A stretch of DNA of 64,000 nucleotides from assembly GCF_000687475.1 (NCBI RefSeq), contig NC_057316.1, forward strand, positions 6,200,001-6,264,000, written 5' to 3'. Under the pieces are notes generated by a model. The model ran no database searches. It saw only the letters and a list, made by a program, of their open reading frames with translations, and was not told the origin of the DNA. Shown here piece after piece: positions 1 through 64,000 of this stretch; positions within the stretch are counted from its first letter, which is position 1; each line of letters begins with the position of its first letter. Made by a program: the position numbers and the translations under genes. The DNA comes from Ustilaginoidea virens (Eukaryota; Ascomycota; Sordariomycetes; Hypocreales; Clavicipitaceae).

Positions 1-90
1 TTTTGACCTAGGATATCCCCCAAGGCCATTCCGCCCGCTTCTTTGGTTTCCCAATCGCGCAAAGCATCCACAACCCCCCCGAGCCCAACT
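1..90. other. POM152 3' flank at window edge
   Basis: Downstream of the POM152 stop. No reading frame, polyadenylation signal or other gene can be supported in this short edge sequence. Confidence 0.5.
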
Positions 91-3000
91 TCATCGTCGA
101 TCCTTCTTTTCCGCAACTTGCTGAGTCGAGAAGGAGCAGAAATTATCCTTGATGGCTACTACTTCATATGTGCCCTCTTGACTGGCTTTGATGACTTTGC
201 TATGTTCATAGGAGATGTCGTGCCTGGTCTCGAGGACGACACTCCTATGGCCCCTTTTGGCATTGGAGCTTCTTGTGTAGGTGAATTCGAAAGGGGGGGT
301 GCCCCAGAACTCGAACAGAATATCAACTTCACTGCCTTCGTGAATGTCCACCCTGGATTGTTTGCCACGGCTGATTTGGACACTGGGAAGTGGATGAATC
401 GTCTTGCGGAGGTTGACGGCGGCGCGGCACTCGCTGGCCTTGTCCGAGATGCTGGTGATGGTGAAATCACCCGGCTTCTCTGCGACGCGCCGAAAGTTTG
501 TGGTTGGAGATTTGGCGTTCCAGCGGCCGTTGAACTCGTACGAGATATCAAAAGGCGGCGTCCCCGAAAGCGTGTAGGCGATGCGCTCGCCCACGCAAAA
601 GTCCTCGCGGGATTCCAGAGCATAGATTGAAGGGGCGTCGAACAGCTGGATCTGGATCGACGGGGCATTCATCTCATACTTTTGCTGACAGCCCTTGGCG
701 TCACGGACGCGCCTGACGCGCAGTTGTTGCACCCCTAGGCGCAAGTGCTCCCTTGGAATGGGCATTTCGTACGAGTTGGAACTGATGGAGGGGATTCGAT
801 ATGTTTCGGGTCCTGACCCGGATTGATGCTTTATCTCAACCTCTACGTAGAACGGTGCGATCCCGGTTAAGACGATGGGGATTTTGTCCTCGTGGTCCTG
901 TTCCTCCATACAGTACTTGAAGGATTGACCTGGCTTCGAGAATTTCGCCGTGGGCTTGGCGTTGACGCGTTGCCGCAGCACAAAAGGCTGCAGATTTTTG
1001 TCGCTGCTGTAAAGATTGTCTTCGAGACCGGTGAACGTGTACGTGTATTCGCCAGCCTTGGATGTGTCCGTGGAAATCGACGTCTTGAACAGAGCGGCAT
1101 CAAACTCTCGCCGAGTCATGGAGTTGGAGCCTTGGAGAGACTCGTGTCTGATCTCGTAAGAAAGATGGAATGGGGGAGAGCCTGTCTTCCCGTTTTAGAA
1201 AAAAGTTTGGAGAAAGTGAAGAAAAAGCGGAGGCATCTACTCACCTTGTAGGTTGATTTCAAACCCGTCAATATCACCTTCACACACGTCTTGCTTGGTA
1301 AATCCTTGCTTGCTCCCCTTCAAGCTGTCAGTCTCGACGAGGGAGAGCTTTGGCCGGGGAAACCAGTCCACTTGGAATGTGGCAGCCGATGGATCAACAG
1401 TACCCGGGCACTGACTGTCCTTCACCCCGACAATTTCATAGACACCCTTGGACTTGACATCAAGGTGGTCGTTGGGACCAGTCGCAGTGTTGGTGAGTAC
1501 TTTTTCGGGTTCGTTCAAGTTGCGATATTGTACGGTCCAGGGAGGTTCGCCTTGAAGGCGTAATGGCAGTTTGAGGGTAGAATCTTCGACAGCTCGAACA
1601 GAATTCTTCTTCTCCATTGACCCGAACCCGGCACGAGGCCTCTGGCGTCGCACGGCAATTTTGATTTGATCCTGCAGAAAAGTTCGACATCCACGCTTGT
1701 CTTGCACGCTGCTGAGCGCCAAAATATACTCCCCACCTTTTGTGAGGGCCGGTGTCTTGATTCTGAAACTGTATTCAACCAGGCCGTTGGCACGTTCGGT
1801 TCGGCGCTTGCCTTCATGTACTGTTTCCCACTCGAGGTTGAACGGGGGATCTCCATTGAGGACAACGTTGACCTCAACCTCGGAATCGAGGCAGGCATTG
1901 ATCACATCCCGCGCTTGAACGAACCGAGCCGATGCTGCTGGCTTGACTTCTTGTTCCAGCGTGTTGTCCTGGGGAGGCAAGGCGAGGTTTTTATACACGT
2001 CGTCGCTGATGGATGTGAACACATATCTGTGACGGCCTGCCCTCTTAGGGATGAGCTCCAACTGTGAGCGTAGCCCAGCCACGTGGTGAGTTTTGCGCTC
2101 GACTTGGCCTTCCGAGGTGATCTCATAACGAATGTCAAACGGCGGAGTGCCCACAAGATCAAGATTGACGCGCAGGCCTATGGAGTTTCCAGCACACTTG
2201 TCGGGGATATCTTCGGACCGGATTGAGAGGTGTGGCTCCAACGGGTTGAGCAACAGGCAGGAAGACGGTTCGTCCACTTCGCCTTCGCAGGATCCGCTAA
2301 ATACCGACTTGAGGGTGTACAGACCAGGCTCGGAGATGAGAGGATGATCCCTGGAGTTTTTGGCCGAATGACTGAAAACGGATGATTTGTCGCCATGGTC
2401 TCCGCTGCTGCTTAGAGTATCTAGGGGCGAAAATTCCCACGTGATCATATGAGAGGTATGCTCAACCGGACCCGAAAGAGCAAACTTCAGAGGCATTTCT
2501 TTCGCACTGCCTTTGGCGACCTTCAACGGTCTTCTGAGATCACACCCATCCATACGGATCTTGGGCCGTTGCCTGACCGTGAAGCTCTGGGTCAAGCCCT
2601 TGGGGTTGCCTGATTCTGCATCTTGCCCAGATTTTGCATACTTGACGACGTTACCGAAAGCATCGTGAACCTCGTCAACTGAGTACTCCCATTCTCCAGC
2701 AGACGTAAGAGACTCGTTGAGGCCGACGGTGACCTTGGCGGGACGGACCCAGGAGAAGTTATCAGTTTCACCGTCGGCAGCTTCGTTTGCTCCGGCAATC
2801 AGCGGCGAGACAAAACCTTCGGGCTGCAGGCTTTGGAATCGAAAATCATGGTTCTTCCCGTTGACCGCCCGACTGTACATTATCTTGAGTGGCGGAGTGC
2901 CGACAACTTCAAGCGAGAGGTCGGAGAGGTCCCGAATACATCGCTGAGCCGAGTCGGAAGCGAGGATTCTGGCCTCCGGACAAGGAACCACGTATGTCTC

Positions 3001-4041
3001 CTTGATAGCACGCTGCACCTCGAGTTTATACTCGTCCAGAACTTTGCCGAGCCGGTAGACACCGGGTTTCTTCACACGAAATTGCCAATTGAATCCAATC
3101 GTGTTCGGGTCTGCACTTTGGTCACGGATGGCTCTGGCAACTTTGTGAATCTCGCGACTGGAGACTTTGATGGTTTCCTCCGTATTCGTCTCGATGTCGA
3201 ACCGAGCAATTTCGATCTCGGCGGGCACAGTGGCGTTAAAGTAGATCGGCAGTGAAACCCCTGTCTTGTCCTTTTGGCCTAGACAATAGGGAATACCCTC
3301 GGGATTCAGGACGGCAGAACCCTCGGGGAGGATGTTTATGATTTGTTTTCCCATTATTAAAGAGTGGTTGTTGAGAATGCTGGAAACCTTGACATTGTGC
3401 TCGGATATAGAAATCTCGCGATCATACAACACCTTGGCAAGACCAAGTAGCCAGGTTTGCCATGGCAACTATCGGCAAAATTTCAGCATGTCTGTTCGGT
3501 CATGGGGCATCGAAAGGCATGTCTGTTCGGTCATGGGGCATCGAAAGGGTGGAGTAAGAGTTGCTGCTTCACTTACAGGAATATTAAACATCAACATGTA
3601 GTTAAGAACAAGATGGCCTGTGAATAGCGTTGTGACCAAAAACTGGGAAAGCTCCAGCCAAGGTATTCTGAGCTCGGGCAACCCGAAAAGAAAGGCGAAA
3701 TCGATGAAAATCCACTTCAGAAAAAGCCACCAAGAAGAATCGCCGTCTTCGATGACTTGAAGCCAATCGTACAGTTTCCAGGCCCACAACAGCACGTACA
3801 CCCCGAAGGCGTAGAGTCGTTGTTGAGGAGCATCAAGGAAGTACAGAGGAATGACCGGCTCGCTGGTCGTTCGCTGCGAGGAGACATTTTCCGGCGCAAG
3901 AGGAAGGGTGGGCGACTTGGCCGTGGTGGATTGCGAGGAAACTGTGTCGACCGTAGACGGAGTTTTTTGCGCGCTTTGTCGACGAGTACCGGTAGCTGGC
4001 GTTGCTGGGAACCCAGACCGAAGGCGAGGAGTCGCGCTCAT
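91..4041 (-). CDS. POM152: Nucleoporin POM152 (pore-membrane glycoprotein), three exons
   Basis: Structural nuclear-pore protein anchored in the pore membrane, with most of its mass in the perinuclear lumen. Exons on the minus strand: 4041-3577, 3468-1245 and 1181-91; TGA stop at 93-91. Donors are GTAAGT and GTGAGT, acceptors end GATAG and GACAG, and the phases (0, then 1) join without a break. The product is about 1259 aa, close to the family size of roughly 1270-1340. Residues 75-94, 104-123 and 131-152 are hydrophobic, giving three membrane segments. The rest carries at least eight Ig-like repeats marked by G-x-P-P-[FLW] followed by a beta strand, such as [20 protein letters not shown] and [10 protein letters not shown]. 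An in-frame ATG ten codons upstream (4071) would give 1269 aa; the start at 4041 (MSATPRLR) is preferred by recalled family resemblance. The C-terminus (ending KKDRR) is the least certain part; a further small exon is possible. CA and TG dinucleotides are normal here, unlike the repeats next door. Confidence 0.93.
1182..1244 (-). other. POM152 intron 2
   Basis: 63-bp intron with GTGAGT donor (1244-1239) and GACAG acceptor (1186-1182), phase 1. Removing it restores the Ig-repeat motif [10 protein letters not shown] across the junction. Unspliced, the frame meets TAG at 1239-1237. Confidence 0.9.
3469..3576 (-). other. POM152 intron 1, with 31-bp tandem duplication
   Basis: 108-bp intron with GTAAGT donor (3576-3571) and GATAG acceptor (ending 3469), phase 0. 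Reading through it hits a stop after 35 codons. It contains two adjacent identical 31-bp units at 3486-3516 and 3517-3547 (each starts GCATGTCTGTTCGG on the plus strand), so the intron is nearly twice its length without the duplication. Confidence 0.88.
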
Positions 4042-4499
4042 CGCATCCCGTAATGGCAGATACTCGAGCAACGAAACATCGAGAGGCAGGCAAAAGAAGA
4101 GAGTGGTGCAGATCTAGGTTTGAGGAAGCCGGGGTTTTTTCAGAGGTGCTGGCAACTGACTTTTTTTGCAGCACTGAGACGTCGATTCCAACAGGTATGG
4201 AGCACCAGACGTCAACTGGTTGCTTGTGTAGGTGCAGCTTCTTCCCTGCGGCGCGCCAAGACGCGGCTCTCTTTAGCGGCTGGGATGCTAAACAGCTATA
4301 GTACCAGCTTGCCCAATCAATGTGAGGTGCAGCTTGAGCCAACCGCGCCTACGCTTAACAGCAATAAGTTGCTTCTATCTAAAGTATTAAGCTACTTCTG
4401 GCTTAATAATTAGATTCTTATCATATGTAGCAGACTCATGTATCATAGATAGCTAACTTATAAAGTTTAACTACTATTATACTTTAAAACATAGTTAAT
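4042..4499 (-). promoter_or_regulatory. POM152 upstream region, then AT-rich flank of the nest
   Basis: About 460 bp separate the POM152 start codon from the first identified transposon edge. 4042-4340 has normal composition and holds the 5' leader and presumed promoter, with C/T-rich tracts on the coding strand and one CCAAT pentamer (plus strand, about 4314-4318). 4341-4499 becomes AT-rich and may be the outer part of the Copia-B LTR whose other part follows 57691; that link is inferred from the shared target site, not seen as homology. No other gene found. Confidence 0.5.
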
Positions 4500-4504
4500 A
4501 CTAT

Positions 4505-5199
4505 TATTGCAATTCTAAAGGTCACTATAAAGCAAAGCCTTACTAGCTAGCTAGATAGCACGAGACTGTCTGCGACCTGTGACTTAATCTTAGTATAAAT
4601 ACTAGATTCTTCACTAAGTCCTAAGACTATACAAGTGCTATAAAGCGAGGCAAGTGTAAAGGCAAGGCAAATATAAGATAACCAGAATAACGTAGGGAAG
4701 GTGGGAGTTAAGAGGCATATAGTGCATTAACAGGTTCGATTGTGCTGCCCTTCTACTATTTAGAAAGAAGGGGGAAAGCTATCCTATATATACACAAAGG
4801 AGAGGTGGGCCTAGGCATCCAGGGTAGCCAGTAAGAGAGCTCCCCGTAATGCTCGTCACTAACCCCGCTATATCCGACTAACCCCGCTATATCCGGCCAC
4901 TCCAACCACCACGCTAGTGACTAACCACCACGCTAGTAACTAGCCACCACACTAGTGATTAACCACCACACTAGTGGACTAGCCATCACGCTAGTAGGCC
5001 GCCACCACGCTAGTAGGCCACCACGCTAATTTAGCAATGCCACACCTTTTTTAACAAGGCCTACCTTACTTGGTATATAGTAATAATCTACTGAAAATCC
5101 TTAAGGTAAAAGACAAAGGCCTAAGGTTGGTAAGACTACCGTAAGTTTAAGAGACGGTATAAGGCCAGCAGCCTAATAGGCTACTATAGGATTTTAACA
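4505..5199 (-). repeat. Copia-0 3' LTR (left)
   Basis: On the minus strand it begins TGTTAAAATCC and ends GCAATA. Carries the family minisatellite (units like CCACCACGCTAGTGACTAAC, about 4900-5030) and a TATATATA box. Followed at 5200 by the polypurine tract of the element (CCCCCTCTGATTAG on plus). Confidence 0.88.
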
Positions 5200-5502
5200 C
5201 CCCCTCTGATTAGCTACTGTAGTAGCAAGCTAATCGTATAAAGGATAGGAAAAGAAAATACAGTAAAAGTGCTAAGGAAAAACATAGAAAAACCTTAGTA
5301 AAAGTAGTATAAGTTAGTATAAGTTAGCAGGCCCTAAGACCTAGTAACTCGCGGAACCTAGTAAATTTAGGGCCCGGCAGTGGCTTAGTAAGACCGTCAG
5401 CAGGCATACTATTAGTAGGTAAATAGGTAATTTTAAATAAGCCCAGCTGGGCTTGCTCCCTAATATACCGGAATTTTAATAGTGTATGCTTAGTGCGAGC
5501 AT
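5200..5502 (-). pseudogene. Copia-0 RNase H C-terminal fragment and 3' tail
   Basis: Minus-strand remnant covering the polypurine tract, the 3' untranslated tail and the last codons of pol (the stretch corresponding to ADGLTKPLPGPKFTRF in relatives). Ends abruptly at 5502, where the Gypsy G1 LTR is inserted in the pol sequence GCGAGCAT/GCTGATT. Confidence 0.8.
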
Positions 5503-6189
5503 TGTCACGGGCTCGGGCTACGCCCGCGCCATAATGTGGCTAGGACTCGGGCTACGCCTATGCCTAGCCTAGGCAGGGTTAGATAAGTCAACAGCATAGG
5601 GTTACAGGACTATGCTAGGACCCCGACCTATACCACATAAGGATAAATAGGCATTCGAGAGGCCCTTATTCGGGTCCTCTTTCTTTCCTCTTTAGTCTAT
5701 TTAATATATTTATTTGATGCCTATTCGTAGTAGCCCTAGGGCCAGTCTTTTATATTTAAATAGACTCTCCCAGCCTTAATATTATAACCTTATATTATAG
5801 AGCTAATAATACAGGCTATATAAGATATCGAGATAAGTATACATAAAGGACCGAGTGGAGAGAACCTAAAGCTATAATGCCCCCGATATAATATATATAC
5901 CCGAGTGGAGCAACTTGCAATAGGGTTACAATAGATAGAGGCGCAGATATATACTAACGTATAATATCTTACTGCCGTTACTGCCTTACTATAGGCCCTT
6001 CTTGCGAGCCAGTTAAATAGCTCCTAAAATGCTACCTAATTAGCCCCGGTCGTATAATATAATGCCCCCTTTTCTACTGCTTAGGATATCTAGCTAAAGT
6101 GCAAACCGATCCTAATAGGGGACCCCTTTAATAGCAGGAAGGCTATATTTATAGCCTAGCGGACCTTTATATAATATAAGCTTAAGGTC
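5503..6189 (+). mobile_element. Gypsy G1: 5' LTR, leader and start of gag
   Basis: Starts TGTCACGGGCTCGGG. The LTR runs to roughly 5845 (its 3' edge cannot be fixed); the leader and first part of gag follow to 6189, where Copia-1 is inserted. Same sequence as 12408-12733 plus 30955-31451. G1 resumes at 11907-12407. No intact frame. Confidence 0.75.
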
Positions 6190-6916
6190 TGTTAAAATCC
6201 TATAGTAGCCTATTAGGCTGCTGGCCTAATGCTCTGCTGGCTTACTGACCTTCTGTCCCTTATACCGCCTCTTTGACTTATGGTAGTCTTACCTTAGACC
6301 TTTGCCTTTTACCTTAGGATTTTCAGTGGATTATTTACTGTATATCAAGTAAGGTAGGCCTTAAGGTAGGCCTTGTTAAAAAGGTGTGGCATTGCTAAAT
6401 TAGCGTGGTGGGCCTTCTAGTGTGGTGGCTAGTCCACTAGTGTGGTGGGTAGTCACTAGCGTGGTGGTTAGTCACTAGCGTGGTGGCTAATTACTAGTGC
6501 GGTGGTTAGGGTGGTTGGAAAGGCTGGATATAGTGGGGCTGCTGACGTATTATATACGTGGCATAGCGAGCATTACGGGGAGCTTTCTTACTGGCTACCT
6601 TGGATGCCTGGGCCCACCCCTCCTTCGTATATATATAGGATAGCTTTTCCCCTTCTTTCTAGATAGTAGAAGGGTAGCACAATCGAGTCTGTTAATGCAC
6701 TATATGCCTCTTAACTTCCACCTTCCCTGCGTTTCTGGTTATCTTATATTTGCCTTGCCTTTACACTTGCCCTGCTTTATAGCACTTGTATAGTCTTAGG
6801 ACTTGGTGAAAAATCTAGTATTTATACTAAGATTAGTTCACAGGTCGCAGACAGTCTTGTGCCATCTAGCTAGCTAGTAAGGCTCTGCTTTTATAGTGAC
6901 CTTTAGAATTGCAATA
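6190..6916 (+). repeat. Copia-1 5' LTR
   Basis: 727 bp, TGTTAAAATCC to GCAATA. Contains the minisatellite with CTAGTGTGGTGG-type units (about 6405-6510) and a TATATATATA box near 6629-6638, which probably drives element transcription. Confidence 0.92.
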
Positions 6917-6931
6917 GGTTATGAGCCCGGG
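6917..6931 (+). other. Copia-1 primer binding site: initiator tRNA-Met anticodon arm
   Basis: GGTTATGAGCCCGGG lies directly after the LTR. Its complement, CCCGGGCTCATAACC, contains GGGCTCATAACC of the initiator tRNA-Met anticodon stem-loop, including the CAT anticodon. It does not pair with a tRNA 3' end (no TGG start). This matches the half-tRNA priming known for Drosophila copia and yeast Ty5. The same site occurs at 14967, 27491-27505 (-), 29637-29651 (-), 37271-37285 (-), 54671 and 56977-56991 (-). Confidence 0.85.
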
Positions 6932-7630
6932 TTTTTACTTCTTTATTTTTACCCTACCTTTTGTGTTCACCCCTTGGTCTCTTTTGCTTATTAGTACTAC
7001 TAATATAGCTATCCTTTGGTATCCTCGGCTTACCCTTATCACCTTTAGCTTACCCTTTGTTACCTACGGCATTACCTTGCGGCAATCAACGGCGTACCTA
7101 ACGGCAACTTACGGTGTAACCTCACGGCACTTTTAGCGTAACCTTACGTTATTTTTGGAGTAACCTACGGCACCTACGGATTTTATAGTGTGATATCTAC
7201 CACACTATACTACTGTATAACACCTTTGCACCTAGTGCACGACACCCACTGCACTGCACAGCACCTGTTATACTCTTCCACTTATAGCACTTTTGGTACG
7301 GTACTTACGGCACCTTTTTATATTACGGCACCTATAGCACCCACGGCACTCACAGCACCTACGGCGCTTACGGCACCTTTATATTACGGCACTATATAAG
7401 CACCTAAAATACCAACGCTATAATACGGACTTGCACAACGCCTTCGGCATCTGTGCTTTTATACTGAGACCTACCGCTATATTCTGCGGTTACCTTTTAT
7501 AGTAGGCTACTAGCCACTATATTTACTAGCTGTCCAGCTAGTTACTCGACTATTTTGCTAGCTATTTAGCTGGTTATTCATCTGTTCTTACAGCTATTGG
7601 CATCATTTTTAATGACTTTTAACCACTATA
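6932..7630 (+). other. Copia-1 5' leader with ACGGCACCT repeats and a palindrome
   Basis: Untranslated leader. Holds degenerate 9-bp repeats of the ACGGCACCT type (clusters near 7090-7175 and 7288-7392) and a 12-bp inverted repeat TATAGTGTGATA at 7184-7209. No gene; the short frames here are repeat translations. Confidence 0.8.
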
Positions 7631-10600
7631 ATGACACAGTCTAGGCCTTCCACTTATAAGGCCACTTTGGATTCCAACTCTAAAGCTGATCTTACTGTAC
7701 AACTACAGCTGGATATGGACGATATAAAGTCCCAGATGAACACCCTAATTACCTTTATACAAGGCCTAGTTAGTAGGCGAAATGGTAACGTTCCTACTAT
7801 TATAACTAGTAAGGAACTAGTAGAGGCTACTAGCCCTACTATCCCCGGTCCTACTATTACGACTATTAAGGACCCAGTAGAGGCTACTAGCCCTACTACC
7901 ACTAATGCCGCTTCTACTAATAATAGCAAGAATAATTCTACTAATAGGAAAAAGAAGCAGCAACAGAAGAAGAAACAGGACTCTAGCAGCAATCAGCAAG
8001 ATGTTGAGGCCTTTATTATAGGCAATTATAATACCCAGGATACTAATATATCCTATTCCTCTTCTTCTACCACTATATCCACTGATAACCAGCCCTTAGC
8101 TATAAGCTATAGTGCTAAATCAGGCGGTAGGACCCCTAAGGATGCCCTCCTTTACGATATAGGATCTACTTGTCATATTGTTAATGATAAGAAGCATTTC
8201 ACCACTTTTCACCATTTTGAAAAGAATGATAAGCCTGTAATTACTACTGGTGGTGGCCCTATTTCCCCTACTGGTTGGGGTACGGCACGATTTACTGTGC
8301 TACAGGGCATTAATCCTACGAAATGGGGTATTATAGAGCTCAAGAATGCACTATATATTCCTGCCTTGGATATTAACATCATTAGCGGTGTAAAGCACTA
8401 TGCCGCTAAAGGGGTACTAATTAAAAATCAGCTTTGGTCAGCAAGCCGTAAATGCATCGGCATTTTTAACTTTGATAAATACGGCTTTTTCCTTCCACAG
8501 AAAGGAATAGACACACCACTACTACATCAACCTTGTAGCCATTATACTATTACTAATAGTATATCAGTAGAGGTCCCCAGCCCTACTAACCCTGCTGATT
8601 ATAGTAATCCTGAGGATATTACTATTACCCCCGTTCCTACTACTGCGACTAGTAAGGAACCTGTAGAGGCTACTAGCCCTACTACTAACCAGTCCGCTAC
8701 CATAACTAGCGATGTTCCTACTACTGCAACTAGTAAGGAACCTATAGAGGCTACTAGCCCTACCACCCAACCTTCTGCTGTTACGACTAGCGAAGACCCT
8801 GTAGAGGCTACTAGCCCTACTACCCAACCTTCCGCTATTACGACTAGCGAAAATCCTGTAGTGGCTACTAGCCCTACTTCTACCCTTATAGCAGCTGATA
8901 CAGAATATCAGAAGCTATTACAATTAGCCGGCATTTGGCATGTACGGCTAGGGCATATAGGTATTCAGCTACTTAAAAAGACCTGTGCTAATACTTACCT
9001 GGTCTACCTTCTAAAGAAGAACATTGTTATTAAAACAACCTTTATTACCTTTATTCACCAAAATGAAGGTATAGGCCCTATTTCTAGTGGTCTAGAAGGA
9101 GACTTTCATAGAGGGCAAAATATAGGTTCAGAGGGGGTATCTAGCAGTAAAGAACCTGCTATTTTACTGGATGACCTAGAAAGCATTCCTGACCCTACTA
9201 ACTCTACTAACCTTACTAGCATTACTAACACTAATGCTATACCGGATGACCTGGAAAACATACCGGACCCTACTAACCTCACTAACATTACCAATACTAA
9301 TGTTATACCGGATGACCTGGAAAGCATACCGGACCCTACTAATTTTACTAGCATTACTAATGCTGCCCCGGATGATATTACTAACACTAATGCCACCGTG
9401 GATTACCTTCCTAAGTCAGAAGGTACTATACTACAGTCCCCGGCTACTGCAAAGGATGACCTTATAAATATCCTTATTAGCCTTAATCCTACCGACCTTA
9501 CCGGCCCTACTGGTCCTGTTGGCCCTGCTGACCCTACCAGCCCTACTGACTTATTCCCTAACCAGGATTTATACCACCTGATATGGGATTCCTGCTATGC
9601 AGCTAAGCGTAAGCTAGCTAAAAAGGCCCCTGGTGGGACGCCTAATAGCTGGAAGGATGTGCTACGAAGCCCTGAAAAAGACCTCTGGATAAAGGCTTTA
9701 TTTAAGGAATTTGAGCAGCTATTGGATACTAAAGTCTTCCAATTTATTCCTAAGTCTAGCGTTCCTATTGATAGGAAAATTATACGCAATAGGCCTGTTT
9801 TTCGGGTTAAAAAGGATGCTAATAATCAGCCTATAAAATATAAGGCTAGATTAGTTGTCAAGGGCTTTATGCAAGTCGAAGGAAAGGACTTCCAGCATAC
9901 CTATGCTTCTACCTCTATCCCACCCACCTGGAGGGTTATACTGGCTTTAGCTGCTAGTAATAACTGGGAAATAGAGCAAATTGATTTTATAGGCGCCTTC
10001 CTAAATAGCGAACTTTCTGAGACTATTTATATGGATATCCCTGATGGATTTCTTGAATTTCCGGAAAGTCTACTAACTGATAGCAAGCTTTGGTCTAATA
10101 TACAGCGCCAACGGTTACTAACTTTGCTTAAAGAAGCTGGCTTTGACCCTTCTATAAAGCAAGCTATTTTATTGAAGAAGGCCCTATACGGGCTAAAACA
10201 AGCACCCCGCGAATGGCAACACCGGCTAAAAGACCTGATTTCTAGTGAAGGTTTTTTACCTTTGGCTTCTGATGCTGCCGTCTTTTATAATAAGCAAACC
10301 AGCACCTTTATCGTCACTTATGTTGACGATTGCCTATTAGTTGGTCCAAATATAACTTATATTAACCAGCTAAAAAGGAAATTTCATAAGGTCTATGCTA
10401 TAGAAGACCGCGGTCCGGCTTCCTTCTTCTTAGGCGTACAAATTATATGGAATAGGAAGGAAGGTTTATTGTGGCTACACCAAGCCCAATTTATAGCAGA
10501 GGTCTTAGCTAAATTCGGCTTACAGGATACTAAACCTCAGCTAATTCCACTTCAACCAGGGATTCTAAATGAATCTAGTGGAAAAGATCTTAGCCCTACC

Positions 10601-11053
10601 GATCAGAGCCTTTATCAGAGCCTTACTGGCACTATAATGTGGCTTATGATGATGACTAGGCCCGACCTAGCATTTCCTACCCAATACTTCTCCCGGTTTA
10701 TGTCCAAGGCAACTAATGTGCATCTAAATGCTGCAAAAGGCAGCTTTAGCTACCTTAAAGGCACTGAGAACCTAGCTATTTGCTTTAGTACTACTAAAAG
10801 CAACCAACAGCCTATTATAACCGCTTATTCTGATAGCGACTTTGCTGGCTGTAAAGAAACCTCTAAATCTACTGGAGGCTTCTTGACTACTATTAATAGT
10901 AGTCCTATTAGCTGGCGTTCTAAGCGAGCCTCTTTAGTAGTATTATCTACTTTAGAAGCTGAATCTGATGCCTTACTTGAGACTATTCGTGAGCCACTGC
11001 CGGGCCCTAAATTTACTAGGTTCCGCGAGTTACTAGGTCTTATGGCCTGCTAA
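7631..11053 (+). CDS. Copia Gag-Pol polyprotein, internally deleted but open (1140 aa)
   Basis: Retrotransposon polyprotein. Order: Gag N-terminus (about residues 1-57); 40-odd residues of P-V-E-A-T-S-P-T repeats where the Gag core should be; basic KKKQQQKKK stretch; retropepsin region with active site reading DIGSTCHI (residue about 176) instead of DTGS; repeat-rich linker (residues about 335-420); WHVRLGHIG start of the integrase zinc module, cut after CANT; second linker with D-D-L-E-S-I-P-D-P-T repeats; reverse transcriptase with KALYGLKQAPREW and YVDDCLLVG (YVDD at about 897-900); RNase H with AYSDSDFAGCKE and STLEAESDALLE, then a jump to the final GPKFTRFRELLG. The integrase CxxC and DDE core and the last RNase H segment are absent compared with Copia-2. 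It has no in-frame stops, unlike its relatives. Could encode protein, but cannot be autonomous. The protease T-to-I change probably impairs processing. Confidence 0.9.
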   Translation: MTQSRPSTYKATLDSNSKADLTVQLQLDMDDIKSQMNTLITFIQGLVSRRNGNVPTIITSKELVEATSPTIPGPTITTIKDPVEATSPTTTNAASTNNSKNNSTNRKKKQQQKKKQDSSSNQQDVEAFIIGNYNTQDTNISYSSSSTTISTDNQPLAISYSAKSGGRTPKDALLYDIGSTCHIVNDKKHFTTFHHFEKNDKPVITTGGGPISPTGWGTARFTVLQGINPTKWGIIELKNALYIPALDINIISGVKHYAAKGVLIKNQLWSASRKCIGIFNFDKYGFFLPQKGIDTPLLHQPCSHYTITNSISVEVPSPTNPADYSNPEDITITPVPTTATSKEPVEATSPTTNQSATITSDVPTTATSKEPIEATSPTTQPSAVTTSEDPVEATSPTTQPSAITTSENPVVATSPTSTLIAADTEYQKLLQLAGIWHVRLGHIGIQLLKKTCANTYLVYLLKKNIVIKTTFITFIHQNEGIGPISSGLEGDFHRGQNIGSEGVSSSKEPAILLDDLESIPDPTNSTNLTSITNTNAIPDDLENIPDPTNLTNITNTNVIPDDLESIPDPTNFTSITNAAPDDITNTNATVDYLPKSEGTILQSPATAKDDLINILISLNPTDLTGPTGPVGPADPTSPTDLFPNQDLYHLIWDSCYAAKRKLAKKAPGGTPNSWKDVLRSPEKDLWIKALFKEFEQLLDTKVFQFIPKSSVPIDRKIIRNRPVFRVKKDANNQPIKYKARLVVKGFMQVEGKDFQHTYASTSIPPTWRVILALAASNNWEIEQIDFIGAFLNSELSETIYMDIPDGFLEFPESLLTDSKLWSNIQRQRLLTLLKEAGFDPSIKQAILLKKALYGLKQAPREWQHRLKDLISSEGFLPLASDAAVFYNKQTSTFIVTYVDDCLLVGPNITYINQLKRKFHKVYAIEDRGPASFFLGVQIIWNRKEGLLWLHQAQFIAEVLAKFGLQDTKPQLIPLQPGILNESSGKDLSPTDQSLYQSLTGTIMWLMMMTRPDLAFPTQYFSRFMSKATNVHLNAAKGSFSYLKGTENLAICFSTTKSNQQPIITAYSDSDFAGCKETSKSTGGFLTTINSSPISWRSKRASLVVLSTLEAESDALLETIREPLPGPKFTRFRELLGLMAC

Positions 11054-11161
11054 CTTATACTAACTCACTTTTACTAAGGTTTTTCTTATGTTTTTCCTTA
11101 GCACTTTTATTGCATTTTCTTTCCCTATCCTTTACACGATTAGCTTGCTATTACAGTAGCT

Positions 11162-11173
11162 AATCAGAGGGGG
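11162..11173 (+). other. Copia-1 polypurine tract
   Basis: AATCAGAGGGGG immediately before the 3' LTR; second-strand priming site. The same tract precedes the LTR of every Copia copy here, including the diverged Copia-B. Confidence 0.85.
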
Positions 11174-11901
11174 TGTTAAAATCCTATAGTAGCCTATTAG
11201 GCTGCTGGCCTAATGCTCTGCTGGCTTACTGACCTTCTGTCCCTTATACCGCTTCTTTGACTTATGGTAGTCTTACCTTAGACCTTTGCCTTTTACCTTA
11301 GGATTTTCAGTGGATTATTTACTGTATATCAAGTAAGGTAGGCCTTAAGGTAGGCCTTGTTAAAAAGGTGTGGCATTGCTAAATTAGCGTGGTGGGCCTT
11401 CTAGTGTGGTGGCTAGTCCACTAGTGTGGTGGGTAGTCACTAGCGTGGTGGTTAGTCACTAGCGTGGTGGCTAATTACTAGTGCGGTGGTTAGGGTGGTT
11501 GGAAAGGCTGGATATAGTGGGGCTGCTGACGTATTATATACGTGGCATAGCGAGCATTACGGGGAGCTTTCTTACTGGCTACCTTGGATGCCTGGGCCCA
11601 CCCCTCCTTCGTGTATATATAGGATAGCTTTTCTCCTTCTTTCTAGATAGTAGAAGGGTAGCACAATCGAGTCTGTTAATGCACTATATGCCTCTTAACT
11701 TTTTACCTTCCCTGCGTTTTCTGGTTATCTTATATTTGCCTTGCCTTTACACTTGCCCTGCTTTATAGCACTTGTATAGTCTTAGGACTTGGTGAAAAAT
11801 CTAGTATTATACTAAGATTAGTTCACAGGTCGCAGACAGTCTTGTGCCATCTAGCTAGCTAGTAAGGCTCTGCTTTTATAGTGACCTTGAGAATTGCAAT
11901 A
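11174..11901 (+). repeat. Copia-1 3' LTR
   Basis: 728 bp, nearly identical to 6190-6916; differences are single bases and 1-2 bp indels. Followed by the target duplication AGGTC. Confidence 0.92.
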
Positions 11902-11906
11902 AGGTC

Positions 11907-12407
11907 AATAGGGACTTTATTAGAGATAAGAAGACCTAATAGATATTTATCTTTTAGAACTTATTATTTATAATCTAATTATAGGTCGCGGCCTTCTTTA
12001 AGAATAGTATAGCTTATAATTATAATATAATAAAGTTCTTTGAATACTTCTAATATCTCTTTAAAGACCTATACCAATAGGATTATACTATTATTAAGCT
12101 TAAGCACTCTTTACGCTAGGGCCTAAAGGAGCCTTTTGCCGCCTTTTTTATGCAATTTAAAGAAAAACTTATATTTACTAATAATTTCAATTGGCTTAAG
12201 GAGGTTAAGCTAAAATATTTTTAATTAGCACTTAACGCTCGTATAGCTAATAAGATTATTAGCCTTAGGGTCTCCTATTATAATTATTATTCGGCGGTAG
12301 ATTACTACCGATAAATTACTATCGATATTAAAACCAGTTTAACTATTAACTACTAATCGGGCTTAGCCTATTCCCGACCAACCTATGCCTAGGATATTAA
12401 GGGTAAT
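11907..12407 (+). pseudogene. Gypsy G1 gag fragment (continuation)
   Basis: Resumes the Gypsy sequence interrupted at 6189; the same stretch follows 31305 (to 31451) and 38063 in G2. Frame broken by TAA/TAG. It ends at 12407, where a further Gypsy LTR begins (TGTCACGGG), so the rest of G1 is missing. Confidence 0.75.
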
Positions 12408-12733
12408 TGTCACGGGCTCAGGCTACGCCCGCGCTATAATATGGCTAGGACTCGGGCTGCGCCCGCGATTAGCCTTAGGAGTATCGGCACGGGGTTACGA
12501 GGGCTCGCTAAGGACTCGGCCCGTGCTACGTATAGGCATAAATAGGCTACTTAGAGGCCCCTATTCAGGCCCTCTCTCTTTCCTCCTTAGTCTATTTAAT
12601 ATATTTATTCGACGCCTATTCGCAGTAGCCCTAGGGCTAATCCTTTATATTTAAATAGACTCTCTTAGCCTTACTATTATAACCTCACATTATGGAGCTA
12701 ATGATGCAGGCTATACAAGATATCGAGATAAGC
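12408..12733 (+). repeat. Gypsy G2 5' LTR
   Basis: Starts TGTCACGGGCTCAGGC and aligns with 5503-5845 and, in a more RIP-damaged form, with 44212-44452. Copia-4 is inserted near its 3' end (duplication TAAGC, 12729-12733 and 30950-30954). An 89-codon frame inside (12385-12654) has no sign of being a gene. Confidence 0.75.
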
Positions 12734-13462
12734 TATTGCAATTTTAAAGGTCACTATAAAGCAAAGCCTTACTAGCTAGCTAAATGGCATAAGACTGTCT
12801 GCGACCTGTGACTTAATCTTAGTATAAATACTAGATTCTTTACTAAGTCCTAAGACTATACAAGTGCTATAAAGCGAGGCAAGTGTAAAGGCAAGGCAAA
12901 TATAAGATAACCAGAATAACGCAGGGAAGGTGGAAGTTAAGAGGCATGTAGTGCATTAACAGGTTCGATTGTGCTGCCCTTCTACTATCTAGAAAGAAGG
13001 GGGAAAGCTATCCTATATATACACGAAGGAGGGGTGGGCCCAGGCATCCAGGATAGCCAGTAAGAGAGCTCCCCGTAATGCTCGTCACCAACCCTGCTAT
13101 ATCCGACTAACCCCGCTATATCCGGCTACCCTAACCACTATGCTAGTGACTAACCACTACGCTAGTAACTAGCCACCACGCTAGTGACTAACCACCACAC
13201 TAGTAGGCTAGCCACCACGCTAGTAGGCCGCCACCACGCTAGTAGGCCACCACGCTAATTTAACAATGCCACACCTTTTTTTAACAAGGCCTACCTTACT
13301 TGATATACAGTAATAATCCACTGAAAATCCTTAAGGTAAAAGGCAAAGGCCTAAGGTTGGTAAGACTACCATAAGTCTAAGAGACGGTATAAGGGCCAGA
13401 AGGTTAGTAAGCCAGTAGGGCATTAGGCCAGCAGCCTAGTAGGCTACTATAGGATTTTAACA
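12734..13462 (-). repeat. Copia-4 3' LTR
   Basis: 729 bp in reverse orientation (plus strand begins TATTGCAATTTT and ends GGATTTTAACA), followed by the polypurine tract complement CCCCTTCTGATTAG. Confidence 0.88.
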
Positions 13463-14240
13463 CCCCTTCTGATTAGCTACTGTAGTAGCAAGCTAATCGT
13501 GTAAAGAATAGGGAAAGAAAATGCAGTAAAAGTGCTAAGGAAAAACATAGGAAAAACCTTAGTAAGTTAGTACAAGTTAGTATAAGTTAGCAGGCCCTAA
13601 GACCTAGTAACTCGCGGAACCTAGTAAATTTAGGGCCTGGTAGTGGCTTCGTAAGACCGTCAGCAGGCATATTATTAGTAGGTAAGTAGGTAATTTTAAC
13701 CAAGCCCAGCTGGGCTTGCTCCCTAATATACCGGAATTTTAATAGCGTATGCTTAGTGCGAGCATGCTGATTAGGGTCGTTAGAATTTAAAATAGAGCCC
13801 TGGTTATTGCAGTATAGCGGTATAGGACGTAAGATATCAATTTCCAGCTCCTTACAAAGGTTAGAAAGCCACTATACCTCACGGATAGTCTCAAGTAATG
13901 CATTAGATTCAGCTTCTAAAGTAGATAGCACTACTAAAGAGGCTCGCTTAGAACGCCAGCTAATAGGACCACTATTAATAGTAGTAAGAAAACCTCCAGT
14001 TGATTTAGAAGTTTCTTTACAGCCAGCAAAATCGCTATCAGAATAAGCGGTTATAATAGGCTGTTGGTTGCTTTTAGTAGTACTAAAACAAATAGCTAGG
14101 TTCTTAGTGCCTTTAAGGTAACTAAAGCTGCCCTTTGCAGCATTTATATGCACATTAGTTGCTTTCGACATAAACCGAGATAGGTATTGGGTAGGAAATG
14201 CTAGGTCGGGCCTAGTTATCATCATAAGCCATATTATAGT
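13463..14240 (-). pseudogene. Copia-4 pol 3' end: RNase H
   Basis: Minus-strand RNase H including an open 117-codon piece (14225-13872) with MITRPDLAFPTQYLSRF and AYSDSDFAGCKE. The pol stop corresponds to 13589-13587. Unlike Copia-1, this copy keeps the last RNase H segment, here with stops. Interrupted at 14240 by Copia-2; continues at 21495. Confidence 0.82.
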
Positions 14241-14966
14241 TGTTAAAATCCTATAGTAGCCTACTAGGCTGCTGGCCTTATGCCCTACTGGCCTACTAAC
14301 CTTCTGGCCCTTATACCGCCTCTTGGACTTATGGTAGTATTACCTTAGGCCTTTGCCTTTTACCTTAAGGATTTTCAGTGGATTATTTACTGTATATCAA
14401 GTAAGGTAGGCCTTGTTGAAAAGGTGTGGCATTGCTAAATTAGCGTGGTTGCCTACTAGCGTGGTGGCGGCCTACTAGCGTGGTGTGGCATTGCTAAATT
14501 AGCGTGGTGGCCTACTAGCGTGGTGGCTAGTTACTAGTACGGTAACTAATTACTAGTGCGGTGGTTAGGGTGGTTGGAAAGGTCGGATATAGCGGGGTTG
14601 CTGACGTATCATAGCGAGCATTACGGGGAGCCCTCTTACTGGCTTCCCTGGATGCCTGGGCCCACCCCTCCTTCGTATATATATAGGATAGCTTTCCCCC
14701 TTCTTTCTAGATAGTAGAAGGGTAGCACAATCGAGTCTGTTAATGCACTATATGCCTCTTAACTTCTTACCTTCTCTGCGTTTTCTGGTTATCTTATATT
14801 TGCCTTGCCTTTATACTTGCCCTGCTTTATAGCATTTGTATAGTCTTAGGACTTGGTGAAAAATCTAGTATTTATATTAAGATTAGTTTATAGGTCGCAG
14901 ACAGTCTTATGCTATCTAGCTAGCTAGTAAGGCTCTGCTTTTATAGTGACCTTGAGAATTGCAATA
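14241..14966 (+). repeat. Copia-2 5' LTR
   Basis: 726 bp, TGTTAAAATCC to GCAATA, with a shuffled minisatellite (GTGGCATTGCTAAATTAGCGTGG duplicated around CTACTAGCGTGG units). Confidence 0.92.
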
Positions 14967-15710
14967 GGTTATGAGCCTGGGTTTTTACTTCTTTGTTTTT
15001 ACCCTACCTTTTTGTGTTCACCCCTTGGTCTCTTTTGCTTATTAGTACTACTAATATAGCTATCTTTTGGTATCTTCGGCTTACCCTTATTAACTTCGCT
15101 TACCTATTATCACCTTTGGCTTACCCTCTATTACCTACGGCATTACCCTGCGGCAATCAACGGCATACCTAACGGCAATTTACGGCGTAACCTCACGGCA
15201 CTTTTAGCGTAACCTTACGTTATTTTTCGGCGTAACCTACGGTACCTACGGATTTTATAGTGTGATATCTACCACATTATACCACTGTATAACACTTTTA
15301 CACCTAGTGCACGACACCCACTGCACTGTACGGCACCTGTTATACTCTTCTACTTATAGCACTTTTGGTACGGCACTTACGGCACCTCTTATATTACGGC
15401 ACCTATAGCACCCACGGCACCTACGGCACCTACGGCACTTACGGCACCTTTATATTACGGCACTAAATAAGCACCTTAAACACCAACGCTATAATACGGA
15501 CTTGCACAACGCCTACGGCATCTGTGCTTTTATACTGAGACCTACCGCTATATTCTGCGGTTACCTTTTATAGTAGGCTACTAGCCACTATATTTACTGA
15601 CTTTCCAGCTTATTACTCGACTATTTTGCTAGCTATTCAGCTAGTTATTCCTCTGTTTTACAACTATCGGCACCATTTTTCAACGGATTTTTAAACCCTT
15701 TTTGCCCACT

Positions 15711-18700
15711 ATGGCAGAGTCAGGATCCTATAAGGTCCCTGAATCCGATACTGAAGTTGATACTAATGCACAGCTACAGCTAGATATGGACGATATGAAA
15801 TCCCAGATGAATATACTAACTGACCTTATATAGGGCCTAGTTAGTAGGCAAAATAACGATTCCTAGGCTACCTAGGCTACCTAGGCTACTAATAAGAAGT
15901 CTACTAAAGCCACTGAAGCTGGACCTTCCACTAAGACTACCACTAAAGATGATGATAGTGAAGCTGACGTTATGGAAATCGACCAACCTTCTACGCCTAT
16001 AAAATATAAGGGTAAAGAGCCTATTTATATAATGCCACCAATAACTATTACCAACCAAATTAGTGATGGGGCTATTAAGGAATTAGCTAAGACTGCCAAC
16101 CGCTTTAAAGAGTCTCAGAAGCTAAAAAGCCCCTATAATTTCGACCAGTGGAAGCAGGCCCTTATAATACAACTTAGGGCCTTTAAAATAGCAAATTTTG
16201 TCAACGACCCCTCTATAGCAAGGCATTTTGATGAGTCTGAGCAGGCACTTTTACTACTAATGCTAAAGAATAGCTGTGGTGAAGAAGCTGTAGAGGCTAT
16301 AGATTGGTGTAATGACCCAGAGGAAGCTTACCTTTTGCTAGTGGCCTAGTACTGCCATTCACTAGAAGTACAGCGGGCATACTTATACCCTACCTTTCAC
16401 ACCCTTATACTTACCGGTTATAAAGGCACTTTAGAGGCTTTTAATAGCGAATTTAATAGCTATATTTCTCGCCTCAGAATCCTAGGTTCTAAGATCGACT
16501 CTTTCGATTAAGTAAACCAGTATCTTTGGGCTGTAGAGGGGGTATTTACCCGCTGGACGGAACGCTAACGCTCTATGATTAGGGCTTATAGCGCCTAAGG
16601 TGTTATTAATAGCAGCAAATTTAACCTCTAGTATTTTATGGTTGACCTACTAGAAGAATAGCGTTCTAAAGGGTCTTCTAAGGTGGCTGCTAATAACCCT
16701 AAGCAGCTTAAGGCTTCCAAGGACCCTAAGAAAGGGTCTACTAATGCCGCTTCTACTAATAATAGTAAGAATAATTCTACTAATAATAGGAAAAAGAAGC
16801 AGCAACAGAAGAAGAAATAGGACTCTAACAGCAATCAGCAAGATGTTGAGGCCTTTATTATAGGCAACTATAATACCCAGGATACTAATATATCTTATTC
16901 TTCTTCTACTATATCTACTGATAACCAGCCCTTAGCTATAAGCTATAGTGCTAAATCAGGCGGTAGGACTCCTAAGGATGCCCTCCTTTACGATACAGGC
17001 TCTACTTGTCATATTGTTAATGATAAGAAGCATTTCACCACTTTTCACCATTTTGAGAAGGATGATAAGCCTGTAATTACTACTGGTGGTGGCCCTATTT
17101 CCCCTACTGGTTGGGGTACAGCACGATTTACTGTGCTACAGGGCATTAATCCTACAAAATGGGGTATTATAGAGCTCAAGAATGCACTATATATTCCTGC
17201 CTTGGATATTAACATTATTAGCGGTGTAAAGCATTATGCTGCTAAAGGGGTACTAATTAAAAATCAGCTTTGGTCAGCAAGCCGTAAATGCATCGGCATT
17301 TTTAACTTTGATAAATACGGCTTTTTCCTTCCATAGAAAGGAATAGACACACCACTACTGCATTAACCTTGCAGCCACTATACTAATAGTATAGTAGTAG
17401 AGGTCCCCAGCCCTACTAACCCTGCTGATTATAGTGATCCTGAGGAAACCACTATTACCCCCATTCCTACTACTGCGACTAGTAAGGAACCTGTAGAGGC
17501 TACTAGCCCTACTACCCAACCTTCCGCTATTACGACTAGCGAAGAGCCCGCTATTACGACTAGCGAAAATCCCGTAGTGGCTACTAGCCCTACTCCTGCC
17601 CCTGTAGCTGCTGATACAGAATATCAGAAGCTATTACAGTTAGCCGGCATTTGGTATGTACGGCTAGGGCATATAGGTATTCAGCTACTTAAAAAGACCT
17701 GTGCTAATACCCCTGGTCTTCCTAACCTTAATAAGGTTAAAGATGCTGATTTTCGCTGCCTAGCTTGTATTTAAGCTAAGAAGGTTAGAAAACCTTCTAA
17801 GGATGTGATACCTAATCCAGCTAAATGCCTGGATATTATAGAAGGTGATACTTTTGCTATATCACCTATGCCATACAACAAACGACCTGTTGCCCTTATA
17901 TTAGTGGACAGAAAATCCCGATTCCGTTGGCTTTACTTACTGCCTAATAGGGAAGGCACTGTTGTTTTTAAAGCATTACAGAGCTTTATATAGAGCCTAC
18001 AGGTCAGATATGGTAAAACGCCTGTTGAATTCCACTATGATGGTGGAAATGAAATCAATAAAATGCTTAGTGATTGGCTTGTCGAACAGGGCATAACTTT
18101 TAATACATCTTGCCTTTATATTCACGAATAAAACGGCCTAGCTGAGCGGTCCATTAGGGTTATAGCTGATAGACTACGTGCTACTATGGCCTGGTCAAGG
18201 CTACCATCTAACCTCTGGTCCGCTGTAATTACTGGCGTTGTTATGCTAGTAAATATAATAGCAGTTACTAATAGACCTTCTAGCCCCTATTAGGAGCTAT
18301 TAAAGGATTATGACCAGATAATACCGGAGCACTACCCTGATCTTATTAACCTTAGGGCTATTGGAGCAGCTATTGAAGTGCTTATACCACACGAAAAGCG
18401 TGTAAAGAGCCGTAAATTAGTGCCCTGTACCGAGCCTGGTAGGCTCCTTGCCACTCTAGGTAATAATACCTACTTGGTCTACCTTTTAAAGAAGAAGGTT
18501 GTTACTAAAACAACCTTTATTACCTTTATTCACCAAAATGAAGGTATAGGCCCTATTTCTAGTGGTCTAGAAGGAGACTTTTATAGAGGGCAAAATATAG
18601 GTTTAGAGGGGGTATCTAGCAGAGAACCTGCTATTTTACTGGATGACCTAGAAAGTATTCCTGACCCTACTAACTCTACTAACCCTACTAATATTACTAA

Positions 18701-20630
18701 TAATAATGTTATACTGGATGACCTTAAAAGCGTCCCTGGTATTATTAATATTAATACCACCCCTATAATTTAGTCCCCGGCTACTGTAAAGGATGACCTT
18801 ATAGATATCCTTACCAGCCTTACTCCTGCCGACCTTGCTGGCCCTACTGGCCCTGCTGGCCCTGCTATACCTGCGGGCCCTACTAACCCTACTAGCCCTA
18901 CCGACTTATTCCCTGATCAGGATTTATACCACCTGATATGGGATTCCTGCTATAAAGCGAAGCGTAAGCTTGCTAAAAATGCTGATGGCACGCCAAATAG
19001 CTGGAAGGATGTGCTATAAAGCCCTGAAAAAGACCTTTGGATAAAGGCCTTATTTAAGGAATTTGAGCAGTTATTGGATACTAAAGTCTTCCAATTTATT
19101 CCTAAGTCTAGCGTTCCTATTGATAGGAAAATTATACGCAATAGGCCTGTTTTTTGGGTTAAAAAGGATGCTAATAATCAGCCTATAAAATATAAGGCTA
19201 GATTAGTTGTTAAGGGTTTTATGCAAGTCGAAGGAAAGGACTTTCAGTATACCTATGCTTCTACCTCTATCCCACCTACCTGGAGAGTTATACTGGCTTT
19301 GGCTGCTAGTAATAACTGGGAAATAGAGCAAATTGACTTTATAGGCGCTTTTCTAAATAGCGAACTTTCTGAGACTATTTATATGGATATTCCTGATGGA
19401 TTCCTTGAATTTATGGAAAGTTTACTAACTGATAGTAAGCTTTGGTCTAATATACAGCGCCAATGGCTACTAACTTTGCTTAAAGAAGCTGGCTTTGACC
19501 CTTCTATAAAGCCAGCTATTTTATTAAAGAAGGCCCTATACGGACTAAAACAAGCACCCCGCGAATGGCAATACCGGCTAAAAGACCTGATTTCTAGTGA
19601 AGGCTTCTTACCTTTAGCCTCTGATGCTGCCGTCTTTTATAATAAGCAAACCAGCACCTTTATCGTTACTTATGTTGACGATTGCTTATTAGTTGGTCCA
19701 AATATAATTTATATTAACCAGCTAAAAAGGAAATTTCATAAGGTCTATGCTATAGAAGACCGCGGTCTGGCTTCCTTCTTCCTAGGTGTACAGATTATAC
19801 GAAATAGGAAGGAAGGTCTATTGTGGCTACACCAAGCCCAATTTATAGTAGAGGTTCTAGCTAAATTCGGCTTACAGGATACTAAACCTTAGCTTATTCC
19901 ACTTCAACCAGGGATTCTAAATGAATTTAGTGGAAAAGACCTTAGCCCTACTGATTAGAGCCTTTATCAGAGCCTTACTGGCACTATAATGTGGCTTATG
20001 ATGATGACTAGGCCCGACCTAGCATTTCCTACCTAATACCTTTCTTGGTTTATGTCGAAAGCAACTAATGCGCATCTAAATGCTGCAAAAGGCAGCTTTA
20101 GTTACCTTAAAGGCACTGAGAATCTAGCTATTTGCTTTACTAAAAGCAACTAATAGCCTATTATAGCCGCTTACTCTGATAGCGACTTTGCTGGCTGTAA
20201 AGAAACCTCTAAATCTACTGGAGGCTTCTTGACTACTATTAATAGTGGTCTTATTAGCTGGCGTTCCAAGCGAGCCTCTTTAGTAGTATTATCTACTTTA
20301 GAAGCTGAATCTGATGCATTACTTGAGACTATCCGTGAGGTATAGTGGCTTTCTAACCTTTGTAAGGAGCTGGAAATCGATATTTTACGCCCTATACCGT
20401 TATACTGCGATAATCAGGGCTCTATTTTGAATTCTAATGACCCTAACCAGCATGCTCGCACTAAGCATACACTATTAAAATTCCGGTATATTAGGGAGTA
20501 AGCACAGCTCGGCTTGGTTAAAATTACCTACTTACCTACTAATAGTATGCCTGCTGACGGTCTTACAAAGCCACTAGCGGGCCCTAAATTTACTAGGTTC
20601 CGCGAGTTATTAGGTCTTAGGGCCTGCTAA
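15711..20630 (+). pseudogene. Copia-2 Gag-Pol polyprotein pseudogene
   Basis: Full-length but stop-ridden polyprotein of about 1640 codons from ATG 15711 to TAA 20628-20630. Order: Gag with the central FDQWKQALIIQLRAF helix region (from about 16140) and LMLKNSCGEEAVEA; basic linker; protease DTGSTCHI near 16995; integrase zinc module with CLACI near 17755; integrase core with LILVDRKSRFRWLYLL near 17900 and a GNE-type segment near 18045; reverse transcriptase with KALYGLKQAPREW and YVDDCLLVG (about 19675); RNase H with DSDFAGCKE, YCDNQGS (about 20405) and the ADGLTKPL end. Nearly all breaks are TAG or TAA where Copia-1 or the minus-strand copies have CAG or CAA, the expected product of RIP. 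The open pieces at 15972-16349 and 19074-19892 are parts of this gene. Confidence 0.9.
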
Positions 20631-20744
20631 CTTATACTAACTTACTAAGGTTTTTCCTATGTTTTTCCTTAGGACCTTTATTGCATTTTCTTTCCCTATC
20701 CTTTACACGATTAGCTTGATACTACAGTAGCTAATCAGAGGGGG

Positions 20745-21489
20745 TGTTAAAATCCTATAGTAGCCTACTAGGCTGCTGGCCTTATGCCCTACTGGCCTAC
20801 TAACCTTCTGGCCCTTATACCGCCTCTTGGACTTATGGTAGTATTACCTTAGGCCTTTGCCTTTTACCTTAAGGATTTTCAGTGGATTATTTACTGTATA
20901 TCAAGTAAGGTAGGCCTTGTTGAAAAGGTGTGGCATTGCTAAATTAGCGTGGTTGCCTACTAGCGTGGTGGCGGCCTACTAGCGTGGTGGCGGCCTACTA
21001 GCGTGGTGTGGCATTGCTAAATTAGCGTGGTGGCCTACTAGCGTGGTGGCTAGTTACTAGTGCGGTGACTAATTACTAGTGCGGTGGTTAGGGTGGTTGG
21101 AAAGGTCGGATATAGCGGGGTTGCTGACGTATCATAGCGAGCATTACGGGGAGCCCTCTTACTGGCTTCCCTGGATGCCTGGGCCCACCCCTCCTTCGTG
21201 TATATATAGGATAGCTTTCCCCCTTCTTTCTAGATAGTAGAAGGGTAGCACAATCGAGTCTGTTAATGCACTATATGCCTCTTAACTTCTTACCTTCCCT
21301 GCGTTTTCTGGTTATCTTATATTTGCCTTGCCTTTACACTTGCCCTGCTTTATAGCATTTGTATAGTCTTAGGACTTGGTGAAAAATCTAGTATTTATAC
21401 TAAGATTAGTTCACAGGTCGCAGACAGTCTTATGCTATCTAGCTAGCTAGTAAGGCTCTGCTTTTATAGTGACCTTGAGAATTGCAATA
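20745..21489 (+). repeat. Copia-2 3' LTR
   Basis: 745 bp; differs from the 5' LTR mainly by one extra CGGCCTACTAGCGTGGTGG minisatellite unit. Preceded by AATCAGAGGGGG. Confidence 0.92.
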
Positions 21490-21829
21490 ATAGTGCCAGT
21501 AAGGCTCTGATAAAGGCTCTGATTAGTAGGGCTAAGATCTTTTCCACTAGATTTATTTAGAATCCCTGGTTGAAGTGGAATAAGCTGAGGTTTAGTATCC
21601 TATAGGCCGAATTTAGCTAGGACCTCTGCTATAAATTGGGCTTGGTGTAGCTATAATAGACCTTCCTTCCTATTTCGTATAATTTGTACGCCTAAGAAGA
21701 AGGAAGCCGGACCGCGGTCTTCTATAGCATAGACCTTATGAAATTTCCTTTTTAGCTGGTTAATATAAGTTATATTTGGACTAACTAAAAGGCAATCGTC
21801 AATATAAGTGACGATAAAGGTGCTGGTTT

Positions 21830-22168
21830 TGTCGGAATCGCTGTCGCAAGGTGCCCAATTGGGCACATTGCGACGGATGTGCCGCGCACACCCGTTGCGC
21901 ACGATGTGGCCACTTTTGCCCCTTTTGCCCCTGTGCCCCTGAGCCCGGTAGGGCACGCGGGCAGCCCGGCCCGACCGCGCCGATGCACGTGACTACGGCA
22001 CGCACAAAAAGGCCACATCGTGTAATTACTCTTTTGCTTCCTTTCTTTCCTCTTAGTTAATCAGTCATAATCAAAGAAGTAATCATACCTTTGACCGGTG
22101 ACCTCACGGTACTTGATACCACGCGCGCAACCCTACGTACAACTGGGTACCCCTTGGTGAAACCAACA
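21830..22168 (+). repeat. Solo LTR of an unrelated GC-rich element (LTR-X)
   Basis: 339-bp insert, TGTCGGAATCGC to GAAACCAACA, flanked by GGTTT (21825-21829 and 22169-22173). The uninterrupted site is seen in Copia-5 near 34100. It is GC-rich with many CG and intact CA/TG, unlike its surroundings, so it is probably recent and unRIPed. No internal domain; several short frames cross it but none looks like a gene. Confidence 0.88.
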
Positions 22169-23933
22169 GGTTTGCTTATTATAAAAGACGGCAGCATTAG
22201 AAGCTAAAGATAAGAAGCCTTCACTAGAAATCAGGTCTTTTAGCCGGTGTTGCCATTCGCGGGGTGCTTGTTTTAGCCCGTATAGGGCCTTCTTTAGTAA
22301 AATAGCTTGCTTAACAGAGGGATTAAAGCCGGCTTCTTTAAGTAAAGTTAGTAGCCGTTATCGTTAAATATCAGACCAAAGCTTGCTATTAGTTAGTAAT
22401 AAGCTCTCTATAAATTCAAGGAATCCGTCAGGAATATCCATATAAATAGTCTCAGAAAGTTCGCTATTTAGGAAGGCGCCTATAAAGTCGATTTGCTCTA
22501 TTTCCTAATTATTACTAGCTGCTAAAGCTAGTATAACCCTCCAGGTGGGTGGAATAGAGGTAGAGGCATAGGTATGCTGAAAGTCCTTTCCTTCAACTTG
22601 CATAAAGCCTTTGACAACTAATCTAGCCTTATATTTTATAGACTGATTATTAGCATCCTTTTTAACCCGAAAAACAGGTCTATTGCGTATAATTTTCCTG
22701 TCAATAGGAACGCTAGACTTAGGAATAAATTGGAAGACTTTAGTATCTAAAAGCTGCTCAAATTCCTTAAATAATGCCTTTATCTAAAGGTCTTTTTCAG
22801 GACTTCGTAGCACATCCTTCGAGCTATTAGGCGTACCATCAGGGGCCTTTTTAGCTAGCTTACGCTTAGCTGCATAGTAGGAATCCCATATTAGGTGGTA
22901 TAGATCCTGATTAGGGAATAAGTCGGTAGGGCTAGTAGGGTTGGTAGGGCTAGCAGGTATAGCAGGGCCAGCAGGGCCAGTAGGGCCAGTAGGGCCGGCA
23001 AGGTCGGCAGAAGTAAGGCTAGTAAGAATATCTATAAGATCATCCTTTGCAGTAGCCGGGAACTGTAGTATAGTACCTTCTGACTTAGGAAGGTAATCCA
23101 CGGTGGCATTAGTGTTAGTAATATCATCCGGGGTAGCATTAGTATTAGTAACGCTAGTAAAATTAATAGGGTCCGGCATGCTTTCCAGGTCATCCGGTAT
23201 AACATTAGTATTAGTAATATTAGTAAGGTTAGTAGGGTTAGTAGGGTCAGGAATGCTTTCTAGGTCATCCAGTAAAATAGCAGGTTCTCTGCTAGATACC
23301 CCCTCTAAACCTGTATTTTGCCCTCTGTGAAAGTCTCCTTTTAGGCCACTAGAAATAGGGCCTATACCTTCATTTTGATGGATAAAGGTAATAAAAGTCG
23401 TTTTAGTAACAACCTTCTTCTTTAGAAGGTACACTAGGTAGGTATTATTACCTAGAGTGGTAAGGAGCCTACCAGGCTCGGTACGGGGCGCTAATTTGCG
23501 GCTTTTTACACGCTTTTCGTGTGGTATAAGCACTTCAATAGCTGCTCCAATAGCCCTAAAGTTAATAAGGTCAGGGTAGTGCTCCGGTGTTATCTGGTCG
23601 TAATCCTTTAGTAGCTCCTGATAGGGGCTAGAAGGTCTGTTAGTAACAGCTGTTATATTTACTAGCATAATAACGCCAGTAATTACAGCAGACCAGAGGT
23701 TAGATGGTAGCCTTGACCAGGCCATAGTAGCACGTAGCCTATCAGCTATAACCCTAATGGAGCGCTTAGCTAGGCCGTTTTGTTCGTAAATATAGGGGCA
23801 AGAGGTATTAAAAGCTATACCCTGTTCAATAAGCCAATTACTAAGCATTTTGTTGATTTCATTTCCACCATCATAGTGGAATTCAACAGGCGTTTTACCA
23901 TATCTGACCTATAGGCTCTGTATAAAGCTCTGT

Positions 23934-24501
23934 TGTCAAGGATTCGGGCTACGCCCGTATCATGCTAAGGACAAGCTTGCGCGCAGCATAGTGCCAAGGG
24001 GATATAGGTGTCAATTGTACCAAGTGTGGTAACTTGGTACAATACGTACTCTTTTGTCTGGTCTAACGGTCAGACAGAAGATTAGGTTTTTACCTGGCGA
24101 TGTGCGCAGACACCCGCTTAGGGCCTAATTGGGCCACTTCGTTACATTTGTACCAAGTTACCCAAGGTCACAGGTTCGAGTCCCGTATGTGGTGCGTGCA
24201 GCGGGCTCCTTACCTGGGCTTACAGAGGATGGGACTGGCCTCTGGGGGGTGCGTGGTATCAGATGGCCGGCTGCGGAGAGGGGAGCTATGTCAAGGATTC
24301 GGGCTACGCCCGTATCATGCTAAGGACAAGCTTGCGCGCAGCATAGTGCCAAGGGGATATAGGTGTCAATTGTACCAAGTGTGGTAACTTGGTACAATAC
24401 GTACTCTTTTGTCTGGTCTAACGGTCAGACAGAAGATTAGGTTTTTACCTGGCGATGTGCGCAGACACCCGCTTAGGGCCTAATTGGGCCACTTCGTTAC
24501 A
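23934..24501 (+). mobile_element. TRIM-1: miniature LTR retrotransposon
   Basis: 568 bp: two 213-bp LTRs (23934-24146, 24289-24501) identical by eye, around only 142 bp. Duplication TCTGT (23929-23933, 24502-24506) in the integrase gene of Copia-4. LTRs run TGTCAAGGATTC to TTCGTTACA. A purine-rich tract (GGAGAGGGGAGC) precedes the right LTR, which sets the orientation as plus. No coding capacity. Each LTR can form a 12-bp hairpin (24014-24025 with 24032-24043). Its first 24 bases match the Gypsy LTR at 21 positions. The intact, identical LTRs suggest recent movement. Confidence 0.9.
24147..24288 (+). other. TRIM-1 internal domain with tRNA-like 3' half
   Basis: 142 bp. Includes a sequence resembling the T-arm and acceptor 3' strand of a tRNA (GGTTCGAGTCC fits a pol III B box; flanking ACAGG/CCCGT nearly pair). 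TRIM-2 has the same segment with GGTTCGAATCC. There is no matching 5' half, so it is not a tRNA gene. It also does not sit where a primer site should be in either orientation. Confidence 0.6.
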
Positions 24502-26746
24502 TCTGTAATGCTTTAAAAACAATAGTGCCTTCCCTATTAGGCAGCAAGTAAAGCCAGCGGAATCGGGATTTTCTGTCCACTAATATAAGGGCAATAGGTC
24601 GTTTGTTATATGGCATAGGTGATATAGCAAAAGTATCACCTTCTATAATATCCAGGCATTTAGCTGGATTAGGTATCGCATCCTTAGAAGGTCTTCTAAC
24701 CTTCTTAGCCTGGATATAGGCTAGGCAGCGAAAATCAGCATCTTTAACCTTATTAAGGTTAGGCAGACTAGGGGTATTAGCATAGGTCTTTTTAAGTAGC
24801 TGAATACCTATATGCCCTAGCCGTACATGCTAAATGCCGGCTAATTGTAATAGCTTCTGATATTCTGCATCAGCTGCTATAGGGGCAGGAGTAGGGCTAA
24901 TAGCCACTACAGGGTCTTCGCTAGTCATAATAGCGGGAGAGTTGGTAGTAGGGCTAGTAGCCTCTACAGGTTCCTTACTAGTTGCAGTAGTAGGAACGGG
25001 GGTAATAGTGGTATCCTTAGGATCACTATAATCAGCAGGGTTAGTAGGACTGGGGACCTCTACTGTTATACTATTAGTAACAGTGTAATGGCTGCAAGGT
25101 TAATGCAGCAGTGGTATGTCTATTCCTTTCTGTAGAAGGAAAAAGCCGTATTTATTAAAGTTAAAAATGCCGATGCATTTACGGCTTGCTGACTAAAGCT
25201 GATTTTTAATTAGTACCCCTTTAGCGGCATAGTGCTTTACACCGCTAATGATGTTAATATCCAAGGTAGGAATATATAGTGCATTCTTGAGCTCTATAAT
25301 ACCCCATTTGGTGGGATTAACGCCCTATAGCATAGTGAATCGTGCTATGCCCTAACCAGTAGGGGAAATAGGGCTACTACTAGTAGTAATAATAGGCTTA
25401 TTATCCTTCTTAAAGTGGTGAAAAGTGGTGAAATGTTTCTTATTATTAACAATATGACAAGTGGAGCCTGTATCGTAAAGGAGGGCATCCTTAGGGGTCC
25501 TACCGCCTGATTTAGCACTATAGCTTATATTAGTGGATATACTGGAAGAAGAATAAGATATATTAGTATCCTGGGTATTATAGTTGCCTATAATAAAGGC
25601 CTCAACGTCTTGCTGATTGCTGCTAGAGTCCTGTTTCTTCTTCTGTTGCTGCTTCTTTTTCCTATTATTAGTAGAATTATTCTTGCTATTATTAGTAGAA
25701 GCGGTATTAGTAGACCCTTTATTCTTAGAGTCTTTGGAAGCCTTAAGCTGCTTAGGGTTATTATTAGCAGCTACTTTATTAGACCCTTTAGAACGCTATT
25801 CTTCTAGTAGGTCAACCATAAAATACTGGAGGTTAAATTTGCTGCTGTTAATAATACCCTGGGTGCTATAAGCCCTAATCATAGAGCGTTGGCGTTCCGT
25901 CCAGCGGGTAAATACCCCCTCTATAGCCCAAAGATACTGGTTAATTTGGTCGAAAGAGTCGATCTTAGAACCTAGGATTCTGAGGCGAGAAATATAGCTG
26001 TTAAATTCGCTATTAAAAGCCTCTAAAGTGCCCTTATAACCGGTAAATGTAAGGGTGTGAAAGGTAGGGTATAAGTGTGCCCGTTGTACTTCTGGTGAGT
26101 GGCAATACTGGGCTACTAGTAAAAAGTAGGCTTCCTCTGGGTCGTTATACCAGTCTATAGCCTCTGCAGCTTCTTCACCACAGCTATTCTTTAGCATTAG
26201 TAGTAGAAGTGCCTGCTTAGACTTATTAAAGTGCCTTGCTATAGAAGGGTCGTTGATAAAATTAGCTATTTTAAAGGCCCGAAGTTGTATAGTAAGGGCC
26301 TGCTTCTACTGGTCGAAATTATAGGGGCTTTTTAGCTTTTGGAACTCCTTAAAGCGGTTGGCAGTCTTAGCTAATTCCTTAATAGCCCCATTACTAATTT
26401 GGTTGGTGATAGTTGTTGGTGGCGTTGTATAAATAGGCTCTTTACCCTTATATTTTATAGGGGTAGAAGGTTGGTTAATTTCTATAACGTTAGCCTTATT
26501 ATCATTATCCTTAGTGGTAGTCGTCTTAGTGGAAGGTCTAGCTTCAGTGGCTTTAGTAGGCTTCTTATTAGTAGCCTGGTTAGCCTAGGTGTCGTTATTT
26601 TGCCTACTAATTAGGCCCTGTATACGGTCAGTTAGTATATTTATCTGGGACTTTATATCGTCTATATCCAGCTGTAGTTGTGCATTAGTATCAGCTTCAG
26701 TATTGGATTCAGGGACCTTATAAGTAGAAGACCCTGATTCTGCCAT

Positions 26747-27505
26747 AGTGGGCAAAAAAGGTTTAAAAATCCGTTGAAAAATGGTGCCGATAGTTGTAAT
26801 AATAGAGGAATAATTAGCAGAGAAATAACTAGCTAAATAGCTAGCAAAATAGTTGAATAACTAGTCGGATTGCTAGTATATATAGTGGCTAGTAGCCTAC
26901 TATAAAAATAGCCGCAGATTATAGCGGCCGGTCTCAGTATAAAAGCATAGATGCCGTAGGCGTTGTGCAAGTCTGTATTATAGCGTTGATATTCAAGGTG
27001 CTTATATGGTGCCGTAATATAAAGGTGCCGTAAGTGCCGTAGGTGCCGTAGGTGCCGTGGGTGCTATAGGTGCCGTAATATAAAAGGTGCTGTAAATGCC
27101 GTACCAAAAGTGCTATAAGTGGGAGAGTATAACAGGTGCCGTATGATGCAGTGGGTGTCGTGCACTAGGTGCAAAGGTGTTATATAGTGGTATAGTGTGA
27201 TAGATATCACACTATAAAGTCCGTAGGTGCCGTAGGTTACTCTAAAAATAACGTAAGGTTACGCTAAAAGTGCCGTGAGGTTATGCCGTAAGTTGCCGTT
27301 AGGTACGCCGTTGATTGCCGTAGGGTAATACTGTAGGTAATAGAGGGTAAGCCAAAGGTAATAATAGGTAAGCCAAAGTTAATAAAGGTAAGCCGAAGAT
27401 ACCAAAGGATAGCTATATTAGTAGTACTAATAAGCAAAAGAGACCAAGGGGTGAATACAAAAAGGTAGGGTAAAAACAAAGAAGTAAAAACCCGGGCTCA
27501 TAACC
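26747..27505 (-). other. Copia-3/4 leader with repeats, palindrome and primer site
   Basis: Minus-strand leader between the gag ATG and the LTR at 27506. Contains GGTGCCGTA-type repeats (about 26998-27115), a perfect 12-bp inverted repeat with 2-nt spacer (27191-27216) and the primer site CCCGGGCTCATAACC complement at 27491-27505, unmutated. Confidence 0.8.
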
Positions 27506-28269
27506 TATTGCAATTTTTAAGGTTACTATAAAAGCAGAGCCTTACTAGCTAGCTAGATGGCACGAGACTTTTTGCGACCTGTGAACTAATCTTAGTATAA
27601 TATTAGATTTTTCACTAAGTCCTAAGACTATATAAGTGCTATAAAGCAGGGCAAGTGTAAAGGCAAGGCAAATATAAGATAACCAGAAAACGCAGGGAAG
27701 GTAAGAAGTTAAGAGGCATATAGTGCATTAATAGACTCGATTGTGCTACCCTTCTACTATCTAGAAAGAAGGGGGAAAGCTATCCTATATATACACGAAG
27801 GAGGGGTGGGCCTAGGCATCTAGGGAAGCCAGTAAGAGGGCTCCCCGTAATGCTCGCTATGATACGTCAGCAACCCCGCTATATCCGACTTTTCCAACCA
27901 CCCTAACCACCGCACTAGTAGTTAGTCACCGCACTAGTAACTAGCCACCACGCTAGTGACTAACCACCACACTAGTAGACTAGCCACCACGCTAGTAGGC
28001 CACCACGCTAATTTAGCAATGCCACACCACGCTAGTAGGCCGCCACCACGCTAGTAGGCAACCACGCTAATTTAGCAATGCCACACCTTTTCAATAAGGC
28101 CTACTTTACTTGATATACAGTAAATAATCCACTGAAAATCCTTAAGGTAAAAGGCAAAGGCCTAAGGTAATACTACCATAAGTCCAAGAGGCGGTATAAG
28201 GGCCAGAAGGTTAGTAGGCCAGTAGGGCATAAGGCCAGCAGCCTAGTAGGCTACTATAGGATTTTAACA
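27506..28269 (-). repeat. Copia-3 5' LTR (extra LTR within Copia-4)
   Basis: 764 bp. To its left lie a primer site, leader and gag start; to its right the gag of another copy begins mid-gene at 28270. No duplication pairs with it, so the partner LTR has been lost, most simply by recombination between Copia-3 and Copia-4. Confidence 0.82.
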
Positions 28270-28933
28270 GCTATACTTCTGGTGAGTGGCAGTACTGGGC
28301 CACTAGTAAAAGGTAGGCTTCCTCTGGGTCATTACACCAGTCTATAGCCTCTACAGCTTCTTCACCACAGCTATTTTTTAGCATTAGTAGTAGAAGTGCT
28401 TGCTCAGACTCATTAAAGTGCCTTGCTATAGAGGAGTCGTTAACAAAGTTAGCTATTTTAAAGGCCCTAAGTTGTATAGTAAGGGCCTGCTTCCACTGGT
28501 CGAAATTATAGGGGCTTTTTAGTTTTTGGGACTCTTTAAAGCGGTTGGCAGTCTTAGCTAATTCTTTAATAGCCCCATCACTAATTTAGTTGGTAATAGT
28601 TGTTGGTGGCATTATATAAATAGGCTCTTTACCCTTATATTTTATAGGGGTAGAAGGTTGGTCAATTTCCATAACGTCAGCCTCATCATCATTATCCTTA
28701 GTGGTAGTCGTCTTAGTGGAAGGTCCAGCTTCAGTGGCTTTAGTAGGCTTCTTATTAATAGCCTGGTTAGCCTAGGTGTCGTTATTTTGCCTACTAACTA
28801 GGCCCTGTATACGGTCAGTTAGTATATTCATCTGGGACTTCATATCGTCCATATCCAGCTGTAGTTGTGCATTAGTATCAGCTTCAGTATCGGATTCAGG
28901 GACCTTATAAGTAGAAGACCCTGATTCTGCCAT
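28270..28933 (-). pseudogene. Copia-4 Gag N-terminal fragment
   Basis: Minus strand from ATG 28933-28931. Encodes MAESGSSTYKVPESDTEAD and QLQLDMDDMKSQMN, then runs with a few stops to the insertion point of Copia-3 at 28270, inside the YCHSPEVQRA segment of Gag. Homologous to 26746-26080. Confidence 0.8.
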
Positions 28934-29651
28934 TGTGGGCAAAAAAGGTTTAAAAATCCGTTGAAAAATGGTGCCGATAGTTGTAAACACAGAGGAATAA
29001 CTAGCTGAATAGCTAGCAAAATAGTCGAATAACTAGCTAGATAGCCAGTAAATATAGTGGCTAGTAGCCTACTATAAAAGGTAACCGCAGAATATAGCGG
29101 TAGGTCTCAGTATAAAGGCACAGATGCCGAAGGCGTTGTGCAAGTCCGTATTATAGCATTGGTGTTTTAGGTGCTTATATAGTGCCCTAATATAAAGGTG
29201 CCGTAAGTGCCGTAGGTGCCGTAATATAAAAGGTGCCGTAAGTGCCGTACCAAAAGTGCTATAACTAGGAGAGTATAACAGGTGCCGTATAGTGCAGTAG
29301 GTATCGTGCACTAGGTGTAAAGGTGTTATACAGTGGTATAGTGTGGTAGATATCACACTATAAAATCCGTAGGTGCCGTAGGTTACGCCGAAAATAACGT
29401 AAGGTTACGCTAAAAGTGCCGTGAGGTTACGCCGTAAGTTGCTGTTAGGTACGCCGTTGATTGCCGCAGGGTAATACCGTAGGTAACAGAGGGTAAGCTA
29501 AAGGTGATAATAAGTAAGCCGAAGTTAATAAGGGTAAGCCGAAGATACCAAAGGATAGCTATATTAGTAGTACTAATAAGCAAAAGAGACTAAGGGGTAA
29601 ATACAAAAAGGTAGGGTAAAAACAAAAAAGTAAAAACCCGGGCTTATAACC
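28934..29651 (-). other. Copia-4 leader with repeats and primer site
   Basis: Untranslated leader with GTGCCGTAAGT-type repeats (about 29190-29260), an imperfect copy of the palindrome (about 29337-29362) and primer site CCCGGGCTTATAACC (29637-29651), where CAT of the tRNA match has become TAT by C-to-T change. Confidence 0.78.
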
Positions 29652-30949
29652 TATTGCAATTCTAAAGGTCACTATAAAGCAAAGCCTTACTAGCTAGCTA
29701 AATGGCATAAGACTGTCTACGACCTGTGACTTAATCTTAGTATAAATACTAGATTCTTCACTAAGTCCTAAGACTATATAAGTGCTATAAAGCGAGGCAA
29801 GTGTAAAGGCAAGGCAAATATAAGATAACTAGAATAACGCAGGGAAGGTGGAAGTTAAGAGGCATATAGTGCATTAATAGGTTTGATTGTGCTGCCCTTC
29901 TACTATCTAGAAAGAAGGGGGAAAGCTATCCTATATATATACGAAGGAGGGGTGGGCCCAGGCATCTAGGATAGCCAGTAAGAGAGCTCCCCGTAATACT
30001 CGTTACTAACCCTACTATATCCGACTAACCCCGCTATATCCGGCCACCCCAACCACCACGCTAGTGACTAACCACCACGCTAGTAACTAGCCACCACGCT
30101 AGTGACTAACCACCACACTAGTAGGCTAGCCACCACGCTAGTAGGCCGCCACCACGTTAGTAGGCCACCACTGTAACGAAGTGGCCTAAAGGGCCCTAAG
30201 CGGGTGTCTGCGCACATCGCCAGGTAAAAACCTACCCTCTTGACCATACGGCCAAAAGAGTACGTATTGTACCAAGTTACCATACTTGGTACAATTGACA
30301 CCTATATCCCCTTGGCACTATGCTGCGCGCATACTTGAGCTTGCCCTTAGCATGATACGGGCGTAGCCCGAATCCTTAATATAGCTCCCCTCTCCGCAGC
30401 CGGCCATATGATACCACGCACCCCCCAGAGGCTAGTAGCATGTCCTCTGTAAGCCCAGATAAGGAGCCCGCTGCACGCACCACATACGGGATTCGAACCT
30501 GTGACCTTGGGCAACTTGGTACAAATGTAACGAAGTGGCCCAAAGGGCCCTAAGCGGGTGTCTGCGCACATCGCCAGGTAAAAACCTACCCTCTTGACCA
30601 TACGGCCAAAAGAGTACGTATTGTACCAAGTTACCATACTTGGTACAATTGACACCTATATCCCCTTGGCACTATGCTGCGCGCATACTTAAGCTTGCCC
30701 TTAGCATGATACGGGCGTAGCCCGAATCCTTGACAACCACGCTAATTTAGCAATGCCACACCTTTTTTTAACAAGGCCTACCTTACTTGATATACAGTAA
30801 TAATCCACTGAAAATCCTTAAGGTAAAAGGCAAAGGCCTAAGGTTGGTAAGACTACCATAAGTCTAAGAGACGGTATAAGGGCCAGAAGGTTAGTAAGCC
30901 AGTAGGGCATTAGGCCAGCAGCCTAGTAGGCTACTATAGGATTTTAACA
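29652..30949 (-). repeat. Copia-4 5' LTR, split by TRIM-2
   Basis: Reverse-orientation LTR ending GGATTTTAACA at 30949 and followed by the duplication TAAGC. TRIM-2 occupies 30172-30735 within its minisatellite. Confidence 0.85.
30172..30735 (-). mobile_element. TRIM-2: second miniature LTR retrotransposon
   Basis: 564 bp, reverse orientation. LTRs 30172-30381 and 30526-30735 differ at four positions, all C/T or G/A; internal domain 30382-30525. Duplication ACCAC (30167-30171, 30736-30740). Same family as TRIM-1, with the 12-bp LTR hairpin and tRNA-like segment conserved but a diverged stretch between them. Open frames inside are translations of the LTRs. Confidence 0.9.
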
Positions 30950-30954
30950 TAAGC

Positions 30955-31451
30955 ACACCCAAAGAACTAAGTGGAGAGAACCTAAAGCTATAACGCCCCC
31001 GACGTAATATATATACCTAAGTGGAGCAGCTTGCAGCAGGATTATAGTAGATAGAGGCGCAGATACAGACTAATGCATAGCACCTTGCTGCTATTACCGC
31101 CTTGCTATAGACCTTTCTCGCGAACTAGTTAAATAGCTCTTAAAATGCCACCTAACCGGCTCTAGTCGTACAATAGAATGCCCCCCTCCCTACTGCTTAG
31201 GATACCCAGCTAAAGCGTAAGCCGATCCCGATAGGGGACCCCTTTAATAGCAAAAAGGCTATATTTATAGCCTAGCGGACCTTTATACAATATAAGCTTG
31301 AGGTCGATAGGGAGTTTATTAGAGATAAAAAGACCTAATAGATATTTATCTTCTAGAACCTTTCGTCTATAGTCTAATTATAGGTTGCGGCCTTCTTTAA
31401 GAATAGTGCGGCTTGCGATTATAATATAATAAGGTTCTTCGAATACCTCTA
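30955..31451 (+). pseudogene. Gypsy G2 leader and gag start
   Basis: Continues G2 after Copia-4. Matches 5850-6189 joined to 11907-12050, and contains the uninterrupted Copia-1 target (31301-31305). Breaks at 31451 where Copia-5 begins. Confidence 0.75.
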
Positions 31452-32226
31452 TATTGCAATTCTCAAGGTCACTATAAAAGCAGAGCCTTACTAGCTAGCT
31501 AGATAGCACGAGACTGTCTGCGACCTATAAACTAATCTTAGTATAATACTAGATTTTTCATTAAGTCCTAAGACTATATAAGTGCTATAAAGCAGAGCAA
31601 GTATAAAGGCAAGGCAAATATAAGATAACTAGAAAACGCAGGGAAGGTAAGAAGTTAAGAGGCATATAGTGCATTAATAGACTCGATTGTGCTGCCCTTC
31701 TACTATCTAGAAAGAAGGGGGAAAGCTATTCTATATATACACGAAGGAGGGGTGGGCCTAGGCATCCAAGGTAGCCAGTAAGAAAGCTCCCCGTAATACT
31801 CACTTGCCACGTATATAATACGTCAGCAGCCCCGCTATATCCGGCCTTTCCAACCACCCTAACCACCGCACTAGTAATTAGCCATTACGCTAGTAGACTA
31901 ACCACCACGCTAGTATACTAGCCACCACACTAGTGGACTAGCCACCACGCTAGTGACTAACTACCATACTAGTGGACTAGCCACCACACTAGTATGCCGC
32001 CACCACGCTAATAGGCTACCACGCTAATTTAGCAATGCCACACCTTTTTAATAAGGCCTAACTTACTTGATATACAGTAAATAATCCACTGAAAATCCTT
32101 AAGGTAAAAGGCAAAGGCCTAAGGTAAGACTACCATAAGTCCAAGAGGCGGTATAAAGGCCAGAAGGTTAGTAGGCTAGTAGGGCATAAGGCCAGCAGCC
32201 TAGTAGGCTACTATAGGATTTTAATA
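31452..32226 (-). repeat. Copia-5 left LTR (3' side)
   Basis: 775 bp, ending GGATTTTAATA (terminal CA changed to TA). Followed by the polypurine tract complement. Confidence 0.83.
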
Positions 32227-32347
32227 CCCCCTCTGATTAGCTACTATAGTAGCAAGCTAATCGTGTTAAGGATAGGGAAAGAAAATGCAGTAAAAAGTGC
32301 TAAGGAAAAATATAGGAAAAACCTTAGTAAAAATATGTTAATATAAG

Positions 32348-35300
32348 TTAGCAGGCCCTAAGGCCTAGTAACTCGCGGAACCTAGTAAATTTAGGGCCCG
32401 GCAGTGGCTTAGTAAGACCGTCAGCAGGCATACTATTAGTAGGTAAGTAGGTTATTTTAACTAAGCCCAGCTGGGCTTGCTCTCTAATATACCGGAATTT
32501 TAATAGAGTATGCTTAGTGCGAGTATGCTGATTAGGGTCGTTAGAATTTGAAATGGAGCCCTAATTATCGCAGTATAGCGGTATAGGGCGCAAAATGTCA
32601 ATTTCCAGCTCCTTACAAAGGTTAGAAAGCCACTATACCTTACGAATAGTCTCAAGTAATGCATTAGATTCAGCTTCTAAAGTAGATAGCACTACTAAAG
32701 AGGCTCGCTTAGAACGCCAGCTAATAGGACCACTATTAATAGTAGTAAGGAAGCCTCTAGTAGATTTAGAGGTTTCTTTACAGCCAGCAAAATCGCTATT
32801 AGAATAAGCGGTTATAATAGGCTGTTGGTTGCTTTTAGTAGTACTAAAGCAAATAGCTAGGTTCTCAGTGCCTTTAAGGTAGCTAAAGCTGCCTTTTGCA
32901 GCATTTAGATGCATATTAGTTGCCTTGGACATAAACCGAGAGAGGTATTGAGTAGGAAATGCTAGGTCGGGTCTAGTTATCATCATAAGCCACATTATAG
33001 TGCTAGTAAGGCTCTGATAAAGGCTCTGATTAGTAGGGGTAAGGTCTTTTCCACTAGATTCATTTAGAATCCCTGGTTGAAGTGGAATAAGCTGAGGTTT
33101 AGTATCCTGTTGTTAAAATCCTATAGTAGCCTACTAGGCTGCTGGCCTTATGCCCTACTGGCCTACTAACCTTCTGGCCCTTATACCGCCTCTTGGACTT
33201 ATGATAGTATTTCCTTAGGCCTTTGCCTATTACCTTAAGGATTTTCAGTGGATTATTTACTGTATATCAAGTAAGGTAGGCCTTGTTGAAAAGGTGTGGC
33301 ATTGCTAAATTAGCGTGGTTGCCTACTAGCGTGGTGGCGGCCTACTAGCGTGGTGTGGCATTGCTAAATTAGCGTGGTGGCCTACTAGCGTGGTGGCTAG
33401 TCCACTAGTGTGGTGGTTAGTCACTAGCGTGGTGGCTAGTTACTAGTGCGGTGACTAATTACTAGTGCGGTGGTTAGGGTGGTTGGAAAGGTCGGATATA
33501 GCGGGGTTGCTGACGTAGTATAGCGAGCATTACGGGGAGCCCTCTTACTGGCTTCCCTGGATGCCTGGGCCCACCCCTCCTTCGTGTATATATAGGATAG
33601 CTTTCCCCCTTCTTTCTAGATAGTAGAAGGGCAGCACAATCGAGTCTGTTAATGCACTATATGCCTCTTAACTTCTTACCTTCCCTGCGTTTTCTGGTTA
33701 TCTTATATTTGCCTTGCCTTTACACTTGCCCTGCTTTATAGCACTTGTATAGTCTTAGGACTTGGTGAAAAATCTAGTATTATACTAAGATTAGTTCACA
33801 GGTCGCAGACAGTCTCGTGCCATCTAGCTAGCTAGTAAGGCTCTGCTTTTATAGTGACCTTGAGAATTGCAATACCTGTAAGCCGAATTTAGCTAAGACC
33901 TCTGCTATAAATTGGGCTTGGTGTAGCCATAATAAACCTTCCTTCCTATTTCGTATAATTTATATGCCTAGGAAATAGAAAGCCGGACCGCGGTCTTTTA
34001 TAGCATAGACCTTATGAAATTTCCTTTTTAGCTGGTTAATATAAGTTATATTTGGACCAACTAATAGGCAATCGTCAATATAAGTGACGATAAAGGTGCT
34101 GGTTTGCTTATTATAAAAGACGGCAGCATCAGAAGCTAAAGGTAAAAAACCTTCACTAGAAATCAGGTCTTTTAGCCGGTATTGCCATTCGCGGGGTGCT
34201 TGTTTTAGCCCGTATAGGGCCTTCTTTAGTAAGATAGCTTACTTTACAGAAGGGTCAAAGCCAGCTTCTTTAAGCAAAGTTAGTAGCCGTTAGCGCTGTA
34301 TATTAGACCAGAGCTTACTGTCAGTTAATAGACTTTCCGTAAATGCAAGGAATCCATCAGGGATATCCATATAAATAGTTTCGGAAAGCTCGCTATTTAG
34401 AAAGGCGCCTATAAAGTCGATCTGCTCTATTTCCTAGTTATTACTAGCAGCTAAAGCCAGTATAACCCTCCAGGTAGGTGGGATAGAGGTAGAAGCATAA
34501 GTATGCTGAAAATCCTTTCCTTCGACTTGCATAAAACCCTTGACCACTAATCTAGCCTTATATTTTATAGGCTGATTATTAGCATCCTTTTTAACCCGAA
34601 AAATAGGCCTATTGCGTATAATTTTCCTATCAATAGGAACGCTAGACTTAGGAATAAATTGGAAGACTTTAGTATCTAAAAGCTGCTCGAATTCCTTAAA
34701 TAGTGCCTTTATCCAAAGGTCTTTTTCTTTTTTAGGGCATCGTAGCACATCCTTCCAGCTATTAGGCATACCATCAGAGGCCTTTTTAGCTAGCTTACGC
34801 TTAGCTGCATAGCAGGAATCCCATATCAGGTTGTATAAATCCTAATTAGGGAATAAGTCGGTAGGGCTAGTAGGGTCGGTAGGGCCAGCAGGACCAGCAG
34901 GGCCAGCAGGGCCAGTAGGGTCAGCAATATCGGTAGGATTAAGGCTAGTAAGGATATCTATAAGGTCATCCTTTGCAGTAGCCGAGGACTGTATTATAGG
35001 ACGGTTATCCAAGGTAGTATTAGTAACGCTAATAAAATTAGTAGGGTCCGGTATGCTTTCCAGGTCATCCGGTATAACATTAGTGTCAGTAATATTAGTA
35101 AGGTTAGTAGAGTTAGTGGGGTCAGAAATGCTTTCTAGGTCATCCAGTAAAATAGCAGGTTCTCTGCTAGATACCCCCTCTGAACCTATATTTTGCCCTC
35201 TATAAAAGTCTCCTTCTGGGCCACTAGAAATAGGGCCTATACCTTCATTTTGGTGGATAAAGGTAATAAAGGTTGTTTTAGTAATATCCTTCTTCTTTAA

Positions 35301-36554
35301 AGGGTAAACCAGGTAGGTATTAGCACAGGTCTTTTTAAGTAGCTGAATACCTATATGCCCTAGCCGTATATGCCAAATGCCGGCTAATTGTAATAGCTTC
35401 TGATATTCTGTATTAGCTGCTATAAGGGCAGGAGTAGGGCTAGTAGCTACTACAGGATTTTCGCTAATCGTAATAGCGGGCTCTTTACTAGTCGTAATAG
35501 CAGGAGGTTGGGTGGTAGGGCTAGTAGCCTCTATAGGTTCCTTACTAGTTGCAATAGTAGGAACGGGGGTAATAGTGGTATCCTTAGGATCACTATAATC
35601 AGCAGGGTTAGTAGGGCTGGGGACCTCTACTGTTATACTATTAGTAACAGTATAATGGCTACAAGGTTGATGTAGTAGTGGTGTGTCTATTCCTTTCTGT
35701 GGAAGGAAAAAGCCGTATTTATCAAAGTTAAAAATGCCGATGCATTTACGGCTTGCTGACCAAAGCTGATTTTTAATTAGTACCCCTTTAGCGGCATAGT
35801 GATTTACACCGCTAATAATGTTAATATCCAAGGTAGGAATATATAGTGCATTCTTGAGCTCTATAATACCCCATTTGGTGGGATTAACGCCCTATAGCAC
35901 AGTAAATCGTGCTGTGCCCCAACCAGTAGGGGAAATAGGGCCACCACCAGTAGTAATTACAGGCTTATCATCCTTCTCAAAATGGTGAAAAGTGGTGAAA
36001 TATTTCTTATCATTAACAATATGATAAGTAGAGCCTGTATTGTAAAAGATGGCATCCTTAGGGGTCCTACCGCCTGATTTAGCACTATAGCTTATATCAG
36101 TGGATATAGTGGAAGAAGAATAAGATATGTTAGTATCCTGGGTATTATAGTTGCCTATAATAAAGGCCTCAATATCTTGCTGTTTGCTGCTATTGTTGGA
36201 GTCTTGTTTCTTCTTCTGTTGCTGTTTCTTTTTCCTATTATTAGTAGAATTATTCTTGCTATTATTAGTAGAAGCGGCGTTAGTAGTAGTAGGGCTAGTA
36301 GCCTCTACAGGGTCCTTGCTGTTTATATTAGTAGGACCGGAGATAGTAGGGCTAGAAGCCTCTACCAGTTCCTTACTAATTATAATAGTAGAAACGTTAC
36401 TATTTTGCCTACTAACTAAGCCTTGTATAAGGATAGTTAAGGTGTTCATCTGGGACTTTATATAGTCCATATCTAGCTGTAGTCGTACAGTAAGATCAGC
36501 TTTAGAGTCGGAATCCAAAGTGGCCTTATAAGTAGAAGGCCTAGACTGTGCCAT
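32348..36554 (-). pseudogene. Copia-5 Gag-Pol, internally deleted
   Basis: Minus strand from ATG 36554-36552 to a stop at about 32350-32348. The Gag N-terminus is followed by P-V-E-A-T-S-P-T units in place of the Gag core, as in Copia-1. The protease reads NTGSTYHI: the catalytic aspartate is asparagine. The integrase is cut after CANT and rejoined at TYLVYPLKKK, the same junction as Copia-1. Open pieces are 36554-35892, 35831-34842, 34769-34434 and 32995-32633, separated by a few TAA/TAG stops and by the solo LTR in RT/RNase H. RNase H keeps its C-terminal segment, so the RNase H deletion of Copia-1 came later. Confidence 0.87.
33111..33874 (+). repeat. Solo Copia LTR inside Copia-5
   Basis: 764-bp plus-strand LTR flanked by CCTGT (33106-33110, 33875-33879). 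A single LTR with an intact duplication means the internal region was removed by recombination between its LTRs. Confidence 0.92.
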
Positions 36555-37285
36555 TATAGTGGTTAAAAGTCGTTAAAAATGGTGCTAATAGCTGTAGGAA
36601 CAGATGAATAACCAGCTAAATAGCTGGCAAAATAGTCGAGTAACTAGCTGGATAGCTAGTAAATATAGTGGCTAGTAGCCTGCTATAAAAAGATAACCGC
36701 AGAGTATAGCGGCAGGTCTCAATATAAAAGCACAAATGCCGTAAGCATTGTGCAAGTCCGTATTATAGCGTTGGTGTTTAAGGTGCTTATATGGTGCCGT
36801 AATATAAAGGTACCGTAAGTGCCATAGGTGCCGTAAATGCCGTAGAAACTAGGTGCCGTAGGTGCCGTAGGTGCCGTAGGTGCCGTAGGTGCCGTAATAT
36901 AAAAAAGGTGCCGTAAGTGCCGTACCAAAAGTGCTATAAATAGGAGAGTATAACAGGTACCGTATAGTGCAGTAAGAGTCGTGCACTAGGGGAAAAGATG
37001 TTATACAGTGGTATAATGTAAAGAATATTACACTATAAAATCCGTAGGTGCCGTAGGTTACGCCGAAAATAACGTAAGGTTACGCCGTAAGTTGCCGTGG
37101 GGGTACGCCGTTGATTGCCGCAGGGTAATACTGTAGGTAATAAAGGGTAAGCCAAAGGTAATAAGGGTAAGCTAAGGATACCAAAGGATAGCTATATTAG
37201 TAGTACTAATAAGCAAGAGAGACCAAGGGGTGAACACAAAAGAGGTAGGGTCAAAATAAAGAAGTAAGAACCCGGGCTTATAACC
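36555..37285 (-). other. Copia-5 leader with repeats and primer site
   Basis: Leader with a run of GTGCCGTAG units (36789-36930, including five nearly perfect copies at about 36850-36895) and primer site CCCGGGCTTATAACC (37271-37285). The palindrome is degenerate. No gene. Confidence 0.78.
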
Positions 37286-38062
37286 TATTGCAATTCTCAA
37301 GGTCACTATAAAAGCAGAGCCTTACTAGCTAGCTAGATAGCATAAGACTGTCTGCGACCTGTGAACTAATCTTAGTATAAATACTAGATTTTTCACCAAG
37401 TCCTAAGACTATACAAGTGCTATAAAGCAGGGCAAGTGTAAAGGCAAGGCAAATATAAGATAACCAGAAAACGCAGGGAAGGTAAGAAGTTAAGAGGCAT
37501 ATAGTGCATTAACAGACTCGATTATGCTACCCTTCTACTATCTAGAAAGAAGGGGGAAAGCTATCCTATATATGCATAAAGGAGGGGTGGGCCCAGGCAT
37601 CCAAGGTAGCCAGTAAGAAAGCTCCTCGTAATGTTCGCTTTGCCACGTATATAATACGTCAGCAGCCCCACTATATCGGGCCTTTTCAACCACCCTAACC
37701 ACCGCACTAGTAACTAGTCACCGCACTAGTAACTAGCCACCACGCTAGTGACTAACCACCACACTAGTGCACTAGCCACCACGCTAGTAGGCCACCACGC
37801 TAATTTAGCAATGCCACACCACGCTAGTAGGCCGCCACCACGCTAGTAGGCAACCACGCTAATTTAGCAATGCCACACCTTTTTCAACAAGGCCTACCTT
37901 ACTTAATATACAGTAAATAATCCACTGAAAATCCTTAAGGTAAAAGGCAAAGGCCTAAGGTAATACTACCATAAGTCTAAGAGGCGGTATAAGGGCCAGA
38001 AGGTTAGTAGGCCAGTAGGGCATAAGGCCAGCAGCCTAGTAGGCTACTATAGGATTTTAACA
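37286..38062 (-). repeat. Copia-5 right LTR (5' side)
   Basis: 777 bp, reverse orientation, ending GGATTTTAACA; minisatellite order unlike that of 31452-32226. Confidence 0.85.
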
Positions 38063-41000
38063 AATTTATACTTATTAGTAGTCTCGGTTGGCCTAAAGAA
38101 GTTAAATTAAAATACCTCCGATCGGCGCTTAACGCTTATATAGCTAATAAAATTATCGGTTTTAAGGTCTCCCATTATAATTACTATTTAGCGGTAGACT
38201 GCTATTGATAAATTATTATTGATATCGAGATTAGCCTGATTATTAACTACTAATCGGGCTCGGCCTATTCCCGACTAATATACACTTAGGATTCTAAGGG
38301 CGATATATAAATATTAGGCGTTAATAAGCTAGACTTAAAGGGTAATTAGTATACTCCTAGGGCGATATAGGTCTCTAAAGAACGATATAAAGATTATAGG
38401 AAGAAAGGCCTCTGCCTTTAATATAGCTCTCTTAAGCATTAGACGTTTATATATTACCTACTGCTAGTAATTTAACCCGATATAGCTAAAGTGGCCTCGC
38501 TTAACTTATAAGTTATAGAGGTCGAAAGTAGTAATAAAGATTAGGAAAAAGAATAGCCTTTAAACTTAATCTTATTAAAAGGCTTAAGATATATATATAG
38601 ACCCCGGCTTAATTATAGAAAGAATTAAAGGAGATCGTAAAATAAATAGATAGATACCCCTTTTTAGTACCGATTTTATATAAATCCTATACCTTTATTA
38701 ATACCTTAATCGACTCGGGATATAACTACTATAGCGCTATAAGCGAAAAAATAGTATAATAGTTAAGCCTCCAATCTATCTGCCTACTATAATATAGGGA
38801 AATCGGAATAGTAGTAGATATTTAAAGCCGTTTAGGAGAACGTAAGGTAATATATTTTTCTATTACCTATATTATCTATATAGCGATCGATATCGATAGA
38901 TAGCTATCTACGGTTATACTTTATATTATCCCGGGCCTTATATGCGATATTATCCTTAAGATGCCTTAGATAGAGCATTATAATATTATACTATAGGCGA
39001 AGTATTACTAATTAAAGATCGGATCGGTAGGTAGCTTTAGTATTAAAGAATCGATAAAAAGATAATAGGGTCTAACTATAGTAAATATCCCTAGCTTAAT
39101 CTTCTATAGTATATTAAAATAAGCGAAACGCTCTAAGGATCGGTCGACTTCCTTTATAGCGATAAGCTTATAGGAGATAATATATATTCTTTATATTATA
39201 TTACTATTTTATTAAGACTCTACCTTATAATTGCAAGAGCTATAGGTACTCTTAATAGAATTATAGGAATTTGCCGACCTTTTTAATAAAAAGAAGGCTT
39301 CTAGTCTCCCTTTATACTAAGGTATATTAGACTATTATATCTAACTTAAAAAGACTATAGATAGGAGCCAATTAGACTTACCTTAGGGCCTATTATATAA
39401 TATACTACGAGACTAATTACTTAAGGTTCGGAGATAAGTAATTAACCTAATAGATAAAGGATAGATCTAAATAAGCTTTTTATTAATAATAGCATTAGTC
39501 TTATTAGCTAGGAAGGGGAATAGTAGGTAGTAGTTTTATATCGACTATTAGGCCCTTAATAAAGTTACGATTTAAGACCGATACCCCCTCCCTTTAATTA
39601 AAGAGACCTTATAATCCCTCTCCTAAGCGAAATAGTTTACTAAAGTTGATATACATATAGCATTCTATAAAATATATATTACAAAGGGTGATAAACACTT
39701 AACCGCATTCTATATACGATTTAGACTATTTAAATAGCTTATTATACTATTTAGTCTAATCGGGGCCTTTATAACCTTTTAAAGATATATTAATAGGGCC
39801 TTAGGGAATACACTAGGAGACTTTATAACTGCCTACCTTAATAATGTTTTGATTTATACCGGGGGATTAAAGGCGGACTATATAGGGCATATTAAGGAAG
39901 TCTTTTAATAATTATAAAAGGCCGGCTTAAATTTAGATCTTAATAAGTGCGATTTTATAGTAAAAGAGGTCTAGTACCTAGGATATATTATAATGGCTGG
40001 AAAGGAAATTTATCTAAACCCCGAAAAGATTAAAGCTATTTAGAATTAGGAAGCACTTATAAAATTAAAAGGCGTTTATAGTTTCTTCGGTTTTGCTAAT
40101 TTCTACTGTAACTTTATCCTAAACTTCTCCTGCCTTATTGACCCTTTAGTTAGGTTAATAAAGAAAGGGGTTTTATTCTAATAGTTAGATAAAAAAGAGG
40201 TAGCATTCTAAGCGCTTAAATAGTATTTTATATTATCTTTAGTTTTTGCCTAATAGGACCTTAATAAGGAGACGGTCTTTAAAGTAGATAGCTCTAGTAT
40301 AGCACTTAATAGCTATCTATTATAGATCGGAGAGGATAGTATATTCTACCCTATTGCATACTATTCCGCTTACTTATTAGACGCAGAATAAAACTATACT
40401 ATATATAATAAGGAACTTTTTACTATTATTTCTTACTTTAAGGCGTAATTAGTAGAATTTTATTTAGTAGCCTCCCTTTTTACTATTTTTACCGACTAAA
40501 AGAATTTAGAGTACTTCGCCTAGCTATAAGAAATATTTAAGCGATAAGCCTAATAGGCTAAGACTCTAGCGCTTTTTAACTTCTATCTTTAGTATAGGCT
40601 TAAGTTATAAGCCTAATGCCCTAATGCGCTTTCTTAGTGGGAATAAAAGGCAGATAAAGTAGAGCTATAAATCGGCTAGATCCTAAAACTACTATCTATT
40701 TTAGCACTTAATATAGATAAAATAGAAAGCGAGAAAATACTAATTTTGGCCCTAAAAACTACTCTACCCCGTGGTTTATATATCTTCGCTAACTCCTACC
40801 TTTAAACTATCTAAGACTAAGCGATATCTAAAGATAATATATATTAGGCCTAATAGACAACAGTACCGAATAGGGAATAATAATTTCTAGTAAAAGTAGC
40901 GATATAAGAATAAATTACTAACTATACCCTAAATATATATAGCATACTCCTTTACCGGGTATAAGTATAGCTCCCATCGTTTAAGCCCCTAACTACTACA

Positions 41001-42370
41001 GTAATCTAATATTACTATAATTTACCTATTATAGGCTACTTAAAGAAAAATACTACTTTCTAATTATTATAACGAGATTATTACTTCGATAATATATTAT
41101 CTAAGGTAGCAAAATATATTCGGAATTACCGATACTATAGGGTGTATAAAAGCTATTAATTACGCTAGGGCTTACTATAACCGCTACTAATTATAGACCG
41201 CTTTTAGTTATAGATATCAGTCGACTTTATAATTAACCTTCCTACCTATAATATATCTAACCTACGATTCCTTATAGTAATAATAGACCGCCTATCAAAA
41301 TATATCTAGCTAGAAGTTATATACTTAATAAAAGCAGAAGACTATATAAAGCGGTTCTAATAGTACTAATAGCGCTTTTATAGTTTTCCTAAAGAGATTA
41401 TTAGCAATTAAGGTTTAGATTAAATAGGCTAATTTTAGTCTATACTTTATAAATTAGCCAGGATTAAGCAACTTCTTTCTATAGTATACTATCCCTAAAC
41501 TAATAGCGGTATAAAGCAAATAAACTAAAAGGTATAAACGGTCCTCCGTATTATAGTTTCCTTTAATTAGTACGATTGGCTAAACTATCTTGCAGTATAT
41601 TAACTCGCATTAAATAACTAGATATCATCTATTATTAGGTTTAGCCTAAACTAGCTGCTTAATAGGTTTAATATTCTGATTATTGCCTTACCCCTAGAGG
41701 TAACCTTAAGCTTAATTACCCTAAAGAGGTATACGGCTTTTTTTTTTAGTAACCTTAAAGAGGGATAGGAATTAGCCTAGGCTACTATCACCTTCATATA
41801 TTAATAATAGTAAGATACTATTAACTATTTATAATACCCGGCCGAATGCTTCTAGGTTAGCAATTAGGTATAATTAAACCTTTAGAATATTAAAATAAAC
41901 TGCCTATATAAAAAGCTTGATTAGGTCTCTACTAAATATACTATTATTGCTATCCTATTACTATTTAATATTTAACTTAATATCCTATAAGGTATTTATC
42001 TGGTTTTTTATATTAACCTAATCGAATAAGCTACTTTTAATCTACTATTTAATTAGGTAATAACCAATATACGACTTAAGCTTTTACTTATCCTCCCCTA
42101 AGACTTTATAAACCTATACGAAGAATATAAAGTTAAAAAGATACTTATAGTAAAAAATATATAGGGTTAAAAATAGAAATGCAATATACTTATAAAGTAG
42201 AAAAGGTATGATTTACCGATATAAGAACCCCTAGAAAACTTTAAGGATATTATTATATAGGAAATATTTAAGGCTAAATAGGGGGATATTAGGACTTACG
42301 ATAGGCCTAGCTAGGTCTTAAAACGGGGTCTATTAGACTAGTAAATAATACTAAACGCCTACTACTATAA
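38063..42370 (+). pseudogene. Gypsy G2 Gag end and Pol with chromodomain
   Basis: Plus-strand Ty3/Gypsy polyprotein read through many TAA/TAG codons. Visible in order: end of Gag (to about 38600); protease around LIDSGYN (about 38707); reverse transcriptase with KVTIQDRYPLPLI (about 39560) and the polymerase box reading YLNNVLIYTGG (about 39832) where YLDD is expected; RNase H (about 40270-40500, FTDQKNLEYF); integrase (about 41050-41600, with VIIDRLSKYIQLEVI); and a C-terminal EPLENFKD motif (about 42225) typical of a chromodomain, which makes this a chromovirus. The aspartate-to-asparagine changes destroy RT function and are G-to-A changes. CA and TG are almost absent, so this is among the most strongly mutated layers. 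Confidence 0.82.
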
Positions 42371-42421
42371 AAAATAAAATAAAATAATAAAAATACGCCT
42401 AAAAAAAAATAATATAATAAA

Positions 42422-44166
42422 CTAAACCGAAGCTAATATAGGCTTAACTTTAATATGCCCCTTTTTAGGGCTACTCTTTATCTCCCTAAGCCTCCTCTTA
42501 TTCCTATAGCGGCATATAGGCTAATAGTAGTAAAAGTCCTCGTAAGGTAAAATATATATATAGGCTATATATTAGACGGGGATAATTCTCTATATATCTA
42601 TAATATAATAGAGTCTATAGGATATTATAAGGCAAATATAGCGGGGGCGTATTAGGAGACGATAAAACCCTTTAATAAGATAGGGCTAAATAATACGGTA
42701 TCTATAGCGGCAGCTGCAATAAAGACGGCAAGGGCATAAGGGGCTATAGAGCGGGGTCTGCCTACTGCTATAGGGGTTATACTAGATAACCTTATGCCGG
42801 CGGCGGCGGAGCCTCTATATAATACTAGCCGCTTTAGTTATATAATAGTTCCCCCCCTACGTAATATGCGGGGAGGGCGGGCTAAGATAGGGGTAGGGGC
42901 AATCAGGGATATTAAGCTCTAACCTAATACTACTCTATCCTAGTATAATATTCCCAGGCTTCTATTTATATCTTCTTTATAATATTTAAAATAAGAATAA
43001 AATCTATAATAGACCTAGCCTAGCACCGCGAGGGCATTAATACTATAAATATAGTAGAAACTATATTAGCAGTATCTTTTAGCCCGAATGCTAAACGCGG
43101 GGCACTAGGGGCTACCTACTCAGTAGTAAAAGCGCGATACTATTAATTATTTAAAGCCCGAAACTTAGGGGTAAGGATAGCGGTATACGCTTTCTATATA
43201 TCTATCTTAGGATAAATAAGCTTCATAATAGCCTTCCCCTCTTTTACTGCTTTAATCTAGCTATATAAAATACATTATAATATAGGGTTCCCCGCGAGAT
43301 ACTAATTAAATTATATATAAAATGCATAAGAATTAGCGCAACTCTTATACCCTTTAGCTCTCTTATAATGCTTATATATAGGTAATTCTCCAATTAACTA
43401 TATATACTTAGTGTATCTATTATATAGAAACTTTTTATTTTTTATATACTAATACTCTTTATCCGAGGAGTCCTCCTTTAGAAGATAATCGCTAGCGGTA
43501 TAATATAGCTTCTAAGGATAAGTAAGGCTCGATCCCTCCCTAATAGGGGTACTTCCGGCGGCAGATAAAGATATATTTAGGCTTTAAATGGGGTTAATAT
43601 AAGATACTCGCGATAGAGGTAGGGACTTAAGACTTACTAATAGGCTTTACGATAGGCTAAACCGGGTCTCGCTATAAAAGGAGTTAGCAGCCGGTTATAA
43701 TAGAGATAGAATTTAGTAAGGAATACTAATGCGAGCGGGATAAAAATAATGCTTTAACCAATTAGTATATAATATGGGCTTAATATGGGATAAAACTTAT
43801 AATAATGGGGACCTTTAATATTTATTAATGGCCTTAATAAGAAGAAGGGAAGAAGGAAAAAAGCCCTAATAAGGAAAAATAAAGACTATAAGGAGATTTC
43901 TAGCCGGCAGCTAGCGAAAATTTTTTTATAATATTCCTAGCTGTATTAATTAACCTCTAGCTAATAGCGCGACGATGAACTTCTATACGCTTCTACTATA
44001 CTATTCCTAATTAATGACTATACGACTCCTATTAATTGTATAGCTATATCCGCTATAGTTATAGAGGAATCCTTCCTATATCCGGCAATTAGCCTATATA
44101 CGGATTTAAGGATATCGCGATATAGTAATCGGCGATATAATTAGTCTTTAGCGGAGGATTGATTGA
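42422..44166 (+). pseudogene. Possible extra ORF between Gypsy pol and 3' LTR
   Basis: About 1.75 kb separate the chromodomain end from the 3' LTR, far more than an ordinary tail. From 42422 to about 42930 one frame (with ATG at 42455) has very few stops and reads through PLFRATLYLPKPPLIPIAAY and an Ala-rich stretch. From about 42840 to a TGA at 44164-44166 the adjacent frame has only scattered TAA/TAG and reads KRGALGATYSVVKARYYQLF. A frame change near 42930 would link them. I recognise no domain. Caution: TG depletion makes TGA rare in every frame here, so the lack of TGA alone is weak evidence. It could instead be a captured sequence or noncoding tail. Confidence 0.4.
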
Positions 44167-44211
44167 TGATAGAAGGCGATTTTTCCGACTTTAAGGCGGA
44201 GAAAGGGGGTA

Positions 44212-44452
44212 TATTATAGGCTTAGACTACACCCGCGCCATAATATGGCTAGGACTTAGGCTGCGCCCGCGATTGGCCTTAGGAGTATCAGCATAGGGTT
44301 ATAAGGGCTCGCTAAGGACTCGGCCCGTACTATATATAGGCATAAATAGGCTACTTAGAGGCCCCTATTCGGGCCCTCTCTCTTTCCTCCTTAATCTATT
44401 TAATATATTCATTCGACGCCTATTCGCAGTAGCCCTAGGGCCAGTCCTTTAC
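44212..44452 (+). repeat. Gypsy G2 3' LTR, truncated and RIP-damaged
   Basis: Follows a purine tract (GGCGGAGAAAGGGGG). Aligns with 5503 onwards; in the first 24 bases all eight differences are C-to-T or G-to-A. Stops at 44452, where Gypsy pol sequence starts without the rest of the LTR. Confidence 0.75.
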
Positions 44453-45872
44453 ACCTTACTTAATTTATAAATTATAAAAGTCGAAAGTAGTAATAAAAAT
44501 TAAAAAAAAAATAGCCTTTAAATTTAATCTTATTAGAGGGCTTAAGATATATATATAGACCCTAGCTTAATTATAGAAAGAGTTAGAGGAGATTATAGAA
44601 TAAATAGATAAATACCTTTTTTTAGTACCGATTTTATATAAATCCTATATCTTTATTAATATCTTAATCGACTCGGGATATAACTGCTATAGCGCTATAA
44701 GCAAAAAAATAGTATAATAGTTAGGCCTCTAACCTATCTGCCTACTATAATATAGGGGAATCGGAATAGCAGTAGATATTTAGAGCTATTTAGGAGAATA
44801 TAAAGTAATATATTCCTCTATTACCTATATTATCTATATAGCGATCGATATTAATAAATAGCTATCTATAGTTATACTTTATATTATCTTAAGCCTTACC
44901 TGCGATATTATCCTTAAGATGCTTTAGATAGAATACTATAATATTATACTATAGGCGAAGCAGTACTAATTAAAAATTAGATCGGTAGATAGCCTTATCG
45001 TTAAGGAATTAATAAAAAGATAATAAAGCCTAACTATAGTAAATATCTTTAGTTTAGTATTCTATAGTATACTAAAATAGGCGAAATACTCCAGGGACCG
45101 GTCGACCTTTTTATCGCAATAAGCTTATAAGAAATAATATATATCTTCTATATTATACTTCTACCTTATTAAAACTCTGCCCTATAATTATAGGAGCTGT
45201 AGGTACTCCTAAAGGAATTATAGGAATTCGCTGACCTCTTTAATAAAGAGAAGGCTTTTAGTCTTCTTCCGCACTAAGGTATATTAGACAACTATATCCA
45301 GCTTAAAAAGACTAAGGACGGGAGCTAGCTAGATTTACCTTTGGGCCTATTATATAATATACTATAAGACTAGTTACTTAAAGTTTAGAGATAAGTAACT
45401 AACTTAATAGATAAAGGATAGATTTATATAAGCTTTTTATCGGTAGTAGTATTAATCCTATTAGCTAGAAAGGGGAATAGTAAATAGCATTTTTGCGTTA
45501 ACTATTAGGCCCTTAATAAGGTTATAATCTAAGACCGATACCCCCTCCCTTTAATTAAAGAGATCTTAGGATCCCTATCCTAGGCGAAATAGTTTATTAA
45601 AGTTAATATATATATAGTATTCTATAAGATATATATTGCAAAGGGCGATAAGCACTTAATTATATTCTATATATAATTCGGACTATTTAAATAGCTTATT
45701 TTACTATTTAGCCTAATTAGGGCCCTTACGACCTTTTAGAGATATATTAATAGGGCCTTAAGGAATATACTAAGAGACTTTATAATTACCTATTTCGATA
45801 ATATTTTAATCTATACCGGGGGATTAAAGGCAGACTATATAGGACATATAAAAGAAGTCTTTCGATAATTGC
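44453..45872 (+). pseudogene. Gypsy G3 pol fragment
   Basis: Second copy of the protease and RT region, colinear with 38490-39910 of G2. RT box reads YFDNILIYTGG (about 45808). Joined directly to the truncated LTR, so Gag and leader are missing; cut at 45872 by Copia-6. Confidence 0.78.
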
Positions 45873-46621
45873 TATTGCAGTTCTAAAGGTCACTATAAAG
45901 CAAAGCCTTACTAGCTAGCTAGATGGCACGAGACTGTCTGCGACCTGTGACTTAATCTTAGTATAAATACTAGATTCTTCACTAAGTCCTAAGACTATAC
46001 AAGTGCTATAAAGCAAGACAAGTGTAAAGGCAAGGCAAATATAAGATAACTAGAAACGCAGGGAAGGTAGAAGTTAAGAGATATGTAGTGCATTAATAGG
46101 TTCGATTGTGCTGCCCTTCTACTGTCTGGAAAGAAGGGGGAAAGCTATCTTATATATATACGAAGGAGGGGTGGGCCCAGGCATCCAGGGTAGCCAGTAA
46201 AAAAGCTCCCCGTAATGCTCGCTTTGCCACATATACAATACGACAGCAGCCCCACTATATCGGGCCTTTTAACCACCCTAACCACCGCACTAGTAACTAG
46301 CCACCACGCTAGTGACTATCCACCACACTAGTGGACTAGCTACCACGCTAATGACTACCCACTACACTAGTGGACTAGCCACCACGCTAGTAGACCCACC
46401 ACGTTAATTTAGCAATGCCACACCTTTTTAACAAGGCCTACCTTACGGCCTACCTTACTTGATATACAGTAAATAATCCACTGAAAATCCTTAAGGTAAA
46501 AGGCAAAGGCCTGGGTTGGTAAGACTAACGTAAGTCTAAGAGACGGTATAAAGGCCAGAAGGTTAGTAGACTAGTAGGGCATTAGGCCAGCAGCCTAATA
46601 GGCTACTATAGGATTTTAACA
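45873..46621 (-). repeat. Copia-6 3' LTR
   Basis: 749 bp, reverse orientation (TATTGCAGTTCT to GGATTTTAACA), inserted in G3. Left flank ATTGC; no matching right-hand partner remains in the window. Confidence 0.85.
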
Positions 46622-46823
46622 CCCCCTCTGATTAGCTACTGTAGTATTAAGCTAATCGTCGTATAAAGGATAGGGAAAGAAAATGCAATAAAAGTGCCTA
46701 AGGAAAAACATAGGAAAAACCTTAGTAAGTTAGTATAAGTTAGCAGGCCCTAAGACCTAGTAACTCGCGGAACCTAGTAAATTTAAGGCCCGGTAGTGGC
46801 TTTATAAGACCGTTAGTAGGCAT
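46622..46823 (-). pseudogene. Copia-6 pol 3' end, part 1
   Basis: Polypurine tract, 3' tail and last pol codons, interrupted after GTTAGTAGGCAT by LINE-1. Continues at 53441. Confidence 0.82.
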
Positions 46824-47555
46824 TATTTTATTATTATTAAATTACTCTAGGGGGCTATTCTAAGCTAGAATTACCTATCTAGTACTCCGGCAAATAATCC
46901 GGAAGGGAAAAACCCGAGGTCCGGGGGGAAAACCCTTCCTACTAGTATAATTATAACGACTAGGGAGTCGGGCCCCTGGGGGGGCCGACGGGTTTCCAGC
47001 ATATAGGGAAGGTAGGTACGCTATCGCTTAGGATCGTACTTAGCGGTAGTACTAAGAAGAGTGCGAGAGCGATCTGGAGAAAGTGGGTCCGGAAAAAGGT
47101 AGGTCTAGTATCTATAGGGGAGGGGTGGTCTTAAGTCGGTATGCTATAAATCGAAAGTAAAGTAGAGGTTATATAAGCGGGGTAGCACCGGCTGCGTAGC
47201 ACGCGCGCCGGCTATACAGCGTATATATCGCGCGGGGGTATTAAAGCAAGAGTAAGGGAATTTTCTATTATCGGGGCCATATTAGCAGTAAATCGGCTGC
47301 AGGGGGGGTGCTTAGTAGAAAGCAAGCGGTATCGGATTAAGGGTTAGGGTAAGCTAAGTATAAAGAGAGGGCGTAAAGGCCTCTAATCGGGCGAAGATAT
47401 AGAGGTGTAGGTACCCCCCGACTTCTTGATCCCTTTTTCTTCTTTTCTATATAGCTATTATTTTTCTATATATAATCCCCTTAAGCCCCATTCTCTAATA
47501 CTACGGGGATAACGCTAACCCATACGGTAGGGCGGTAATAATAGCAGTAGCATCA

Positions 47556-47645
47556 GCATCAGCAACAGCAGCAGCAATAGTATTAGCAGCAGCAATAGCA
47601 GCAGTAGCAATAGCCACAGCAATAGCAATAATAATAATAGCAATA
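47556..47645. repeat. CAG/CAA trinucleotide tract in LINE-1
   Basis: About 90 bp of AGC/AGT/AAT triplets (AGCAGTAGCATCAGCATCAG and onward) on the plus strand, antisense to the LINE. It is the one place in this layer rich in intact CA dinucleotides. Confidence 0.8.
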
Positions 47646-48263
47646 GTATGCCAAAAAAGTCGGCATCTTTAGATAAGGGGGTAGGTACTGCCCGCTCCCG
47701 CTATACTAGCATTGCTGACCTATTATTATTAGCCTGGCGAGCTATAAGGCTGGCCTTGCGACCCTTGCCTAATATAGGCCGAAAACCCTAAATATTATTA
47801 CTACTCTTAATAAGGTAAGACCCGACCGACCGAACCCTAATTTAATTAGCGTTCAAACGATAGTAATATAGCGTGGTACTATATAGGGCCCGAGGCGGTA
47901 TATTTTATATATACTGCGGTAGGGAAGACCTGCCGACCCTTTAAATAGACTCCTAAAAACCGGGAGTCTATTTATGCCCTCCTAGGTGCCTAAAAGGTGC
48001 TAGCTGCAAAGAGGGAGGTATATATAAGGTACGGGGACTATATGGGATAGGTGCTAATATAGATAGGTCGATAACTACTATACCCTTTAGTTAAAAGCGC
48101 GGTAAGTATCGACTGCCTGCAATAGGGGGAAGGTAGTGGCGGTAGTAATAGTAGTAAGGGGGAGCATTGCTCCTAAGGTGATTTAGGAGGCGCTAGACCT
48201 TAAGGAGCATAAGGTAGAGGTATTAGAGGGCATCTGGGCTATATTAGAGCTATTTATCTCTTA

Positions 48264-48366
48264 GGGGCAAAAGAGGGCGGTAGAGGGGGAGAAGGAGAGG
48301 GGGGAGAGGGAGGGGGGGCTACTATAAGGGCCGGCAGGGGAGGGGGAAGGGGGGGGGGAGGGGGGC
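48264..48366 (+). repeat. G-rich tract in LINE-1
   Basis: About 100 bp dominated by runs of three to ten G separated by single A or short spacers on the plus strand; it could fold as a G-quadruplex. It is C-rich in the sense of the LINE. Confidence 0.7.
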
Positions 48367-51300
48367 TCTAATATTAAAATTATAGCTTCAGAGTAGCTAA
48401 AAATTAATCATATTTATCCGCCTACTATATCTCCTCTCTTTTATATCGGGATATTATTATTAGATATTAAGGGCGGTATTAGGCGGTCGGGGTCGGCCTA
48501 ATGCCTCTATAGGGGCGGGTCGCTAAAGCGATTAAATAAGCTAGAACTAGTTAAGGCGGTCGAGGCTAAGGATCTAGTATATAAGTTAGTAGGCGAGGCT
48601 TAGCTTATTAAGGGCAATAAAGATCTTTTAGTAGTCTCAGAAGAGGCTTAGGCCAGTCCTGTATAGCTATTAGCGCTATCGTCTGTATTTTAGGTAAGAA
48701 AGGATTAGATAATAATAGTCTTTAGGGGCCTCCCTATATCGGCAGAGAGGCGAAGGCATAGTAGGGACTTAATACTAGTAGAAGAAGAAGTTTAATCTAA
48801 TCTTTTCTATATAAAGCTAAATAAATATAGCCGATTTATATTTAAAGAGGCTATTATAAAGCTAAATTATTATAGCTATAGATTAGAAGTCCGGGGCCTT
48901 CTCTACCGCTATAGGCCTATACTGCCGCCGTCTCGCTTTTACAGTAGCTTAATATTTAGACTACCTAATAAGCTACTCTTTTGCCAGGTATTCCTCGGCT
49001 ATTAGCTACTATAGGTCGAGTTCTAGGAATAGGATATATATCTAAGGTCCTTTATAGTCGCTCTACCGATAGTATTAAAGTATCGCTATTATTATAGTAG
49101 AGGCGCAATTAATTCGCTTAGTTATCCTAGTTTTTGCTATCCTTTCTAAGAATCGCTAGTAAATATAGTTTAGGTATAAGTCGATAAATAGTATAGCTGC
49201 TTTAATCTTAAGGATATCTATTAGTATAGCCTTAAAGGCCTTAATAATAATTTAAAGGCAAAATAATTATTCTATAATTAGTAATTTTATAATACCTTTC
49301 GCTACCCCATTAGGGGCGGTAAGGGTATACTAAACTCCCGCGCTAAAGGCAATAATAGTGCGAATAACCTACATATAGACTAATCGGGCCTCCCTATATT
49401 AATATCCCTATATAGAGGCCGCTATCGCTATAAGGGCGAGTTGCTACCGCTTAAGCTTTTTAGCTATTTTTATACAGTATTTATGCCACTAAAGTTTTCA
49501 GTAGATCTTAACCCCTAGGAAATAGGCATACTGCTTTAGCTAAATTATTGCGGTTTTAAATTAGACTAGCGTCTCGTCCGCCTTATAGGCGTATATAAAA
49601 TAGATAAGCTTACTCTTCCCTAGATTGAAATTAAGCCTAGCTTACTTAGACTACTTTTTATAGATCGTCTATACCTTTTTAAATAAGGTCTGGGTCTCCC
49701 CTATACTCCTCTTATACGCTATAATATTAGTATTATCTATAAACCCTAGGGTAATAATAGAGGCTATTTCTTTAAGCCTCTTATAGAGTAATACAATATA
49801 GATTAAGAAGAGGATAAAGGAGAAAGGGGACCTTTATAGGACCCTAGCAGTAATAGGTAGGTTATTAATTAATTTGCCCTTAAAGTGAATTTATACTATA
49901 CGAGAGTCGGTAAAGCCGCAGACTTATACCGCAATCTATAGCGGTAATTCTTTTTCTAAAAGTAGGTAGGTAAATCGAATATAGTTTACTATATTAAAGG
50001 CTATAGATATATTAAGCTAGAAAAGCGAGGCGATCCCGCTATAATACTATACCGTGCGAACTATTTCTATAAGAGTACTAAAGGCTATATTTATAGAATA
50101 ATTAGCTCTATTTCCTATCTAAAGGTCTAGGAGTAAGTTGCCCTCTTTAAGGGCAGTAGTAAGCCAGCGTACTACCGCGGCTTTTAAGACTTTACCGGTT
50201 AGGTTAAATAAAGATATTAGTCTCTAGCCTCCTGCTTTAGAGTATTCCTCTAGTTTCTTTCCCGGCTTTCTTAGTATAACTATATAGGTCTCCCGGAATT
50301 AAGCCGGGTAGTACCTAGTACGGTAGGACTTATTAAAAAGGTAGGTAAAAGCTATAATTAAGGGGGAGCTATATGCCTTAAAGAATCCTATAGGTAACTT
50401 ATCTAGTCTAGGGGCCTTCTAGCTGGCTATATAGTAAAAGGCGGTATAGACCTTTTCGTATATAAATCTTTTATACGGTAGGAACTCTATATTAGCAAAT
50501 TAAGGGAAGGTTAGGTCCGGTATATCTTTAAATATTATATAAGACTAGGGGAAGAAATATTAAGCGAAGATCTATACTTTTTCGCTATATATAATTACTA
50601 AAGGGTGGCTAAAGCCGGCGCGTTTAAATAGTAAGATCTTTTTAGACTTAGGGGGGAGGCCGCTATATAGTCTAGCCTATCGTTCTAAAGACTAGAGGTC
50701 TATATTCTATACTATAGCTTTCTTTAATGCCTCTCTTTAGGAGTATTATCGCTCTTCTTATATAACCCAGGTTTAAATAGCTCTTACGTCTTAGGCAGCC
50801 CTATAGTTTTTAGGGGTATAATATACTACCTACTTTTAGTATGCTTTCTTCGCAGCGATAGCGGCTATTTTTATACGGTTATTCTATTATAGTTTTATAG
50901 TAAAGGCTCTAGGGGTTTTCTTTAGGGCTATAATATCTGCAATTTTTTAGAGTTAGTAAGTAAGCTATTTAGTATATATATTTATTTCTTCGGGAGAGCT
51001 AAATAGGGCCGCGGTAGTAGTAAGCGTAAAGCGGTTTTTAGCTTCTGCTTAAGCGAGGTATTAATTAAAGGATTTCTAGCTATTTTTCGGGTGGGCTTTA
51101 GCAGCTTATAGGATATTAATATCGATACGAATAAGCTATAGGATATAGTCGGACCCAGCAAGGTCTATATTGCCGAGGTACTTAATAGTAAGGTCTTATA
51201 TAACCTAGGTATAGTCTATAGTACTATTTCTTTTATTTGGCGCTTACTATATAATTTTGCCGCAGGGGGTCGTTAGGCCGAGTCTCTATTACGTCGTAAG

Positions 51301-53440
51301 GTCGAAAAGGGTATTAATATTAGGTAAGGTTCTATCTAGGCTATCCTATAGGGGATAATATATATTAAAGTCCCTAATGAATACACTTTAGGGTTAGGGC
51401 AAAAGCCTTATAAGGTCTATAAGGGGGGTAGTCTAGTTATATTTATAGCCTAAAGAGTAGATAAAGTAAATATCGGTTTTAAAGAGGCGGACCTTATACT
51501 AATTAGGTCCTTTCTCGGTAGTCTATATACCGGGACTATACCGCTTATAGATATATATCGCCACTCGTCCACTATAAGCTGCTAATATATACTTACTAAG
51601 GCTTAGGCTTAGTGGGGCGCGGCTAAGCGTAGTAGGTTTTTAGATCGCTATAACATTAGGTTTACTTTAATGGCAGAATACTATTTATATAAGGGAGGTT
51701 TTCTTCTGTATATTCTAATAGAGGACTAATATTATACAGATAGATATATAAGGGTCGGTAGTAATAGTATATTAGTAGTTACAGCAGAAGCAGAGGTTAG
51801 GGCTAGAGTAGGTATAGGCTTTAGGGCCAATAGGGTCCCAATCTATCCTAGCATTAGGACCGGTTATAAAAACACAATAAGGATATAATTTAGTCTAGCA
51901 TTAAATATTCCTCTAGAGATAGAGCCCTTTTAGCTAGGGCGGCAGTTATATTTATATAGAGAGGATCCTTTTAAGATAATATACTCGATTAGTTCCCTTA
52001 GGGGCGAAGCATTAGCTGCTTTATATCGGTTCTATTTTATAATAGGAGTAGTATTTATAGATATTATAAGAGGCATTATAAAGAGCCTAAATTAGCTAAT
52101 ATAAGAATTCCTAGCTAACTCCTATTGCTCGTTTAAGGTTCTATAGAGGTAGGATTATACTAAGTGCGGGCCTTTATAGTTAAGGTATAACTCCCTTTAT
52201 CTATAGGAGACTATTAGGTAGGTCTGCTCCCCTTCTAGGTGCTTTTTCGCGCCATATTAGCCACACCGCGGGGCCGCTGCATAATAGGCTGCAATATATC
52301 TAAACTTAAAGTAGTTATAGCACTATTTGGGGTATAGGGCGTTATTATAAGGTTCAGCTTTAAATATCTCTACCTAATAGATAATACCAGACTTATAGAG
52401 CTTATTAGCAAGGTTAATAGAGTTTACGCCTATAATTAGGGGTATATATATAGCGGTCCTATATAGGCGGCAGGGGGAAGCTCTAATAAAGCCTTTTCTA
52501 TTCGCTTTAGTAAAATTTCGGCAGATTTCTTTAGTTACGATATTTACTATATAGCTGGTAGGGAAATTCTTAATAATAAGACTGAATAAGCATCGGTTTA
52601 GTTCTACCTTTTACCCAAAGGCAGGTCGGACCTAGGTCGTATTAGCAATAAGACTTTTTGCTGCTTCTTCTATAAAGGTGACGATAGTATCGCTACTGTA
52701 TAGCCTATATACTGCGACTGTAGCATTCCTAGTAGTAGCTCTATTAACGGCATCTATAATTTCGACTGGTGTTCGGTTATATAAAACCTCGCTAATACTA
52801 TTGCCTTTAATCAAAATTTCCCTATAGATATATAGCGGGACCGGAAGGGGAGCGACAGTATATTAGGGTAGTATAGCAGTAGCGGCATATCCTTATACCG
52901 CGATATTTGCTTAGGTGGTAGCCGGCGCCTGTTTTAGGATATCTTAGAGGGCTGATTTAATGGCTTTTTCGATAGTCTTCGAAATTATATCGGTAAAGGT
53001 GCCGATAGGGTCTGGGGTGGCCTTACCGTAGGCCGCATTAGCTATGGTTTCTATAATTTCTCGCACTCGTCCTAGTACCACTAGGGGGATATAATCCTAA
53101 AGCTCTTTTATTAATTCTTTAATTATAACGGTAGTAAATCGCTTCCGCTCCTAGGCAGGCTTGGTTTCGGTCTAGTTATACTGCATGCTATTCGCGATCG
53201 TAGTAGTAGGGTTATAGCGGCTATATATAATGCCGCCCCTATTCCCTCTATCGATATCTATTACTTTATTCGCGCCTGCTGCGCCTACTCTTTAGACGCG
53301 ATACGCTATAGGCGAGGGGGGTAAATAGACGAGAGGAAGCGATTAGGATTATTAGAATTGATTTTAGAGGCGGTTCTATGCTGCTACCTAGGTGCGGGCG
53401 AAATCGCGAAGGTTTTTTATTCCGAAGATAGTATATATCC

Positions 53441-53909
53441 CCGTCAGTAGGCATACTATTAGTAGGTAAGTAGGTAATTTTAACTAAGCCTAGCTGGGCT
53501 TGCTCCCTAATATACCGGAATTTTAATAGCGTATGCTTAGTGCGAGCGTGCTAATTAAAGTCATTAGAATTCGAAATAGAGCCCTAATTATCGCAGTATA
53601 ATAGTATAGGGCGTAGAATATTGATTTCCAGCTCCTTACAAAGGTTAGAAAGCCACTGGACCTCACGAATAGTCTCAAGTAATACATTAGATTCAGCTTC
53701 TAAAGTAGATAGCACTACTAAAGAGGCTCGCTTAAAACGCCAGCTAACAGGACCACTATTAATAGTAGTAAGAAAGCCTCCAGTAGATTTAGAGGTTTCT
53801 TTACAGCCAGCAAAATCGCTATCAGAATAAGCGGTTATAATAGGCTGTTAGTTGCTTTTAGTAAAGCAAATAGCTAGGTTCTCAGTGCCTTTAAGGTAAC
53901 TAAAGCTGC
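53441..53909 (-). pseudogene. Copia-6 pol 3' end, part 2 (RNase H)
   Basis: Continues 46622-46823 after the LINE. Encodes on the minus strand the YCDNQGS region and the STLEAES and DSDFAGCKE motifs. Broken at 53909 by the next LTR. Confidence 0.82.
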
Positions 53910-54670
53910 TGTTAAAATCCTATAGTAGCCTACTAGGCTGCTGGCCTAATGCTCTACTGGCTTACTGACCTTCTGGCCCTTATACCGCCTCTTGGACTTA
54001 CGGTAGTCCTACCAACCTTAGGCCTTTGCCTTTTACCTTAAGGATTTTCAGTGGATTATTTACTGTATATCAAGTAAGGTAGGCCTTAAGGTAGGCCTTA
54101 TTAAAAAGGTGTGGCATTGCTAAATTAACGTGGTGGCCCACTAGCGTGGTGGCGGCCTACTAGTGTGGTAGCTAGTCCACTAGTGTGGTGGTTAGTCACT
54201 AGCGTGGTGGCTAGTCTACTAGTGTGGTGGTTAGTCCACTAGCGTAGTGGCTAATTACTAGTGCGGTGGTTAGGGTGGTTGGAAAGGCCGGATATAGCGG
54301 GGTTGCTGACGTATCATAGCGAGCATTACGAGGAGCCTTCTTACTGGCTACCCTGAATGCCTGGGCCCACCCCTCCTTCGTATATATATAGGATAGCTTT
54401 CCCCCTTCTTTCTAGATAGTTGAAGGGTAGCACAATCGAGTCTATTAATGCACTATATGCCTCTTAACTTCTTACCTTCCCTGCGTTTTCTGGTTATCTT
54501 ATATTTGCCTTGCCTTTACACTTGCCCTGCTTTATAGCACTTGTATAGTCTTAGGACTTGGTGAAAAATCTAGTATTATACTAAGATTAGTTCACAGGTC
54601 GCAGACAGTCTTATGCTATCTAGCTAGCTAGTAAGGCTTTGCTTTTATAGTGACCTTGAGAATTGCAATA
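53910..54670 (+). repeat. Copia-7 5' LTR
   Basis: 761-bp plus-strand LTR followed by an intact primer site (54671-54685), so it was the 5' LTR of an element. Left flank GCTGC; no partner found. Confidence 0.85.
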
Positions 54671-55193
54671 GGTTATGAGCCCGGGTTTTTACTTCTTTAT
54701 TTTTACCCTACCTTTTTGTATTCACCCCTTGGTCTCTCTTGCTTATTAGTACTACTAATATAGCTTATCCTTTGGCACCTTTTAGCTTACCCTTTTCACC
54801 TTTGGCTTACCCTTTGTTACCTACGGTATTACCCTGCGGCAATCAACGGCGTACCTAATGGCAACTTACGGTGTAACCTCACGGCACTTTTAGCGTAACC
54901 TTACGTTATATTTTGGAGTAACCTACGGCACCTACGGATTTTATAGTGTGATATCTACCACACTATACCACTATATAACACCTTTGCACTTAGTGCACGA
55001 CACCCACTGCACTGTACGGCACCTGTTATACTCTTCCACTTATAGCACTTTTAGTACGGCACTTACGGCACCTTTTATATTACGGCACCTATAGCACCCA
55101 CGGCACCTATAGCACCCACGGCACCTACGGCACCTACGGCACTTACGGCACCTTTATATTACGGCACTATATAAGCACCTTGAACACCAACGC
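54671..55193 (+). other. Copia-7 leader, truncated
   Basis: Primer site, leader repeats (ACGGCACCT units at about 55062-55166) and palindrome, cut at CACCAACGC/ by the next LTR. Gag and Pol of this element are missing. Confidence 0.82.
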
Positions 55194-55933
55194 TGTTAAA
55201 ATCCTATAGTAGCCTACTAGGCTGCTGGCCTAATGCCCTACTGGCTTACTGACCTTCTAGCCCTTATACCGCCTTTTAGACTTACGGTAGTCTTACCAAC
55301 CTTAGGCGTTTGCCTTTTACCTTAGGATTTTCAGTGGATTATTTACTGTATATCAAATAAGGTAGGTCTTGTTAAAAAGGTGTGGCATTGCTAAATTAGC
55401 GTGGTGGGCCTACTAGTGTGGTGGCGGCCTACTAGCGTGGTGGCTAGTCCACTAGTGTGGTGGTTAGTCACTAGCGTGGTGGCTAGTTACTAGTGCGGTG
55501 ACTAGTTACTAGTGCGGTGGTTAGGGTGGTTGAAAAGGCCCGATATAGTGGGGCTGCTGACGTATTATATACGTGGCATAGCGAGTATTACGGGGAGCTT
55601 TCTTACTGGCTACCTTGGATGCCTGGGCCCACCCCTTTTTCGTGTATATATAAGATAGCTTTTCCCCTTCTTTCTAGATAGTAGAAGGGCAGCATAATCG
55701 AGTCTATTAATACACTATATGCCTCTTAACTTCTTACCTTCCCTGCGTTTTCTGGTTATTTTATATTTGCCTTGCCTTTATACTTGCCCTGCTTTATAGC
55801 ATTTGTATAGTCTTAGGACTTAGTGAAAAATCTAGTATTTATACTAAGATTAGTTCACAGGTCGCAGACAGTCTCGTGCCATCTAGCTAGCTAGTAAGGC
55901 TCTGCTTTTATAGTGACCTTGAGAATTGCAATA
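55194..55933 (+). repeat. Junction Copia LTR (recombination scar)
   Basis: 740-bp plus-strand LTR. Left flank is the leader of Copia-7 (AACGC); right flank is minus-strand gag of Copia-0 (ACTATCATT). The flanks belong to different elements, so this LTR is best explained as a hybrid left by recombination between two insertions, with loss of what lay between. Confidence 0.75.
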
Positions 55934-56991
55934 ACTATCATTATCTTTAGTAGTAGTCTTAGTAGAAGGTCTAGCTTCAGTAGCTTTAGTAGACTTTTTA
56001 TTAGTAGCCTGGGTAGCCTAGGTAGCCTGGGTATCGTTATTTTGCCTACTAACTAGGCCCTATATAAGGTCAGTTAGTATATTCATCTAGGACTTTATAT
56101 CGTCTATATCCAGCTGTAGTTGTACGTTAGTATCAGCCTTAGTATTGGATTCAGGGACCTTATAGGATCCTGACTCTGCTATAGTAGGCAAAAAGGGTTT
56201 AAAAATCCGTTGAAAAATAGTGCCGATAGTTATAAAATAGAGGAATAACTAGCTGAATAGCTAGCAAAATAGTCGAATAACTAGTAAATTAGCTAGTAAA
56301 ATAGTCGAATAACTAGTAAAATAGCCAGTAAAATAGTCGAATAACTAATCGGATTGTCAGTATATATAGTAGCTAGTAGCCTACTATAAAAGGTAACCGC
56401 AGAATATAGCGGTAGGTCTTAGTATAAAAGCATAGATGCCGTAGGCATTATATAAGTCCGTACTATAGCGTTGGTATTTAAAGGTGCTTATATAGTGCCG
56501 TAATATAAAGGTGCCGTAAGTGCCGTAGGTGCTATAGGTGCCGTGGGTGCTATAGGTGCCGTAATATAAAAGGTGCCGTAAGTGCCATACCAAAAGTGCT
56601 ATAAGTGGAAGAGTATAATAGGTGCCGTATAATGCAGTAGGTATCGTGCACTAGATGTAAAGCTGTTATATAGTGGTATAATATAAAGGATATTACACTA
56701 TAAAATCTATAGGTGCCGTAGGTTATACCGAAAATAATATAAAGTTACGCTAAAAGTGCCGTGAGGTTACGCCGTAAATTGCCGTTAGGTACGCCGTTAA
56801 TTGCTGTAGGGTAATACCGTAGGTAATAAAGGGTAAGCCAAAGGTGATAATAGGTAAGCCGAAGTTAATAAGGGTAAGCCGAAGATACTAAAGGACAGCT
56901 ATATTAGTAGTACTAATAAGCAAAAGAGACTAAGGGGTAAACATAAAAAAGTAGGGTAAAAACAAAGAAGTAAAAACCCGGGCTTATAACC
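55934..56991 (-). pseudogene. Copia-0 Gag N-terminus and leader
   Basis: Minus strand. The gag start codon is ATA (56182-56180) instead of ATG: a G-to-A change. The N-terminal QLQLDMDD-equivalent is readable at about 56090-56130. The leader has expanded CTAGTAAAATAGTCGAATAA units (56240-56350), GGTGCCGTA repeats (56498-56590) and primer site CCCGGGCTTATAACC (56977-56991). Confidence 0.82.
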
Positions 56992-57686
56992 TATTGTAAT
57001 TCTAAAGGTCACTATAAAGCAAAGCCTTATTAGCTAGCTAGATAGTATAAGACTGTCTGCGACCTGTGACTTAATTTTAGTATAAATACTAGATTCTTCA
57101 ATAAGTCCTAAGACTATACAAGTGCTATAAAGCGAGGCAAGTATAAAGGCAAGGCAAATATAAGATAACTAGAATAACATAGGGAAGGTAGGAGTTAAGA
57201 GGCATATAGTATATTAACAGGTTCGATTATACTGCCCTTCTACTATTTAGAAAGAAGGGGGAAAGCTATCCTATATATACACAAAGGAGAGGTAGGCCTA
57301 GACATCCAGGGTAGCCAGTAAGAGAGCTCCCTATAATACTCGTCACTAACCCCGCTATATCCGACTAACCCCGCTATATCCAGCCACTCCAACCACCACG
57401 CTAGTGACTAACCACCATACTAGTAACTAGCCACCACGCTAGTGATTAACCACCACACTAATAGACTAGCCATCACGCTAATAGGCCGCCACCACGCTAG
57501 TAGGCCACCACACTAATTTAGCAATACCACACCTTTTTTAACAAGGCCTACCTTACTTAGTATACAGTAATAATCTACTGAAAATCCTTAAGGTAAAAGA
57601 CAAAGGCCTAAGGTTAGTAAGACTACCATAAGTTTAAGAGACGGTATAAGGCTAGCAGCCTAGTAGGCTACTATAGGATTTTAACA
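56992..57686 (-). repeat. Copia-0 5' LTR (right)
   Basis: 695 bp; carries the 31-bp deletion and private variants shared with 4505-5199, plus additional C-to-T and G-to-A changes. Followed by the duplication ACTAT (57687-57691). Confidence 0.88.
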
Positions 57687-57691
57687 ACTAT

Positions 57692-58569
57692 AGACTTAAA
57701 GTATCTGCATATTATAATATAGCTAGAATTTAAGTTGCATTAATATTTAATTTAAAGAAATTTTTAGAGTATATACGTATAGGAATTAAAAATCAGCTAT
57801 AAGCTTAGGTCTTAGTATTTATTGTTGTAAAATGGTGATTTAGAATACTATTGGAAATATACTGGATACCGATAGTGGCATATAAGGCGTTGTAGAATAA
57901 AATAAAGAGCTGGTTAAAGATTTAAAGCGCATAAAAGGTTGACTAAAGCAAAGATATTAGGGAAATCTAATTCTAATTATTAATGATTATTCTAGCTAGA
58001 AAGAGGGAATTTTAGGCATATTTCTACTATCTTAAAAAAGTGGTTAAAAATAATGAAAAACCGCAGAAATAGTAAAAAACCTAACGAAAAGTCGGTCTGC
58101 TTAACCGTGCCTAATCTATGCCTAATATCCTACCTAATGCCTACCCAACCAAGCCCAATGGCTTATAGCGGTATACCGGATGCCCTATAACAGCCTGCCG
58201 TACGGGCCGGAAGCCCTATACCGGTCTGCCGTAAAGGCGCGGTATAGCGGGTAACTATATATAGAAGGCCGAAAGTGCGGTATTAGTAGGATTTGCCTAT
58301 TTAGTAATCCTGTAGAAATGCGCCGCCTATTATAGGCCCTATAGCCCACTGTGACCGGCCGCTATAGCCGGATATAGGTCGCTGTGCCGGTGCCGTGACC
58401 GGCGCTATAGTCCACTATAATCGGCGCTATGGCCTATTATAATCGGCGTTGTAGGGCGCTATGCCCTACTATAGCGCCTGGTATAGCCACCGCGATATCT
58501 TAACGCAGAGACATCATATAGTGGCGAGACTAGTACTAAAATATAGCTAAAAAGGCGCTGATTTTAACA
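57692..58569 (-). repeat. Copia-B LTR (part), with GGCGCTATA repeats
   Basis: Ends GATTTTAACA followed by a polypurine-tract complement, as in the other Copia elements, but the sequence is otherwise different. 58130-58500 holds imperfect inverted and direct repeats built on GGCGCTATA and CACTATAATCGGCGCTAT. Its left part was probably split off by Copia-0 and may lie just left of 4500. Confidence 0.6.
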
Positions 58570-59495
58570 CCCCCTCTGATTAGCAATATGGCTAATCCTA
58601 GCGTTTAGAATAAAAGAAAGAAGTCCTATAAAAAATAAGAAAAAAAAGTTAAGCTATAGGGATTGCAACCCTAATAGCTACCGAAATATAGGGAATTTCG
58701 GGCTTAGGAGTGGTTTAGTAAGTCTATCTGCAGGCATATCTATCGTAGGTAAATAAGATATTTTTACCAGGCCACTATAGGCCTTCTTACGTATATACTG
58801 GAATTTAAGTAAGGTATGCTTAGTGCGGGCATACTAATTTAGGTCATTTGCGTTAGAAATAGACCTTTAGTTATCGCAGTATAGTAGTATCGGGCGTTAA
58901 ATATCGACCTGGATTTCTTTAAATAAATTAGATATCTACTCTACTTCGCAAATCGCCTTAAGTATTACATTAGACTCGGCTTTAAGCGTTAATAAAACCA
59001 TAGTTGAAGACCATTTTAACCTCTAGCTAATAGGCCTACTATTTAAAGTAGTAAGATAACCACTAGTAGACTTCAAAGTCAGCTAGCACCTAGCAAAATC
59101 GCTATTAGAAAATGCAGCTAATACTATAGTAGCTTTAGCGGCTCGGTAATAGTAACAAATGGCTGTATTTGCTGTACTAGCTAAGTAGCGGAAAGTGCCC
59201 TTAGCAGCATTAAGCTATATAGTAGAAGCCTATTGCATATATCGTGATAGGTATTGCGTTAGAAAGGTAAGGTTAGGTCTTAACATTATTATTAACCATA
59301 TCGATATCCCTACTAGCTACTGGAATAAGTATTGATTACTAGTATCTAGCGGCGTATCGTCAGCCTTAGTAAGTATACCGGGCTATAGTAGGATTAGATG
59401 CGGTTATACGTTCTTAAGGTTGAATTTCTTAAGGACTTCCGTAATAAATTGCGATTAATATAGCTATAATAGGCCCTTTTCTAATTCTTTAAGGA
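58570..59495 (-). pseudogene. Copia-B pol fragment (RNase H and end of RT)
   Basis: Minus-strand relative of the other Copia pol genes: the YCDN, LKAES and FSNSDFA counterparts can be followed at about 58870, 58970 and 59110, with many stops. More diverged from the other Copia copies than they are from each other, so a separate family. Truncated at about 59495 by LINE-2. Confidence 0.7.
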
Positions 59496-62400
59496 AGGCA
59501 AAAAACTTTCGCAATTTCGCCCGCACCTAGGTAGCGGCACGGAACCGCCTCTAAAATCAATTCTGATATTTCTAATCGCTTTTTCTCGTCTATTTACCCC
59601 TCTTACCTATAGCGCATCGCGTCTAAGGAGTAGGCGCAGCAGGCGCGGATGAAGTAATAGATATCGACATAGGGAATAGGGGCGGCATGGCATATAGCCG
59701 CTATAACCCTAATACCACAATCGCGAATAGCATGCAGCGCAACTAGACTAAGACCGAACCTGCCTAGAGGCGGAAGCGATTAGTAGCCAATATTATCATA
59801 GATTTTATAAAAGAGCTTTAGGACTATATTCCCCTAGCGGTACTAGGAAGAGTGCGAGAGGCTATAAACTTTATAATAGAGATTGCCCGGTAAAAGGCCG
59901 ACCTGGGCAATATCTGCACCCCTATTGGAACCCTCATATAGACGATCGAGACCGCAGTTAATAAGGCTATACAGAATCTCCTAAAACCTGCTATAGCCCC
60001 TACTACGTGGGTATCTATTGCCGTACGAGGGCTCGCAGCCGCTATACTACCCTAATGTAGCCTAACTCCCCTTGCGGTACCCCCTTATATCTACCGCAAA
60101 GTCTTTATTAAAGGAAACACTATAAGCGAAATCCTCTAAAACTACACCCTAATCGAAATCGTTAATACAGTCAATAGGGCTACCGCCGAGGGAGTAGCAA
60201 TCGCGGCCTATAGGCTCTATAGTAGTAATACGATCGTTACCTTTAAAGAAGAAAAAGCGAAGTATACTATAGATACGACCTAGGTATGCCCCACCTTCGG
60301 CTAGGAGGTAGAACCCAATCGACGTTTATTTAGTATTATCGTTAAAAGCTTCCCGACCTATTATATTGCGAATACCGTAATAGAAGATATCCGGTCGAAT
60401 CTTACTAAAGCTAATAGAGAGGGCTTTACTAGGGTCTCCCCTTACTGCCCTAGGGGGACCGTAACGCAGGCGCCCTTAATTATAGGGGTAGACTCTATTA
60501 ATCTTGCAAATAAGCTTTATAAAGCCGGCATTATATACTAAGTAGAGATATTTAAAGCCGAACTATATAATAATGCTATATACCCTCGCTAGTGCTATAA
60601 TTGCTTTAAATTCGGTTATATCGCTGCATATTACATAGCGGTAGCTCGCTACGGCTAATACGGCTCCAAACGCCACCCAGATAGCGATTAAAGCTGCCTA
60701 GCTACCATATAGAACTAATGCGAATCCTACTTTAATTATTACGGATTACACCCGGCGTAGTCCCGCCTTTATAAAGTAGCGAACGAATAATAGGAAAAAG
60801 CTAGAAATTCCTATAGCGATAGACCGAGGCTTTTCGCCTCGTATATAGTATTAGATACTAATGCTATCCTAATTGCAGACCGGGGCCGCTGCTATATAGC
60901 TAGTGGATCTCCTTTACGCGAGCCCTCCTCTTAGAAATAAGGCCGACCGGTCGGAAGCATTAATAAGACCCCCCGCATTAGGGCCGATAGTAGTATTACT
61001 ACCTTCCTCCGAGCCGCCCCTACATAAAACCATAGTACGACCGCGCCTACCCTAGATGCCCAACCTATAGCCACCTCTATTATGCCGCTGCTATTAACCC
61101 CCTTATAATTATCTATATAATAATAGTCCTCTACTAGAATATATAGAAGAAAACCACCCTTATAAGATTGGCACTCTATTACTAGCGCGAGCCTAACGTT
61201 ATAGCGATCTAAGAACCTACTGTGCCTAGATAGACCCCACTAAGCCCCAGCCTTAGAAGATATATATTAGCAGTATATAGCGGGAAAATAGCGATATATA
61301 TCTATAAGTAGTACGGGCCCGGCATATAGACTAGCAATAAAGGAACCGATTGGTATAAGATTTCCCTACTATATACCGATATCTACTCTATCTACTCCCC
61401 GGGCTATAAGCTAAACTAAATAACCCCCTTTACTGCGCTTATTAAGCTCCTACCCTACTCCTATAATACCTTTATTAGGGACTTTAATATATACCACCCT
61501 CTCTAGGACAGCTTAGACCGGACCTTACCTAGTATTAATACTCTCTTTAAATTTATAATATAGTAGCGGCTTAGGCTAGTTACTCCTCGCAGCGAGGTAA
61601 TAAGGAGGGCCCTAGGAAAGAAAAGTAGTACTATCGATTATATATAGGTTATACCGGATATTATAGTTAAATACCTTAGAAATGTTGACCTTATTAGGTC
61701 TAACTATATCCCCTAGCTTATATATATTGAGACTGATAATTATTGCATAAAAGCCCCCCCCTTAAAGAATGGCTAGAAGTCCCTCGACCGATACCTCGCC
61801 TAAACTAAAGCAAAAAACCGATTTACTACCTACTATACTAAGGCCCCGTTCTACTTTTTTGCTAAGATAGATATATACACTAAATGGCTTACCGGCTAAC
61901 TCTAGAGTATCGCCGATATAGCGGCACTAAAGAGGGCACCTAAAGCTCCTAGTGCGGAACCCTGGTGGAACTCCTGCGCTAAGATGGCCTAAATAGCAGT
62001 AAAAAAGGCCTACTGAAAATAGGCAGTATACTATACCCCGGAGAACCTTAGCGCCGCTTAAGAAGCGGGAGCGACCTAATCCTATATTATCTAGGAGGAA
62101 TAGCGCTAGTTATAGCAAAAGGCCCTTAATAAAGCAACTATATAGAATGCCGACCTATAGTTTCTAGAGAAATAGGCCTGCCTATATAGTGGCCTCCCGC
62201 CTAAATTAAAAGAGATCCCCCCGCTAGAATAAAGCGGTCCAGGCCTAAAGGCAATAATACACGAAGAAAAGGCATAAGTACTCGCCTAATAGTTCTTCCT
62301 TACCTCCTAGGCTACTTATAATAATATCCCCGACCCGATATTCCCTTAGCTTACTACTACTATATTCCCCTCTATAGACTCCTTTATATATGAAAAGGTA

Positions 62401-64000
62401 TGCACCACATTACGCAATATGGCAGGCTGGAAAGCACTAGGCCCTAACGGGCTCCCAGTAGGATTCCTTAAAGTATATAGCCCTCCACTCGTTTAAACCC
62501 TAATATACCTCCTTAATGAAATATGCCGTATTAGGTACTACCCGGCCTAGTTCTAAGAGGCTAGAGTAATAATATTATAGAAGCCTAGGAAAAGGCCTAA
62601 AGAATATTTAAAGGCAAGAGGATAAAGACTAATATTATTACTTAACCTAGTAGGGAAGGTTATAGAAGCTATAATCGCAAGGCGGCTTACCGCCGCCCTT
62701 AAGGAGGGCAACCTTCTTCCGGATCTTTAAATAGGTAATAGGGTAAACCAGTCAACTAATATAGCACTAAGCATACTAGTAGAGATTATTCGTACGATCT
62801 AGTATTATAGTAGAATCGCCTCGCTCCTTCAATTAGATATATTAGTAGTATTCAATATAGTTAACTACACCCGCCTTATCCACCTACTCCTTAATAAAGG
62901 GCTCCTATTATGGCTCGCAGCGTAGGTATGCAGCTTTACCGATTCGCAAACGGTATAGATCTACTTCGAGGGATAGCTTATAGAGAAATTGCCGATTACT
63001 ACTAGGGTACTATAAGGGTCCCCCCTCTTCTTTATCCTCTTCTTTATTTATATTATACCACTCTACGAGAGGCTATAAAAGGTAGCCTTAATTATTATAT
63101 TAGGCTTCGCCGACGATATAAATATTATAGCCTATAGGAGAGATATAGGGGAGATAAGGGTGCTATTCAAGAAAGCATAGCTTATCTGCGATAGCTAGTC
63201 TAAGTAAGCCGGACTTAACTTTAACCCTAGTAAAAGCGAGCTTATCTATTTCACCTACGTATATAAGGTAGATAAGACTATAGTATAGTTTAAGACCATA
63301 ATAATCTAGCTAAAGTAGTATATTAGATTCTTAGGAGTCGAAATCTACCGTAAGCTAAAATAGAGGGAATACCGTATTAAGATCGCAAAAAAACTTAAGC
63401 GGTAGCGACTCGCGCTTATAGTGATAGCGGCCTTAATTTAGGGCTATTAATACCGGGAAGCACGCCTAGTCTATATGCAGGTTATCCGGACCTCTATTGC
63501 CTTTAGCGCGGGGGTATGGTATATCCCTACCGCCCCCAAAGGGGTAGCGAAAGGTATTGCAAAATCTTTAGCTATAGAATAGTCAGCCTGCCTCCGTATA
63601 GTTACCAGGGCCTTTAAGGCTATACTGCTAAATATCCTTAAGATTGAGGCGGCTACGCCCCTAATTGACCTCTATTTTAATTATATCTACTAGTAATTCC
63701 TTAATAGAATAGATAAGATGGGCATAACCGATAGGATTAACCGTACATTAGTAGTAGTAGTGGTAATACTCTAATGCCGATAAAGGAAGGGTTACTAAAG
63801 ACCCTTAGCCTATATATTATTCCCTAATCCCGACTTTAGCTAGCTCCCGGCCGAAGAGCGATTAGTAAAAGATTAGCACGATTAATAATAGAGTAATTAG
63901 GCAATAATAAAGGCGAGATGCCCCTAGCGTAAGACTTTAGCGGCCAAGAGGGCACTAGACTTTTAATCTATAGCGAAAATAACCCGACTATATAAAGGTC
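59496..64000 (+). mobile_element. LINE-2: Tad1-like non-LTR retrotransposon (runs off window)
   Basis: Plus-strand copy of the LINE-1 family; 5' homology begins at about 59501. ORF1 (about 59510-60900) ends with a zinc-knuckle region CYNCFKFGYIAAYYI (about 60593), whose histidine and last cysteine are changed. Next comes an endonuclease-like region (about 60950-61750), then reverse transcriptase with WKALGPNGLPVGFLK (about 62430), KPRKRPKEY (about 62583) and an intact box GFADDINIIAY (about 63100-63130), then the conserved tail VYMQVIRTSIAFSAGVWY (about 63470). Frame broken by TAG/TAA throughout. It is less CA/TG-depleted than LINE-1, so its RIP history is milder. Confidence 0.82.

What the first reader, a model, noticed from the sequence alone, without database searches (positions are those of the whole stretch)
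7631..36554. Non-autonomous Copia subfamily with shared Gag and integrase deletions
Copia-1 (+) and Copia-5 (-) lack the same Gag core and the same integrase core with the same junctions (integrase: CANT joined to TYLVY), and both remain in frame. Shared junctions in two separate insertions mean the deleted form was copied and inserted, so it must use Gag and integrase from full-length relatives such as Copia-2. Barley BARE-2 parasitising BARE-1 is a known parallel. Keeping a 1140-codon frame open amid RIP suggests recent activity or selection for the remaining RT/protease.
Basis: partly seen in the sequence, partly recalled or inferred. Interest (0 to 1): 0.8.

Follow-up and report, generated by a model that had tools for sequence, protein, structure and literature searches.

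The report
Swarm of parasitic fungal Copia retrotransposons
In the rice false-smut fungus, many copies of a Copia jumping gene have lost the parts that build its particle and insert it, yet kept spreading, apparently on proteins borrowed from intact relatives, while some keep their shortened reading frame open.

Summary
The window lies in Ustilaginoidea virens UV8b. Copia-1 and Copia-5 share one integrase deletion (759 bp, in frame) and one Gag replacement. Genome-wide the integrase junction has 72 places, the undeleted site 220, the Gag junction 120 (controls 0). Five deleted copies examined at both ends sit in five different sites with five different perfect 5-bp target duplications; another has 0/739 LTR differences. 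So deleted forms were copied and integrated after losing integrase, which must come in trans; six of 150 scored relatives have open frames of 1444-1688 codons. The deleted forms are a mosaic swarm: further shared in-frame deletions remove protease, RT fingers, RT palm or RNase H in various combinations. Corrections: Copia-5 is not open and lacks a target duplication; Copia-1 also lacks 231 bp of RNase H. Mouse IAP 1-delta-1 is a closer parallel than BARE-2. Why the frame stays open is unsettled.

The parts
6190..11901 (+). Copia-1, non-autonomous element, 5712 bp (LTRs 6190-6916 and 11174-11901; TSD AGGTC)
   Evidence: LTRs 6 differences in 726 aligned sites; 5-bp TSD
6917..6931 (+). primer binding site GGTTATGAGCCCGGG, read here as complementary to the anticodon half of initiator tRNA-Met (copia type; assignment recalled, no call)
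   Evidence: sequence after the 5' LTR; kept in 13 of 15 deleted copies with two LTRs, one of the 13 with one change in GGTTATGAGCC
7616..11053 (+). Copia-1 open frame, 1145 codons: Gag N-terminal stub, protease, pre-integrase half, RT, truncated RNase H
   Evidence: Pfam Pol_BBD and RVT_2
7769..7901 (+). Gag junction of Copia-1: Gag core replaced by EATSPTT repeat
   Evidence: junction at 120 genome places
8978..9012 (+). integrase junction of Copia-1 (759 bp lost at TAATACC microhomology)
   Evidence: 72 genome places
10992..10993 (+). RNase H junction of Copia-1 (231 bp lost, in frame)
   Evidence: 12 genome places
14241..21489 (+). Copia-2, full-length structure with Gag and integrase, TSD ATAGT, coding region broken by stops
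21490..28269 (-). larger part of an older full-length relative interrupted by Copia-2 (rest read as 12734-14240)
   Evidence: aligns to Copia-2 with Gag and integrase present
12734..14240 (-). 3' part and 3' LTR read as belonging to the same older element
31452..38062 (-). Copia-5, non-autonomous element with the same Gag and integrase junctions; broken; no TSD
35299..35333 (-). integrase junction of Copia-5
36286..36416 (-). Gag junction of Copia-5
33111..33874 (+). solo LTR (TSD CCTGT) inserted in the RT of Copia-5

Best explanation
Copia-1 and Copia-5 belong to a non-autonomous, trans-mobilised swarm of a Copia family in U. virens. Deletions removed Gag and integrase and, in sub-lineages, protease, RT fingers, RT palm or RNase H. 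LTRs, leader, primer site and polypurine tract stayed. RNAs of these elements are packaged in particles of full-length relatives, copied by their RT and inserted by their integrase. Template switching between co-packaged RNAs then shuffles the deletions into new combinations. Shown: the shared junctions, dispersed independent insertions with TSDs after the loss of integrase, near-zero LTR divergence in some, mosaicism, and open relatives. Inferred: packaging, trans supply, and template switching as the shuffling mechanism. The shortened frame is probably translated; the most interesting candidate reason is a cis-acting fusion protein as in mouse IAP 1-delta-1.
For: Junctions at 72 (integrase), 120 (Gag), 52 (RT fingers), 13 (RT palm) and 12 (RNase H) places, reversed controls 0. 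L012, L014 and L015 are identical over 3.1 kb, L021 and L022 likewise; all five have different flanks and different perfect TSDs AATAT, TTACT, CTACT, GTAGG, ATAGT. Perfect TSDs in 9 of the 15 further deleted copies with two LTRs (20 fetched, 5 incomplete), LTR differences 0/739 to 21/719 in those 9. Six of 150 scored Gag-bearing relatives have open frames of 1444-1688 codons; the one whose coding stretch I fetched, L062, has DTGS, YVDD and an rve match, which is absent from the Pfam tables of three open deleted copies and of Copia-1. Mosaics: L012 vs L021 1/1475 differences left of the junction and 58/1092 right (p 4e-21); Copia-1 vs L002 44/578 and 18/1590 (p 2e-13). RT-fingers deletion: of 52 places 40 on the integrase-deleted background, 10 on the undeleted, 2 unassigned.
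Against: No RNA, protein or particle data. DNA-level gene conversion could make part of the mosaicism. 6 of the 15 complete copies lack a matching TSD, as does Copia-5. Most of the deleted copies read carry stops. L010 and L046, which keep Gag without integrase, could be survivors of an earlier step and not recombinants.
Confidence: 0.88

Rival explanations
1. Segmental duplication or DNA-level gene conversion spread the junctions; no retrotransposition of deleted forms.
For: Nested, rearranged repeats in the window; Copia-5 without TSD; 6 of 15 other copies without a matching TSD; the 1218-bp RT-RNase H deletion is at only two places on one contig.
Against: Different flanks and perfect 5-bp TSDs in 5 of 5 copies examined at both ends and perfect TSDs in 9 of 15 others; 72 integrase-deletion places on six contigs.
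Confidence: 0.04
2. The same deletion arose many times at the same microhomology.
For: 7-nt microhomology at the integrase junction; two variants of the 711-bp junction one base apart.
Against: 53 of 62 integrase-deleted places in the range covered by the list also carry the separate Gag junction upstream; identical copies.
Confidence: 0.03
3. The deletions are spliced introns fixed by reverse transcription.
For: The 231-bp RNase H deletion can be placed as GT...AG (1 of the 5 deletions checked), so for that one splicing is possible. BARE1 RNA is spliced at the start of its protease region (PMC3735527, passages).
Against: Integrase, RT fingers, RT palm and RT-RNase H deletions offer no GT/GC...AG in any equivalent placement or within 2 nt of one. 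Gag and protease replacements were not tested for this.
Confidence: 0.03
4. On the frame question: it stays open only because the copies are young and keep acquiring tracts from full-length relatives that are under selection; the protein of the deleted forms does nothing.
For: Mosaicism; near-zero LTR divergence in some; most repeat-array indels come in codon multiples anyway.
Against: The domain-scale deletions counted are all in frame (4 of 4 away from the Gag/protease repeat replacements, 1/81; 6 of 6 with those, 0.0014), and so, once paired, are inherited indels outside repeats.
Confidence: 0.4
5. On the frame question: an open frame to the normal stop protects the RNA from nonsense-mediated decay, without need for the protein.
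For: Frames of L012 and L040 end at the same relative stop as Copia-1 although different domains are missing.
Against: Not tested; no RNA data.
Confidence: 0.25

Closest known systems
Mouse IAP 1-delta-1 (PMC6466679, passages read)
   Same: Shared deletion in gag-pol leaving an ORF for a fused protein; non-autonomous, needs gag and pol in trans; [quoted passage not shown]
   Different: Copia, not retroviral; here several different in-frame deletions in combination; cis function of the fusion not tested.
Barley BARE2 on BARE1 (PMC3735527, passages)
   Same: Copia subfamily unable to make Gag, packaged in the helper's particles.
   Different: [quoted passage not shown] here internal in-frame deletions of Gag, IN and often PR, RT or RH; packaging not tested here.
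Wheat RLC_Angela non-autonomous sub-families (PMC9744471, passages)
   Same: Co-evolving autonomous and non-autonomous groups of one family; the paper invokes LTR transfer by gene conversion or template switching.
   Different: There the coding sequence is degenerate with frame-shifts and stops; here the youngest copies keep it open.
Cattle ERVK[2-1-LTR] C and D types (PMC10924933, passages)
   Same: Defective elements dominate new insertions; recombination between competent and defective RNAs inferred.
   Different: D type lacks functional genes; one defective class rather than several combinations.

Membership tests
Ty1/copia LTR retrotransposon (Pseudoviridae) | domain order PR-IN-RT in the full-length relative, RVT_2 | tested here: met
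   Pol_BBD, gag_pre-integrs, rve, SH3, RVT_2 in that order in L062 (rve, gag_pre-integrs and SH3 are under the curated cut-off)
Ty1/copia LTR retrotransposon (Pseudoviridae) | LTRs with 5-bp target duplication, primer site, polypurine tract | tested here: met
   primer assignment to tRNA-iMet recalled
non-autonomous, trans-mobilised LTR element | lacks enzymes yet present as independent insertions made after the loss | tested here: met
non-autonomous, trans-mobilised LTR element | RNA packaged in helper particles | not testable with these tools
   no RNA or particle data
BARE2 type | Gag start codon lost, other genes intact | tested here: not met
   the Gag start region is kept, Gag core and integrase are lost
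IAP 1-delta-1 type | in-frame deletion with a fused open frame in recent insertions | tested here: met
   (L012, L040)
IAP 1-delta-1 type | fusion protein helps in cis | not testable with these tools
   needs a mobility assay
TRIM/LARD | no coding sequence (definition recalled) | tested here: not met
   open frames of 975-1145 codons

The most novel reading that the evidence does not exclude
A recombining, modular population of defective retrotransposon genomes, comparable to defective interfering genomes of RNA viruses, that can lose Gag, protease, integrase, RT or RNase H in many combinations but must stay translatable. The surviving fusion (Gag stub to RNase H end) or its translation would act in cis to get the RNA into helper particles, and the swarm would act as a brake on its helper in a fungus that also shows RIP-type mutation.
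Probability: 0.3. Interest if true: 0.75.

Novelty: new variant of a known kind. Interest (0 to 1): 0.55.

Why it matters
Trans-mobilised LTR elements are known, but here one compact sequenced genome holds dozens of deleted copies, some very young, with six kinds of shared in-frame domain deletion, full-length relatives with open frames, and mosaics. That makes two open questions testable: whether translation or a fused protein helps the RNA in cis, and whether parasitic copies displace their helper. Copies with a RIP-type change in the protease motif (DTGS to DIGS), shared by near-identical insertions, suggest that mutated copies were passed on by retrotransposition.

Tried and rejected
Selection on the remaining RT/protease: I compared 6 frames (5 open deleted copies and the full-length L062) in 15 pairs, with a null that keeps the substitution spectrum. 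The nonsynonymous/synonymous ratio was 0.26-0.73 of expectation; in 12 of 15 pairs 0 of 2000 shuffles were as low, in the other three the fractions were 0.0105, 0.019 and 0.0245. I do not count this as selection in the deleted lineages: the copies are mosaics with tracts from full-length relatives, and open copies were chosen.

DIGS as a diagnostic protease-dead mark: rejected. ACA/ATA is polymorphic among the 100 listed of 153 places and the change is C before A, i.e. RIP-type.

Shared indels outside repeats: 31 scored, 27 in frame; the other four are two pairs in the same copies (16 and 629; -13 and 10) whose sums are multiples of 3. Inside the repeats four shared ones are out of frame as aligned, in copies where others offset them; not used. 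Six loci were left out of that count beforehand (L010, L034, L038, L039, L046, L047); private indels (46 of 101 in frame outside repeats, 18 of 30 inside) include misaligned ends and were not used. The RT-RNase H deletion (1218 bp) was left out of the in-frame count because both places are on one contig. The RT-fingers deletion is counted as away from the repeat replacements although its left end touches a variable repeat stretch.

Microhomology as the general cause of the deletions: only the integrase join is convincing (7 nt); the others checked have 0, 1, 1 and 2 nt.

Rfam (gathering) and tRNA searches of the window found nothing.

Full report
Setting. The window is C1:6200001-6264000 of a 37.16-Mb assembly. 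The 1237-3468 part of its POM152 gene (minus strand) is 100% identical to UV8b_01426 of Ustilaginoidea virens, the rice false-smut fungus. Most of 4.5-38 kb and 53-58 kb is a nest of one Copia family with LTRs of about 730-780 bp.

The observation. Copia-1 (6190-11901) has TSD AGGTC and LTRs differing at 6 of 726 aligned sites. Copia-2 (14241-21489, TSD ATAGT) has the full-length layout but many stops, and sits inside what I read as an older minus-strand full-length element (12734-14240 plus 21490-28269). Copia-5 (31452-38062, -) has no TSD and carries a solo LTR (33111-33874) in its RT. Against Copia-2, both Copia-1 and Copia-5 lose 759 bp of integrase, joined at TAATACC, and both have the Gag core replaced by about 100 nt of the EATSPTT repeat. 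Copia-1 also lacks 231 bp of RNase H. Only Copia-1 is open (1145 codons).

Genome-wide. RY-degenerate patterns (so that C-to-T and G-to-A changes do not hide copies) give 72 places with the integrase junction, 220 with the undeleted site, 120 with the Gag junction, 52 with an RT-fingers deletion, 13 with an RT-palm deletion, 12 with the RNase H deletion and 2 with an RT-RNase H deletion; every reversed control is 0. Mismatch limits were 3 or 2 (71-73), so diverged copies are missed.

Fetched copies. I held 50 loci around the integrase junction, which are 47 places, one of them Copia-1 itself (L001); with Copia-5 that is 48 of 72. Gag core in its proper place was seen only in L010 and L046. Among the 46 other than Copia-1: 23 lack the RT fingers (561 bp) and 6 the RT palm (711 bp). 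10 give no protease match; in 7 of these the Gag stub is still upstream, so protease is deleted or replaced (net 327, 762, 729 or 366 bp, multiples of 3); L038, L039 and L047 are unalignable there. L048 and L049 also have the 231-bp RNase H deletion. L061, outside the 72, is the converse: Gag and protease gone, integrase kept but with stops, RT fingers gone. Of 100 listed Gag-junction places, 53 are followed by the integrase deletion, 12 by a listed undeleted site, 35 by neither (only 100 of 120 and 100 of 220 places are listed). Of 52 RT-fingers deletions 40 are on integrase-deleted, 10 on undeleted backgrounds, 2 unassigned; of 13 RT-palm deletions 11 are on integrase-deleted backgrounds, 2 unassigned.

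Copied and inserted after the loss. L012, L014 and L015 are identical over 3100 bp, and L021 and L022 likewise. I fetched both ends of these five: all start and end at the LTR tips, with five different flanks and five perfect 5-bp TSDs. Of the 20 longer loci 15 have two LTRs; 9 of those have perfect TSDs, with LTR differences from 0/739 (L040) to 21/719 (L049). The other 6 have no matching TSD, with LTR differences from 28/747 to 69/717, the last (L035) misaligned at its end. Integrase must therefore have come from elsewhere for the copies with TSDs. Candidates exist: a Gag search scored 150 of 393 candidates, six of which lie in open frames of 1444-1688 codons; the coding stretch of one (L062) has the copia domains in order.

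Recombination. L012 and L021 differ at 1 of 1475 sites left of the junction and 58 of 1092 right of it (Fisher 4e-21). L040 is close to both in its left part (25 of 1451, 24 of 1451) and departs in its right part (80 of 1169, 72 of 918). Copia-1 and L002 differ at 44 of 578 left and 18 of 1590 right (windows). L010 has a Gag part 93-98% like L062 followed by a part 95-100% like L012. Template switching in shared particles explains this best; gene conversion is not excluded.

The open frame. The domain-scale deletions counted (Gag, protease, integrase 759, RT fingers 561, RT palm 711, RNase H 231) all keep the frame: (1/3)^6 = 0.0014. Gag and protease were replaced by codon-multiple repeats, so the strict count is 4 of 4, about 0.012. 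Breakpoint homology is 7, 1, 0 and 2 nt for those four, and the RNase H deletion alone could be a GT...AG splice. L012 (1037 codons) and L040 (975 codons) are open to the same relative stop as Copia-1, although L012 lacks the RT fingers and L040 the RT palm. Most other copies read have stops. The substitution test favours constraint in all 15 pairs but is confounded. So frame retention is suggestive, its cause open: cis protein, decay avoidance, or inheritance from selected relatives.

RIP-type mutation. In 10 LTR pairs 65 of 67 differences are transitions; 41 of the 65 have C followed by A, against 769 of 3258 C sites in the background.

What is known. Mouse IAP 1-delta-1 combines a gag-pol fusion ORF, dependence in trans, dominance among new insertion mutations and a cis effect of the fusion (PMC6466679, passages); it is the nearest mechanism. 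BARE2, wheat Angela and cattle ERVK supply other parts (passages). A 2026 comparison of six U. virens strains gives Ty1/Copia only 0.04-0.06% of the genomes (PMC13233505, passages), so this family is probably filed elsewhere there. The listings of my paper searches show no paper on this family or on such a swarm in a fungus; the listings were capped and most subscription journals are not held. The best 120 of 440 protein relatives are Copia-type polyproteins, mostly of Phyllachora maydis, best 47% identity over 33% of the query.

One search was added; it showed the GT...AG fit of the RNase H deletion, so the splicing rival went from 0.02 to 0.03. Counts of protease-lacking loci, primer sites and open relatives were mended.

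Noticed in passing
48867-63982: A second, more distant layer: 48867-51754 pairs with 63982-61100 at 68% and 52100-53418 with 60815-59500 at 72%, inverted. Separately, sequences 64-67% like the Gag and integrase cores lie downstream in L034 and L046.
   Followed up: no
38500-39913 and 44459-45870: 1.4-kb direct repeat (85%) in the AT-richest part of the window (G+C about 0.28-0.34).
   Followed up: no
23932-24501 and 30172-30737: A 570-bp repeat (90%, inverted) lying as an insert in the older full-length element relative to Copia-2.
   Followed up: no
L049 flanks: The TSD of L049 is GAGCC within TATGAGCC, i.e. it may sit in another copy's primer site; perhaps a preferred target.
   Followed up: no
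genome: A published repeat table for six U. virens strains gives Copia 0.04-0.06%, although one Copia family alone has 292 integrase-site places here.
   Followed up: partly
8576-8903 and related repeats: An EATSPTT-coding repeat array (57-nt steps) between protease and pre-integrase varies in copy number and fills the Gag and protease gaps.
   Followed up: partly
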